Shown here one piece after another: positions 1 to 64,000 of a stretch of 64,000 nt of DNA. The notes below the pieces were generated by a model. The model ran no database searches. It was given only the letters and a program-made list of their open reading frames with translations, and had not been told where the DNA came from. The DNA lies in the NCBI GenBank assembly GCA_034401795.1, contig JAVVLW010002724.1, positions 25,001 through 89,000 on the forward strand. Reading direction: 5' to 3'. Within the stretch, counting starts at the first letter, position 1; each line of letters starts with the position of its first letter. This stretch comes from Chaetoderma sp. LZ-2023a (lineage: Eukaryota > Mollusca > Caudofoveata > Chaetodermatida > Chaetodermatidae). The translations under genes were made by a program, and so were the position numbers.

Positions 1-470
1 TCAGAATTAGACTAAGAATTACGCTAGAAACAGGGATTTTCTTCAAGAAAATAACTCCCTTTGGATAAAATAAATATGTCAACCTGCCGACATAAGAGGA
101 AAAGAGCGCGAAAAAAGGCTGAACGGCCCGAAGACAACTGGCCATCTAAAGTTGGATGAAATTAAAAATTATGTATCTAGCGATAATTCATAGAATACAG
201 ACCGACTTATCGACTGCAACAAAAAACCCATCCGGCAACCAGTTGGAAGAGTCTTTAATTACGTTGAAATGTTTCATTGATAAAAGAATAAATGCTGAAT
301 ATCTACGACTCCAAGAGAGACTTCAAGATTGGCAATGTCTCGGAATTAATATTTTTAGCGATTAAACATTCCGAATTTAAAAGCACTTACTGAAATAAGA
401 CTAACTCTTAGGAAAGATGATGACTAGATCCTAGGAAAGACAACCCTGGAATCTCAGTAAGAGCTATCAC
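1..470. other. Unassigned DNA at window start
   Basis: No gene is supported. One open frame of 69 codons (156-365, +) has a heptad-like stretch of charged and Leu residues (ECFID..EYLRLQERLQDW region) but no recognisable domain. The sequence may be the far end of the truncated DIRS copy that follows or an unrelated decayed element. Nothing allows a choice. Confidence 0.3.
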
Positions 471-537
471 CGGAAATCCAAAAAAGGAAAACAGAACCGG
501 AAGTTAATCATAGAACACCATGAAACCGGTAATGACC

Positions 538-1390
538 CTATCCCCGGATGTACGAATCTGGAAGTGAAAAAATTGGAAACGGAAATGTGCAAACCGGAAG
601 AAGACAACCGGAAACTGAACCTGGATGTACAGTAAAAAAACAGAATAAGCAAAGGAACTGGAAATACGCAAAACCGGACGTCAGACCAGATACGGAAAGA
701 ACGGAGGTAGATCCGGAAAATGGAAGTAACCCCTGTCCTGAGGACGGAAGTCTATCCGGATCTGAATGACCCGGAAGTACACCTCTAGAAACAGAAGCGG
801 AAGTGTACAGACAGGAATCCAAACCGGAAGCGCTTCTACCGGAAGACAAAAAATAATAGGAGTCCACAGACCCCGAATATCCAGTATGACCGGAAGCGCT
901 GCTAAAACCTGAAACGGAACCGGATCTTGAAGACCCAGATATCCACCACAACGGAACCGGAAGAACTAGCAAGGCTAGAATGTGAACTCTTAGCTATAAG
1001 CGACATACGGAGAATCTTGACGACCAGTATGACCGAAAAACTGGCATTAGCATAAGGCTTTTGGACGTTAGCTTTCGCCTCCGCCACCACTGCTTGAGGG
1101 TTATGCTTATCACCCTCAAGTCTAATGTGGGTTTGACCTGGTGACCTGCACGAGCTCACCTTCGAGAGCTTTGTCGCTCTAGACTTTGGTTCCTGAGACC
1201 TAATAACCTGCATTGACGTTAGAGGGATCGGTTTCCCCCCTTTGCGGGAACGCCCGCTAGCCCTCAGGCTATCGTCGGAACCAGAAGAAACTTCCTGTTT
1301 CTTGGCCTCCATGATGGCAGATATCCTTTCATCTAAAGATTTAGTCAAAACTGCAGCGAAGGATTCAAATCTCGCAAATAAAGCTAACAC
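538..1390 (-). pseudogene. DIRS gag-like N-terminal remnant
   Basis: The open frame 902-1390 (162 codons) begins MLALFARFESFAAVLTKSLDERI and contains KPIPLTSMQV, SRATKLSKV and PGQTHIRLEG. The same blocks occur in order in the gag of the full DIRS copy (about 13680-13370). A second frame, 538-972, continues with a Ser/Gly-rich SVSG-type repeat containing GVLPGHSDPDRLPSS, matching GVLPGRSDLDRLPSS in the full copy. The frame break between the two pieces (overlap 902-972) and the missing C-terminal half make it a pseudogene. Gag is expected to coat the retrotransposon RNA. That role is family knowledge, not visible here. Confidence 0.7.
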
Positions 1391-2179
1391 AGCTTCCGAA
1401 TTCGCCGAAGAGGCCCTCCCCCCTCCATTGCTGCTGGAATAGACATATTAGATATTGCAAAAGACACAGCTTTTGTCTTACTAGCAATGGAGGTAAGGGA
1501 AGGACGACCAGAGGGCAGCGCTGTAGGACGAATAGTCCTCAATGAAAAACTTAGATACGAACGCAGACCATCCTATGCAAAACCCGCACATCGATGTGGG
1601 GGTACACGTAGTGCACTTAAAACAGACATCTTCTCCATACTCCACAGAGTGAACTCGTTCACAGATTGAGGACGTGCACTTGATTTATCGTTCGTTAAAA
1701 CAGACTCTTAAAAACGAAAAAAGATTACGAAAGAAGCATACAGCTAAGAATTTCGATAAAAGGAGTCTAGAAATATGCAAACGCCGTTCAAAGAAAGGCC
1801 GGAAAGTTCAAATTCAAGATTGTTTTCTATCATAGCGAAATAAACGTAATTCCTTCTTGCAAAGCACTATTTTCTATTTATTTTTTAACTGAAAGTGATT
1901 AAGGGCTCACTGGAGTAATAGAGGGTTTTTAGACGATGATGTCTTAGGCATATTAAAGTTGTTACCACGTAAACGAAACCCACGAAAACCGGTAACATTT
2001 ATATATATAGTTATAAAGTTCAATATAACCACAAAATACTTCCAAACACATAATTTTGGGAGGATAGACTTCATAATAGGCATATCTTAGCGTGAGGAAG
2101 TCATTCAATAGTAATCTGACACAGCGCAAAGCTATAAAAACTTTCTGATAATATGTGTGCAGTTGTTCTGCTTGCAGAA

Positions 2180-2467
2180 TAATTGAAAAGTGAATCTGTT
2201 TCCTATTTGGGCTCCAGTGCGCATGCGCAAGCGTGCTTAGTGACAGGTGTCACTATGGAGTGAGTACAGACTGGTGCCAGTCTATATCAGTTAATATACT
2301 GGCGATGGACCTAACCAGTAGCCTGGTTGAGGGTCCATATTTATAGGAATAGGCATGGGGAGGAGTGTATGCAAGCATAAAAATCTTATTCTGGTAGCTA
2401 AATACAGATAATTGATTTAGCAAGTAGTGATTGAACGGTAGTGGATGTTTTTGTGGTGTAATAACAA
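2180..2467 (-). repeat. DIRS 5' terminal repeat (truncated copy)
   Basis: The block from cctatttgggctccagtgc to ggtgtaataacaacc matches 14436-14694 closely. It also matches, inverted, the 3' terminal repeat at 7254-7500. It contains the conserved internal blocks gcgcaagcgtgcttagtgac, gactggtgccagtctatat and gatttagcaagtagtgattg. It is the outer 5' end of the element, expected to carry the promoter. No TATA box was assigned. Confidence 0.8.
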
Positions 2468-3740
2468 CCCTTGCTTCTCTTGGTCTGCATACGGACAGCC
2501 TATAAGCAAAACCCTTGCTTCTCTTGGCCTGCATACGGACAGCCTATAAGCAAAACCCTTGCTTCTCTTGGCCTGCATACGGACAGCCTATAAGCAAAAC
2601 CCTTACTTCTCTTGGCCTGCATACGGACAGCCTATAAGCAAAACCCTTGCTTCTCTTGACCTGCATACGGACAGCCTATAAGCAAAACCCTTGCTTCTCT
2701 TGGCCTGCATACGGACAGCCTATAAGCAAAACCCTTGCTTCTCTTGGCCTGCATACAGACAGCCTATAAGCAAAACCCTTGCTTCTCTTGGCCTGCATAA
2801 GGACAGCCTATAAGCAAAACCCTTGCTTCTCTTGGCCTGCCTACAGACAGCCTATAAGCAAAACCCTTGCTTCTCTTGGCCTGCATACGAACAGCCTACA
2901 AGCAAAACCCTTGCTTCTCTTGGCCTGCATATGGACAGCCTATAAGCAAAACCCTTGCTTCTCTTGGCCTGTATACGGACAGTCTATAAGCAAAACCTTT
3001 GCATCTCTTGGCCTGTATGGGCACTCAATAAGCAAAACCCTTGCACCTCTCGGCCTGTATGGACACACAATAAGCAACACCCTTGCATCTCTTGGCCTGT
3101 ATGGACACTCAATTAGCAAAACCCTTACTTCTCTTGGCCTGTATGGACACTCAATTAGCAAAACCCTTACTTCCCTTGGCCTGTATGGACACTCAATTAG
3201 CAAACCCCTTGCTTCCCTTGGCCTGTATGGACACTCAATTAGCAAACCCCTTGCTTCTCTTGGCCTGCATCTGGACACTCAATTAGCAAAACCCTTGCTT
3301 CCCTTGGCCTGTATACGGACAGTCTATAAGCAAAACCTTTGCATCTCTTGGCCTGTATGGACACTCAATAAGCAAAACCCTTGCATCTCTCAGCCTGTAT
3401 GGACACACAATAAGCAAAACCCTTGCATCTCTTGGCCTGTATGGACACTCAATTAGCAAAACCCTTACTTCTCTTGGCCTGTATGGACACTCAATTAGCA
3501 AAACCCTTACTTCCCTTGGCCTGTAGGAACACTCAATTAGCAAACCCCTTGCTTCCTTGGCCTGTATGGACACTCAATTAGCAAACCCCTTGCTTCTCTT
3601 GGCCTGCATCTGGACACTCAATTAGCAAAACCCTTGCTTCCCTTGGCCTGCATGGACACTCAATTAGCAAACCCCTTGCTTCTCTTGGCATGCATCCGGG
3701 CACTCAATTTGCAAAACCCTTGCTTCTCTTGGGAAATCTT
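2468..3740. repeat. Minisatellite, 44-bp then 42-bp units
   Basis: About 29 tandem units. From 2468 to about 3000 the unit is 44 bp (core cttctcttggcctgcatacg plus gacagcctataagcaaaacc). From about 3000 onward a 42-bp variant dominates (core cttggcctgtatggacactc plus aattagcaaaacccttac), with a single return to the 44-bp form near 3300-3345. The last unit breaks into agcaaagggttaaaa. Because 42 is a multiple of three, long open frames appear on both strands (2779-3456 +, 2940-3278 -, 3283-3573 -). They translate only the repeat and are not genes. The unit resembles the right arm of hairpin family A. Confidence 0.95.
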
Positions 3741-3779
3741 AACCAGCAAAGGGTTAAAAACATAAAACTTCTTAACTGG

Positions 3780-5040
3780 AATGTGCAGTTGATGGCACAC
3801 CATCGCAAATTCACGCGCTTTCGCCAACTTTGACATACCGCACCAACACTACCACCGATTTACCACACCCCTCACCATTGGGGTAGAGCCTAATGTAATT
3901 GGTGTTTCGCAATCCGGAATAATATGGGTAAGTCATGTAACAAATTTGAATCTAGATCCCACACCACCCCTCCTGCACACCCAGCTGCGGTGGAGCCTAT
4001 TGTAAATGTCACCACGCAATTCGCAATCATATGAGTAACTCATATACCAAATTTGGTTTAGTGCTGCCAGCTTTGATGCTCTGACCCCTACTCCACCCTC
4101 ATTTAAGCCATTGGGGCAGCATATACCCTTACTGAAAGAGGATACCATTCACATACTCAAGAAGCCAACAAATAAATACATATAAATATCTGCGAATTAA
4201 GAAGCTTTCAAGACGGCATCTTCGGCAAGTATAGGCTTTTATTGGCCTACAAATAGATACTGACTAAGCAAACCGCTTGTTTGTTTTTTTAAATCTGAAC
4301 CATCAAAAGGTTAAACTTTTAGCAATCAAATCGGCCAAAAAAGGCTTCAATGGTGGTCTTGTGAAATGTTCATTCGCAGACCAAGAGAGGACTATTTTTG
4401 AAAATTTAGCACTGGAACGCCTGGCTTGATAACCGAGCTAGTCATTCCAGTAGCAAAGTTTCAAAAACAGCCTTCTCTTGGTCTGCAAATGAATATTTTC
4501 TTTGAACAAATTTCTCCGTAACAAATTTAAAGGTTAATGGGTTAAAGACAATCAAATTCCAAACCAGAATGTGCAAATCCCCATGATTTCACCACCTTTG
4601 ACGTTCCACACCAACACTAACCACCGCTTTCCCACACCCCTAACCACCCTGGGGGGAAAAGCCTAATGTAATCAGTGTCTCGCAATATGCAATCATATGG
4701 TTAAGTCACATAATAATAAATTTGGTTAAATTACGTAGTTTGAACTCCGGTATCACCGACCCCTCCCGCACCACCATCAGGGGATGGAGCCTATTGCAGA
4801 CATCGCCTCACAATCCACAATCATAGGAGTAACACACATACCAAATTTGGTTTAGTTTCGCCAACTTTGATGCTCTGAACACCTTCACTCATCCCCACCC
4901 CAACTCCCCAGCCACACTCCCCAGCCACAGACGCCCTGGGGCCAGAGCCTAATGTAAACGTTGTCACACAATCTGCAATCATATAAGGAGTTCACCTAAC
5001 ATATTTGGTTGAATTCAGACATACAGTTTCAAAGAAGTCA
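3780..5040 (-). repeat. Pearl-like repeat family F, reverse copy
   Basis: Degenerate units with ccaaatttggt, atatgagtaactcatat and a C-rich stretch equivalent to the 'gccccgcccctagggggtggg' block are read in reverse orientation relative to the copies at 41.4-42.5 and 49.5-50.3 kb. The family's 3' end, with a short hairpin gatggcacaccatc, occurs at about 3790. Two similar blocks (3780-4140 and 4560-4900) flank an inserted hairpin A element at 4305-4549. No gene is present; the 3933-4148 minus frame is repeat translation. Confidence 0.6.
4305..4549 (+). mobile_element. Hairpin element A
   Basis: A long imperfect palindrome centred on ctggcttgataaccgagctag (about 4425-4445). The left arm contains gcagaccaagagaggactat and the right arm cagccttctcttggtctgca. 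The ends are aaggttaaa and gggttaaag. It is non-coding, MITE-like and about 245 bp long. The loop reads ATAAC, as in other forward copies. Confidence 0.75.
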
Positions 5041-5097
5041 TAGCCGGATGGTCAGATAGAGAGGCAATGGCAATATCGCCATTTTTTTAATAAATGT

Positions 5098-5152
5098 ATA
5101 GGGGGGGTGGGGGGAGAAATTATTAGGGAGGCGGTGTGAGGTGGGGGTGTTT
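5098..5152 (+). other. G-rich tract with quadruplex potential
   Basis: Runs of G (ggggggg, gggg, ggg, gg, ggggg) occur within about 55 bases. They lie between the pearl-like repeat and the 59-bp minisatellite. Non-coding. Confidence 0.5.
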
Positions 5153-5164
5153 GAGTCAATCCAT

Positions 5165-5996
5165 AGTTCTAATAACATCTTGTAGATTGCAATATCCATC
5201 CTGTATGTAACAACACAGGCAAGAAGATGTCATGTTGATTGTAGATTGCAACATCCATCCTGTATGTAACAACACAGGCAAGAAGATGTCCTGTTGATCA
5301 TAGATTGCAATATCCATCCTGTATGTAACAACACAGCCAAGAAGATGTCCTATTGATCATAGATTGCAATATCCATCCTGTATGTAACAACACAGCCAAG
5401 AAGATGTCCTGTTGATCGTAGATTGCAACATCCATCCTGTATGTAACAAAACAGGCAAGAAGATGTCATGTTGATCATAGATTGCAATATCCATCCTGTA
5501 TGTAACAACACAGGAAAGATGTCCTGTTGATCGTAGATTGCAATATCCATCCTGTATGTAACAACACAGGCAAGAAGATGTCCTATTGATCATAGATTGC
5601 AATATCCATCCTGTATGTAACAACACAGGCAAGATGTCCTATTGATCATAGATTGCAATATCCATCCTGTATGTAACAACACAGGCAAGAAGATGTCCTG
5701 TTGATCGTTGATTGCAATATCCATCCTGTATGTAACAACACCGGCAAGATGTCCTGTTGATCATAGATTGCAATATCCATCCTGTATGTAACAACACAGG
5801 CAAGAAGATGTCCTGTTGATCGTAGATTGCAATATCCATCCTGTATGTAACAACACAGGCAAGAAGATGTCCTATTGATCATAGATTGCAATATCTATCC
5901 TGTATGTAACAACACAGGCAAGATGTCCTGTTGATCGCAGATTGCAATATGCATCCTGTATGTAACAACACAGGCAAGAAGATGTCCTGTTGATGT
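5165..5996. repeat. Minisatellite, 59-bp unit
   Basis: About 14 tandem copies of a unit built from gattgcaatatccatcctg, tatgtaacaacacaggcaag and aagatgtcctgttgatcata. Several units lack three bases of 'aga' (56 bp). The long minus-strand open frames (5350-5550, 5357-5632, 5639-5839, 5646-5891) are translations of the repeat. Confidence 0.95.
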
Positions 5997-5997
5997 A

Positions 5998-6214
5998 TTT
6001 AATGGACCTTTCCTTTTTTAGCTATGCCACGCCCATCTCTAGCTAAGCTCCACCCACAACAATGCATAGTCTGTCTTCAAATATGCATTCGTGACATACT
6101 TATCTACATCATTCATGACGTTATAATATGTCATTGATTGTGATATCATTCAATATGTCACATAGTTGATTATGACGTCAGATTGATAGATGTATACAGT
6201 GGAAAGGCGCATTG
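5998..6214 (+). mobile_element. Hairpin family B, internally deleted copy
   Basis: It starts at aatggacctttcctttttt and ends at ggaaaggcgcattg, matching the terminal inverted repeats of family B. It carries the head block agctaagctccacccac and the tail block with repeated tgacgtca-like motifs (tatgacgtca near 6172). The whole central hairpin and about 200 bp around it are missing, so it is a hairpin-less derivative. Confidence 0.7.
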
Positions 6215-7186
6215 CCCGAGAATTCTTGAACCATTTCCAGTAGCCTAGTATTTTTGGTACTAGTCGCATATATACTTTGCACAATTTTTAGAAATTTAAT
6301 TTGATATTGCCTAACATTGACCAATCAGATATAAGAAAGTATAGGACATATATTCACATAGGTTTAAACTCAGACTATCAGCTTTTAGAGCTTGAGATAG
6401 ACACACTAGCTTTTATCATCTTGTCTGAATGTGCTTATACAGGCCTCAATCCAACGGATTCTTGCGTGGAATTTGGTTAGTTAAAAAATATTCAACAAAA
6501 TGTTTATTAAATTGTAAATTCATGAAAAAGATATAATTCATAAATTTTCGTGACGGACACCGCTCCTCTTTTGTGATGTACCAATGTCATTTTGATTTTG
6601 ACGGCAGCTAACATGACAATTATTTTGATCATACCATCAGACAACTGAGCGACAGATTGGATCCCCCTATTAGCAGAAGCATTGCAATAGATGATAAATA
6701 AATTATACCCCAGTGTTTGCATCCTAATATATATATTTTGTGGTTTTCAATGTGAAAATATTAACGGAAAACACAACATGCATGCCACGCTTGACTTTAT
6801 GTATAATTAAGGTACTATATGGTGAATCCTATAGGCATTTTAAGACCATTTCCTTTATTAAGCGCAAAAGTGCATTATTGCTCCTGGCTATACCATGTAT
6901 GATGGTAGGCTTTGTACATGAACGTGGAAATCTCAGCTGGGTGTAGGAAGGAGAGAATATATAAGTGGATTTGGTTTAATACCATTCCTGCCATCAGCTG
7001 TTCTTGACAAAGGCTGAATGTCAGCGTAGTGAAGTCAATTATGAGGATAATGGGATTAGATATTAAAACAAATTTCACGGTAAAGACCACCTAATGCTTT
7101 AGCCAAAAGCTGCCACGTCAAGTTTTCTGTATTTAGTGAACTGTGCTGTGTTGTCACACGTACTGTTTTACTAAGCCATTTAAAAA
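6215..7186. other. Non-coding spacer before the DIRS element
   Basis: About 1 kb, AT-rich. Short open frames (6507-6722 -, 6740-6946 +, 6875-7090 -) overlap on opposite strands and show no domain. A small piece at about 6485-6520 (ttcaacaaaatgtttattaaa) resembles the segment just after the family B hairpin. Nothing else is recognised. Confidence 0.5.
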
Positions 7187-7500
7187 AACCCACAGACCCC
7201 CCTTGTGGGTTGGTCTGTTGTTTTATTAACCACTATAAAAACATACTTACCGTTCAATCACTACTTGCTAAATCAATTATCTGCATTTAGCTACCAGAAT
7301 AAGATTTTTATGGCTGCATACACACCTCCCCATGCCTATTCCTATTAATATGGACCCTCAACCAGGCTACTGGTTAAGTCCATCTCCAGCCTACTGACAG
7401 ATATAGACTGGCACAAGTCTATACTCACCCCATAGTGACGCTTGTCACTAAGCGCGCTTGCGCATGTGCACTGGAGCCCAAATAGGAAACGGATTCACTT
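7187..7500 (-). repeat. DIRS 3' inverted terminal repeat
   Basis: From about 7252 (gttcaatcactacttgctaa) to 7500 (gattcactttt) it is the reverse complement of the 5' terminal repeat at 14425-14655, with small indels (for example gctgcatacacacctcccc, absent from the 5' copy). The outermost 65 bp (7187-7251, cacagaccccccttgtgggt and onward) differ from the 5' terminus but recur inverted in the ICR. Confidence 0.88.
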
Positions 7501-7573
7501 TTCTAAATTTAAGTGCTAAATATTAAAGGCCAATTCTCAAATCTTACCATGCGGGGTGGCTGAGATCGGGTCG

Positions 7574-7704
7574 TAGTGACTGAACGGTAAGTATGTTTTA
7601 TAGTGGTTAATAAAACAACAGATCAACCCACAAGGGGGGTCTGTGGGGGGTTGTTATTACACCACAAAAACATCCATTACCATTCAATCACTACTTGCTA
7701 AACC
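7574..7704. repeat. DIRS internal complementary region (ICR)
   Basis: The segment 7574-7650 (tagtgactgaacggtaagta ... ggggtctgtgggggg) is the reverse complement of the outermost 3' end (7187-7264). The adjoining 7651-7704 (ttgttattacaccacaaaaa ... cactacttgcta) is the reverse complement of the outermost 5' end (14644-14694). The two element ends are therefore copied head-to-head inside the element, as expected for the circle-junction template of DIRS replication. The join lies in a run of G/C around 7645-7652. Confidence 0.88.
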
Positions 7705-7970
7705 CGTAGATTTGGTCAGTGCCCCATTTAAACATTAGGTGGGAGATCTGAGAATCAACAAACAAGGATAAAAATCAAACCAATATTATCCAAATGTTAA
7801 TAACATAACATAATAGTGCATATAACTCAATCACACCGTGATTGACAAATAAGGATAACTTGAACTTAAAGAAATAAATAAAAAACAAAAGAAGACTCTC
7901 ACCATTTCTTACAGACACACAGTCCTAACAAAAATGGTAGGAAGTGCTTGGTAAATGGTCTTCGGCTTTT
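7705..7970. other. DIRS non-coding segment between ICR and recombinase
   Basis: AT-rich, no open frame of note. It lies just downstream of the recombinase stop and upstream of the ICR, so it is probably the element's 3' untranslated segment. Confidence 0.5.
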
Positions 7971-7974
7971 TTAG

Positions 7975-8880
7975 TTAAAATAATGTTACGAAAGAAAGAG
8001 GCTGCTGCACTCTGGTCTTTGAGATAAAATGATGTAAAAGTGGATTCAGATTTCCATCCTGCCACCTGCATGACCTCATCTAAAGACGAACCGGCAAAGA
8101 GTGAAAGAAGTAGCTATACCTCTAACGTCATGGGCTTTAATATGGGAGAGATTAATTTGATCTGGTGAGGCTGTCTCGTAACAAAGCTCAATTGTCTCAC
8201 AAATCCATCTGGCAATCGTAGATTTTGAGACCGGCTTAGATAACTCTTGCGCGTAGGAAACCCATAAATGGGATGGATCGACTCTTTTAAAATCGGTTCG
8301 CTGTTTGTAGGTTCTTAATGCCCTAACAGGACACCAAAATTTATCGGATGGCGAAAAAGACGATAAAGATTTTAAAATGATCGGACTAGCAGGAAAACGG
8401 TTAGACTGAGTTTTAGATAAAAAGTCCCTTCTGGGATATAAAACCAAGCCGTCTCCTGAAACTATAAATCTATCCTTTTCAGCAGAAAGAGCATGAATCT
8501 CTGAACGTCTTCTAGCAGAGGCAGCAGCAACAAGAAAAACAGCTTTGAGAGTTAAAAGCTTAATACTTATAGAAGAAATAGGTTCAAAATGGTGACCTGC
8601 CAAAACTTGAAGAACCAAAGCCAAATTCCAGGAAGGTAACGGCTTAGCAATCGGAGGACGAATATTACCTAGACCTCTAATAAAACTATTAAGTCTTAGT
8701 ATCCTTGACATAAGCATTCAAAAGACAAGGAAGGGAAGACGTCAGAGAAAATCTATACCCCTGACCATATTAGCTAAGAAATGTAACGAATCAAACAGAT
8801 AAGATAAAAAATCTAAAACTTGTGGTATAGAAACAGAATCGGGCACGAAACCTTGGTCTGAACACCATTCACCAAAAATT
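7975..8880 (-). pseudogene. DIRS tyrosine recombinase (YR), frameshifted
   Basis: Integrates the circular DNA intermediate in DIRS elements (family knowledge). N-terminal core-binding part: frame at about 8880-8760 with EWCSDQGFVPDSVSIPQVL, then stops. Catalytic part: open frame 8076-8717 (213 codons) with VFLVAAASARRRSEIHAL holding the first catalytic Arg, and HDVRGIATS holding the His-x-x-Arg box. A one-base frameshift follows HDVRG. The last block, GWKSESTFTSFYLKD with the nucleophilic Tyr, is in another frame at about 8060-7990. The key residues remain recognisable although the reading frame is broken at two or more places. It overlaps or abuts the end of the pol region near 8870. Confidence 0.88.
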
Positions 8881-9763
8881 TAAAGTCGACCCTTGTAAAC
8901 TCGACGGGTCGATTCTCTTCTGGCAGACAATAATTTCCTGAGATCTTGAAGAAACCTTATTCTCGAGGACCTCAGACCCGAGATTCTCCAAACGCACAGA
9001 TTGAAAATTTCTGGATTTGGATGCACACAAAGACCTCTTACTTGAGATAGAAGGTCCTGGGATACTGGAAGAAGACGAGGGAAGTCTACCAGAAGATCTA
9101 GGTCTACAAAGCAAATCCTCTTGGGCCAAAAGGGAGCTATCAGAAGAATCTCGCAATCTTGGTCCTTGACCTTCTTCAAGACTAACGGAATCAAAATCGT
9201 TGGAGGGAAGGCATAGGCGAACATTCCTGTCCAGGACTGAGACAGGGCATCCACTGCCAGGGCGTGACTGTCCGGAAAAGGAGACATGTAAGAGGAGATC
9301 TGGGCATTCAGAGGTCGCGAACAGATCTACTAGAGGACGATCCATTAGACTGAAAATCGCTCAGACAACCGACTTCTTTAAGTGTCACTCTGTGTGGGCG
9401 AACTTGCTGGAACGTGACAGTTGGGCCGCAAGAAAATTCAGACTGCCTGGGACATGGGAGGATACTAGAAAAATCTGCCCCTTGCGGCACCACAAGAGAA
9501 TATTCCACACTTCTAAACAAAGGAGACGACCTTGTACCTCCCTGCCTGTTGATATAAGACACCACTGTCGAATTATCCGACCGAATCGAGACTTTGAGAC
9601 CTATAACAAGATCTGACCATGAAAGGAGAGCCTTCTTGACAGCCCACAACTCCAGAATGTTGATATGGGCTGTCGACTCCTCCAGGGACCAAAGGCCAGA
9701 AACTGACAGGGAGTCCCAGACTGCTCCCCAACCCTCCTGGGAAGCGTCTGTGAAGATAATCGC
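8869..9763 (-). pseudogene. DIRS RNase H and downstream domain, multiply broken
   Basis: RNase H degrades the RNA strand during reverse transcription. FTDASQEGWGAVWDS (about 9755-9710) carries the first acidic residue, INILELWAVKK the Glu, and SDNSTVVSYINRQGG (about 9580) the second Asp. A frameshift near 9480 precedes HVPGSLNFLAAQLSR. In-frame stops follow, including a TGA at the expected Trp after the HTE block. Then come RPLVDLFATSE (9340) and, after another frameshift, the HALAVDALSQSW / YAFPP / ILLIAPFWP blocks (9270-9120) typical of the region between RNase H and recombinase in DIRS elements. An in-frame TAG at about 9766 separates this part from the RT thumb. Confidence 0.87.
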
Positions 9764-10952
9764 CTAAGGGGAGGACTTTACCAGTGGAACACCCATCAGA
9801 AGCAGAGAACGATCCCTCCAAAAATCTAGATGAGGGACCAAATGTTCTCTGATGGGAATCTGATGGTAAATAGAGTGGACTGACTGCTTCCAAAGGGACA
9901 TTAAATACATTTGGAAGGGTCTTCTCATCAGCACCGCCCAAGGAATCACTTTCTCTACGCTGACAATCAGGCCTATCACTCTTAAAAAGAATCTTGCTCT
10001 TACCATGGGAGAAGGAGAGGATTTCCATTGCCACTGATAAAGCCTCTATCCTTGGATCTGAGGGGAAGACTAGACCCCGGGCCAGGTCAAAAGAAATGCC
10101 TAGAGGCGTAAAGATTTGAGATGGAACTAGGCTTGATTTCTCTAGATTTAAAATCCACCCAAGGTTGCATGCCAGACTGCAAACTTCTGGAAGAATTCCT
10201 GAGAGAATTGAGGATGACCTTGCTTTTACCAACCAGTCGTCTATATAAACGTGAAGATGGATAGAATGACGGTGTAAAATTCCTGCCACGGCTGAAACTA
10301 GATGGGTAAAAAGGAAGGGAGCCGTGGTCAGGCCGAAGGGCACGGCATGGAACTGCCAAACTCGATCCTTGTAAGCAAACCTCAGGAACTTTCTGAAGGC
10401 AGGGTGAATAAGAACATGGAAGTAGGCATCCTTTAGATCGATGGAAGACGTCCACATTCCCTGATCCAGACTGGAAATGATCTGGGAGATCGTCTCCATC
10501 TTGAACTTGGGGGTGAGAATCATAAGATTTAACTTTTTCAAATTTATGATGGGATGCCAACCTCCTGTTTTCTTGGAAACTAAAAAGATGATCGAGTAGT
10601 AGCCCAGGTCTACTCTCCAATGGGGAACTTCTTCTATTGCCTCTTTACAATCATGGATTCCAACTCCTCTTCCAAAGCCACCAGTTTTTCCGGATTGGAG
10701 GGAACCGGAGTCCAAACTGGGAAAAGGGAGAGAAGAGGACGATGACGGATCCATGACGGAGCATAACCCCAACGTATCTGAGAAACTAGCCAGGACTCCT
10801 GAAGGAGGGCTTGCCATTTCTCCCAAAACAGAGAAAGGCGCCCTCCTACTGGCACGTTGGGTAACCGGCACTGGACCGACTGCTCCGAAGGGGGAAGAAG
10901 AGGGGGAGGGATGAGGAAGGGAAGAGAGAAGGTTGGACATACCCGGGTCCAT
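9764..10952 (-). pseudogene. DIRS reverse transcriptase
   Basis: RNA-dependent DNA polymerase of the element. Open frame 9573-10952 holds the RT core to about 10010: IFLVSKKTGGWHPIINLKKL, TSSIDLKDAYFHVLIHP (first catalytic Asp), FHAVPFGLTTAPFLFT, and HVYIDDWLVKA, the YIDD version of the YxDD active site at about 10240. LGISFD follows. At about 10010 the coding frame shifts. The 3' RT part, RARFFLRVIGLIVSVEKVIP to HLDFWRDRSLLLMGVPL, is in the 9764-10006 frame and ends at the TAG before RNase H. The remaining open codons of the long frame (10010-9573) are out-of-frame translation. The first about 110 residues are Ser/Pro-rich linker. Catalytic residues are intact, but the frame lesions make the copy dead. 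Confidence 0.92.
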
Positions 10953-10956
10953 ACCT

Positions 10957-13900
10957 TCAAACTCTCATTCCCTGAAACCCTCTAAAGGAAGAATGACCTC
11001 TGGACCTGGAACCAGCACTGCGAGAAGGGGTCTGACCCCCTCTCGCCCAAGAAGGAGACCTCGAACGATGTGATGAAATAGAATCAAAATGATCCTCCTC
11101 CATGGATCGATCCTGACGATTGGACAAAGAAAGATTAGAATTATGGATGACCCTAGAAGGATAAGCCTCAAATTGGTCAGGTTTGAGGCTCTTTCTTCTA
11201 GGCGAAGAATTAGGACTCCTCACAGAAGACACATCTCTTTTCAAGGACGGATTAGAAAACAAATCTGAGCCTGAAGCTCCCTAGAGGCCTTCAGGCGCTC
11301 AGATTCCGCACAAATTAAATTAGGAGCTGACTGTCCAAAAAGATCTGTACTAAATGGGGATGCAACAACAAGACTATGCTTCAAAGCGCTAGAAATCCTA
11401 TACTCAGAGAGCTTCCTAGATCTACGCTTGGAAGTAATAAAACCCAAAGACTTACAGACAGAACTGAGGGAGCTGCGAGACAAATCAGCCAAAGAACAAA
11501 AAACTGACAAAGGAACTTGATCACCCCGTTCTTCAGCCTTAAGAACGGCCTCAGATAAAAGAGCACGGAAATTAGAAGATTTGAGCTGAGATCTGCAAAC
11601 AGACTCCCATTTGGAAAGGTCATTCGAAAATTCAACCTTGGAAGCATCCTTTAACTGAGAAGAAACCCCCCAAGCGGAACCAGAAAGAGACAACCTTCAA
11701 ATAGTCCTCCTTAGGAATTTGAATAGGAGAATCATACTTAGCAACAAGAGAAAAGTCAGTATTAGAAGAATCATTAACAAAGAAATCGAGCATATCAACA
11801 ACTAAATTATCAATAGGCAGCACCTGAGGAGAAGAAGAAGAGGAAGGATCAGATGTAGAGAGAGCGGATCCGAAAGAAGGAGGATCCATAGCAAATTCCT
11901 CCTTAAGAGGAAGAGAAAGACTAGATGCGATCCACCTGTGAGCCATGGACCAGTCTTCCGAAGAGGCTCTAACCGGGCAAAACCTCTTCAGATCCCTGGC
12001 CCTGACCGACTTGGGAGCAGAAGGAAGAGAAGGAAGAAGAAGAGATGAGAATAGAGGAGTCACCTGACACTAAAGATTCACCTGCCCTAGAAGAAACTGG
12101 AGAAGAGGGTCTACTAACCTACTCAGGAAAAGAAGAAACTTGTGAAGAGGAAAGAGAATCCCTACCCTGATCCTGACTAGACGATAAGAAAGGAAGGACC
12201 AGAGAACTAGCAGAGAACCTCGAAAGAATAGAAAAACGAGCAGAAACAAATGAACGATCTAAAGAAGAATCTCTCACCACAGAAAACAAGGAAAATCTAA
12301 GCCTGAATCAACAATTTGAAATTCTAGTTCAGGGGAAAGAAAAAACGGAAACAATCGGATCAAGATGATCAAAGGACGGAGAAGAAGCAGAAGAGGAAGA
12401 AGGAAGAAAAGGAATGAATGAGAAGAAGATGAAAAAGAAGAGGAAGGATGATCCAACTGGCCATAAAAGGAAAGAGAAGAAGGAAGACGGGAGTAACCCG
12501 GAGGAGGATGAAGGGAAGATTTAAAGAGAGCAGATGCGTTAGACACATGACTGGAAGAAAAATCCTTGGCCGAAAGAGAAGAAGAAATAGGATTAGAGTG
12601 AGAAGAGGAGGAGAAAGAAGAAGACCTAGAAAAAGATGGATTCAAAACGGCATCACAGAAGGAAGGAGAATACTGAGAAGATAAATCAACATCAACTACC
12701 TGAGACGGAAGAAAAGATTCATAGTTGGACGCTACAGAATCCTGATAAACCTGTTGAGAAATTTCCGAAACAGAATCAACAAAACTCCTATCATCCAAAA
12801 TCCTAGAAGAACCTAAGCAATTTTGATCTCTCGCTATACCGGAAGCTACCTCCCAACCGGAAGCGGAAGACGGAAGTCTATCCAGATCTGACCGACCCGG
12901 AAGTACACCTCTAGAACCGGAAACGGAAGTGTACCGACCAGAACCCAAACCAGAAACGGAAGCGCTTCTACCAGAAGTCGAAAAATAGAAGGAGTCCTCA
13001 GACTCCGGATATCTGGAATGACCGTAAGCGCTGTTGAAACCGGAAACGGAACTAGGCACCGGATCTTGAAGACCTGGATTACCTACTAAACCGGAAGTCC
13101 TACCGGAAACGGATGCCAGAGAAGAAAGAACCGGATCCTGAAGACCCGGATGTCTTGCTAAATCGGAAGTTAAAACGGAAACTGATGGAGCGGCGGAAAA
13201 AGGAAGTAAACCTGAGTCCACCACAATGGAACCGGAAGAACTAGCAAGACTAGAAATCAAATTCTTGGCAATGGGCGATCTACAAAGAACCTTCACGACC
13301 GGTATAATCAAAAAATTGGTATTAGCATAAGGGCCAGCCTTATGGATGTCAGCCTCAGCCTCCGCCACCACGGCTTGTGGGTTATGCCCGTCACCCTCAA
13401 GTCTTATGTGGGTTTGACCCGGTGCACTACATGAGCCCACCTTCGAGAGCTTAGTCGCTCTAGACTTCTGCTTAGATTTCTTAACCTGCATGGAGGTTAG
13501 AGGGATCGGTTTCCCCCATTTGCGGGAATGCCCGCTAGCCTTCGGGCTATCGTCGGAACTTGAAGAAACATCCTGTTTCTTAGCCTCCTTCATAGCAGAA
13601 GATATCCTTTCATCAAACGATTTAGTCAAGACAGATGCGAACGATTCAAATCTTGCAAAAAGAGCTAGCACGGCATCTGAATTCGCCCAAGAGGCTCCCC
13701 CCTCCGTTGCTACCGGTAAAGATACATTAGATTGTGCAAAAGACACAGCTTTCGCCTTGCTAGCAAAGGAGGTAGGGGAAGGACGACCATAGGGCAGCGG
13801 TTGCTTAAACGGTAATTCTTTAAAGAAAGCCTTTGACACCGAGACCGGCCACCCTTTACAAATCCCACACATCGTTGTGAGGATACAAGTGGTACATTTC

Positions 13901-14013
13901 GCACAGACATGCCCGGCAAAATTCAGCTGAGCGATGGCGATCACATTTTGATGATGTACATTTCGTCTTATCTGACGATTTAGCGGACTCCTAAAAACAA
14001 AAAAATGTAACAA
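10957..14013 (-). pseudogene. DIRS gag, fragmented
   Basis: Structural protein region upstream of RT. The main open frame 12274-14013 (579 codons) starts MLHFFVF. It has a Cys-rich zinc-ribbon-like cluster, HVCAKCTTCILTTMCGICKG, at about residues 35-54, a helical block LALFARFESFASVLTKSF, then about 250 residues of Ser/Gly-rich SVSG-type repeats. Continuations lie in 11632-12063 (same frame after stops), 11241-11693 (helical; KVEFSNDLSKWESVCRSQLK) and 10957-11262 (Arg/Ser-rich, SRSPSW, SRSRGH; a likely nucleic-acid-binding tail). Each junction is a frameshift. The start codon is uncertain because the Cys cluster begins only about 35 residues in. Confidence 0.78.
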
Positions 14014-14424
14014 TGAAGCATACCGCTTAGAAAATCGTAAAAGGAGACTAGAAAGATAAAAATCATTTCTTAAAAAGGCGGGAGAATTGCATAGGGATCA
14101 ATGATAATCCTTATAATGCACTACAAGTAAATTGATAAGGGCTCTGGGTGAATGCTAGAGTTTAATATGATGATGATGATATAGGCATAGTAATTAAGAT
14201 ACCACGAAATGAGAACGATCTTTCACGAAATCCTGTAACAATATGAACATAGTTATAAAATACCATATAACCACAAATATACTTCCTACACATAACTTAG
14301 GGAGGATTGACTTCATATTAGGCATAATCTTGATAATATAGAAGGCAAAAGATGTAGCTGACACAGCGCAAAGCACAAAAAACTTAGACAAATATTTTAA
14401 GCAGTTGTTCTGCAAGCAGAATAA
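14014..14424 (-). other. DIRS 5' leader between terminal repeat and gag
   Basis: AT-rich, parallel to 1680-2180 of the truncated copy (shared blocks taatgcactac.., gaaatgagaacgatc / aaacgaaaccc, cttcctacacataacttagg / cttccaaacacataattttgg). A 92-codon minus frame at 14194-14472 overlaps the terminal repeat and is not supported as a gene. Confidence 0.5.
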
Positions 14425-14694
14425 TTGAAAAGTGAATCTGTTTCCTATTTGGGCTCCAGTGCACATGCGCAAGCGTGCTTAGTGACAAGCGTCACTATGG
14501 GGTGAGTATAGACTGGTGCCAGTCTATATCTGTCAGTAGGCTGGAGATGGACTTAACCAGTAGCCTGGTTGAGGGACCATATTAATAGGAATAGGCACAG
14601 GCATAAAAATCTTATTCTGATAGCTAAATGCAGATAATTGATTTAGCAAGTAGTGATTGAACGGTAATGGATGTTTTTGCGGTGTAATAACAAC
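14425..14694 (-). repeat. DIRS 5' inverted terminal repeat
   Basis: Reverse complement of 7252-7500, and direct match to 2180-2467. It ends gtgtaataacaacc|aagaatttctcc. The outer 50 bp recur inverted at 7651-7704 in the ICR. Some 20 bases (gggaggagtgtatgc type) present in the other two copies are deleted near 14600. Confidence 0.88.
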
Positions 14695-14809
14695 CAAGAA
14701 TTTCTCCTGTAGTCAGGGGAGCCAACAAAACTTTAGCCTCCCTAAAAAGAATTTAAGCATTTGACTCTTTACACACAATAGTTTAGTACATGTGGCATTG
14801 AAGTTAATG

Positions 14810-15020
14810 GAGGATGAAGAATTATGCAGGACTCTAACGTCAATATTCTATCTTTTACTGTGTCAATATCAAAGAAACCGGTGTACATTTTCCAACAATT
14901 TTGGTGGACGATGTTGCTGTCTATGACGGCACCATCTCCCACCAAATTTGTTCAAAAATGAACACAGGTCATCCTTTAATTTAATTTGAAAATTTTGACA
15001 TCAGAGTGGTAAGGATTAAG
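14810..15020. mobile_element. Hairpin element G, degenerate copy
   Basis: gtgtcaatatcaaagaaacc / ggtgtacattttccaacaat on the left and accaaatttgttcaaaaatg / catcagagtggtaag on the right match the better copy at 20518-20725, and a right-hand half at 57740-57825. It is non-coding. The rest of 14695-15360 holds no recognisable gene. Confidence 0.5.
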
Positions 15021-15354
15021 CAAGAGTGATCGCAGATTGCAGATCCTTGCTCTTCCGATATTGTCCCATTATAAAAGGTTTTCAGATTTCCCAGATTTTT
15101 CTGGCTCACGCCCAAAGTTGTAGTGTATGGTGACATGCCCTTTCTTGTGATAGAATTTGAGCAAAATCAGACCAGCAGTTTCCGAGATATCCATAGATCC
15201 GGAATTTGATCTAATCTGAACACGGGTTCTTTTATCAGTATCTTGTCCAAAATGTGGAAATTCTGTTACCAGGCAAGTTCCATGGTTGTCTTAACGTTTT
15301 AGCCAAATCTGATCAGTAGTTTTTTAGGTACAGACTGACTGACTGCCCAGGCGA

Positions 15355-16800
15355 AAGGAACATGGTAGTACCATGTTATATACTATGGTAGATCATGGTA
15401 TGGTAATTGCTACCACAGTAGACCCTTGTCAACTGATTGTCTGACATGGTAGATAAATATCAGGTTATACCATGGCAGCTATCTAGCATGCTTGACCATG
15501 GTACTGGGATCATGGTATTTGGTAATGGAGCTTTCCATTTTTAGCTATGCCCCACCCATCTCCCGCTAAGCTCCACCCACACCTCAATCGTGTTGGGATC
15601 GATCAATCTCTGAACTCCCTGACTATCAATTTCCAGAAGACTATACGGGTAAGCTGTTAAATACTTTGAAACTAATTTGATGCTGTTGCTGCCATCTGAT
15701 GCTGCCTATGACAGCAACAGCACCCAGTCAAATTAGTTTCAAAATATTCAACAGTATGTTTATTAAATAGTAGAGACATACAATTTGTACGTGTCAGACT
15801 ATTAAGAGTTAAAGACAGGCAATATATAATCATTTATGATGCAATGATTATGACATCATCCTACACACCGCGTAGCTTATTATGGTGTCATATGACATCA
15901 TTACTCTGGAAAGGTCCATTGGGTCGACAGTAGACCATGGTAAAAAATACCATGGTAGATTCTGGTCCACTTTTGTCACAATGTGAAGTCTGTGCCAGCT
16001 GGTAGAGCCTACAATATTGTAAGCATGGCCATGAGCTACAGGAATACTCTCATGGAGAAGTAAAAGATTGATCAAACTTTCTGCATATAGAAAACTATCA
16101 AAATATTGGAATGGTTGACCTACGGTGGCATTGTTTGGACAAAGATAAAATTTATACAAGAATTCAGTGTTTATTATTATGTTTCTATGGATATGGGATT
16201 TACTATTCAAATAACGATGATTACATAATTTATGTGTAATAGTATATAATGAAAACGATGTTTAATTTTTTTAAAACACTTATTTACAATTGAACCTCTC
16301 CAATTATATTATGTCAACCATGGTCAGAACATGATTGAACATGGTTAGAGAATTTGTCCATGGGCAAACCAGTCAGAAAACATTACCATGCTCACACACT
16401 TGTCATATTTCAACATCAGCCATGGTCATCCATGTTTGACTATGAAATCATGTTGCAGGTGAATGGTCATAGAACCACAGCACGACTACCAGGGTATTTG
16501 TTAAATCGTACCATGGTAGTTGATAGCAATCATGGTCTACCATGGTAGTTGATAGCGACCGTGGTAGTTCATGGTAACCATGGCATTGCCTATGGTAACC
16601 ATGGACTACCACGGTCAGTACCATGGCAACCATGGTCATCACTGAGATACCATGCTGACAATGGACTACTATGGTGATACACAACAGCACTGGTATTTGA
16701 GAACCGACCATGGTATTTCACACGTTTCCATCGAATACCAGGCTACCATGGCATACAATGGTTGTTGTTTTTCCATGGTGACACACAGATACATAGACAG
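15355..16800. repeat. CCATGG-rich palindromic island
   Basis: The octamer ACCATGGT, its half CCATGG and variants (catggta, taccatg) occur dozens of times in 15360-15525, 15920-15965 and 16310-16780. A family B element (15527-15921) interrupts the island. The open frames at 16354-16548 and 16448-16711 translate the repeat. The island ends near acagacagacctgatcgcaa and a cttccccttacggggcgagg block also found at 22880-22912. Confidence 0.75.
15527..15921 (+). mobile_element. Hairpin family B copy with complete hairpin
   Basis: The head is ctttccatttttagctatgc. The hairpin lies at about 15653-15752, with left arm gaaactaatttgatgctgtt and right arm gcacccagtcaaattagttt. The tail contains several tgacatca / tgatgtca motifs. 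The end is ggaaaggtccattgg. It sits inside the CCATGG-rich island. The minus open frame 15848-16210 spans the element boundary and is not a gene. Confidence 0.75.
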
Positions 16801-17400
16801 ACAGACCTGATCGCAATACCATCTTCCCCTTACGGGGCGAGGGTAATGACTTCAAAATTGCTGATAAACATCAGAGCTCAAGGACCTTGACCTTTGCCCC
16901 TGTGATCTTAATATCATCACGTTGATTCCTGATTAGGATAGCCAACCAATCAAGCCAATGTTAGGTTCCGATAAGCTTAAGAAATCCTGAATATTAGCTC
17001 ACCTGTCCGGATGGTGATTTTGGCTTTTGGTCATATCATGCATGTGTGGCAACAACCTGTCTGCGAATCCATAATCTATTAAATCTATGTTATTTCAAAA
17101 TCGAGCTACAATTACAATGGAATTTTCTTGAATATTCGAGCTAGTTGCGGTATTTTCTTGAATTTTAAGAGTTGCCAATATCGGCATGCTTTTTTGGACT
17201 TTCTTGAATACTCAAGCTACCGTGAATGTTCTTGAATATTCAAGATACCTTGACCTTCCATGGATTTTACGCTAAGTAGGATTTTATTGAACCTTTTGGT
17301 GGCGAGTACAGGCTAGTTAATCTGAGCTAATCCAAACTATTCCGGAGCACAGATATTTAAGATTAGTTTTTTTGGGCTGGGTTAAAGACCTTGAACTTTG
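16800..17400. other. Non-coding DNA with short cttgaatattcaagct repeats
   Basis: Between 17120 and 17255 the motif ttcttgaatattc-aagctac recurs four times with decay. No gene is seen. Confidence 0.45.
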
Positions 17401-17404
17401 ACCA

Positions 17405-17575
17405 TAGGCAGCAACACTGCCGAGTCGAATTAGTTTCAAAACAGTCAACAGGTTATCTGTATAGTTTTCTGGAAATTGAGATTCAGGGAGTGCAGGGTTC
17501 GATAGATGCCAATACAGGCAAAGCATGGGCAGAGCTTAGCTAAAGATGGGTGGGGCATAGCTAAAAGTGGAGTCA
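17405..17575 (-). mobile_element. Hairpin family B, partial reverse copy
   Basis: gcagcaacactgccgagtcg, gtatagttttctggaaattg, then agagcttagctaaagatggg reads as the reverse complement of a family B head. Only one arm of the hairpin is present. Confidence 0.6.
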
Positions 17576-17680
17576 CTCATTGTGTCACTTTAATCATAAC
17601 ACATTATTATATCGAAATAGGATTTGGTGATTTTGACAAAAAAAACCCTGATAATTGCACATGGTTATACACAATAAAAT

Positions 17681-19033
17681 CAAGAGGCCAAAGGGGCCTG
17701 TATCGCTCACCTGGAACATGTAGAACAAAGGCATCTCAACTAGAAAGGTCATCGCCTTTATGTAGAACACTAAGGCTTAGCCAGAACGACAAGGATCTGT
17801 CCTAACAAATTTGGATAAAATCAGTCCAGTCGTTCTCGAGGCGATACTTTCAATTTCCCATTGCTTTACTATGGGAGTTTTTAACGGGAAAAAAAATCCA
17901 AGATAGCCACCAATCCATTATTTCCGACAGTTTAGAAAGCGGCAAATTTGAAATGTAATCAGCATATCCAAAACCTTACATAAACCCAATTTCAGCTTCA
18001 AAATACATCAAATAAAAAATCCAATATGGCTGCCAAATATGCTACATTTTGATTGGTCCATAGTGGCGATGTATTAACTTCCTTTGAACAATGCTTAATG
18101 GCCCTTAATGCCTAATCAGATTTAAGAAATTTCAGCCCAATCCATTCAGCGGTTCTGGAGCTCCTTTTCGTGAAAACTAGGTCATTCAAGATGACCGCTG
18201 AAGAATTTGGCCAATTAAGTTCTCCAAAATGTCAGCCCGATTCAATTCAGCAGTTCTGGAATTGTTTTTGAGAAAACTAGGTTGTCCAAGATGACTGCCG
18301 AAACATTTGACCAATCATATATTCCCTTGAACAAACTTTGTTCAGCTCTTGCTCCACATGATGTTTCATGAGTTTTGAATCGATTTGATGATCAGCTTCC
18401 TTTGAACAAACTTGGATCTCTATGCCCTAAAGATGCTTCCTGCAAATATAATTGAAATCAGACCAATGGTTCTCGAGGACATTTTAAATTTCCCATTGCT
18501 TTAGTATAAGCAAGCATGTTTTTGATGGGAAAAAGATTCAAGATGGCCACCAGACCGTTAATCTGAGTTTCAAAAATGGAAATTTGAAATCAGCATACCC
18601 AAAAACCTATTGCAAACCAATTTTGGCTTCAAAATCAATCAAATAAAAATTCCAATATGGTCACCAAACACGTAGTCCCCAATCATATCTCCTAAACTTC
18701 GGCCATGTCATTCCCTTGAACAAATTTGATTCAGGTCTTGTCCTTGATGATAGTTCATGCATTTTGAATTGATCCCCCAAGCGGTTTCGGAGAAATTTTT
18801 CAAGATATTTCTAAAAATAGACCAAAATCCAATATGTCCGCCAGCCAAATTGATCGTCAGCATACTTTTAACAAGCTTGGATCTGTATATCATAAGGATG
18901 CTTCTTATCAAAATATAATTGAGATTGGCCCAGTGTTCTTGAGAAGCTGCTTAAAGAAAAAGTTGACTGACGACGGTCATATTGACGGTGACCACAGCAT
19001 AAGCTCCCTTGGCCTTTCAGGTCAGGTGAGCTA
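17681..19033 (+). repeat. Interspersed repeat E
   Basis: It begins caagaggccaaaggggcctg / tatcgctcacctgg and ends cttggcctttcaggtcaggtgagctaa. The ends carry the complementary decamers gctcacctgg and ccaggtgagc (here one base changed). The interior repeats blocks such as ccaagatggccgccaaac, ttgaacaaacttggttcagc and aaatataattgaaatcggcc. No coding frame is conserved; it is a non-autonomous repeat, class undecided. Confidence 0.7.
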
Positions 19034-19149
19034 ACAATCCATATCGTGGTTGATAGAATGAAAGCGTATTGTTACCTGATTTCTTATATCTCACGATTCT
19101 GAATATGATCGTTATTTTAATCTGATCTTTCAGGGATGTAGGAACGTAC

Positions 19150-19215
19150 TTTGACAGGGGTGGGGTGAGTGGTGGTGGGGTGGGGGGTGGGTGGGGGGGG
19201 GGGGCTAAACTGTGG
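19150..19215 (+). other. G-rich tract with quadruplex potential
   Basis: Near-continuous G runs, longest 12 (about 19192-19203), with single T or A spacers. The open frame 19165-19398 starting MSGGGVGGGWGGG is a translation of this tract, not a gene. Confidence 0.6.
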
Positions 19216-19639
19216 GTGGGGCCAAAACCTAGAGGGGTGGGGTGCTATGGGAATATGCTATGGGAGAGAAAAAACCTAGGTTGTTATTGGCGCCTTGCAC
19301 CCCACCCTACCCCCACTGTTCCTAAACTTATGTATTTTCTTCGATTGAGGAATACAATTATGAAGAGAAAAAAATTATTATTTGGTCACGTTATATAAAT
19401 AATCTCTTATAAGATCGGCTGAGAAAACATGACTGGAAATCTGTCATGAATACAGATCGGTAAAAAAAGTACTCAACTCAAATGTTACACATTTCAAAGT
19501 GCTGAGTGATCTAGTAAATCTTTAAATCTATGGTTAAATCCATAGAATGTATGATAGTGTATGACATTTTCCTTCCAATCCTCAATATGCTTTTTCTGAC
19601 ATGGTGGGTATTAAGCTCCTCAAACAAATGGATCTTTCC

Positions 19640-19985
19640 TGTTTTTGATAAGCCATGCTCACCTCTAGCTAAGCTCCACCCACACCTCGCTCATGCTAGG
19701 ATCAATCGATCCCTGAACTCACTGACTATCAATTTTCAGAAAACTATCACAGCAACAGCACCGAGTCAAATTAGTTTCAAAATATTGAACAGAATATTTA
19801 TTAAATAGTACACATACAATTCGTACAGCAATGCATATTCCGTCTTCAAATATGCATTCATGACATACTTATCTACGTCATTCATGGCGTCATAATGACG
19901 TCATTCATTATAATGTCATTCTATATGTCACCTAGTTGATTATGACGTCATATGATAGAAGGATAAAGTGGAATGGTCCATTGAC
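19640..19985 (+). mobile_element. Hairpin family B copy, left arm lost
   Basis: The head agctaagctccacccacacc and the tail with tgacgtcattc and gattatgacgtcatatgat are present, ending ggaatggtccattg. Around 19740 the sequence passes from aaaactatca directly to cagcaacagcaccgagtcaa, so only the right arm of the hairpin remains. Confidence 0.7.
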
Positions 19986-20029
19986 AAGCCAGTCACTCAG
20001 TACTCAGTATTCATACATTATCAACCCTG

Positions 20030-20225
20030 TTAACACGTGAACTTCCAGCATCTCAATTTCAAGACAACTTTACACTAAGACTCTTGAATGTTTTGAAACT
20101 ATTTGACTGAAACCATAGATAGCAACAGCAGCTCCAAGTCAAACGAGTTTCAAAATATTCAAGAGACTATTCCTCATTTCAAAAAGAATTTGTCATTTCA
20201 TGTTTGTAAAGGTTATACTGAGTTA
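20030..20225 (+). mobile_element. Hairpin element, D-like
   Basis: The left arm tgttttgaaactatttgact and right arm caagtcaaacgagtttcaaa flank agcaacagcag. The head resembles family D (ctcaatttcaagacaac) and the tail includes aagaatttgtcatttca. Pairing is imperfect. Confidence 0.55.
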
Positions 20226-20267
20226 ACACACAATTTTACCACAAAAAGAAGTCTTCCCTATGGGCAT

Positions 20268-20972
20268 CACCTAACCCTTTTAAACCACAAAATCTGTTCA
20301 AAAGAGTAAAGATTTTCTCATAGAAATTGAGCATTGGCAGAACAAGAGGACTATTTTTTTTAAATTACCACTCAGGGAATGACTGGCTCGATTATCTAGC
20401 TAGTCATTCCAGTGGTAGATTTTGAAAAATAGTCTTCTCTTGTTCTGTAAATGGAGTTCTCAAGAACCTGGCAGAACCCTTTTTTGCTGGCTTGGGTGTT
20501 TAAAGGGTAATACCCCTTACCACTCTGATTTCAATATTCTTTTATTGTGTTTATAGCAAAGAAACTGGTGCACATTTTAAAATAATTTTGGTGTTCAATG
20601 TTGCTGTCCTGGGCCATTTTTGTTTCTGGCAGCGACATCTTCCACCAAATTTGTTGAAAAATGTACACCAATTCATCTTTTAGTTTAATCTTAAAATTTC
20701 AAGTTTTTACATCAGAGCGGTAAAAAGTTAACTCTTTAATGGCCTAGCCGGCCAAAACCATCCTTCATTATGATCTTGTGAAGTATTCATTCACATGTTA
20801 AGAGAATACAATTTTTGAAAATTTACCACTGGAATGACTGGCTCGATAACCGAGCCAGTCATTCCAGTGATAAATTTTCAAAAAATTGCATTCTCTTGGC
20901 CTGTAAATGGACATTCAATAGGCAGATATTAAAATATTCTTGACCAATTTTGACCGGCAAATGGTTAAAGAG
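20268..20972. mobile_element. Hairpin cluster A(rev)-G-A(fwd)
   Basis: A in reverse orientation spans 20268-20513. A G hairpin spans 20518-20725, with terminal inverted repeats taccactctgatttcaata / ...catcagagcggta and arms gaaactggtgcacattttaa / gaaaaatgtacaccaattca. A in forward orientation spans 20728-20972, centre ggctcgataaccgagcc. The three elements abut with only a few bases between them. Confidence 0.7.
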
Positions 20973-21434
20973 AAGTGAGTAGTCATCATTGTTTATAATC
21001 CAGTGCAGGCATTATCCCCTCCTGTGTGCTTTACAATGCCAGAATTCTAAATGTGCACATAATTTTAGAGGTAATGTCCTGTAATAAAGCCTCATTATAA
21101 AATGAGGTGAATGGAAGCCTGGAGGGCAATATGATGACGCTAATGCTCAGCGTGCCGAAAAAAGGAAGGGCGGTTATGGCCCACCAGAGAGTTCCGCTAT
21201 CTTGAGGCTGAGAATTTCAGACTATTTTTACGCTATGAAGATTTGAAAGCAGGCTTTCTATACCACATTATAACATTCTCTACAAACTGGATTGTTGATG
21301 GATTTTATGTTTTTTTGACTGGATAAAAAGATATTGACTGACTTTGCTGAAATGTAATCCCAGGTGAGTTTTTTCTCTGAAGGTACTGATGAACCGGACA
21401 AGATGTGAATCAATACATGGGCTCTAAATTTAAT

Positions 21435-21955
21435 CGCTAACCCTTTTCACAGTGAAGACGTCCAAAACTGGTCCAAGTAGTGGTCTTGCGGATTGTTAAT
21501 TCGCTGGTCAGTAGACGACTATTATTGAAAATTTACCACTGGAATGACTGTCTCATTAACTAAAGTCAATTATTCCAGTAGTAAATGTTCAAAAATAGTC
21601 TTTTCATGGCTTACAAATGGACATTCAATAAGCAAACATTTTAATTTTCTTTACAAAATTGAGCTATTACAGAGTTTAACCCTTGAAATACCAGCGCCTC
21701 GAAGTTAAGACACTATATAATATTAAACCTTTAACACTCAAATCTGTTTCAAAAAAATCTTCTTATATAAAATGTCCATTTGCAGACCAAGAGAAGACTA
21801 TTTTTGAAAATTTAACACTGGAATGACTGGCTCGGTTATCGAGCCAGTCATTCTAATGGTAAATTTTAAACAATAGTCTTCTCTTGGTCTGCAAATGGAC
21901 ATTTCTCAAGACCACTGCAGAAGGCGTCTTTTGTGTGATATGAGCGCTAAAGGGT
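21435..21955. mobile_element. Two hairpin elements A
   Basis: The copy at 21435-21690 is forward and degenerate. The copy at 21728-21955 is reverse, with a near-perfect hairpin centred on ggctcggttatcgagcc and arms caagagaagactatttttga / agtcttctcttggtctgcaa. It is followed at 21960-22050 by a decayed TTGAATATTTTGAAA-type hairpin. Confidence 0.7.
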
Positions 21956-22159
21956 TAAGCTGTTGAATATTTTGAAACAGCTTTGATTTCAACTTGTTGG
22001 CCACCAACAGCTGCTTCCAGTTAAATTTGTTTCAAAATTTTCAACCGAATATTAATCATAAAGAATTAGTTATTTTGCCTGATGATGCTTAAGGTATTTG
22101 CGTAATGTATGATTGCTGTATTCTGCGATTGTAGTAGTAGTAGAAACATCCTACAGCTG

Positions 22160-22405
22160 CAATCACTCATTCTTCGCTTTTGACTGTGGTGTCTATCTTC
22201 CACAGGTCAAATCTTATTCTGAGCGTACTCAAGAGTCCTATATTCTTGATGTCATTTCGCAGCACGCTTAACAGATTCATGCAATTAAGTCCTTAACTGC
22301 CTTTATATTTATTGGCTCGCAGTAGGACAAATTCCAAGGCATTCTGCGCAGGTGTGTTTTCTGGCATCCTTATCACATGGCCAAACATGGACCAACTTTG
22401 CTGGA
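22160..22405 (-). pseudogene. LINE ORF2 C-terminal remnant
   Basis: Minus-strand translation from about 22403 gives MFGHVIRMPENTPAQNALEF, then a stop (about 22294), then NLLSVLRNDIKNIGLLST and DLWKIDTTVKSEE with a terminal stop at about 22170. The order FGHV-x-RM ... VLRNDIKNIGL ... DLWK matches the C-terminal tail shared by many non-LTR retrotransposon polymerases (WFGHV-x-RM ... W-x-D-x3-DL ... WR). The RT core is absent. Assignment to a clade (RTE-like or other) is not possible. It ends near ctcattcttcgcttttgact. Confidence 0.65.
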
Positions 22406-22479
22406 TTACTTTTATGGACAGCGGAGATGTATTACACATTTTTTTAATAGCGCATCATTATTATTATATTATATTCATG

Positions 22480-22520
22480 CTGTCGGGTGGGGGTGGGTGG
22501 GTGGGTGGGGGTTGGGGGAT
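22480..22520 (+). other. G-rich tract with quadruplex potential
   Basis: gggtgggggtgggtgggtgg followed by gtgggggttggggg gives at least six runs of three or more G. Confidence 0.6.
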
Positions 22521-22559
22521 ATGATATGAAGATCTGACGATGTGGACCCGCATCCCATA

Positions 22560-23160
22560 CACATCTCTCATCCCCGCCACACCCAAAACATTGAATGGAC
22601 TAAATATGGTCAAATCAGGTTAGAATATTTCCAACAGAATTAAGTATCAACATGAATGACAATCACACATTGCTAAAGTATGAAACCGTCCCCCAATTCC
22701 ACAACCACATAATTTACATAATTATTTCACCATGACCTTTTGACCCCAATATAAAAATGGTTCTTAAGACCCATATAAGTGTATATCTCCCAAAGAATTG
22801 CCTTCAGACACACAGACGGATGGACAGACATTGCGGGTGGACAGATGGATGGACAGACAGACAGACAGACAGGAATACCATATCCTCTTCCCCTTAAGGG
22901 GCGAGGACAATTAGATCAAACATAGAATGAGAACAGTTACATCTCATAGACATCTTTCACCTCTACCATGCCCTAAAGTTTGCAGTGACAATATAGGTTG
23001 CAATTATTTTGGTCAAATTAGGTTAGAATATTTCCAACAAAATTATGTATCAATTACTTAGTTTCACCTTTTAGTTCATATACATTGGTGCAGGTGGGTG
23101 GGGGGGGATAATTCTTAACAAAATAAAAAAAAATTGCAAAACCTCACCCTCCCATTTTTG
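22560..23160. repeat. Degenerate interspersed repeat with (GACA)n
   Basis: ggtcaaattaggttagaata occurs twice (22610 and 23010). A (gaca)n run at 22850-22872 is followed by ggaataccatatcctcttcc and ccttaaggggcgagg, a block shared with 16815-16850. No gene. Confidence 0.5.
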
Positions 23161-23199
23161 TGGCATCAGGTAATTAATGCTTTAGCTGTTTAACCATGT

Positions 23200-25130
23200 A
23201 GTCACCTGGGCCCCTAAAAGCAAAATGTTACGGTTAAAACACTTTTTCAAGGGTCCAATTTTATAATTATTATGCATTAGGGCTGAGGTTCGTGAGGATT
23301 TTCACGAACCGAATCGATTCACGATACAGATGTCCGAACCACGAACTAGTTCACGAACCTTTTTAATACGCTATTGTATGCAAGAAATTACTCCTAACAG
23401 AAAATAACATTTACAGGCAGGTAGGTGGCTTTACTGGCTACATGATAGAAAAACACAAATGACAAGTTCTGACAACAAATGTTAGAAAATAATATAAGAT
23501 TCAAAGTTCCGTTGATGGTCATATTCGTAAATCATACTTAGAGGACATTCAGAGATTGCGTGTCTATATTAATTAGTTCTTTCACCAACAAATCCCTGAA
23601 AAAGAAAATTCTTTATGATATGAAACTTACTCTGTTGAATATTTTGAAATTAATTTGACTAGAAGCTGTTGCTGCCTTAGGTGAGCTTTTGTGTGAGGCA
23701 GTGTCATTAGGAGGCATGCGTTTGATGATGTTTGGGTCCAGTATGATTAACCAAATATGAGATATAATCAGAAAAATTTGTTATTAAAACGGGAAATGTT
23801 AAGATTGATGAAAAAATTGTTTTTACCAGGATTACAGTGACCTTGACCTTTAAACCGTTCCTATGATAATTTAAAATCATTATATTATTTAAATCATATA
23901 GCATTGGAAAGTGCATTCAATTGCCTAAACATTAATGCATTATTTTATATATTTTTGCAAAATTTTCACCGAGTTATTTGCGTATATAAAATACACCATT
24001 ATACCTAGAGTCATTAAATCAAGTGGACAATATATTAAAATTATAAACAGCGGTATTAAATTTTACAAAACTATAAAAACGAATACAGAAATGTATAGAA
24101 AATTGGCTTAGCTTTCCAGTGATGCATGACAATCACTTCAATATTATGAAATTCGTTCTTCATATAAGCTGTTTAAAGTGCATTGTGTCTGATTCCAATA
24201 GTAAAGTAATGCTGTTTGCGCGTCAGCTATCATGGTTACCAGCCAGAAGTGGTATGAGCAATGCATTCGGGGAAGGAATTTTCCCAAAATGCGCTAATGT
24301 AGGAAAGGTGTATTAGTTAAGTGAAATTTTGTATTTAGTAGAAATTTGATTGCTAGTCATTTTTTTTTCATTTGTTAGTTGGGTTTTTTTCACTTGATAA
24401 TACTACTTAAGTTGTAGCAATAGAATAGTAAAGTACATCATCATCCTCCGCATCATTATCACCATCGCGTCCAGTGAAGCAGCAACACTAATGTGGTAAA
24501 AGTGCAGGTGACTGATCAGAAACCATGCAACCGTCATTGCAATGTGAGTAGCTACTTTTCTAACACAATCATGAGAATCAGCCATGACTGGCTTGCATCG
24601 CAATCGTCATCATCGTTCTATCTTTCTTTAATGACACACTTTCCATACATACTCCTTCAACATAATTGAAAACTAGTTGGACAGCAACAACTTCCAGTCA
24701 AATTAGTCTTGGACCATATAGAGCAAACCCTGTACATTGCTTTGAAATTGAGATATTATGGCTCCAAAAATGAAACGGTTAAATGCTTTCAACAGACTTA
24801 ATCAGTGGAACAAAACATATTTAAATTCGGTCAATTCACCTATTTTTCTCCCCGGAGTTATTAAGCATTCTCACACTAATTTTCACTGCATGTATGTCAT
24901 ATTCCCATCCGGAATCTGAGGAACAAGAGACTTTCCTAGCTAGGCAATTGTTGTCGGCCTCGAGAATGAACATCTCAAGTTCCTGGTGGCAGTGAAATGT
25001 TTGTGCGGCATAGGCGTTTGATTATAAGCATCATCGTCCGTCATTGTCGTCAATAGTCCGAAAATTACACGCTCAATGCCAACACAGCCAGGTAAGAGCG
25101 TGACCATTTCACAACAAAACTTCCAATTAT
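23200..25130. other. Mostly unique-looking non-coding DNA
   Basis: Contains a short segment rich in ttcgtga/tcacgaacc motifs (23283-23362), a decayed single-arm hairpin at about 23633-23700, a tgaccttgacctttaaacc motif at 23842, and another single arm (cttccagtcaaattagtctt) at about 24690. Open frames at 23707-23916, 24119-24316 and 24403-24603 are short and show no domain. No gene is supported. Confidence 0.45.
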
Positions 25131-25149
25131 TTGATTGGAAAAAAGCTAG

Positions 25150-25260
25150 ATATTAAACATATATAATATTTTGAAACCAATTTGACTGAGAGCTGTTGCT
25201 GTCTGTGAAAACAACAACTTTCAGTCAAACTGTTTTCAAAATATTCCACAGACCTACCTA
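25150..25260 (+). mobile_element. Hairpin element of the B/C/D superfamily
   Basis: The arms tattttgaaaccaatttgac and gtcaaactgttttcaaaata pair around agctgttgctg...acaacaact. Confidence 0.6.
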
Positions 25261-25389
25261 TAAAATGGAGAAAATATTGTACACAGGAGAGAATGTGTCA
25301 CGAAAAATGTCTTTGTCCTGAAAATTGCAATTCAATTTACTCTGATCAATATAACTCATAATTGTAAGTCACTGTGTATAAGATACTAA

Positions 25390-25600
25390 CACTTTCACCG
25401 ATAAATTCCGCGCATCTCAATCTTGCGGAAAACAGACTGGAAGGCTATTGAATATTTTGAAATTAATAAGACTTGGAAGCCATTTTGCTGCCTTATGCAG
25501 CAATGGCTACCAGTCATATTAATTTCAAAATATTCAACAGAATATGATATACATCAAAAAGAATTTAGTTTTTCAGGGATTTGTCATTGAAAGGGTTAAA
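25390..25600 (+). mobile_element. Hairpin element D
   Basis: The hairpin lies at 25447-25532: left arm attgaatattttgaaattaa, right arm catattaatttcaaaatatt, centre gctgccttatgcagc. The tail aagaatttagtttttcaggg and a closing aaagggtta are diagnostic of D. Confidence 0.7.
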
Positions 25601-25769
25601 GCCTTGCTTCATATCAATGGTGGCTTTTGATTATAATACAGGTATATGCCAATTTTCAAATTCAAAAGCCTGGTGTGGGTGTGAGTGTAGGGGGAAATCA
25701 CCTTCAGAACAAGCCATTCAAAAACCATAGTCTCTCCAATCTTATAAATCAATTGAAAACCAGAAGCCC

Positions 25770-26858
25770 ACCTTGACCATTAGCATTTGAACCATTTGCA
25801 TTCAAATAGACATGATGGATAATTTTCGGATAATCAAAGATTGCCTAAAATAAATTGACCAGTCAGGATTCTCGTTTGGTACGTTGATGCCTACCATCAT
25901 AGGATCGTTCCACCAAAGTTTTATTGAAAGCAGGCCTATCTTACGGAATACTGCTGTTAAATGGTTCCCGAAAATTTTCAGAAAATCCAAGATTGATGCC
26001 AAATCATTGGCCTCCCAAAATTCGGAATAGAATTTCTAGAGGCTACCGATGAATTTGGTTGAAATCGTCCAGACAATTAATGAGGAGTAGCGTTTTGAAC
26101 GTTTTGCAGCAATTTTTTGGGGAAAATTTAAGATTGCCGCCGAACAAATTGACCAATCAAAATTCTGTAATCAAACGCTGAAGCACGCCATTCTAGGGTC
26201 CTTCCAGCCAAGTTTGCTTGAAATTTTCCCAACAGTTAATGAGTAGTATTTTAACTGATTACCTGAAATTTTCAGAAAATCCAAGTCTGGTTGAAATTGC
26301 CCAAGCAGTTAATGAGTAGTGTTTTAAATGACTTGTTGCAATTTTTTGGAAAATTAAAGATAGTTGCCGACAAAATAGACCAAACCAAATTCTGTATTCA
26401 AGTTCTGAAGCATCCACTGTATGGTCCTCCCAACGGATTTTGTATGAAATCAGCCAAGTCTTTAATGAGGAAAGTAGACTTTTAACTGATTTCCTGAACT
26501 TTTCAGAAAATCCAAGATGGTCGTTGGAAATATTGACCAATAAAAATTCTTGTTATAAGTCTAGATAGAAGCCTACCAGCAAGAATTAGTCCACTCAAGT
26601 TTCGTTAAAATCAGGCCATTTATATTGGAGTAGTGATTAAAATGATTTGAAGACAATTTTCGGAAAATCCAAGATGGCCACCAGAAAAATTGACCAATCA
26701 AAATTCTGAATACATGTTTTGGTCCCTACCACCATAGGATCCATCCAGCCAAATTTGGTTGAAATTGGTCAAAACCTAAAGGAGGAGATGCGATTTGATG
26801 GATAGACAGATGGATGATCACCATGGCATAAACTCACTTGGCGAGACCTGGAGCTAAA
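25770..26858 (+). repeat. Interspersed repeat E, subtype 1
   Basis: It opens with attagcatttgaaccatttg and closes with cacttggcgagacctggagctaa. The interior is a chain of about 150-bp diverged monomers, each with caatcaaaattctg, ccagccaaatttggttgaaa and cttaaggagtag-like blocks. Short frames (25802-26002, 26259-26540) are not genes. Confidence 0.65.
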
Positions 26859-26884
26859 AACAGAAGAAAATCACTGCGGATGTT

Positions 26885-27097
26885 AACTGTCTCACTGCTG
26901 CAAGCCACTGGAGAATAATTTCAATGAGCAAAAACTCTTGACCTGCTGAATATTTTTAAAACAATTTGAATGAAAGTTGTCGGTGGCTAAGCCACCGACA
27001 ACTTTCAGTCAAATTGTTTTCAAAATATTTAGCAGGTCCAGAGATATAATCCCTGAAAGATGTCGTCTGCCAAAACTCAGCAGTCAGCTGGTTAAAG
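26885..27097 (+). mobile_element. Hairpin element C
   Basis: The hairpin lies at 26942-27037 with centre cggtggctaagccaccg, left arm aaaacaatttgaatgaaagt and right arm actttcagtcaaattgtttt. The tail is agcaggtccagagatataat and the closing block ctggttaaagg. Confidence 0.7.
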
Positions 27098-27354
27098 GGT
27101 ATATTAGCATACATAAATTCATTCCTTGATCAATTTGAAGATAATTTGTTTAAAACCAGTTGCTGCTTATGAACTAAATGAAATGTATCTCATTAAATAT
27201 ATCGAAACTAAGCTGACAGGAAGATGTTTCTATCCAGGGCAGCAACTTTAGCTTACAGTCAAATTAGTTTCAGAATATTCCACACAATATTTCATTTATA
27301 TTTACTGAGATGTACAGGGATTATAAGGATAAGTGAATTAAGCATTACAAGAGG

Positions 27355-29190
27355 TACAAGGGGGCTGCATCACTCGCCTGGATCGTACAAGCATTTCAAT
27401 TACAAAGGACATTGGTAATAAGTATAACCCTAAGAACCACAAGGGATGCGTCCATGTGTAAAATGCCAGACATTTTTAAGTATCCAATGGCTTTACTGTA
27501 TGTTAGTTTGCGGTGGGACAAATCCAAGAGAGCCGCCAACCCATTTATCAAACAGTTTCTAAAGTGGAAAATTTGAAAGCATAGCACAAAACCACAAAAT
27601 AGTTGAATTTCGGCTTCAAAATCCATCAAATAAAGATTTTCATCTGGCAGCCAAAATGCTAAAATCTGATTGGTCGATGGCAGCTATGTATTTTAACATA
27701 CTAACTTGAACACACTAGAATGGCCATTAGTCCACAATCAGATATCCCAAATTTCAGCCCAGATCCCTTCAACGGGATCGGGAGGTAATTTTTGCAAAAA
27801 CTAGGTCATCCAGATGGCCACCAAACCATTTGGCCAATGACGTTCCCTTGAACAAACTTGGTTCACCTCTTGCACTAGATGAATATTTTCATGAATTTTG
27901 AATCAATCCCCAGTCATTTTAGAGATTTTTAAAGTCATTTCTAAAAATCGGACAAAATCCAAGATAGTCATTGGCCAATCAGCTTTCTTCGAACGAAGTT
28001 GGATCTGTATGCCCTTAGGATGCTTCCCGCCAAATATAATTGAAATCGGCCCAGTGGTTCTTGAGAACAGATTTTAGATTTCCTATTGATAGAGTGTGTG
28101 AGCTTTTGGCGGGAAAAAGATGGCTGCCAAAACGTTTATCCTGCAGTTTAGAAAATAAAAATTTGAAATCAGCATATCTAAAAAGCTTTATAAAACCAAT
28201 TTTGGCTTCAAAATCCATCAAATAAAAAATTCTAATATCGCTGCCAAACACACTAAATTTTGATTAGTCTATGTTTTTTATGTATCAACTTCCTTCCAAC
28301 TGCTCTTGCCCTAGATGATATTTCATGAGGTTTGGATCAATCCCACAAGTGATTTTTAAAGACGTTTCTAAAAATCAGCCAAAATACAAGATGGCCACTG
28401 ACAAAATTGGCCGATCCATTTCCTTTAAAGAAACATGATCTCTATGCCCTAAGGATGCTTCCTGTCACATATAATTGAAATCAGCCCAGTGGTTCTTGAG
28501 AAGTTTCTTAAATTTTCTATTGCTTCATAATGGGAGTTTTTGGCAGGGAAAAGATCCAAGAATCTCGATTCGGCCAAACCAGTTATCTGTCAGTTTCGAA
28601 AGCAGAAATTTGAACTCAGTATATTTAAAACCGCGTATAAAAACAATTTTGGCGGCAAAGAAAATTAAGTTAAAAAACTAATATGGGTGCGAAACACGCT
28701 ACATTTTGATTGGTTCACGGTCGCCATGGGTTTTTTACATATCAATTTTACTTAAACAAACTTATTGATCCTTAGTGCCTAATCATATCTCCAAAAATTT
28801 CAGCCTGATCCATTCATCGGTTATGGACAAGTTGTTTTCGTGTAAACTAGGCCATCCAAGACGGCCGCCGAAGCATTTGGCCAATCAAGCTGCCTTGAAC
28901 AAACTTAGTTCAGCTGTCACCCTAGATGATCTTTCATGAGTTTTGAATTGATCCCCAAAGTGGTTTCGGAGGAGTTATAAAGATCTTTCTAAAAATTAGC
29001 CAAAACACAAGACATCTGATGGCCAAATTGTCCGATCGGCTTTGTTTGAAAAACTTGAATCCCTATGCCATAAGGATGCTTCCTGCCAAATATATTTGAA
29101 ATCGGCCCAGTGGTTCTCGAGAAGTCATTAAAAGGAAAAGTTGATGGATGATGGACGGATGGTCGCCATGGCAATTATTTATACTCACTT
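27355..29190 (+). repeat. Interspersed repeat E, subtype 2
   Basis: It opens with aagaggtacaagggggctgc / atcactcgcctgg and ends near gtcgccatggcaattattta / cttggctaataagg. Several internal monomers carry ccaagatggccgccgaagca, caaatataattgaaatcggc and ccattgctt-like blocks. A single-arm hairpin precedes it at about 27225-27285. Confidence 0.65.
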
Positions 29191-29209
29191 GGCTAATAAG
29201 GTATTAATT

Positions 29210-29420
29210 AACCTGTCTACCGACAAATTCCATGTATCTCTACCTCAGGGTAACCAAACAGGAAAGTTGTTGAATATTTTGAAATTAATATGACTGGAAT
29301 CCATTGCTGCCTTAGGCAGCAATGGTTTCCGGTTATATTAATTTCAAAATATTCAACAGAATATTCTATGCATCGTCAAGAATTTACTTTTTCAGGGATT
29401 TGTTGTTGAAAGGGTTAAAT
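29210..29420 (+). mobile_element. Hairpin element D
   Basis: The hairpin lies at 29266-29357 with centre gctgccttaggcagc, left arm attttgaaattaatatgact and right arm gttatattaatttcaaaata. The tail aagaatttactttttcaggg and gttgttgaaagggttaa complete it. One of the cleanest D copies. Confidence 0.75.
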
Positions 29421-29904
29421 AACTCCAAGATCAATTCCAGAATTCTTAAGGAATTATTTTTTTGCAAATATTTCCGAGGAGAAAATCCTGTCATAATTAC
29501 AGCTAATAATATAATTGCCTATGCCTCTAATTTTAACACCTGATTGTGCCACGTTTTTTCTCATTAGAAAATAAATATTGTCTCATTGTGAACGCTGAAC
29601 AGAACGCATTGTTTAACTGAAAGAATAGAAAACAATGCATGGACACGCATACACATGCGCATGTACACACGCGCAATAAGGTATTTATTTTCTAATCTAT
29701 AATTTCAAAGAAACTGAGGTTGTATTTGGTCACATGTACAGATTTTACTAAGCCACAATCAGAAGTGACAGATGTGGTCTCAAGGTACATCCACATGGAA
29801 AATTTCAAGCAAATCCACACAGGTTACTTACGAGGCCTTCAGGTAGCAGTGTTGATAGCAGTTGCTATCCAATATAACAACAGCTATCACCAACACTGCT
29901 TGAA

Positions 29905-30115
29905 GGTTTCATTATCTGTCTTGCTGCTGAAAGCCACCCAACAATTATTTCAATGAGCAAAAAATCTAGACTTGCTGACAATTTTGAAAACAATTTGACT
30001 GACAGTTGTTGGTGGCCTAGCCACCAACAACTTTCAGTCAAATTGTTTTCAAACTATTTAGCAGATCGAGTGATATAGCACCTGGAATATGTCGTCTGCA
30101 GTCAGACGGTTATAC
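29905..30115 (+). mobile_element. Hairpin element C
   Basis: The hairpin lies at 29971-30065 with centre ggtggcctagccacc and arms attttgaaaacaatttgact / agtcaaattgttttcaaact. It has the same head (gctgaaagccacc) and tail (gtcgtctgcagtcag..ggtta) as the copies at 26.9 and 32.3 kb. Confidence 0.72.
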
Positions 30116-30329
30116 AGGTATGCAATTCTAAGTTATCCAAAATCAGCTGATTATTGACATATTTTCTGGTTGACAGGGTTTAAAATATGCATTGGTAGGT
30201 TGGTGTCAGTCACTAGTGACTGCGGCTATCCACGTTTTACTAGGGTATAAAATATGAATGAATTTTGGTGAAACTTCATCGTACGGTAGCTCCTGTGATG
30301 GGTTAGTCAATTTACATACCTAATTAAAA

Positions 30330-30480
30330 CCTTTAGTGGACACGTCAGCAAAAATAGCTTTTGCAGTGGTCTTGAGAAATTACCATTTGCAGACCAAGAG
30401 AAAACTATTTTTGAAAATTTATCACTGGAATGGCTGGCTGGATAATCAAGCCATTGACATTCCAGTGGCAATTCTTAACC
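30330..30480 (+). mobile_element. Hairpin element A, partial
   Basis: The left arm is intact (ccatttgcagaccaagagaa ... ctggaatggctggc). The right arm stops after cattccagtggcaattc. The following cagccaccactgcagccacc is not part of the family. Confidence 0.6.
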
Positions 30481-30589
30481 GTCTGGATACTGCAGCCACC
30501 ACTGCAGCCACCGCGCAATAATTCCCATAGGCACTTACTCTAAACTGGATAAATATTTTTAAAACAATATGACTGAAAGTTGTTGGTGG

Positions 30590-31600
30590 CTTAGCTTCTG
30601 TTTCAAAATCTGTCCAATAAAAGATTTCAATATGGGCACCAAATTTTGATTGATGCATGGCAGACATGTTTTTGCATGCATCAACTTCCCTTGAACAAAC
30701 CTTAACGGCCCTTAATCTCTGATCATATCTCCCAAATTTTGGATCAATCCATTCAGCAGCGACTCTGGAGAAGTGGTTTTCGCGAAAACTAGGTCATCCA
30801 AGATGGACGCCAAACAATTTGGCCGTTCCCCTGAACAAACTTGGTTCAGCTCTTGCTCTGGATGATATGTCATGAGGGTTGGATCAATCCCACAATAAAT
30901 TAATTTACCCGTTATCTCTATCAATCAGGGTAAACAAACAAGAAAATTGTTGAATACTTTGAAATTAATAGGACTGGAGGTCGGTGCTGCCCTAGGCATA
31001 TTAATTTCAAAATATTCAACAGAATATGATCTACATCGCAAAGAATTTACTTTTTCAGGGATTTGTTGTTGAAAGGACATCTTTCAGTCAAATTGTTTTC
31101 AAACTATTCCTTCAGTCCTGAGATCTATCCTCTGGAGAAATTCATACGGTTTACAAGAATCTTTTGTCTATTTATTCTTGACCCATTAACCCTCATATCA
31201 GCCAAAAACGGCCTCTGCAGTGGTTTTGAGAAATGTCCATTGGCAGACAGAGATTATTTTTGAAAATTTATCACTGGAATGACTGGCTCGGTTATCGAGC
31301 CAGTCATTCCAGTGATAAATTTTCAAAAATAATCTCTTAGCCTGAAAATGGACATTTTCTATGAAATAATTTAAATTTTCTTGAACAAATTCAAGCCAGC
31401 CAAAAACAGCATCAGCCATACTCCTCAGGAATGTCCATTTGCAGATCATGAGACGCTTTTTGAAAATTTACCACGGGAATGACTGGCTCGATAAGCAAAT
31501 TATTAACTCTAATCTCTTGATCTCTAACAAATGGCAATTTTCTATGAGAAAATTGAAATTTTTCTGAACAAATCTGAGGGTTTTAAAGGGTTAAAATGCA
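30590..31600. mobile_element. Nested repeat block: E fragment, D, A, A
   Basis: An E fragment spans 30590-30900 (ccaagatggacgccaaacaa). A D hairpin at 30898-31076 is short of part of its right arm. An A copy at 31185-31420 has a near-perfect hairpin and loop gttat. A second A copy at 31393-31600 is degenerate, missing most of the right arm and closing with gggttttaaagggttaaa. Confidence 0.65.
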
Positions 31601-31609
31601 TCAATGCAG

Positions 31610-32260
31610 GATTTTTCAGTCTGTCTGTCGGTCAAACAGTAACTTTATCATGAAAATTGAAAGTCTGTCACTAGTGATGAATTTACAATCTAATACATTC
31701 TGTTAAATATCTGTCCCCATTGTTTTTCAATGAAAAGTGAGAATTACAACTTTTCCGAAACCATTCGACAGAATTCAACCCAATTTGGCATATTAGTTAC
31801 CCGTATGATTGCAGAGTGCAAGAGGACATGTCCATTTGTCTCTGCCCCCAGGGAGGTTAGTAAGGGGTGTGGTCAAAGTTGTGAATGTGGGGGATTTGAG
31901 ACGGCGTGCCATCTACCATCCAATCTAGTCAAATTAGTTTCAAAATACTCAACAGTATGTATACCTGTATAGTTAGTTTGATTAGATTCAAATCGATTCC
32001 AATTACCGCACAGAAATGAGCGGGGCATCTATAGCGAGAAATGGATCACTCTATTAAGATGCTGGAATACGCTAAAAATAATTTGTCAGTGATCTCATCT
32101 AGCTTCTCTGCCCCGCAATAAGACAATGCTGGACGGACGATATATTTATATACCATTGAATTCCTGTTTTATGTAAAGACCACTAAATGCTTGGCTTTCT
32201 AACATAAAAGGTATCTTTTGTAAAATAATTAAGATCACAATATAGAAAACTATTAACTAT
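31610..32260. other. Non-coding DNA with a single hairpin arm
   Basis: A lone right arm, tagtcaaattagtttcaaaa / tactcaacag, lies at 31925-31955. The open frame 31730-31972 (+) includes a short Cys-rich stretch but spans that repeat arm and is not supported as a gene. Confidence 0.45.
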
Positions 32261-32264
32261 CTTG

Positions 32265-32465
32265 CAATTGTAAGCCACCAGACAATAATTTCAATGATCA
32301 AAATCTCTCGAATTGCTGAATATTTTGAAAACAATTTGACTGAAAGTTGTTGGTGGCTTGGCCACCAACAAATTTCAGTCAAATTGTTTTCAAAATATTT
32401 AGCAGGTCCAGAGATATAACCCCTGGAATATGTCATCTGCAAAAACTCAGCAGTTAGGCGGTTAA
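32265..32465 (+). mobile_element. Hairpin element C
   Basis: The hairpin lies at 32313-32406 with centre ggtggcttggccacc and arms attttgaaaacaatttgact / cagtcaaattgttttcaaaa. The ends match the other C copies. Confidence 0.72.
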
Positions 32466-32559
32466 GGAAATTATGCCGAGATGTAGCTATTAATTCTCAT
32501 GGAAAATGATTGAACTGGATCATTGTAATTATTTTCAACACAGGCAAAATTAGCTCTTA

Positions 32560-32830
32560 ACCCTTTCCCCGACAAATCCCTGAAATAGTATATTCTTTAC
32601 GAGATAAAACTTATTATGTTGAATATTTTGAAATAATTTGGCTGGTAGCGGCTTCCAGTCAAATTAATTAAAAAATATTCAACATTTTTCCTGTATGGTA
32701 GTGTTGAAAACGAGATATAGGCAGCAATAACTTCCAGTCAAATTAGTTTTAAAAATATTCAACAGATTATTCTTTACATTATAAAGAATTTTATTGTTTC
32801 TCGTTTGTAGTGGACAAAAGGTTAATAATT
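32560..32830 (+). mobile_element. Two broken D-type hairpins
   Basis: The copy at 32568-32690 keeps both outer arms but has a shortened stem (ttggctggtagcggcttccagtc). The copy at 32690-32830 keeps only the right arm (cttccagtcaaattagtttt) and the D tail aagaattttattgtttctcg. Confidence 0.6.
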
Positions 32831-32984
32831 TTAATGCTGAAATTCCAGTCTCACAACTTCGATACAAACGCGTGTAATTTATCTTGCATATTTTGAAAAT
32901 GCATTTGAGTCAAATTAATTTTTTAATATTTTTCCAGAATATTAATTCTTTCATCATCCTATTGCTTTGTATGTGTACATGTAT

Positions 32985-33122
32985 ATATTTAATTAAGTAG
33001 TGTTTATTTATTTATATAGGGCCTATAGTTGTTTTATATATCTTGTTTATGTATACGATTGTACTTGTATTGCCGTATTCTTATGTTGGATTTTTGCAAT
33101 AAACTATCTATCTATCTATCAT
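32985..33122 (+). repeat. Possible LINE/SINE 3' tail with (TATC)n
   Basis: The sequence gtatgtgtacatgtatatat ... gttggatttttgcaataaac ends in a short (tatc)n microsatellite at 33104-33121, the layout of a retroposon 3' end. No coding part is found upstream. Confidence 0.4.
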
Positions 33123-33179
33123 CATAAACGATTCTTAACCTATTCTGCATAGCTGAATGGGCTAATCAAAGCGACACTT

Positions 33180-33415
33180 TAACCATTTATTACACTCAAA
33201 GTGGCTAAAGCGCCTTCTATAGTGGTCGTGAGAAATGTCCATTTGCTGAGCAAGAGAAGACTATTTTTGAAATGTTTACACTGAAATGACTGGCTCGATA
33301 ACCGAGCCAGTCTTCATAGTGATAAATCTGGCCCCAAAAAAACTCTCTTGGTCTGCAAATGGACATTTTGAATGAGAAAAATTAAATATTCTTGAACAAA
33401 TATGAGTGTTAAAGG
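33180..33415 (+). mobile_element. Hairpin element A
   Basis: The centre is ggctcgataaccgagcc (33294-33310) and the left arm gcaagagaagactatttttg. The right arm is partly altered (cttcatagtgataaatctgg). The forward-type right end is ttcttgaacaaatatgag. Confidence 0.7.
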
Positions 33416-33458
33416 TAGCGAGTAGATAACATAGAGTCATGATGCAACAAAACAATGG

Positions 33459-33821
33459 ACCTTTCCAGAGTACCCACCCATCATATGACGTCATAATGAA
33501 CTGCGTGATGTGTACAATGACATCATAATGAATGGCGTCGTATGTACGTCACGAACGCATATTTGAAGACGGTCTATGCGTTGTTGTACAAATTGTTTGC
33601 TTTTACTATTTAATAAATATTCTGTTGAATATTTTGAAACTAATTTTACTTGGCGCTGTTGCTGCCTATGGCAGCAACAGCACCCAGTCAAATTAGTTAC
33701 AAAATATTCAACAGCTTTCCTGTATAGTTTTCAGAAAATTGATAGCTAGGGCATTTGGGGAGCGATCAATCCCAACACGGTGAGGTGTGGGTGGAGCGTA
33801 GCTAGTGATGGGCGGGGCATA
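33459..33821 (-). mobile_element. Hairpin family B, complete reverse copy
   Basis: It starts aatggacctttccagagtac, with tcatatgacgtcataatgaa just inside. The hairpin spans 33626-33713 with centre gctgcctatggcagc, and the head in reverse reads ggagcgtagctagtgatggg. The outer end is replaced by an E element starting at 33822. Confidence 0.75.
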
Positions 33822-35585
33822 GCTAACAAGAGGCCCAAGGGGCCTGTGTCGCTCACCTGGAGCACCATCAATTGTTGTCCAAATTGTTGGTGGGTGGTTT
33901 AGCAGTCTTTTAAATGAGTTGGTGGACATTTTTGCAAGTGCAATATGGCCACCAAATAGACTACATTTTGATTGGCCCACGGCGCCCATGCTTTTTTGAT
34001 GGATCAACTTCCCTTGCACAAATTTTAATGGCCCAAATTTTGCCGTGATCCATTCAGCGGTTCTGAAGGAGTCATTTTCATGAAAACCCAGTCATCCAAG
34101 ATGGTTGTCGAACCACTTGGTAAATCAAGTCCTCATGAACAAACTTGGCTTACCTCGTGGCCTAGATGAAGATTCTGCAAGTGGTTTCGGAGAAGATTCA
34201 TAAAGACATTTCTAAAAATCGGCCGAAATCCAAGATGGTCACCGGCCAAATTGGCCGATCGGGTTCGTTTGAGCAAACTTGAATCTCTATGCCTTAAGGA
34301 TGCTTCATGTCAAATGTAATTGAAATCGGCCCAGTAGTTCTTGAGAAGATATTTTTAATTTCCCATTGCTTTAGTATGGGAGCTTTCGGCGGGAAAATGA
34401 TCCAAGATGGCCGCCAAACCGTTTATCCGACAGTTTCGAAAATTGCAAATTTGAGATCAGAATACCCAAAAACCTATATAAACTCAATTTCGGCCTCAAA
34501 ATCCATCAAATAAAAAAATCCAATATGGCTGCCAAACGTGCTATATTTTGATTGGCCCACAGCGGCTATGTTTTCTGACGGAGCAACATCCCTTGAACAA
34601 AGTTTAATGGCCCTTAGTCCCTAACCATATCTGCCAAATTTTGGCCTGATCAATTCAGCGGTTCTGGAGAAGTTATTTTCGCTAAAACTAGGTCAACCAA
34701 GATGGCAACCAAATTATTTGACCAATTAAGTTCCCTTGAACAAATTTGGTTGAGCTCTTGCCCTAGATCATATTTCATCAGGTTTCCTTCAATCCCTCAA
34801 GCGGTTTCGGAGAAGATTTTTAAAGACGTTTTTAAAAATCAGTCAAAATCCAAGATGGCTATCGGCCTAATTGGCCGATTTGGCTTCATTTGAACAAACT
34901 TGGATCCCTATGCCCTAAGGATGCGTCCTGCCAAATATAATTGAAATTGGCCCCAGCGGTTCTTGAGAAGTAGTTTAACGGAAAAGTTGACGGATGGATG
35001 ATGGAAACACAACGGATGGTCGCCACAACATAAGCCCACTTGGCCTTTCAGGCCAAGTGAGCTAATAATATTTCCCAAATTTGGGCCCGATCCATTCAGT
35101 GGTTCTTGAGAAGTCGTTTTCGCGAAAAGAAGGTCATCCAAGATGGCCACCGGACTATATGGAGTATCAAGTTCCCTTGAACAAACTTGGTTCAGCTACA
35201 CGCCCAGATGATATTCCATGAATTTTGAATCGATCCCCTGAGCGGTTTCGGAGAAGATTTTCAAAGACATTTCTCAAAATCGGCTGATTTGGCAGACGAC
35301 CATCTTGGATTTTGGCCGACCAGCCCCGTTTGCACAAACTTGAATCCCTATACCCTAAGGATGCTTCCTGCTAAATATAATTAAAATCGGCCCAGTGGTT
35401 CTTGAGAAGTTGGTAAAAGGAAAAGTTGACGGATGCCAGATGACGGACGGTCGCCATTGTCAACAAGTTTCTAAAGATTGGTTCTTGAGAAGAAGTCGTT
35501 TCAAAGGAAAATTTGATGGACAGACGACGGACGGATGGTCGCCACGACATAAGCTCACTTGGCCTTTCAGGCCAGATGAGCTAAA
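33822..35585 (+). repeat. Interspersed repeat E, subtype 2, with partial duplication
   Basis: It starts aacaagaggcccaaggggcc / tgtgtcgctcacctggagc. A first end, acttggcctttcaggccaag / tgagctaa, lies at 35037-35065. A second stretch of E sequence runs to another end, cttggcctttcaggccagat / gagctaa, at 35558-35584. The second segment looks like a tandem duplication of the 3' half. It contains repeated caagatggccgcc-type motifs. Short frames (34307-34513, 34908-35150, 35395-35610) are repeat translation. Confidence 0.7.
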
Positions 35586-36284
35586 AATGGAAAGGTTCAT
35601 TACAAGGTAATTATTCAGCTCCGCTGATGGCAGTGAATTTTGTATAATTAAATAGATGACATTCACATGATACACATCAAGGGTAAATGGTACTACTCAG
35701 CTCATAAATAATTGGCTTGTTCCTATAGCCCCATGACCAACATATACGCATGACGGTTCCTCATCATAGTTTTTGAAGCATACCACCCTAAAGGAATTCT
35801 AATACAAATTTGGCTAAAATCTAACAATGTGTTAAAGAGCAGATACAATCAAAAGAGAAAGTTGACGAGGGACAATTTTATTTATGAGAATGACATCTAG
35901 CGGGGCGTAATACGCCTTCTTTCATGAGTTTTAAAGCCTTAAGGGGGCATAATATACATTTCAAAGCAAACGATAACAAATGGAAAATGTGGTTTTTTTA
36001 ATCGAATATGATCGCCGTAGACAATTAATTTACTGTATATAAGTTCAGAAGCTCAACCACCATAGCGAAGCCTTTCATAAAGTGAAAATGGTTGACTGAA
36101 AAAGCTAGCAGTTAAATTTCTGGATAGAAGATCTGAAACTTACCCCATGTGGGTGCTTCCAGTCAAAATTAGTTAAAATTAATCCACCAAGCGCTAAATA
36201 CGGAGATATCTTTTAAATTCAAAGTTGAAAGACACATAAATATGGACGGATGGTCACCATGTTATAAGTTTAATAAACACGAAA
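35586..36284. other. Non-coding DNA
   Basis: AT-rich, no repeat clearly identified and no domain-bearing frame. Confidence 0.4.
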
Positions 36285-36620
36285 AAACAAATACCAACGG
36301 AAATGACTGGCTCGGTCAGTCATTCCAGTGATATCCTTCTAGCGGTCTGCAGTTTTAGCTATGCGCCGCCCATCTCTAGCTAAGCTCCACCCACACCTCG
36401 CTCGTGGTGGGATCGATCGATCTCTGACCTCCCTGACCATCAATTTCCTAAAACCTAAATTTGACTGGGTGCTGTTGCTGACATAGCCAGCCAGCCAGCC
36501 AGCCAGGAACTTGTTGCTGGTATAGGCAGAAACATTGCTGCCAGCTTCAAATCTAATTAATTTCAAACTTTCAACAGAAAATTCCTGTCATCATTAAGAA
36601 TTTATCCTATCTGGTTTGCA
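36285..36620 (+). mobile_element. A fragment followed by B-D chimeric hairpin element
   Basis: A short centre-less A piece (36295-36335) precedes a family B head (36352-36475, agctaagctccacccacacc) and a B left arm (aatttgactgggtgctgttg). An (agcc)n run at 36480-36505 follows. After it the right side is a D right arm and D tail (ttcaacagaaaattcctgtc, aagaatttatcc). Confidence 0.6.
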
Positions 36621-36624
36621 ATGG

Positions 36625-37075
36625 TTAACTCTTTCAGGATGAAGACGGACAAAACTGACCTCTGCTGTGGTCTTGAAGAATGTCCACTTATAGGACAAGA
36701 GAACACAATTTTTGAAATATAAAACACTGGAATATCTGCCTCGATAACTGAGCTAGTTACTCCAGTGGTATATTTTCAAAAATAGTATTCCCTTAGCCTG
36801 CAAATAGACATTTAATAGGTTGATATTCTTGATCAACTATTTAACATCTTAACCCTCATATCAGTCAAAAACGGCTTCTGTAGTGGTCTTGAGAAATGTC
36901 CATTTGTAGACCAAGAGAAGAATATTTTTGAAAATTTATCACTGGAATGACTGGTTCGATAAACGAGCCAGTTATTCCAGTGGTAAATTTTCAAAAGTCT
37001 TCTTGATCGACAAATGGGCAATTTTTTTTAGAGATTTGAAATTTTCTTGAAGAAATTTGAGGGTTTAAATGGTTG
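36625..37075 (+). mobile_element. Two hairpin elements A in tandem
   Basis: The copy at 36625-36840 has centre cctcgataactgagc. The copy at 36845-37075 has centre ggttcgataaacgagcc, left arm gaccaagagaagaatatttt and right end ttcttgaagaaatttgaggg. Both are forward. Confidence 0.7.
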
Positions 37076-37794
37076 AGCCATCAAAGGGTTATAATATGGT
37101 TAATGAATTACGATGTGATTGTGATCATGGTTCTTTCATCTTGATTGGCACAGCAGGTGAATCATCCCCTTTATCATATACCTTCACAATCCTTCCTTAC
37201 CGGAGCTCTCTCCTGCAGGTGGAGTCAAATACATGTATTGAATTCACCTGTCTTGTGCGCTCTCTCTACCAGTACCACACAATCACTTTCAATTAAGCTA
37301 CTCTATGAAGCGAGTAGTCATTAAATGCAGCGACTAACGAAGCACGCACTAATTAAATCCCTTTTAAGGAAGCGCTTATTTAATCCCCACACCCCACCTA
37401 TGCCCATCCCAACCTGACCTCCCTCACTCTGCATATTACTCAAACATAAATGTACTTCATACGCATTTACACTGTGCTTGCAACTTGTCCAGAAATACTG
37501 CGACGTACAATTTTTGTGAACATGACGAAACATGCCCATGATGACAGCAGCTTGACAAGAAAATCCTCCTACAGGCATTATGATTATGCGGATCAGTAGG
37601 CCTAGTTTATTTAGATACAGATGCGTGCGTGCACATGCGCACACTGACAGACAGGCAGGCGATGCGCAATAAATAGTTGCTTACCATGTGCTTTTGGGGA
37701 GGGGGGAATCGCAAGAATCTGACAACACAACTGAGGATTTCTTATGCATGTCAAAGCACCAAGCAGCAAAAATCGCCTCTTGAATGATCAAGAA
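37076..37794. other. Non-coding DNA
   Basis: No gene is supported. The plus frame 37069-37296 and minus frames 37321-37644 and 37681-37914 lack recognisable domains, and the last overlaps the start of an E repeat. A purine-pyrimidine alternating stretch (gtgcgtgcacatgcgcacac, 37624-37643) has Z-DNA character. Confidence 0.4.
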
Positions 37795-38690
37795 CAGGAG
37801 GTCCAATGGCCTGCGATGCTCACCTGGACCATTAACATTTGAACCATTTGCATTTAAGTAGATACGATGGACAATCTTTGGGAAATACAAGGCCACCAAA
37901 AGATAAATGACCAATTAAAACTCTCATTTGATAAGTTATAGCTTACCACCATAGGATGGGTTTAGCAAAGTTTCATTGAAATCGGGACAGTGATTAAGGA
38001 GTAGCATTTTAAATGGTTTCAGAAATTCTTCAGAGATTCCAAGATAGCTGTCGACAAAATGACCAAATTAAAATTAGAAGTTCTTACCACTGTAACATCT
38101 TTCCAGTCAAATTTGGTTAAATATCCACCATGGAGTTATGGAGATGCGCTTTGGCAATTTCCTGTAAATTTGTCAAAAAATCTAAGATTTTCGCCAAAGA
38201 ATTTGATGATTCAAAATTCTGAAGACGGGTTCTGGAGCCTGACATAATATGGGCCTTCTATCCAGATTTGGTTGAAATCTGTTAAGCAGCTAATGAAGAG
38301 ATGTGTTTTGACAATTTCCGGTAGATTTTTCATAAAATCCAAGATTTTTACCAAAATGTTGATAAAGCAAAATTCTGAATGAAATTTCTAGAGCCTACCA
38401 CAATACGATAATTTTAGTAAAATTTGGTTGAAATCTGTTAAAATATTAAGGAGGGGAAGCGATTTGACAATTTCTAGTAAATTTTTGATAACATCTAAGA
38501 TTTTCCCCCAAAACGAATCAAAATTATGAATGGAAGTCCTACAGCCTATCACCATAAAATCCTTTCATCCCGATTTGGTTGAAATCAGTCAAAATGCTAA
38601 GAAGAACCAATTTGACAATTTCCGGTAAATATGTAAGTAAAAAAATTGACATCAAGCAGCCGCCATGACATAAGCTTGCTTAAGAGCTAA
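37795..38690 (+). repeat. Interspersed repeat E, subtype 1
   Basis: It opens with aggaggtccaatggcctgcg / atgctcacctggaccatt and closes near acataagcttgcttaagagctaa. It shares gaaccatttgcatttaa and ccagccaaatttggttgaaa monomers with 25770-26858 and 56785-57553. Confidence 0.65.
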
Positions 38691-38691
38691 C

Positions 38692-40433
38692 AAGAGGCTC
38701 AAAGGCCCTGTGTCGCTCATCTGGAGCACTATGCATTTTTGTCAAAATTGTTGGTGGGTGGTTTAGGAAGTCTTTTAAATGAGTTTGTGGACAAAAATGT
38801 GGCCGCCAAACATGTTACATTTTGATTGGTCCACTGCGGCCACGTTTCTGACATAGCTCCTTCCATTGAAAAAACTTCAAACGGCACTCAGTGCCTAATC
38901 ATATCTCCCAAATTTTGGCCCAATCCGCTCAGTGGTTCTGGAGTTGTTTTGGCAAAAAATAGGTTATCCAAGATGGCCACCAAACAATTTGGCCAATCAA
39001 GTTCCTTTGAACAAACATCGTGCAGCTCTTGCCCTAGACGATATTTCATGTTTTGAATTGATCCCAAAAGCGGTTTTGGAGATTTAAAGACAACTTTAAA
39101 AATCAACCAAAATCCAAAATAGCGCGAGAAGAATACATTTTAAATTTCCCATTGCTTTAGTATGGGAGATTTTGGCGGGTAAATGATCCAAGATGGCCGC
39201 TAAACAGTTTATCCAACAATCTCGAAAATGGCAAATTTGAAATCAAAATACGCAAAAAACATATATAAAACCAATTTCGGCCGCAAAATCCATCAGATAA
39301 AAAAATCCAATATGGCCACCAAACATGTTATATATTGATTGGTCCACGACGGCCAGATTTTTTGACGGATCAACTTCTCTTGAGCAAATTTTAATGGCCT
39401 TAATCATATATCACAAATTTCGGCCTGATCGCTTCAGCGGTTCTGGGGAAGTCGTTTTTGCGAAAACTAGGCCATCCAAGATGGCTGTTGAACCATTTGG
39501 TCAATTAAGTTCTCTTGAACAAACTTGGTTCAGCTCTTGCCCTAGATCATATTTCGTGAGTTCTGAATCGATCACTCAAACGGCTTTGGAGAACAAGAAT
39601 TTTAGACATTTCTAAAAATCGGCCAAAATCCAAGATGGCCGCCGGCCAAATTGGCCGATCGGCTTCGTTTGAACAAACTTGAATCTCTATACGCTAAGGA
39701 CGCTTCCTGCCAAATATAATTGAAATCGGGCCAGCAGTTCTCGAGAAGACATTTTAAATTTCCCATTGCTTTTCGGCGGGAAAAATGATCCAAGATGGCC
39801 ACCAAACTGTTTATCTGACAGTTTCGAAAATTGCAAATTTGAGATCAGAATACCCAAAAACCCAGATAAAAATAATTTCGGCCTCAAAATCCATCAAATA
39901 AAAAAATCCAATATGGCTGCCAAACACGGTATATTTTGATTGGCCCACCACGGCCATGTGATGGGTCAACTTCGCTTGAACAAACTTTAATGGCCCTTAG
40001 TCCCTAATCATATATCACAAATTTCAGCCTGTTCCATTCAGCGGTTCTGGAGAAGTAATTACCGGTATTGCTAAAACTAGGTCAAACAAGATGGCCACCG
40101 AACCATTGGACCAATCAAGTTCCCATACTTGGTTGAGCTCTTGCCCTAGATCGTATTTCATGAGGTTTGCTTCAATCCCTCAAGCGGTTTCGGAGAAGAT
40201 TTTTAAAGACGTTTCTAAAAATCGGTCAAAATCCAAGATGGCTGCTGGCTTTGTTTGAACAAAGTTGGATCCCTATGCCTAAGGGTGCTTCCTGCCAGAT
40301 ATAATTGAAATCGGCTCAGCGGTTCTTGAGAACAAGTCGTTGAAAGGAAAAGTTGACGGACGGATGGACGGGCAGATGGACGACGGACGGTCGCCACAAC
40401 ATAAGCTCACTTGGCCTTTCTGGCCAGGTGAGC
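38692..40433 (+). repeat. Interspersed repeat E, subtype 2
   Basis: It opens with aacaagaggctcaaaggccc / tgtgtcgctcatctggagc and ends acttggcctttctggccagg / tgagctaa. At least nine caagatggcc-type motifs are spaced through it. The minus and plus short frames inside are repeat translations. Confidence 0.72.
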
Positions 40434-40539
40434 TAAAAATGTACTGCGACACCATGGATATACAACTGGAGTGACTTTTTGCTGCTAACGCACTGCTGAA
40501 GTGCTGCCCATGTGCTTCCTCAGTGAGGGACGCTCTTAA

Positions 40540-40666
40540 CCCTTTCATTGATGAATTCCCCATATCTCATTTTCAACACAACCATACAGGAACTGTCAAA
40601 TATATTGAAATTTAATTGGAAGCCATTGCTGATTTACGCAGTAAGGGCCTCCAGTTAAATTAACCC
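40540..40666 (+). mobile_element. Hairpin element D, truncated
   Basis: The head cctttcattgatgaattccc and a left arm atattgaaatttaattggaa are followed by a partial right arm (gcctccagttaaattaa). It then runs straight into an A element. Confidence 0.5.
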
Positions 40667-40669
40667 TTT

Positions 40670-41145
40670 AACCATCAAAATTGTTTTTAAAAATTTCAAG
40701 AAAATGTCCATTTGCAGAACAAGAGAAGACTATTTTTTTTAATCTAGCACTGGAATGACTGGCTTGGTTTGCCCTCTGGGTGGGGCTTAGAATACACCTT
40801 CCGTATCCTCTGCGTGTCGTAAGAGGCGACTAAAGGAGGTAAGGGTGAGGTAACCCTGACAGAAACCTCGAGTGCTGAAGATGGAGGTTCCAGGCCGCAC
40901 GGCGCACTCTAACAAACCATGGATCCACGCACTTAACGCATATGATCATGTCGATAGTCACTTACAGGACTGGTGGTATGATCAGCGAACGAAAAGAAGA
41001 AAGAAGAAGACTGGCTTGGTTATTGAGCCAGTCATTTCAGTGGTAAAATTTTCAAAAATAATCTCTTGGTCTACAAATGGACATTTCACAAGACAACTGC
41101 AGAATCCATTTTTGGCTGATATGCGTGTTAAATGGTTAAATTAAA
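40670..41145 (-). mobile_element. Hairpin element A interrupted by a retroposon
   Basis: The outer parts (ccatttgcagaacaagagaa on the left, gttattgagccagtcatttc and aatccatttttggctgatat on the right) form one reverse A element. Its loop region is split by the 40770-41008 insertion. Confidence 0.72.
40770..41008 (+). mobile_element. GAA-tailed retroposon, copy 1
   Basis: About 239 bp, from tgccctctgggtggggctta through ctctgcgtgtcgtaagaggc to a (gaa)n-like tail. It is flanked by a 13-bp target-site duplication, gactggcttggtt (40757-40769 and 41009-41021). It is 95% or so similar by eye to copy 2. The open frame 40872-41144 reads through it into host DNA and is not an independent gene. The lineage (SINE, or 3' end of a LINE) is undecided. 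Confidence 0.8.
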
Positions 41146-41239
41146 AATATTCAACAGAATAAGTTTTATATCGTAAAAAACCAAACATTTTCAGGGATTT
41201 GTCTGTGAAGCGGGTAAAACTGTTTATCAAGAATGGAAT

Positions 41240-41440
41240 CGATTTATAGCTTTGTCGCCTCCCATTTCTAGCTAAGTTCCACACCCTTGTTATGCATGTT
41301 GGAATCAATTTAAAACCTTGAAAACCAAATTCTCAGAATCTAAATTTCAAAGTAACTATACACTTAAGCTGTTGGATATTTTAAAATTAGAATATTTATT
41401 AAATTCTAAATTCACCAAAGTTATACAATGGAGGATTTTT
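41240..41440 (+). mobile_element. Hairpin family B, hairpin deleted
   Basis: The head ttctagctaagttccacacc and the left arm start taagctgttggatattttaa pass directly to tagaatatttattaaattct. Most of both arms has been lost. Confidence 0.5.
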
Positions 41441-41444
41441 GCAT

Positions 41445-42490
41445 TTTATTATCCCCATGTTTTTCGAAGACATCTGTGCGTGCGGGCAATTCATTGTACC
41501 GCATCCCCTCCGAAAACCGTTGGATGGAAATCAAACGAATTTAGTATGTGTGTTGCCCATATAAGTGTGGACAACCCTAGAGGTGGGGCTTAGAATACAC
41601 CTTCCGTATCCTCTGCGTGTCGTAAGAGGTGACTAAAGGAGGTATGGGTGAGGTAACCCTGACAGAAACCTCGAGTGCTGAAGACGGAGGTTCCAGGCCG
41701 CACGGCGCACTCTAATAAACCATGGATCCACGCACTTAACGCCTATGATTATGTCAATAGTCACTTACAGGACTGGCGATATGATCAGCGAACGAAAAGA
41801 AGAAGAAGAAGAAGTGTGGAGTGCAACAGCACATTTGGATTTGGCTTATTTGCAGGGGGTCATGGCAGGGGTCAAAAGGCCAAATCGATTGTAATGCAAC
41901 TCATCTGAAACAATTAGACAGAATTCAACCAAATTTGATATGTTAGATATACATATGATTGCCGAGTGCAAGAGGCCATTTACATTTGGCTCCACTCCCG
42001 TGGGGTGGGAGAAGGCATCAAAAGGTCAAATTTAACATGCAAAAATTGATTGTAACGCAACTCCTCCGAAACCGATGACCAAAATTCAACCAAATTTAGC
42101 ATATGAGTTACCCATATCAATGTGGAGTGCAAGAGCATCACATCCCAAAAGGTGGGTGGGGGATGGGGTCAAAAGGTCAAGAAACTGATTGTAATGCAAC
42201 TCCTACGAAACTATTGGGCTGAATTAATTTGCTAATAAATTTGGTATGTGTGTTACTCATATGAGTGTGGTGTGCATGAGCTCACTTACATTTGGCTCCG
42301 CCCCTAGGGGGTGGGCCAGTGGTCAGAAGGTCAAATTGATTGTAACGAAACTCCTCTGAAACCATTGGACATAATTCAACCAAATTTGGTACGCAAGCTA
42401 TCCCTAAAAATGTGGAGTGCAAGAGCACATTTATATTTGGCCCCACCCCTAGGGGGTGGGTGGTTTGGGGTCAAAATGTCAAGAGATTGA
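41445..42490 (+). repeat. Pearl-like repeat F, interrupted
   Basis: It opens with a ttattatccccatgtttttc hairpin-like block. About five monomers of about 150 bp follow, each with gattgtaatgcaactcctc, gaattcaaccaaatttggta, gtggagtgcaagagcaca, a C-rich block ending ggtggg, and ggtcaaaaggtcaa. The first monomer is split by the retroposon at 41572-41811. Non-coding. Confidence 0.65.
41572..41811 (+). mobile_element. GAA-tailed retroposon, copy 2
   Basis: About 240 bp, nearly identical to copy 1, ending in (gaa)n. It is flanked by a 9-bp duplication, aagtgtgga (41563-41571 and 41812-41820). The shared peptide-like frame (RTAHSNKPWIHALNAYD) differs by both silent and replacement changes and gives no proof of coding. 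Confidence 0.8.
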
Positions 42491-43233
42491 CGGTTACATG
42501 CATAAATGCTTGTATATAATAGGGCAAGTTATTCACACAAGCTTACAAGAAATAGCAAAAACATCGAACGACTAAGAGCATGTGCTAAACATATATAATT
42601 CTTACCATATAAATAAACTACAATGGCAACTATTGAAATGATGGCCAATCCAAGTAGAATCAAATTTTGACACAATTGAAAAACAAATTTATAGTCTTTG
42701 AACTAAATACCATTTCTATATCTGCTCCACTACCAGTACATGTTGTGTGTATACAGAAGCAGATCTATAAGAGTTATAGGTTCTATAACAATGACATGCC
42801 GTCCTTCACCGTGTCAGTGTATGTATGCTAAATGTTACAGATGGTGAGATAAAAAGGGCTATATGTTTGGTGAGCAAGACATAAGGGTACAGCTAAAGGA
42901 ACAACATCAGAGGAGAATTTCATTTTAGTTTTTCCATCATGCGGGTGGGGTGGGTGGGATAAAGCGTTTTTTCTAGTGTGATAATGCACACCCAAAGCGT
43001 AATTGAATCAATCGGCCAAAGCTAAAGAGAATCATAATTCACAAAAAAATATTCTGGGTGTCCAGTGTATATACAGGCAATATTGGGTCTCATTTCCAGA
43101 CTAATTTGGATAAGTCACTCCTTAGAAATTGCTACGGATAATGTAAAATAACAGAAAATAGTGAATATAGGGATACAAATTAGAATCCATACGCCATTAA
43201 CTACATTTATTTTGTAATGATCAACGCAGAAAA
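42491..43233. other. Non-coding DNA
   Basis: No repeat family of this window and no domain-bearing frame recognised. A gcgggtggggtgggtggga G-rich patch lies at about 42941-42960. Confidence 0.4.
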
Positions 43234-43235
43234 GC

Positions 43236-44010
43236 AATGTCAGGTACTGCGCAATCAAGTGTAACAAGCGCACTGACAGATGTGACCCTGCAGCATACTA
43301 TGGAGTAAGTAGTCATGTACACATGTCAGGTACTGCGTAATCAAGTGTAACAAGCGCACTGACAGATGTGATCCTGCAGCATACTATGGAGTAAGTACAA
43401 TCATGTACACATGTCAGGTACTGCGTAATCAAGTGTAACAAGCGCACTGACAGATGTGACCCTGCGGCATACTATGGAGTAAGTAGTCATGTACACATGT
43501 CAGGTACTGCGTAATCAAGTGTAACAAGCGCACTGACAGATGTGATCCTGCAGCATACTATGGAGTAAGTACAATCATGTACACATGTCAGGTACTGCGT
43601 AATCAAGTGTAACAAGCGCACTGACAGATGTGACCCTGCGGCATACTATGGAGTAAGTACAATCATGTACAGATGTCAGGTCTGCGTAATCAAGTGTAAC
43701 AAGCGCACTGACAGATGTGATCCTGCAGCATACTATGGAGTAAGTACAGTCATGTACAGATGTCAGGTACTGCGTAATCAAGGGTAACAAGCGCACTGAC
43801 AGATGTGATCCTGCAGCACACTATGGAGTAAGTACAGTCATGTACAGATGTCAGGTACTGCGTAATCAAGTGTAACAAGCGCACTGATGGATGTGACCGT
43901 GCAGCACACTATGGAGTAAGTACAATCATGTACACATGTCAGGTACTGCGTAATCAAGTGTAACAAGGGCACTGACGGATGTGACCATCCAGCATACTAT
44001 GGAGTAAGTA
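43236..44010. repeat. Satellite, 86/88-bp unit
   Basis: Nine tandem units starting atgtcaggtactgcgtaatc and including agcgcactgacagatgtga and agcatactatggagtaagta. Units alternate gaccctgc and gatcctgc for the first six copies. The minus frame 43575-43796 is repeat translation. Confidence 0.95.
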
Positions 44011-44830
44011 GAGATAAATCTACCAAGTGCCACAACCAGGGTTCCTCGGCGACTCAGTATGGCTACATCTAGCACTGCTTACAGCCTGTCACATGTGCAT
44101 TCTGTCAATCAAAGATCGGAACTGAACTGTATGTTGGCCCACTCCTCTGTCAAGGCATGCCCAAGATCATTGAGCCTGGTGGGTGGACTGGTCAAGCTGA
44201 AATGTCTGTCTGCAGAAGCATGCTCAAAGGGATTCCAGTCTGCAGACCGAACTCACAGACCACTCCATTCACTCGATATGCTCATTTTCGAGATAGAGGT
44301 TAGCCACCCTTATTCTGTGTGGTCGCACAATGCCATCCATCAGAATGAACTGTTGCCCTATTGGCATAAAATGGCGGATAAAGGGATGGAGAACTTCATC
44401 CATATAGCCCTATTGGCATATAAGGGCAGACAAAGGGATGGAGAACTTCATCCATATACCTCAAAGTTTTAAACCCGTCAGATAGCCATTCTGAATGCAG
44501 TATAGGTCTGTATGGCCATCAGCACTAATGCCACCCACACCATGACTCAAACTCCACCATGCCGGTCAAGTTCCATAATGTTGGCATCAGCAAACCTTTC
44601 ATTTTGACATCGCCGCACATGAACACATCCATTGCCAAGGTACAAGTAGAATCACGTCAACAAGACAACTTCCCAGTGAGCAAGAGTCCAGTTGAGATGT
44701 TCTCTACTCCATTCCATCTCGCTTGACGGAGTCACTCGCTCAAGGGTACCCTCACAGCAGATCTGTGGGTCTTCAAACCACTTGCATGGAGTCTGTTTCT
44801 AACTGTCCGAGTGAATAAGGTCAACCAGGA
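44011..44830. other. Low-repeat DNA with a 137-codon open frame
   Basis: The frame 44059-44472 (+) starts MATSSTAYSLSHVHSV. Its C-terminal third translates a 52-bp tandem duplication (44355-44458, gccctattggcata ... cttcatccatata). No domain was recognised, and it starts immediately after the satellite. It could be an exon of an unknown gene, but nothing supports that over chance. Confidence 0.3.
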
Positions 44831-45031
44831 GCCTGTTCTGTAGGGAAAACACTCCAGACCGCTCTGCTATATTAGCGAGGCACTTTTCTGCCTCTGCTAC
44901 GGACCGGTACGTTTTGTTAGAGCTCTGTTAGTTCACGAAACATGTTTGGAGGTGACTCGCGAAAATGAAAACATGTTTTTCATCTGTGACGTAATTGCAG
45001 GCAAAACAACGTCATACATCAGAGGCATATA

Positions 45032-45375
45032 TTACGTCATAAGTGTGTCGTGCAAAGGATGCTGGGATACCGTTTTCTTAGCAAACATTCTTGTCCCACT
45101 TAGAATAGTTTTGTAGAGCGTCCCATTGAAACTATTTTCCGCCTCTGCTACAGAACATAAGGTTGGATACAGTTCTAAAGTGGTTTCACAATACTGTAGC
45201 ATTGGTGGTTCGGTTTCACCAGGCAGAGAGAACAAGGAACCCGTCCTGTGGTAGTGTTCACACGTCGTCCACCATGATGTCTTTATTTGGCCAGTCTTCT
45301 GATACCGCTTCCATGCCATGGAGATGACATTCTGATTGACTCCTAGACTTTGATGCATCAGTCACCCGGTAGCTC
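45032..45375 (-). pseudogene. Tc1-like transposase N-terminal relic
   Basis: The frame 45032-45358 begins MHQSLGVNQNVISMAWKRYQ KTG split as LGVNQNVISMAWKRYQKTG, matching the LGVSQSVISRLW-RYQ-TG helix-turn-helix of Tc1/mariner DNA-binding domains. A neighbouring frame over about 45260-45230 reads GGRRVNTTTGR, like the GRPR-TT-R hook that follows in intact proteins, so a frameshift is present. The ARR/TVR block is only faint and the DDE catalytic domain is not found downstream. Function in intact relatives: binding of terminal inverted repeats and cut-and-paste transposition at TA. Confidence 0.6.
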
Positions 45376-45504
45376 TCAGCAGACCAATGTCATGAGAAAG
45401 TTCCTAATCACTCAGATGACATCTGTGGGGCATTATTACCCAAAGGTATCAGCGCATCCCTTCAGATACAATTAGAAAAGCAATTCATGAATCCATTTCC
45501 TCAG

Positions 45505-45815
45505 TCAATTATATGATGTCATAATCAACTACATGACGTGTAGGCTGATGTCATGATCATTATGTCACGAATGACTTGATTTAGTCCATCTTAAATACTT
45601 AATAGTCTGACACGTTTGTATGAATTGTATGTCTTTGCTATTTAATAAACATGCTGTTGAATACTTTGAAACTAATTTGATTGGGCACTGTTGCTGATAG
45701 GCAGCAACAGGACCCAGTCAAATTAGTTTCAAAATATTCACAAGCTTACCTGTATAGTTTTCTGAAAATTGATAGTCAGGGCGTTCAGAGATCAATTGAT
45801 GTCAGATATTTGAGT
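45505..45815 (-). mobile_element. Hairpin family B, reverse copy
   Basis: The tail block gatgtcataatcaactacat comes first. The hairpin at 45656-45740 has centre gctgataggcagc, arms tactttgaaactaatttgat / cagtcaaattagtttcaaaa, then gtatagttttctgaaaattg. The head is truncated at about 45815. Confidence 0.7.
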
Positions 45816-46002
45816 AGCAGATTAGCCAGATTCCTCCATCTACCTAGCACACATTAAACCAGCCAGCTGGCTGGTGCAAAGTAACATCAGTTTAGGGGCA
45901 TACTTACTGCCTGAATGACGTCATTGTTTACAATGGGGTAAATGCAGACAATGTAGGCGTATGTATGTCTTCATGTGAAAGCATGTATAAAAGCATGCAA
46001 AC

Positions 46003-46210
46003 CCTCCAATGGCCAAGTCGGACAAAATCAGTCTCTGAAGTTATCTTGAGGAATATCCACTTCCGGACAAAGAGAAGAGTATTTTCAAAAATGTACAAAT
46101 GGAATGTCTAGCTAGATAACCGATCCAGTCATTCCAGGGGTAAATTATCACAAAATACTCTTCTCTTGGCTGACAAATGAACATTTATTAAACGAAACAT
46201 TTTGATTTTC
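46003..46210 (+). mobile_element. Hairpin element A
   Basis: The left arm is ggacaaagagaagagtattt, the centre tagctagataaccgatcc and the right arm aatactcttctcttggctga. Diverged. Confidence 0.6.
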
Positions 46211-46496
46211 AGTTAAAACTGTAAATATATTAACCTTCAGCATTTGAGTTGCGATCCACTCGATAATTCGCTCTACTAACATTGAAGATATTTTTACCTA
46301 GCGCTGTACAAAATCCGATTATATCACTTTATATTTGCTAGTGTTTCTATGTGGCGTGCACAAAGGGAGCTAACTCCTGGAATAACGTCAAAGTAAGGTC
46401 GCTGCAGAGAAAAGGTCAACGTCTAACATAAAATTCTATATTTGTACTTCAGATACAGATTCAAATGATCAATAATTGATTTCATATTAACTCTTA
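46211..46496. other. Non-coding DNA between A and D hairpins
   Basis: No gene or recognised repeat. Confidence 0.4.
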
Positions 46497-46880
46497 GTTA
46501 AATCTTTCACTGACAAATCCATGAGAAAGTAATTTCTTTACGCTATACAACGTATTCTGTTGAATATTTTGAAATTAATTTGACTGGAAGCGGTTGCTGA
46601 AGGCAGCAACGGGCTTCCAGTCAGATTAATTTCAAAATATTCAAGTTTTCCAATATGGTTGCTTTAAAAATGAGATATGAGGAATTCATCGGTGAGAGGG
46701 TTAATATTTGTTCATTCAACTGTCTGTCTGCTGAATTTCAGCACGCTACATTTCCTATGGGATCTAACTCTGGATATGCTAATCCACCAAACAACTTTCA
46801 GCAACATTTTTCTCAAAATATTCAGCAGGTCCAGAGTTATTGCCCATTGAAATTATTGTCTAGTGGCTGGCAGAAATCAG
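46497..46880 (+). mobile_element. Hairpin element D followed by decayed C
   Basis: The D hairpin lies at 46557-46645 with arms gaatattttgaaattaattt / gattaatttcaaaatattca. From 46725 a decayed C copy is visible, with head gtctgctgaatttcagcacg and tail aatattcagcaggtccagag / ttattgcccattgaaattat. The plus frame 46655-46888 is repeat translation. Confidence 0.6.
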
Positions 46881-47159
46881 TGAGTTAAAGGGCAAGAGAA
46901 GACTGTTTAAGAAATTTACGACTAGAATGACTGGTTGCAGCCTGCAAAGGAACATACCTTAACCCCTCCAGTGTCAACTTAACTCTTCAAACTTCAAACC
47001 TTCTAGTTCAAACCAACCAAAATCAGCTACATACTGGTCTTGAGGCATGTCTATTTACAGACCAAGAGAAGATTATTTTTGAATATTTACCACTGGAATT
47101 AACCCAACATGAGATATGAACTGCTAATTTAAGGTAAAGGGAAAAATGCTATTAATTGA

Positions 47160-48712
47160 GAACAAGAGGTCCAAAAGGCTTGTATTGCTCACCTGGAACA
47201 TTTCAACTAGAAAGGCCATCGCCTATAAGTAGAATCCTTAGGTTTTGGCCAGAATTGCAACAAGAACTAGGTCAGTCAAGATTCCTCACAAGCAAATTAT
47301 CCATCAGGTTTACTTGAACAAACGTGGTTCAACTCTTGGTCCAGATGATATCATGAGTTCTGATTCAGTCCCCCAAGCTGTTTTGGAGAAGATTTTTAAA
47401 GCCATTTTTAAAAATTGGCCAAGATCCAAGATGGCCACCAGCCAAATTGGCTGATCGGCTTTGTTTGAACAAACCATGATCTCTACAGCCTAAGGATGCT
47501 TCCTACCAAATATAGTTGAAATCAGCCCAGTGGTTATCGAAAAGGCATTTAAAATTTCCTATGGCTTTAATATGGGGGATTTTGGTGGGAAAAAGTTCTG
47601 AGATGGCTTGCAAAAACCATTCATCTGACAGTTTCTAAAAAGGCAAATTTGAAATCAGAATACCCAAAAGCCTATAAAAAACAACTTTGGCTTCAAAATC
47701 CATCAAATAAAAAAATCCAATACACGCTACATTTTGATTGACCCACGGCACCATTTTATTTTATAAACTTTAATGGGCCTTAGTCCATAATCATATCTCC
47801 CAAATTTTGGCCTGATCCGTTCAGTGGTTCTGGAGAAGTTGTTTTTGCGAAAACTAGGACATTCACGATGGCCACCGAACCATTCGGCCAAACAACTTCC
47901 TTTGAACAAACTTAGTTCAGCTGTTGCCCTATATGATATTTCATGAGTTTTGAATCAATCCCCAAAGAGGTTACATGCAGAGCCCTTGAACAGATTTGGA
48001 TCCCTGTCCCATAATGATGTTTCTTACCAAATACAATCGAAATTGTACAAAATTGTTTTGGAGAAGACAATTTAAATTTCCTATTGCTTTAGCATGGGAG
48101 CTTATGGCAGGAAAATGGTAACTCTGGAATCAGAATATCCAAAACTAATTTTGGTTTCAAAATCTATCAAATAAAAAATACAATATGGCCACCAAACAGG
48201 CTACATTCTGATTGGACCACAGTGGCCATTTTTTTAATGTATCAACTTCCCTTGAACAGAGTTTAATAGCCCTTAGTCTATAATTTTATCTCCCAAATTT
48301 TGGCCCGATCCGTTCAGCAGTTCTGGAAAAGGTCGTGAAAACTAGGTCATCCAAGATGGCTGCTGAATTATTTGGCCAATCAACTTCCCTTGAATAAACA
48401 TGGTTTAGCTGTTGCCCTATATGATTTTCATGAGTTTTGAATCGATTCTCAAAATGGTTTCGGAGATTTTTAAAGACGTTTCTAAAAATTGGCCGAAATC
48501 CAAGATGGTTGCCAACCAAATTGGCTGATCAGCTTCCTTTGAACAAACATGGATTTGCATACTCTAAGGATGCTTCCTGTCAAATATAAATGCAATCGGC
48601 ATGGAGGTTCTTGAGAAGACATTCTTTGAAAGAAAAGGTTGACGGATGGACGACAGATGATGGAAGACAAGACGGTCGCCACATCATATTATGGCCAGGT
48701 CAGCTAAAAACC
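47160..48712 (+). repeat. Interspersed repeat E, subtype 2
   Basis: It opens with aacaagaggtccaaaaggct / tgtattgctcacctggaac and closes with cacatcatattatggccagg / tcagctaa. It has the same order of blocks as 38692-40433. Partial A copies (46890-46960, 47005-47100) lie just before it. Confidence 0.68.
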
Positions 48713-48714
48713 AT

Positions 48715-49195
48715 TATCGCACTGACCTTGACCTTTTGATGTCATGGTGATTGTGTAATGCCTGCCGTTATATGGAAGGAAGTGTCCAAATGTGGGCCAT
48801 GTATGCCTAACCAAACATGAGATATAAACTGCTAAGTTGTGCTAAGTGCAAAATATAAATGTTGATAAAAACTAGGTATTAGCAAAGACACAGTGCCGTT
48901 GACCTTTGACATTTTGACCACAAGGTGCCATGTGTCATCCTCCCTCATGACAAAGAAGCATGTGTCTAACTTTGTCTCCAGTATGATTAAGAAAACATGA
49001 GATATAAACAGTGAAGTTGAGCTACACACAAAGCATTACTTTTGATAAAAACACTTTCCCACAAGACCACAATAACCTTTGACCTTTTGACCCGAAGGAC
49101 ATGTGTGCCATGCTCTCTCATTATAAGGAAGCGTGTGTCCAAGTTTTGGTCCAGTATGCTTAACCAAACATGAGATAAACCCTTACTGTTGCCAT
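48715..49195 (+). repeat. Short satellite, three ~175-bp monomers
   Basis: Three monomers each contain a tgacctttgac..ttttgacc block (48722, 48898, 49075), a cat(g)tgtgtc..ttttg block and aaacatgagatataaac. Identity between monomers is moderate. Confidence 0.7.
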
Positions 49196-49515
49196 TGGCA
49201 CATATTATATAATGTTTTCACGATAACAACATTTGTGTCTTCAAATTCGAGTTCAGTGTTCAAAGTAAAATTCTCATGGCAATGTGGCATTTCACGCTTC
49301 GATAAGTATTATTCACTCAATCCCTGCACCCATACCAGAATAAATTATTTAAAATAAAGATTATGTTGCCTATTACAATGTTTATTTGTTACTGTTAGAC
49401 TCGAGTGGTTTGACCAAGCCATTAAATCCAACATATTATGACTACATGTAGCAATGTTCTATAATAAGACCGTATAACAGTATTTTGTCATTGTTCGTAT
49501 AATTGTATTGTTATT
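49196..49515. other. Non-coding AT-rich DNA
   Basis: No gene; the plus frame 49133-49357 begins inside the satellite and has no domain. Confidence 0.4.
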
Positions 49516-49517
49516 GT

Positions 49518-50305
49518 TATAATAATCCCCACATTTTTTGAAGAAAAGTGGGGATTATGTCGTGCAACCCGTGTGTCTGCTGAAAATTGATTGTAATACA
49601 TCTCTGAACCTATTGGACGGAATTCAACAAAATTTGCCATGTGTGTTTCCTAGAAATTGGTTGTAATACATCTTGTTCGAAATCACTGGCCAGAATTCAA
49701 TCAAATTTGGTATGTAAGTTACCCATATCAATGTGGAGTGCATGAGCACATTTAGATTTGGCCCGGCCACAAGGAGTGGGTGGGAGTCAAAAGGTCAATA
49801 ATTTAATTACAATGCAACTCCTTCGAAACTGTTTGATGGAATTCAACCAAATTTGGTATGTAATTTACCCATATCAATATGGAGTGCATGAGCACATTTA
49901 GATTTCACCCCGCCCTCAGGTGTGTGTGGGAGTGGGATAAAAAGGTCAAGAAATTGATTGTAATGCAACTCTGAAAACATTGGGCGGAATTCAACCAAAT
50001 TTAGCATGCGAGTTACCCATATTAATGTGGAGTGGATGAGCACATTTACATTTGGCCCCGCCCACAGAGGGTGGGAGATTGGGTAAAAAAGGTTATGAAA
50101 TTAATTGTAATGCAACTCCTCTGACACTGTTGGACGAAATTCAACAAATATTGTATGCGAGTTACCCATATGATTGTGGAGTGAAAAGGACATTTACATT
50201 TCACTCTGCAACTGGCATCATGGTTGTGGGGCAAAGCATTCAAATGTTCAAAGCGGTGAAAGTCGGGATTTGCAACGACACATCATCGACCGAGCAATCT
50301 AGTTG
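49518..50305 (+). repeat. Pearl-like repeat F, best copy
   Basis: The 5' end is a hairpin, ataatccccac ... gtggggattat (49521-49558), then gtcgtgcaacccgtgtgtct. Four monomers of about 155 bp follow (gattgtaatgcaactcc, ttcaaccaaatttggtatg, gttacccatatcaatgtgg, agtgcatgagcacatttaga, and ggtcaa blocks). The 3' end gatttgcaacgacacatcat / cgaccgagcaatctagtt recurs at 61225-61260. The layout (unique head, internal tandem core, conserved tail with short palindrome) is that of pearl/HINE elements described in bivalves. No protein is encoded. Confidence 0.65.
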
Positions 50306-50629
50306 TAGAGATGGTTTGGTGCAGCTTTCTTGCTACTGTCAAATCTCCTTGCTTTTTGATTGTTATTGTGTCTAGCTAGCCCAATCCATCAAAACTATAT
50401 CTAGTTTACTTTGATAAATTTATGTGACATCTGAGATGTGAGAATATTATGTGGTTTCACAGAATTTGTCTTGTCCCTGTTGATTTCAATTTGGCACCTG
50501 ATAGAAAGCATACATGACATATGTGAATCTCTAGTGTCCTCATGCCATATTTCTTTGAATCATGTCTTATCTCCTCAAATACCATCACAACTGCTTCATT
50601 AATTTAATGGAGGGAGGAAGTAGCATTAT
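50306..50629. other. Non-coding spacer upstream of the 50.6-kb frame
   Basis: No repeat family recognised. It could contain upstream or intron sequence of whatever the 50.63-51.53 kb frame belonged to. No splice site was assigned. Confidence 0.35.
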
Positions 50630-51527
50630 TTGTGCCCACGCTCACACCATTTCAACAGTGACTGGTTTGAGCACATGCGATGTCAATGCCGCATGTCACA
50701 GTTAATGGAACATGATGATTTCTGCTTAGTACAGTTTGCCGATATAATACAGGACACAACTTTTGATGCCTATCCCATTTCTCCAGATGATGTCTGCGAA
50801 AGCATCATCGTTGAGACTTTTCTATGGGATGTGGATAATCGGAAGGCGGCCATGCTTGCCATGGATCAGGAACCATTGATGCTGCTGATGGCTCTAGATT
50901 TAGTAGTATGTCATATGTCAACAGCGCATGGTATTGGAGCATAGACCTGAGACACGATCTTCCACATCATTCTGTGAGCATGACCTTTCCATACCCATAA
51001 TGATGCCTTCATCAGCAACGCCACACAGCATGGATCATATTATGTCGGACATACCAACTGCTGATCTACTTCATGCCTTGCCCCTGATGCATCAACCGCA
51101 GGCCCTTTCAGCTGATCTGTTTCCTTCACAACTGACAGTCTCTGGGTTAGTAAAGGAAGAGCCACATGACGATGCACAGAGATTACTTGCATGTCATAGA
51201 GACAGACAGGTTGAGCCATGTGTTGTTAAGATGCCAAATCCAGAACCACCTGTATCTCTGAAACAGAAACCTAATATACATCAGAAATAGAAACCTGATA
51301 TGCATCAGTCAACTTCGTTTGTTGAGATACTAGTTAAGCCATGTGCATTGGAGATGGCTCGAGCTGAACGACAACTAATTGACCTGCCTTTAGAAATGGC
51401 ACAGTCAGCATCGGTAAAGGATGAGCCACCTGATGTTGGCTCAGCACATAGCAACCCGCAGATTGACAAAGGGCCAAGGAGAATGGAGTTGGTCGGAAAC
51501 AAGTTGCAACCAGTAGACTTACCTTGA
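50630..51527 (+). pseudogene. Broken open frame of unknown family (~295 codons)
   Basis: Three consecutive plus-strand frames read as one damaged gene or exon. Part 1 (50630-50944) is acidic and helical (SPDDVCESIIVETFLWDVDN, then Leu/Met-rich). A frame change near 50930 leads to part 2 (50928-51290). An in-frame TAG at 51288 separates it from part 3 (51300-51523), which stays in the same frame as part 2. Two short acidic motifs, VKEEPHDD and VKDEPPDV, fit the psi-K-x-E sumoylation pattern seen in transcription factors. I do not recognise the family. It is not obviously related to the mobile elements here, so it may be a decayed host gene, a retrocopy or a chance frame. Confidence 0.4.
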
Positions 51528-51928
51528 ACAGTAAAATGGTCAATACAAGTCAAAGAGGGGTCACCTTATATAGGCTCTGTGTATCATGACATTTGTATTA
51601 TTTAAAGGAAATTTAAGACATATGCTGGAGAGACGGCCAGCAGAGCTGAGGCCACTTAGTCTGCCATTACCAGCACTTATATCACTGAAATGAGCCACCT
51701 GATTTATGTCCATCACATCAGTAGTTTTCTGGCTTCCGTGTTAAATGTCAGTTCCCGACATGCAGTTCAGATCCTTGTATGAGATCAGGAATTGATCCAT
51801 CATAATGTGTCAGCGCCAAGGATGAAATTTGATTACAGGTTTCTGAACACTTTGCGTATGATCCCGGCTGACACACTACTGATGGTTATGATGTTCTCAT
51901 CCAAGTGGCTTGGCTCGGCAGGTCCTTT

Positions 51929-52045
51929 GAAGCCAGTCTTCTGATTTAGCAGATGCGCTTGATGTAAACAAGCTACGCACGCTCTTGGAAGCCAATCTTC
52001 TGATTTAGCAGATGCGCTTGATGTAAATAGTCCGTTGTAACTACT
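51929..52045 (+). repeat. 59-bp tandem duplication
   Basis: agccagtcttctgatttagc / agatgcgcttgatgtaaa recurs after 59 bases as gccaatcttctgatttagca / gatgcgcttgatgtaaa. Confidence 0.9.
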
Positions 52046-52104
52046 TGTACTTATAGCTTGCACTCTTTAACCTATGAGTTTTCTCATCACATGCGATCTA
52101 TGTG

Positions 52105-52502
52105 ACAATTGGCCGTTCCAGTTGCTAAGCCCCGCCCACCTCTAGCTAAGCTTCACCCACACTTCAACGTGTTCAGATTAATTGATCGCTAAATGCCCTA
52201 ATTATTAATTTCCTCAAAACTATACAGGTAAGCTGTTGAATATTTTGTAACTACTTTTACTTCGTGCTGTTACTGCCTATGGCAGCATCAGCGCCCAGTC
52301 AAATTAGTTCTAAAGTATTCAACAAAATATTTATTAAATAGTAAATACATACAATTAGTACAACAACACATAGTCCCTCTTCAAATATGTATTCCTGACG
52401 TACTTATCTACGTCATAATGACATCATTGATTTTGATGTCACTCTATACGCCATGTAGTTGACTATGATGTGATACGATGGATGGATAAACTTGGAAAGG
52501 TC
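52105..52502 (+). mobile_element. Hairpin family B, complete copy
   Basis: The head is cctctagctaagcttcaccc. The hairpin lies at about 52228-52325 with centre actgcctatggcagc, arms gttgaatattttgtaactac / tagttctaaagtattcaaca. The tail contains gacgtacttatctacgtcat and ttttgatgtcactc. Confidence 0.72.
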
Positions 52503-54170
52503 TATAATGAGATGTGTTTCCATGAGGCTAGAATAAACTGGTCCTCTGAGGTTTGTCACAATTGTTTATTCAAATTTAGTTTGTGCATTCTGTTGGTATC
52601 GTTTTCCGATAGCTCCCTTTCATACTTAGGCCAGATGACACTATTGTCTTACCTTCTTCATCTCTTTTTAGTTGGAGTGAACCCATTGGATGCATCACAT
52701 TGACCAATGTATATGTCAACCGATAGGTTGATAAATTGTCTTTATTTGTGAGTGGTTTTGTTGTTTTGATCACTTGATTCCAAACTCCTTCCTAGTAGGC
52801 TCATCCAGCCGAGTTGCACTGCTTGCTGTTTCCACTGATCCAATTTCTCATTATTAATTCTCATAGTCTCCTAAGGCTTCGTCGCATAGGCCCATGAGGG
52901 TGATGCATACCTGTCGCATTGCTGAACCCTACTTGCAATGAGGGATGTCGCATGTTTTCTGAACTAACTTCTCAGTCTCATCTAACTACTTGGTATTTAG
53001 GCCTGAGAATTAATATCATCTGTGGCAAGGTTCCGCTTGCTCGTCGATAGTAATTCTCATGGCCATGTTCAGTTAATCATCTTTGAGGTGTTAGTAGATA
53101 TTCATATTTTGTACAAATTTACACCATTGCTATTCAGTTATTATATATATTAGTCAGCTGTTTAAGACTTTTGTTGTGGCTGAATTTGTCTGGCCCTTAG
53201 AAATCCCTTTCTGATTAAATTCAGCCTTGTTACAGTTACTTCCTATGGATTATTGTTCTGGCTCTTGGAGTATTCCTTTAGTAACTTAGTTTCACCAAGC
53301 ATAGGTCAGACACCTTCTTATAACTCAGATGTCCCGCGCCCACCCCATGCAAATAATTCTAGTTCTGAGTAGGACAAGTCAGCAAAATAGCAAGGCACAA
53401 AAATAATTTAAATTATGATCAGCAGCTTATTTTATTAAATGTAGTCAATTAGTTATGACATATCCTCCATGAAGCTTGAATAAACTGGCCTTTGAAGCAC
53501 TTTCATTACATGTACATGTCTTTAAGAATTTTAGTGGGCACATTCACATGCTGATCATAAATACATAAATATGTTGTAGTTTGCTGACATTCACATTTAA
53601 AACTGTTGTTGTTCTTGTCACTTCCTGAAAGTGTACATGTTTTTCTTCTACATCATATGAAATCATACTTGAGCATATGTGATCTGTGTGGCAATGTTTG
53701 GGTGGCCCGATGAGATCATATTTTCAGGCTTTGACTCTTAAACATCAGTGCAAAATCGTGATTCAAAATCTTAATGTAATCATCACAGACATATGAAGAC
53801 TGCGTGGCAATACTTGATTGGCTCGAGGTCATGTATGTTACAGCTTTTATTTCCAATGACACCTACTCAGCATGCACAACACTTTTGTGGCTTGGGTACA
53901 CTGATCCTTGAGCCCCTCTGCATGGCTTAATCTCAGCTACTAACGCTTCACAAATTAACACTTCTGGTGCATGATACTCTTGCGGCTTGAGTATACCATG
54001 GTCCTAGCGACCCGCTGCACCACTTCTCTACTAATAACTATTCTTACTCTGCAAGTGTATAGCTTCTGCAACTTTAGTACCATGCTCCTTGTGTCATTCT
54101 GTCCGGAACTTCTATAGCGTCTTGCTTTTCCCACTCGGAAGTCTGACAGAATACCATGGAATTATACCAG
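52503..54170. other. Unassigned non-coding DNA
   Basis: About 1.7 kb. The frames 52470-52703 (+) and 52576-52773 (-) overlap on opposite strands without domains. Toward the right end, gtccggaacttctatagcgt and ctcggaagtctgacagaata may be the far side of the DIRS-like fragment, but no terminal repeat was found. Confidence 0.4.
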
Positions 54171-54175
54171 CTGTC

Positions 54176-54544
54176 CTAAAATATTATAGGGTAGAAGATA
54201 GAGAAGCCATCAGATGAAGCATTTCTCCCAGTGGGTGGTCTGTCTGACTTGATCCGGTACACAGGCCTCACAAAAAGCTTTTTCAGAAGTGGATACCAGA
54301 TCTGATTTTTCCAGTCTGGTAATATCAGAATTCCTATTGCGTGATCTTTCTGAACCTTCCATAAAATCTTTAGAATGACGCAAAACGGTGGAACGGCATA
54401 AAATCTGAAAATTTTCCAATCAATAGTTAATGCATCCACAGTCACCGCCTCAGGATCTGGTCCCCATGACACAAATGGTTTAATTTTATAATTTAGACGA
54501 CTCGCAAAAAGATCAATATCACAATCAAATTTAAAATGGCGCAT
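54176..54544 (-). pseudogene. DIRS-like pol: domain after RNase H
   Basis: The frame contains DIDLFASRLNYKIKPFVSWG, DPEAVTVDALTIDW, FYAVPPF and ILILPDWKNQIWYPLL, the ordered blocks (DLFAS, P-DP-A--VDAL--W, YAFPPF, P-W--Q-WYP-L) found between RNase H and tyrosine recombinase in DIRS-group elements. It is separated from the RNase H frame by a frameshift near 54545. The recombinase that should follow is not found below 54176. Confidence 0.75.
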
Positions 54545-54891
54545 AACATTATGAAACTTACTATGACCCTAACCCTAGTCCATTCTGTTCGATCATTAAA
54601 AATTATTGACTTTAAATCAGCTGATAAGAAATTGTTCCTCTCTATACACCATAACCAAATATCTTTAGCTATCACATGGCATTTAAGTGACTTTGTACCG
54701 CCCATGTGATTAACATAAGAAACAGCTGTTGCATTATCAGTCCTGACCAAAATATGTTTATGTTTTTCAGGAACTAAAGACTGAAGACCAAAAAGAACTG
54801 CTTTTAATTCTAATTCATTTATATGATTCGCTGATTCCATGCTTTTCCATCGACCATCTGTCTTTTGAGATTGTCTTACTGCCCCCACCAT
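54493..54891 (-). pseudogene. DIRS-like RNase H
   Basis: ANHINELELKAVLFGLQSL carries the conserved Glu and ILVRTDNATAVSYVNHMGG the conserved Asp, as in DIRS RNase H. The first acidic strand (TDAS-type) is lost or diverged at the N-terminus. After EWTRVR the frame is out of register, and the true continuation lies in 54176-54544. Confidence 0.78.
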
Positions 54892-54892
54892 C

Positions 54893-55183
54893 TTATATAA
54901 TATAATATAAAAATATTAGAAATAAACTCCCCTTCACAATATTCACATTCCACCACCCCCCCCTGTCCAAAAATGATTTAATTGCAACATCTATGACAGC
55001 AGTTTCATCTGCATTAAATTCAATAGGAGAAGGAGGGTGTAACTGTTGAGGAAAACTATCAAACTGTAGTCTGTATCCTGAAACAGTTTCCAAAATAAAT
55101 GAATCTGAAGTCAATTCTTTCCATTTTCCTAAAATATTGTCTAATGTTACCAGCTTTAAATTGAGAATAATCATTATCATCAA
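54893..55183 (-). pseudogene. DIRS-like RT N-terminal piece
   Basis: WKELTSDSFILETVSGYRLQ followed by FDSFPQQLHPPSPIEF and AVIDVAIKSFLDRGG is the segment preceding RT motif 1 in DIRS-group polymerases. The YxDD-bearing palm is absent; the frame stops two bases before the RNase H frame begins, implying an internal deletion of roughly the whole palm region. Confidence 0.72.
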
Positions 55184-55340
55184 GTGGTATGCATTGTATC
55201 TGATTTACTTCATCTGAGCCAGATGACGAAAACTGGTTCCTCGACTGCTGTTGCCTTGGGGTGACGCACGGTTCGACTGATGGGACTGCTGCTGTCCCAC
55301 GAATCCGCCTAAAAATGATGCCAAGTATTCCTATGCTTAT

Positions 55341-55767
55341 TCAAATTTTGCAGTCCAAGTTTATATCCGGTTGTTGTATATGGATGATATCTGTCACTGT
55401 GAGCTCCGCGAAACCGAAACTTTCAATGGCTTCATCGCGAATGTGCATTCGCTCTCATGGAATTCAAGAAATTTGATTAATGGGTATAATATACAGACGT
55501 ATGTGGATAAAACGGGTCTAGTGTGGCAATACTCCCACTTGAACAGCATTTCTTAAAATACAACCACTTAATAGTAAAACAATGCAAATTATGAACTTCA
55601 CAAAGATTAAAATTGCAAACATAAACAGAACTAACAACTTTCACAGAATGCCAGAGTATTCAGTAGGCTCGGGCACTGTTGTGTTGTGTAATCTTAGCGA
55701 TGTCGGTAACTGATTCATTCGTTTGATATCTGCACTATAAATTATTGTTGTGCAGCGCTCAGCGCTG
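55341..55767. other. Non-coding DNA
   Basis: Two overlapping plus frames (55261-55476, 55371-55556) have no recognised domain. Confidence 0.4.
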
Positions 55768-55770
55768 TTA

Positions 55771-55901
55771 GGCCCGATTTATAAGTTAAACTTCTCTTGT
55801 GGCATTCCAGCTAAATCTGCCTGAAAATGACAGAGTCTGCTTTATTTGAACCAGTCATCATTAGTGCGGCGCGAGAGAAAGCTTGACTTATAAAACGGGC
55901 C
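55771..55901. mobile_element. Harbinger-like MITE
   Basis: 131 bp with imperfect terminal inverted repeats of about 25 bp (ggcccgatttataagttaaa at the left; the right end reads, inverted, ggcccgttttataagtcaag). It is flanked by TTA on both sides (55768-55770, 55902-55904). TTA/TWA duplications are typical of PIF/Harbinger. It encodes nothing. Confidence 0.75.
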
Positions 55902-55904
55902 TTA

Positions 55905-56780
55905 GGCTTTGATCTTTGAGGCTAGCACGGGGGTTCGCAGCACTCGCGCCACTATTTTCGGTGACCGTCTAGACATATTTAAGATTTTTCGAATCCCCTC
56001 CAATCTGAGTGATCTGTAAACAAATGTAAGAAACCCATGTGAGCGCATCTATTGATCCAGAACAACAATAGCGTAACAAATATGGGTGACATAGTCAGAA
56101 TTTGTGTATAAAAATTAGCAAAAGTTAAAAGCATACTAAACTCGTTACATTGCAATAAAAATATTTAAAATTTCCCAAACTTATGTTAGCTTGCAGGTAA
56201 TGTCTCTTTAATTGAGTGTCAGCCCAGATCCCTCGATTCTGGAGATTTGAGATATTCACTTACACATGCACAAATTCACGGATCACGGGATGCATGATAC
56301 ACCAGCAGATCTAATTAATTGCATATTTTATCCACCGCTCTACAACTCTCTAAAGGCTCACATCTGTCAATATGGAGGCCATTAATGCTATGGTAACATA
56401 GAATGCAATCACTTTATGATGAATATAAAACAACAATCTAGTTCAAAACCTATACTTATTAATCAACAGTGATGTGGTTATTATAATTATAAACACAAGC
56501 ATAATACAATTAATTAGCTACTATGATTTTGGAATTCATCATAAAACTATGTTGTTGAAAAATCATCAGATGTAGTAAATTTCAGTTATTTTTTCTATGA
56601 TAAAATGTGAATAAAAGCTAGATGAGATCTACAGGACACTTTGTCCTAATTATATTTTGACATGAGGGGACATTCCTTATTCACATTTTGTATAATATTC
56701 CTATTTTAGATATTTAAGGGCAAATTATTTCCTTATTGACAGTTGAGAGGTTATTCTTCCAGGCCCGTTGAACGGCATTC
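55905..56780. other. Non-coding AT-rich DNA
   Basis: No gene or known repeat of the window recognised. Confidence 0.4.
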
Positions 56781-56784
56781 TTTA

Positions 56785-57553
56785 ACAAGAGGCCCAAGGG
56801 CCTGTTGTGCTCACCTGGACCATTAGCATTTGAACCATTTGCATTTAAATAGATATAATGGATAATTAAAAAAAAATCCAAGATGGCCTCCCAAAAGATT
56901 TACCAATCAAAATTCTGAATAAAAATTCTAGTCTACCTTGATAGGATCGCTCCAGCCAAATTTGTTTGAAATATGTCAAGTAACTAAGGAGAAGCAGCGT
57001 TTTGACCGTTTCCAAGAAGTTTTTCATAAAATCTAACATTTTCACCCAAAAAATGGATCAATCAAAATTCTGAATAGAGGTTCTAATGCCTACCACCATA
57101 GAATGCATCTAGCCAAACTTGGTTGAAATATGTCAAGCAGCTAAGGAGAAGTAACATTTTGACCATTTCCAGTAGATTTTTCATAAAATGTCAGATTTTC
57201 AGCCAAAAAATGGATCAATCAAAATTCTGAAAAGGGTTCTAGAGCCTACCACCATAAAATGCATCTAGTCAAATTTGGTTGAAATAGGTCAGGCAGCTAG
57301 GGAGGAGTAACATTTTGACCATTTCCAGTAGATTTTTCATAAAATCTAAGATTTTCACCCAAAAAACAGATCAATAAAAATTCTGAAACAATAATCTGGA
57401 GGGTACCAGCTTAGGAGCATTCCAGCCAAATTTGGTTGAAATTGGTCAAACCGTTAAGAAGACGCTATTTGATGGACAGATGGAGGGATAGATGACAGAC
57501 GGACGGCTGCCATGGCATAAGCTCACTTGGCCTTTCAGGCCAGGTGAGCTAAA
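56785..57553 (+). repeat. Interspersed repeat E, subtype 1
   Basis: It opens with aacaagaggcccaagggcct / gttgtgctcacctggacc and ends cacttggcctttcaggccag / gtgagctaa. It has four monomers of about 165 bp, each with caatcaaaattctga, agccaaatttggttgaaata, agctaaggagaagtaacatt and gaccatttccagtagatttt. It is the most compact and cleanest E copy. Confidence 0.75.
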
Positions 57554-57739
57554 AATGTAACAAATGACACTAAACTTGAAGTTGTTTGTTTGGGAGGTCC
57601 TCCTGCTTTCATTAATTTTCTAAATTGTTCTCTTCTCTCACTATGGGCCTTTGAAGAGTCATTTTACGCTTTAGAGGGCATTCCGCTTTTAAAAAACATT
57701 GGTGGGGCATTCTTTCCTTACTGGCTCACTACTCTTTTA

Positions 57740-57828
57740 TTAACCAAAACTGTTTCAAAATGTACACCAGTTTCTTTGATACTGACACAGTAAAAGATAG
57801 AATATCAACATCAGAGTGGTAAGGACGC
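57740..57828 (+). mobile_element. Hairpin element G, half copy
   Basis: aaaatgtacaccagtttctt and agaatatcaacatcagagtg / gtaag match the right half of the element at 20518-20725. Confidence 0.5.
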
Positions 57829-57849
57829 TCGCCGAGGACAAGAAGCAGA

Positions 57850-59345
57850 GGACAAAGACAGCTTTCATTGACCATTTGTGGGACAATCTTTTCTCATTGA
57901 CCTTTAGGGACTTTTTTGTTGAGCATTGCATGATGGCGCAGTCTTTTCTGATTTACCTATAGGCTCTACTCCTCTTATATTGACTATTGGTAGGGGATTT
58001 TTTATCTCATAAAGTTTAAAAAGCATATTTTTATTTTATTGACCATTTGTGGGCCCACCCCTCTTTCATCATTGACCTTTCAGTGTTTATGACTCCTTCC
58101 TTCACTGACCATTGGGAGACATTCTTTCATCATTGACCTTTCAGTGTTTATGACTCCTTCCTTCACTGACCATTGGGAGACATTCTTTCATCATTGACCT
58201 TTCAGTGTTTATGACTCCTTCCTTTCCTGACCATTGGGAGACATTCTTTCATCATTGACCTTTCAGTGTTTATGAGGCCTTCCTTTCCTGACCATTGGGA
58301 GACATTCTTTCATCATTGACCTTTCAGTGTTTATGACTCCTTCCTTCACTGACCATTGGGAGACATTCTTTCATCATTGACCTTTCAGTGTTTATGACTC
58401 CTTCCTTTCCTGACCATTGGGAGACATTCTTTCATCATTGACCTTTCAGTGTTTATGAGGCCTTCCTTTCCTGACCATTGGGAGACATTCTTTCATCATT
58501 GACCTTTCAGTGTTTATGACTCCTTCCTTCACTGACCATTGGGAGACATTCTTTCATCATTGACCTTTCAGTGTTTATGACTCCTTCCTTTCCTGACCAT
58601 TGGGAGACATTCTTTCATCATTGACCTTTCAGTGTTTATGACTCCTTCCTTCACTGACCATTGGGAGACATTCTTTCATCATTGACCTTTTAGTGTTTAT
58701 GACTCCTTCCTTCATTGACCATTGGGAGACATTCTTTCATCATTGACCTTTCAGTGTTTATGACTCCTTCCTTTCCAGACCATTGGGAGACATTCTTTCA
58801 TCATTGACCTTTCAGTGTTTATGACTCCTTCCTTTCCAGACCATTGGGAGACATTCTTTCATCATTGACCTTTCAGTGTTTATGACTCCTTCCTTCACTG
58901 ACCATTGGGAGACATTCTTTCATCATTGACCTTTCAGTGTTTATGAGGCCTTCCTTTCCTGACCATTGGGAGACATTCTTTCATCATTGACCTTTCAGTG
59001 TTTATGACTCCTTCCTTCACTGACCATTGGGAGACATTCTTTCATCATTGACCTTTCAGTGTTTATGACTCCTTCCTTCACTGACCATTGGGAGACATTC
59101 TTTCATCATTGACCTTTCAGTGTTTATGAGGCCTTCCTTTCCTGACCATTGGGAGACATTCTTTCATCATTGACCTTTCAGTGTTTATGACTCCTTCCTT
59201 TCCTGACCATTGGGAGACATTCTTTCATCATTGACCTTTCAGTGTTTATGACTCCTTCCTTCACTGACCATTGGGAGACATTCTTTCAGCATTGACCTTT
59301 TAGTGTTTATGACTCCTTCCTTCATTAACCATTGGGAGACATTCT
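57850..59345. repeat. 61-bp satellite with degenerate flanks
   Basis: About 21 units (58071-59345) of attgacctttcagtgtttat / gactccttccttcactgacc / attgggagacattctttcatc. Flanking stretches 57865-58070 and 59345-59490 hold older, strongly diverged units (ttgaccatttgtgg, cattgacctt). Unit variants are arranged in part as A-B-C triplets. Confidence 0.95.
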
Positions 59346-59629
59346 TTCTTTATTGACTTTTAGAAGTTTATTCCTATTTTACTGGCCATTGGAATGGAAT
59401 TATTTCCTTATTGACCTATTGCAGCTTGATTACACTTTTATAGATGAATGGTTGGAGTGGTTTCCTCATTGCTCTTTTTTATCCAATTCCTCTTTTATTG
59501 ACTATTGCTGAGCCATACATGCTTTCAGATCACTGATCTTGACAAGATTTCTTTCCCATAACTATTTCAATGGACATATGATGTTTGTAATTGATTAAAA
59601 AAACAATAGTACAGTTATCTTCTGGAAAC

Positions 59630-60060
59630 CGATTTCAAGATGGCCACCAGTGGGCGGCTGGTGGTAATTTTGCATCTTGGATCATATCTGATTGCTTCAG
59701 ATAAACTTCTTTTGAAGACACAAATTTTGGCTTCCAAATCAATCCAAATTTCAATATGGCCGCCAAAATGGCGAGATCCGATTGGTCGATGGTGACCACG
59801 ATTTTTAACGTACTAACATCCCTTGAATAAACTTTAATGGCCCTTAGTCCCGAGAAATCATACTTATATGATCCTTTCAGCGATTCGTGCGGTCATTTTC
59901 ATGAAAATTAGTTCATTCAACATGGCTGCCCAAGTATTTGGCTAAGCAAGGTCCTTTGAAAAAGCTTGGTTCAGCTGTTGCCCAAGATGATGTTTCATGA
60001 GTTTTTAATCGATAACCAAGTGGTTTCAGAGAGGATTTTTAAAGATGTTTCTAAAAAAAT
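59630..60060 (+). repeat. Interspersed repeat E, internal fragment
   Basis: caagatggccaccag, caatatggccgccaaaatgg, gattggtcgatggtgaccac, ttcagctgttgcccaagatg and tttaaagatgtttctaaaaa are E subtype 2 blocks. Both ends are missing. Confidence 0.6.
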
Positions 60061-60129
60061 CTCAGTACTGCATGAAATCATCAACAGAGGCAATGCCATG
60101 ATATGGAAAATGTTGGAGGGATCCAGTTT

Positions 60130-60495
60130 ATTCAACAATCATATGACATCATAATCAACTATGTGCTGTGTGCATGCTGATGTCATAATCAATTATGTCA
60201 TTATGGCATAACTATGTTCATCACAAACGCTTAATTGAAGGTGGACTAATCGTTGTTGTACGAATTGTATGGCTTTACTATTTAATAAACATTCTGGTGA
60301 ATGTTTTGAAACAAATTTGACTGGGCAGCATAGGAAACAACAGCACCATGTCAAATTAGTTTCAAAATATTCAACAGCTTACCTGTAGTTTTCTGGAAAT
60401 TGAGATTCAGGGAGTGCAGGGATCAATCGATCCCAAAATGTGGGAAGTGTGAGTAGAGCTAAGCTAGAGATGGGCATGGAATAGCAAAAAGTGGA
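60130..60495 (-). mobile_element. Hairpin family B, reverse copy
   Basis: The tail atcatatgacatcataatca comes first. The hairpin is at 60298-60384 with a shortened stem (gggcagcataggaaacaaca), then gtagttttctggaaattgag and the head agctaagctagagatgggca. Confidence 0.68.
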
Positions 60496-60649
60496 CTCCT
60501 CCATTGTCAAGATGGCCGCAGTGACTCCGGGCAGCCAAATTAAATTTCAGATCATCGTTGACTTTAATATGTTTCTTTCTCATTACTCCAATGAATCTAT
60601 GAACTGTCAAAGCAATCTGACCAACTAACAGACAATCATAGAGGCTATG

Positions 60650-60870
60650 TTCCGTCCAGTTCTAGCCAAGCTCAGCCCACGTTTTTACGCGAGTTGGAAT
60701 GGATTTGAAACTCTGTAACATGAACTTCCAGAATCTAAATTTCAGGGTAACAATACAGATAAGCTGTTGAATATTTTGAAACCAATTTGACTGGGAGACG
60801 TTGCTGTTTAAGGCAATGATAGATGCACCAGCTTCCAGTCAGATTACTCTCATATTATTCAACAGAATGT
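60650..60870 (+). mobile_element. B-like hairpin element
   Basis: The head is ttctagccaagctcagccca. The hairpin is at 60768-60863, with left arm attttgaaaccaatttgact and right arm cttccagtcagattactctc; the right arm is diverged. A pearl-like F copy begins directly after it. Confidence 0.55.
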
Positions 60871-61262
60871 TTATTATCCCAAAATGATTTTATAATCACA
60901 TCTGTCCCTCCGCCTGTCGATCTGTCCATGCATCACGCTATCTCCTCCCAAACCATTGTGTGGAATTCAAACAAATTTGGCATGTGGCTTTCCCATATAA
61001 CTGCGGATTGTGCGACATTTATGTTTGGCTCCACCCTTAGGGGTGGGGAAGGGTCAAAAGGTCAGAGAAATAGATTGCAATGAAACTCCTCCGAAACCAG
61101 TCGACGGAATTACACCAAATTTGGGAGGCGAGCCATATAATTATGAAGGGCAAGATTACATTTACATCAATATGCGACGCCAGGGCTTGGGGGTCAAAAG
61201 GTCAAAGCAGTGAATGTGCGGATTTGCGATGATGCGTCATCGACCGAGCAATCTAGTTAAAT
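60870..61262 (+). repeat. Pearl-like repeat F, short copy
   Basis: One and a half monomers (gtggaattcaaacaaatttg, ccacccttaggggtggggaa, gggtcaaaaggtcagagaaa) and the family tail gatttgcgatgatgcgtcat / cgaccgagcaatctagtt. Confidence 0.65.
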
Positions 61263-61285
61263 TTTTAATTCATCAAAGCCATACA

Positions 61286-61682
61286 ATGGACCTTTCCATT
61301 TTTAGCCATGCCCCGCATAGCTAAGCTCCACCCACACGTCACCATGTTGGGATTGAGCAATCCCTGAATGCACTGACTATCACTTTCCTGAAAAATATAG
61401 TTAAGTTGTTGAATATTTTGTAACTAATTTGACTGGGTGCTGTTGCTGATTATGGTAGCAACAGTCAAATTACTTTCAAAATATTCAACAGGATATTTAC
61501 TAAATAGTAGACATACAATTCGTACAACACCGCATAGTCCGTCTTCAACTATGCGTTCGTGACGTACTTATCTATGTCATTCATGACATCATAATGACCT
61601 CATTAATTGTGATGTCATTCTATAGGTCATGCAGTTGATTATGACATCATATGATGGATGGATACAGTAGAAAGGCCCATTA
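61286..61682 (+). mobile_element. Hairpin family B, complete copy
   Basis: It starts caatggacctttccattttt. The hairpin is at 61408-61492 with a partly deleted right stem. The tail contains cgtgacgtacttatctatgt, catgacatcataatgacc and gattatgacatcatatgatg. It ends gaaaggcccatta. Confidence 0.75.
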
Positions 61683-61749
61683 ATACATGTTTAGATTTAA
61701 GTAACAAACTTATACATTATCAGCTAACTAGTGAGGTAATAGACGAATA

Positions 61750-62078
61750 CAGTTTTAGCTATTCCCCGCCCATCTGTAGCTAAGCTTCACCTACTCTTTG
61801 TCGTGTTGATCCCTGAACTCCCTGACTATTAATTTCCAGAAAACTATATGGATAAGCTGCTGAATATTTTGATACTAATTTAACTGGGCACTGTTGCTGC
61901 CATTTATTAAATAGGAAAGATATACAATTCATACAACAACACTTAGTCCATCATCAATTATGCATTCGCGATGAACTTATCTAGGTCATTCACGATGTCA
62001 TTGATTATGACATCATACTACACATCACATAGTTCATTATGACATCATATGATTGATGGATAAACTGGAAAGGTCCAT
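61750..62078 (+). mobile_element. Hairpin family B copy, right arm lost
   Basis: The left arm ctgaatattttgatactaat / ttaactgggcactgttgctgcc is followed directly by atttattaaataggaaagat, so the right arm is gone. The tail with tgatgtcatt-like motifs and the end actggaaaggtccattg are intact. Confidence 0.72.
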
Positions 62079-63495
62079 TGATTATGACATTTGGAGACTT
62101 GAGTCACAGATTGGATTCTCCCATTATTTCATGTCCTGAAATTTTATTGTTTATACACCCGTATACAGAATGTGTAATTCCTGTAATATCTTTCAAGGTT
62201 CAAGGTATCAATAATGTACCTATCATGTGAAACAAGAAAAGGAGAATCTATTTTGGGAAAGCGAAAATTTCCAAAGAATGAGTATTGCGCCCATAGAATG
62301 TGAAAAATATATCAGTTACAGCAATTACGCACAAGGGGTGGTGCCGCGCTATATACATTATTAATTGCTACAAAGAGGTTTGTATAATCACGGTGAAAGA
62401 AATGCGGTCTACACAGGCGACCATAATCGTGGTCTAGGTACTGAGCATGTACACCGCTATGGTTATTTTAGTTATTTTCATCAAATTGGACGCGCACATG
62501 TCCGAAGGATTGAAAACTACTGATAGATGTTCTAAGGGAAGGCTATTAATAAATAACAGTTCATTACCGCCAGTATATATTCCGCTATAATATATATATA
62601 ATGGTAACCAATCAAATGAAAGAATTTAATACGATATGCGTGACCACAAACATAAACAGTCTTCAGTACTGAGATCTGAGATTCTTTAATTTTTTTCTAG
62701 CCAATAACTCCTCTGAGAAGTTCTTAATACGTTTAAGTATTTATACTAATTATAGAAAACTTTTTTTGCTCAGGGAAAAAACACAAAAATACTGTGTGTT
62801 AAAAATAGAAAAGCATTTAAAAAATAATTCTTTTAATACAGATAGATCTGCCTATAATGAATACCTTGGGGTTGGGGCCAAATTAATGGTGGTGGAGGTT
62901 TAAGATTGGTTGTCATTATAGCACTGATCTTAATTAACCACCATCAAATCAACCTCAACTCCATTAACCAAAGCCATACAATCAGCTTTATATTCACCCT
63001 TACAATTTCAGTATCTCAATTTCAAGACACCCATAAAGAAAATCTGTTGTATTTTGAAACTAATTTGACAGGAAGTTATTGCTGCCACAGAATATTCCTT
63101 ACATCATAAGGACATTTCTGATCTCTACAGGGTAAAGAACTAAGAAGTCATAAATCTTTCCCAACCCTTACAAATAATCTGACTGTTTGACTTCCATTTT
63201 AAGTTCCTTTTCAGTCGCCAAAGGAGTCCAAAAAGAGTCGCTTTACAGCTCACTACCACCTTTTTGCTGGCCCGTATATTGTCAGATGATCATAGGTTTT
63301 ACTCTACCAGAATAATTGCATTTTCCTCCGAGGGTGGTTGGCGCGTGGGAGAGGCTTGTGCGATTATTGCTTTGAGTGATCACGATAAATTATTTAAGAA
63401 TAATTGTGATTACTTTGATTAATTACCCGTAGCTTGGGTACAAATTACCCAGACATAACATAAAAGCATACCAATGACAAAAGCTGCAATGGTCG
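62079..63495. other. Non-coding DNA with one hairpin arm
   Basis: A lone left arm (gttgtattttgaaactaatt / tgacaggaagttattgctgcc) lies at about 63045-63088 and is followed by a D-like tail. No gene is supported; the plus frame 62906-63109 overlaps this arm. Confidence 0.45.
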
Positions 63496-63497
63496 AT

Positions 63498-64000
63498 ATA
63501 CTCAGTCAACCCATCCCTCCCATACTACATCATGCCTACGATACACTCAGACAATCCATCCCTACCACACTACATCATGCCTACCATACACTCAGTCAAC
63601 CCATCCCTCCCACACTACATCATGCCTACCATACACTCAGTCAACCCATCCCTCCCACACTACATCATGCCTACAATACACTCAGTCAACCCATCCCTCC
63701 CACACTACATCATGCCTATGATACTCTCAGCCAACCCATCCCTCCCACACTGCATCATGCCTACAATACAATCAGACAACCCATCCCTGCCACACCACAC
63801 TATCCCTACGATACACTCAGTCAACCCATCGCTTCCACACTACATCATGCCTACAACACACTCAGTCAACCCACCCATCCCACACTACATCATGCCTACA
63901 ATACACTCAGTCAACCCATCCCTCCCACATTACACCATCCATATGATACACTCAGTCAACCCATCCCTCCCACACGACATCATGCCTACAATACAATCAG
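63498..64000. repeat. Satellite, 45-bp unit, runs off the window
   Basis: About 11 units of cactcagtcaacccatccct / cccacactacatcatgccta / caata. The array continues to the last base, so its true length is unknown. Confidence 0.95.

Follow-up and report, generated by a model that had tools for sequence, protein, structure and literature searches.

MITE families of a Chaetoderma contig with a homologous hairpin at their centre

Foldback and palindromic MITEs are characterized by long inverted arms separated by short spacers. The elements described here lie in a 64,000-nt stretch of the mollusc Chaetoderma sp. LZ-2023a (contig JAVVLW010002724.1, positions 25,001 to 89,000; hereafter the window, to which all coordinates refer) and share long, closely spaced inverted arms with such MITEs, but here the matching concerns the inner 45 nt of each arm, and in families B and D the two outer flanks of an element do not resemble one another.

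The closest described kind, matched by description, would be the coral CMITEs, the piggyBac-type MITEs described in Acropora, which sit at TTAA sites and form families that differ in their ends while having an internal region in common (PMC2872659). Their length is approximately 96-108 bp, of which the internal region makes up 75 bases; they have CCCTTT ends, and the terminal motif of piggyBac-type MITEs is given as CC[C/T]T (PMC2872659). Families C and D resemble them in their apparent TTAA target duplications and small size; B, C and D do so in forming families with different ends, where the internal region is more conserved than the ends; and CCCTTT is also found at most D ends (PMC2872659). 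Contrary to the CMITEs, C lacks a CC[C/T]T end, B has other ends, and the elements are longer, with 207-213 bp for C and D and 397 bp for B against about 100 bp (PMC2872659). A palindrome or a covariation of arms, both present here, finds no mention in the available portions of the CMITE description (PMC2872659).

Template switching has been described as both maker and keeper of hairpins, even though its part in maintenance is less clear than in creation (PMC8794818). The hairpins it produces and those reported here have in common that several bases change in both arms, perfect stems being restored there in a single event; however, those are known in RNA genes (rRNA and microRNA), whereas ours form the centre of transposons and the evidence is found at the level of the family only (PMC8794818). 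A previous sequence-only reading of this DNA knew of no described system of this form, a claim answered only in part by TTAA MITEs with a shared internal region (PMC2872659) and template-switch hairpins (PMC8794818), as far as the available portions of both sources go. Kolobok MITEs have a TTAA duplication and 5'-RR ends (PMC9587614); the elements described here do not agree with this, since their exact-TTAA ends continue with CC or CT in 11 of 12 cases and with AT in the other.

The hairpins and the elements that carry them

The B, C and D hairpins are genuine and exceed the chance expectation. The motif TTGAATATTTTGAAA, present as the shared half-hairpin that the sequence-only reading had pointed out, occurs 46 times at up to two mismatches, compared to 1.4 expected and to a maximum of 5 in 100 shuffles; together with the shuffles of both-arm changes presented below, these counts rule out a chance origin. 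Short-loop hairpins with the arm sequences named in that reading were also recovered, with nine B/C/D-type loci of 32-55 nt arms in an ungapped scan and the remaining copies more decayed. As for the loops, proposed to be of about 3 nt, they span 1-5 nt in the well-matched hairpins, but 10-11 nt in two D copies of the same scan. Folded with RNA parameters, three of the hairpins have predicted energies between -60.2 and -63.5 kcal/mol.

Every one of these hairpins occupies the middle of a longer element, a non-autonomous transposon (MITE) with its own ends. In B, C and D alike, the core begins with the same CTG, and the arms have similar lengths (about 45 nt). A further family, A, is built on the same plan, and its hairpin at 31249-31337 (+) is paired at 42 of 42 arm positions. 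TTAA ends, a feature of piggyBac-type MITEs, are found in C, D and several A copies, and B goes without them.

Family C includes two elements with TTAA at both ends, at 26883-27095 (+, hairpin 26943-27035) and 32253-32465 (+, hairpin 32313-32405), a hairpin at 29972-30064 (+) with TTAT at the expected left TTAA position and a decayed right end, and an element at 46750-46888 (-) with one recognisable arm and TTAA at one end. Family D has TTAA at both ends at 29208-29418 (+, hairpin 29267-29359), at 46498-46704 (-, hairpin 46557-46647), and in a rearranged element without strand assignment at 32557-32825, which brings together a hairpin, an extra arm and a second e2 flank. The D element at 25386-25599 (+, hairpin 25445-25540) has TTAA on the right and CTAA on the left, and the D hairpin at 30947-31022 (+), with shortened arms, lacks TTAA on both sides where the distance from the core would call for it. 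The C and D copies with TTAA at both ends measure 207-213 bp, except for the rearranged one, with 269 bp. An exact TTAA is placed 57-60 nt outside the core (60 nt in C, 57-60 nt in D) on 12 of the 22 C/D sides, when approximately 0.03 per side would be expected from the TTAA frequency of the window, the 57-60 nt range having been read from the data. At these 12 ends, the CC[C/T]T motif is present in 5 of 7 from D and in none of 5 from C. Inverted ends are seen in these elements. C and D thus show the features that define MITEs, being short, non-coding and multicopy, with inverted ends and a target duplication, the TTAA duplication itself being suggested by the ends.

The B core sits within a larger element with different inverted ends. 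The two complete copies, both of 397 bp, are located at 15524-15920 (+, outer ends AATGGAGCTTTCC...GGAAAGGTCCATT, hairpin 15654-15754) and 61285-61681 (+, both outer ends, hairpin 61406-61491). One arm has been lost in the copies B17, B19 and B61b; elements in this state include 19627-19982 (+), with the remaining arm at 19775, and 61860-62079 (+), without its right arm and with an outer end at 62067-62079. The element at 33454-33714 (-, hairpin 33622-33714) has an outer end at 33454 and continues to about 33826, where the other end is missing. B hairpins are also found at 45654-45744 (-), 52233-52325 (+, 76% arm identity) and 60294-60377 (-), and a B-type hairpin with 73% arm identity and an e1 flank resembling B and D at 60764-60866 (+). 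A B-ended element at 6001-6213 (+) has no hairpin and represents either an internal deletion or an empty state. The sequence TTAACCCT occurs 12 times, compared to 2.3 under a first-order model.

Three loci stand apart from these families. The bridging element m20, at 20030-20226 (+, hairpin 20081-20165), has TTAA 51 and 61 nt outside the hairpin, a B/D-like e1 flank, a D-like e2 flank, and C at column 3 of both arms. The hairpin x22, at 21960-22047 (+), has CA at columns 19-20 of both arms and a right flank that looks D-like by eye. The arms of x25, at 25159-25251 (+), are in two different states, 78% identical, so that matched arms are not a property of all copies.

The nine ORFs of the window that were scanned revealed no autonomous partner, and two of them gave reverse-transcriptase-type matches only. 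A described RNA family and a tRNA-derived repeat were both discarded, with no Rfam family at gathering score and no tRNA or tmRNA detected under bacterial settings. Exact-pattern scans, which more diverged relatives would escape, returned no viral relatives in viral_contigs and a single match in genome_contigs (L121), taken as chance rather than as a prokaryotic relative given that the 280 bases of it that were inspected show no inverted copy.

Changes between families and within single copies

Between families, the consensus arms change on the same columns: 6 columns shared by B and C (of 7 and 7 changes; P 3e-5), 4 by B and D (of 5 and 4; P 8.5e-5), and 5 by C and D (of 5 and 6; P 2e-5), using 29 of the 45 arms and P values that treat columns as independent. 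The base change is identical in both arms in 5, 3 and 5 of these columns, respectively. Among seven gapless hairpins, which are related to one another and include three from C, both-sided change affects 13 of 45 pairs (8.5 +- 1.5 in shuffles, with 13 reached in 2 of 500), and both-arm change cells sum up to 29 against 11.8 +- 2.5 (0 of 500 shuffles as high); further pair types do not rise above shuffles in this set, 427 of 500 being at least as high. The arms were said to change together, and this holds between families (P 2e-5 to 9e-5), but there is no significant excess inside them. Since the family-level change is real, the source elements must have undergone some process, be it selection, the repair of hairpins or template switching.

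In single copies, by contrast with the families, the two sides seem to decay independently of each other, in a manner similar to known small transposons. Arm identity within a locus, compared with left-right identity between loci, is 0.844 vs 0.850 in B, 0.919 vs 0.900 in C, and 0.905 vs 0.864 in D, with permutation p values for within-locus identity of 0.64 (B), 0.33 (C), 0.10 (D) and 0.04 (A, tested on 31249-31337 plus nine more loci). Concordant private changes are not significant in these small samples (p 0.71 in B, 0.50 in C, 0.16 in D, 0.07 in A), and combining the four families by hand with Fisher's method gives p of about 0.2 for concordant changes and 0.08 for identity. The sequence-only reading had granted that arms diverging within loci as fast as between them would speak against upkeep, and this is what B and C copies do, so that a hairpin maintained in every copy is unsupported for these two families; D and A, at p 0.10 and 0.04 in small samples, are less clear. 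As the D within-locus identity exceeds every D between-locus mean (0.852-0.891) and A reaches p 0.04, some conversion in copies, or the existence of sub-families, is possible.

The flanks, which the same reading held to be unrelated, are partly related, because B has both the hairpin and one flank in common with D. In 35 flank comparisons, the 45 nt next to the core on side e1 are homologous in B and D, with z 6.1 and an identity of 0.68, unrelated flank pairs scoring 0.63-0.65. For a two-locus set containing m20, the e1 flank gives z 8.8 against B and z 6.1 against D, and the e2 flank is D-like (z 5.8). The two flanks of D are unlike each other (z -1.5). Therefore, the element would have been asymmetric already when its core changed in both arms; given that B and D e2 flanks show no significant likeness among the 35 comparisons (z 1.8), this argument is carried by e1 and the single locus m20. 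Between C and D, the flanks show no relation above permutations (z -0.5 to 1.2), and the z of C e1 to B e1 (2.8) and to the m20 set (2.5) is not claimed among 35 comparisons. Arm identity is 0.82 between B and D, and 0.76 for both B-C and C-D. The family A arm compared to B, C and D gives shuffle p of 0.003, 0.0135 and 0.002, with the best shuffle exceeding each score.

How the arms may have stayed matched

We consider it probable, with some reserve, that B, C and D are MITE families around one homologous hairpin, whose source elements keep matched arms by arm copying and whose copies then decay neutrally. In the source elements, the arms would have been kept or made alike even as their sequence changed. 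The simplest route would be that one arm served as the template for the other, either through a polymerase template switch inside the hairpin or through mismatch repair in the folded strand. Each transposition burst would then have spread a matched hairpin, and the dispersed copies would have decayed neutrally arm by arm, sometimes up to the loss of an arm. B itself would be a segment of D/m20 type embedded in a larger element whose inverted ends are different. We infer the transposase type, the copying mechanism, and its action mainly in sources. Independent families are few (three, to which m20, x22 and a sub-family of D can be added), and the number of copying events is therefore small and unsure. 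Against copying, some differences between the arms persisted in the sources: G against A at column 6 of C (3 of 3 loci) and, in three B copies, a T at column 16 of the left arm.

A possible alternative, which we rate as rather unlikely, is selection on the folded form in sources, where transposition would require the hairpin, or a transposase or host factor would bind to it, and compensating changes would be favoured. The core does outlast the flanks between families (B-D arms 0.82, e1 flanks 0.68), columns 5-18, 21-23 and 25-30 are free of any both-arm change, and the CMITE authors speculate that the conserved internal region aids transposition (PMC2872659). However, a binding site would conserve the sequence with no need for pairing, B copies have no both-arm excess, and a single G-U step does not lead to changes such as those of column 24 (U-A to A-U) and of columns 41 and 44 (C-G to G-C), which favours copying. 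Copying from arm to arm would also be expected to leave changes such as T at columns 26 and 30, which B33 has in its right arm and B52 in its left. T at column 30 is also found in D25 e1 and m20 e2, which makes the B33/B52 case a weak one.

We find it unlikely, somewhat more so than selection, that each family originated anew by duplicating one arm in inverted order, the match reflecting the age of the palindrome with no process of upkeep. This would agree with within-locus arms of B and C diverging like separate copies, with the palindromy retained in C flanks (e1 vs e2, z 5.3), and with consensus arms that, out of 45 columns, differ in no more than 2 in B, 2 in C and 4 in D. Nevertheless, the CTG start and similar arm lengths recur in the three families, and m20 shares the unlike flanks of D on both sides, which would not be expected from separate whole-element origins. 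With a duplication limited to the core, this explanation merges with arm copying in sources.

More doubtful still appears an exchange in which ectopic conversion or nested insertion carried whole hairpins from one element to an unrelated one: a D-like core and e1 flank do lie inside the different outer ends of B, and no relation was detected between C and D flanks, but the TTAA-core distances of C and D are nearly equal, as whole-length descent predicts, and the B-ended copy at 6001-6213 marks no clean insertion site. That the hairpins are kept as RNA, for instance as small-RNA precursors, is very improbable, since, long and very stable as they are, they match no Rfam family at gathering score and show no significant pairing constraint in copies.

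Beyond arm copying in sources, we would advance only as a speculation, and a doubtful one, that the hairpin is a structure-dependent transposition module that keeps matching itself by folding and being recopied at replication, and that it has passed among elements whose ends differ; several transposon systems would then make use of one self-correcting palindrome. MITE families with a shared, co-varying hairpin represent a natural test bed for the self-correction of DNA hairpins by template switching, without the complication that a function of the RNA brings to this question in rRNA and microRNA genes. These families also indicate that both-arm change, often read as a sign of functional RNA, can arise without a clear structural constraint in the copies.

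Hairpin elements and their setting

The short-loop hairpins of B, C and D, three repeat families centred on one homologous hairpin with arms of about 45 nt (the core), are real, and their shared motif occurs 46 times in the window at no more than two mismatches, against 1.4 expected. Read outward from the hairpins, the C and D cores are the middles of TTAA-ended elements: an exact TTAA lies 57-60 nt beyond the core on 12 of the 22 sides of 11 C and D loci (about 0.03 per side expected), and the other 10 sides include the single-base variants CTAA, TTAG and TTAT, lost arms and broken ends. The copies with TTAA at both ends, named by family and approximate kb position, measure 213 bp (C26 and C32), 211 bp (D29) and 207 bp (D46), plus 269 bp in the rearranged D32 (32557-32825). 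With e1 and e2 denoting the two sides (arm and flank) of each hairpin, the middle of D32 has, after the hairpin, a partial e1 flank, one more arm and an additional e2 flank, which would fit a fusion of two copies.

The D ends have a consensus of approximately CCCTTTCACCGACAAAT, and C ends read CTGTCTCACTGCTG, CCAGCTGACTGCTG, CCGCCTAACTGCTG and similar. In B, the hairpin is enclosed by a larger element whose ends approximate AATGGACCTTTCC/GGAAAGGTCCATT and whose length is 397 bp in the two copies that retain the two ends as well as the two arms (15524-15920 and 61285-61681); single arms have been lost in copies B17, B19 and B61b. Family A has a different hairpin and a similar element plan. By eye, there is a possible fifth hairpin family at 14877-14969 and about 20505-20735, with arms TTTGGTGG...GTTGCTGTC and ends like TACCACTCTGAT.

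The window has the look of DNA from an animal or another eukaryote: interspersed and tandem repeats are numerous, there are 27 ORFs of at least 100 aa in 64 kb, CpG stands at 0.54 of expectation, and some ORFs encode reverse-transcriptase-type domains. Long tandem arrays with an internal match of 87-95% lie at 2466-3732 (period 44 bp), 5183-5994 (59 bp), 43237-44010 (88 bp), 58062-59361 (61 bp) and 63496-64000 (45 bp). A separate interspersed repeat is near-identical at 40850-40909 and 41653-41712, both starting GTAACCCTGACAGAAACCTCGAGTGCTGAAGA. Reverse-transcriptase-type domains were detected in two of the nine ORFs scanned against Pfam. An RVT_1 ORF (minus strand, 9573-10952, E 3e-19) belongs to a run of adjoining ORFs at 8076-14013, and the minus-strand ORF at 54493-54891 weakly matches a reverse-transcriptase-like domain (RVT_3, E 1.6e-5). 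The minus-strand ORF at 8076-8717, without a Pfam match at E 0.01, looks similar, by eye, to a DIRS-type retroelement tyrosine recombinase.

Arms and flanks between families

The sequence-only reading proposed that both arms change together between families, and the arm consensuses (first 34 columns, from 29 of 45 arms) bear this out. B and C differ at 7 columns in each arm, 6 of them common to both (1.4 by random placement, P 3e-5); B and D differ at 5 and 4, with 4 common (0.6, P 8.5e-5); and the C-D comparison gives 5 and 6, with 5 common (0.9, P 2e-5). The base change is identical at 5, 3 and 5 of these common columns, respectively. Across seven gapless hairpins, 91.1% of cells are paired, compared with 83.5% after shuffling; 13 of 45 pairs changed on both sides, a count reached by 2 of 500 shuffles, and the 29 both-side cells and the covariation score were each reached by none. 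With the partner shifted by 1-3 columns, the number of pairs changed on both sides falls to 1-4. Further pair types show no excess in these hairpins, 427 of 500 shuffles being at least as high.

The same reading held the flanks to be unrelated, which stands for C and D as far as visible and fails for B and D. Over 45 nt beyond the core, with mean scores set against column permutations in 35 comparisons, the e1 flanks of B and D are homologous (20.0 versus 6.1 +- 2.3 permuted, z 6.1), and likeness is not significant for their e2 flanks (z 1.8) or between C and D (z -0.5 to 1.2). Among the 35 comparisons, C e1 and B e1 are marginal (z 2.8). Within families, the two flanks are alike in C (z 5.3) and unlike in D (z -1.5). 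In the bridging element m20 (hairpin 20081-20165), the e1 flank, scored jointly with the 60767 locus, resembles those of B (z 8.8) and D (z 6.1), and the e2 flank resembles that of D (z 5.8).

Arms within families

Pairing was to be put down to recent descent from a palindrome if arms within a locus diverged as fast as arms between loci, which is what B and C do; D and A lean otherwise, in small samples. Within-locus identity is 0.844 in B (7 loci), 0.905 in D (5) and 0.919 in C (3), left versus right arms across loci give 0.850, 0.864 and 0.900, and left-left/right-right means are 0.888/0.836, 0.852/0.891 and 0.896/0.956. When arms were permuted among the loci of a family, again with small samples, within-locus identity gave p 0.64 (B), 0.10 (D), 0.33 (C) and 0.04 (A). 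Common private changes showed no significant excess in B (1 versus 1.4 permuted, p 0.71), D (4 versus 2.0, p 0.16), C (1 versus 0.7, p 0.50) or A (7 versus 3.8, p 0.07). Nothing in B and C points to upkeep of pairing in the copies. The D and A values tend in that direction, though sub-families could give the same, and the samples are small.

Origin of the matched arms

The contrast between these between-family and within-family results says that the source elements had matched arms and that their copies were little or not maintained. Since m20 and D have in common a pair of mutually dissimilar flanks and differ in both arms of the core (C versus mostly G at column 3, C versus T at column 19), a hairpin-confined process seems, from this one locus, to have acted once the element was already asymmetric. 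One arm may have been copied onto the other by template switching, described in excerpts of PMC8794818 as a maker and possible keeper of hairpins, or by repair within the folded strand. Such copying would explain the changes from C-G to G-C (columns 41 and 44) and from U-A to A-U (column 24), which one G-U step cannot bridge. B33 (right arm) and B52 (left arm) both have T at columns 26 and 30, which could be one arm-to-arm transfer; against this, D25 e1 and m20 e2 have T at column 30 as well. Signs counter to arm copying are the unmatched column 6 of C and the T at column 16 in the B left arm. Selection may also have acted on the source hairpins, since conservation between families is highest in the core, and the proposed explanations are not mutually exclusive.

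The closest description in kind to the B, C and D elements is that of the coral CMITEs, given in excerpts of PMC2872659 as TTAA MITEs with an internal region common to the families and ends that vary from one family to another. Kolobok, another TTAA superfamily, does not fit, its ends being 5'-RR according to excerpts of PMC9587614. Among the literature matches listed, in excerpted form, none has a co-varying hairpin common to MITE families, which does not prove its absence from print. The hairpin pattern is real and fairly well defined, and transposon biology accounts for most of it.
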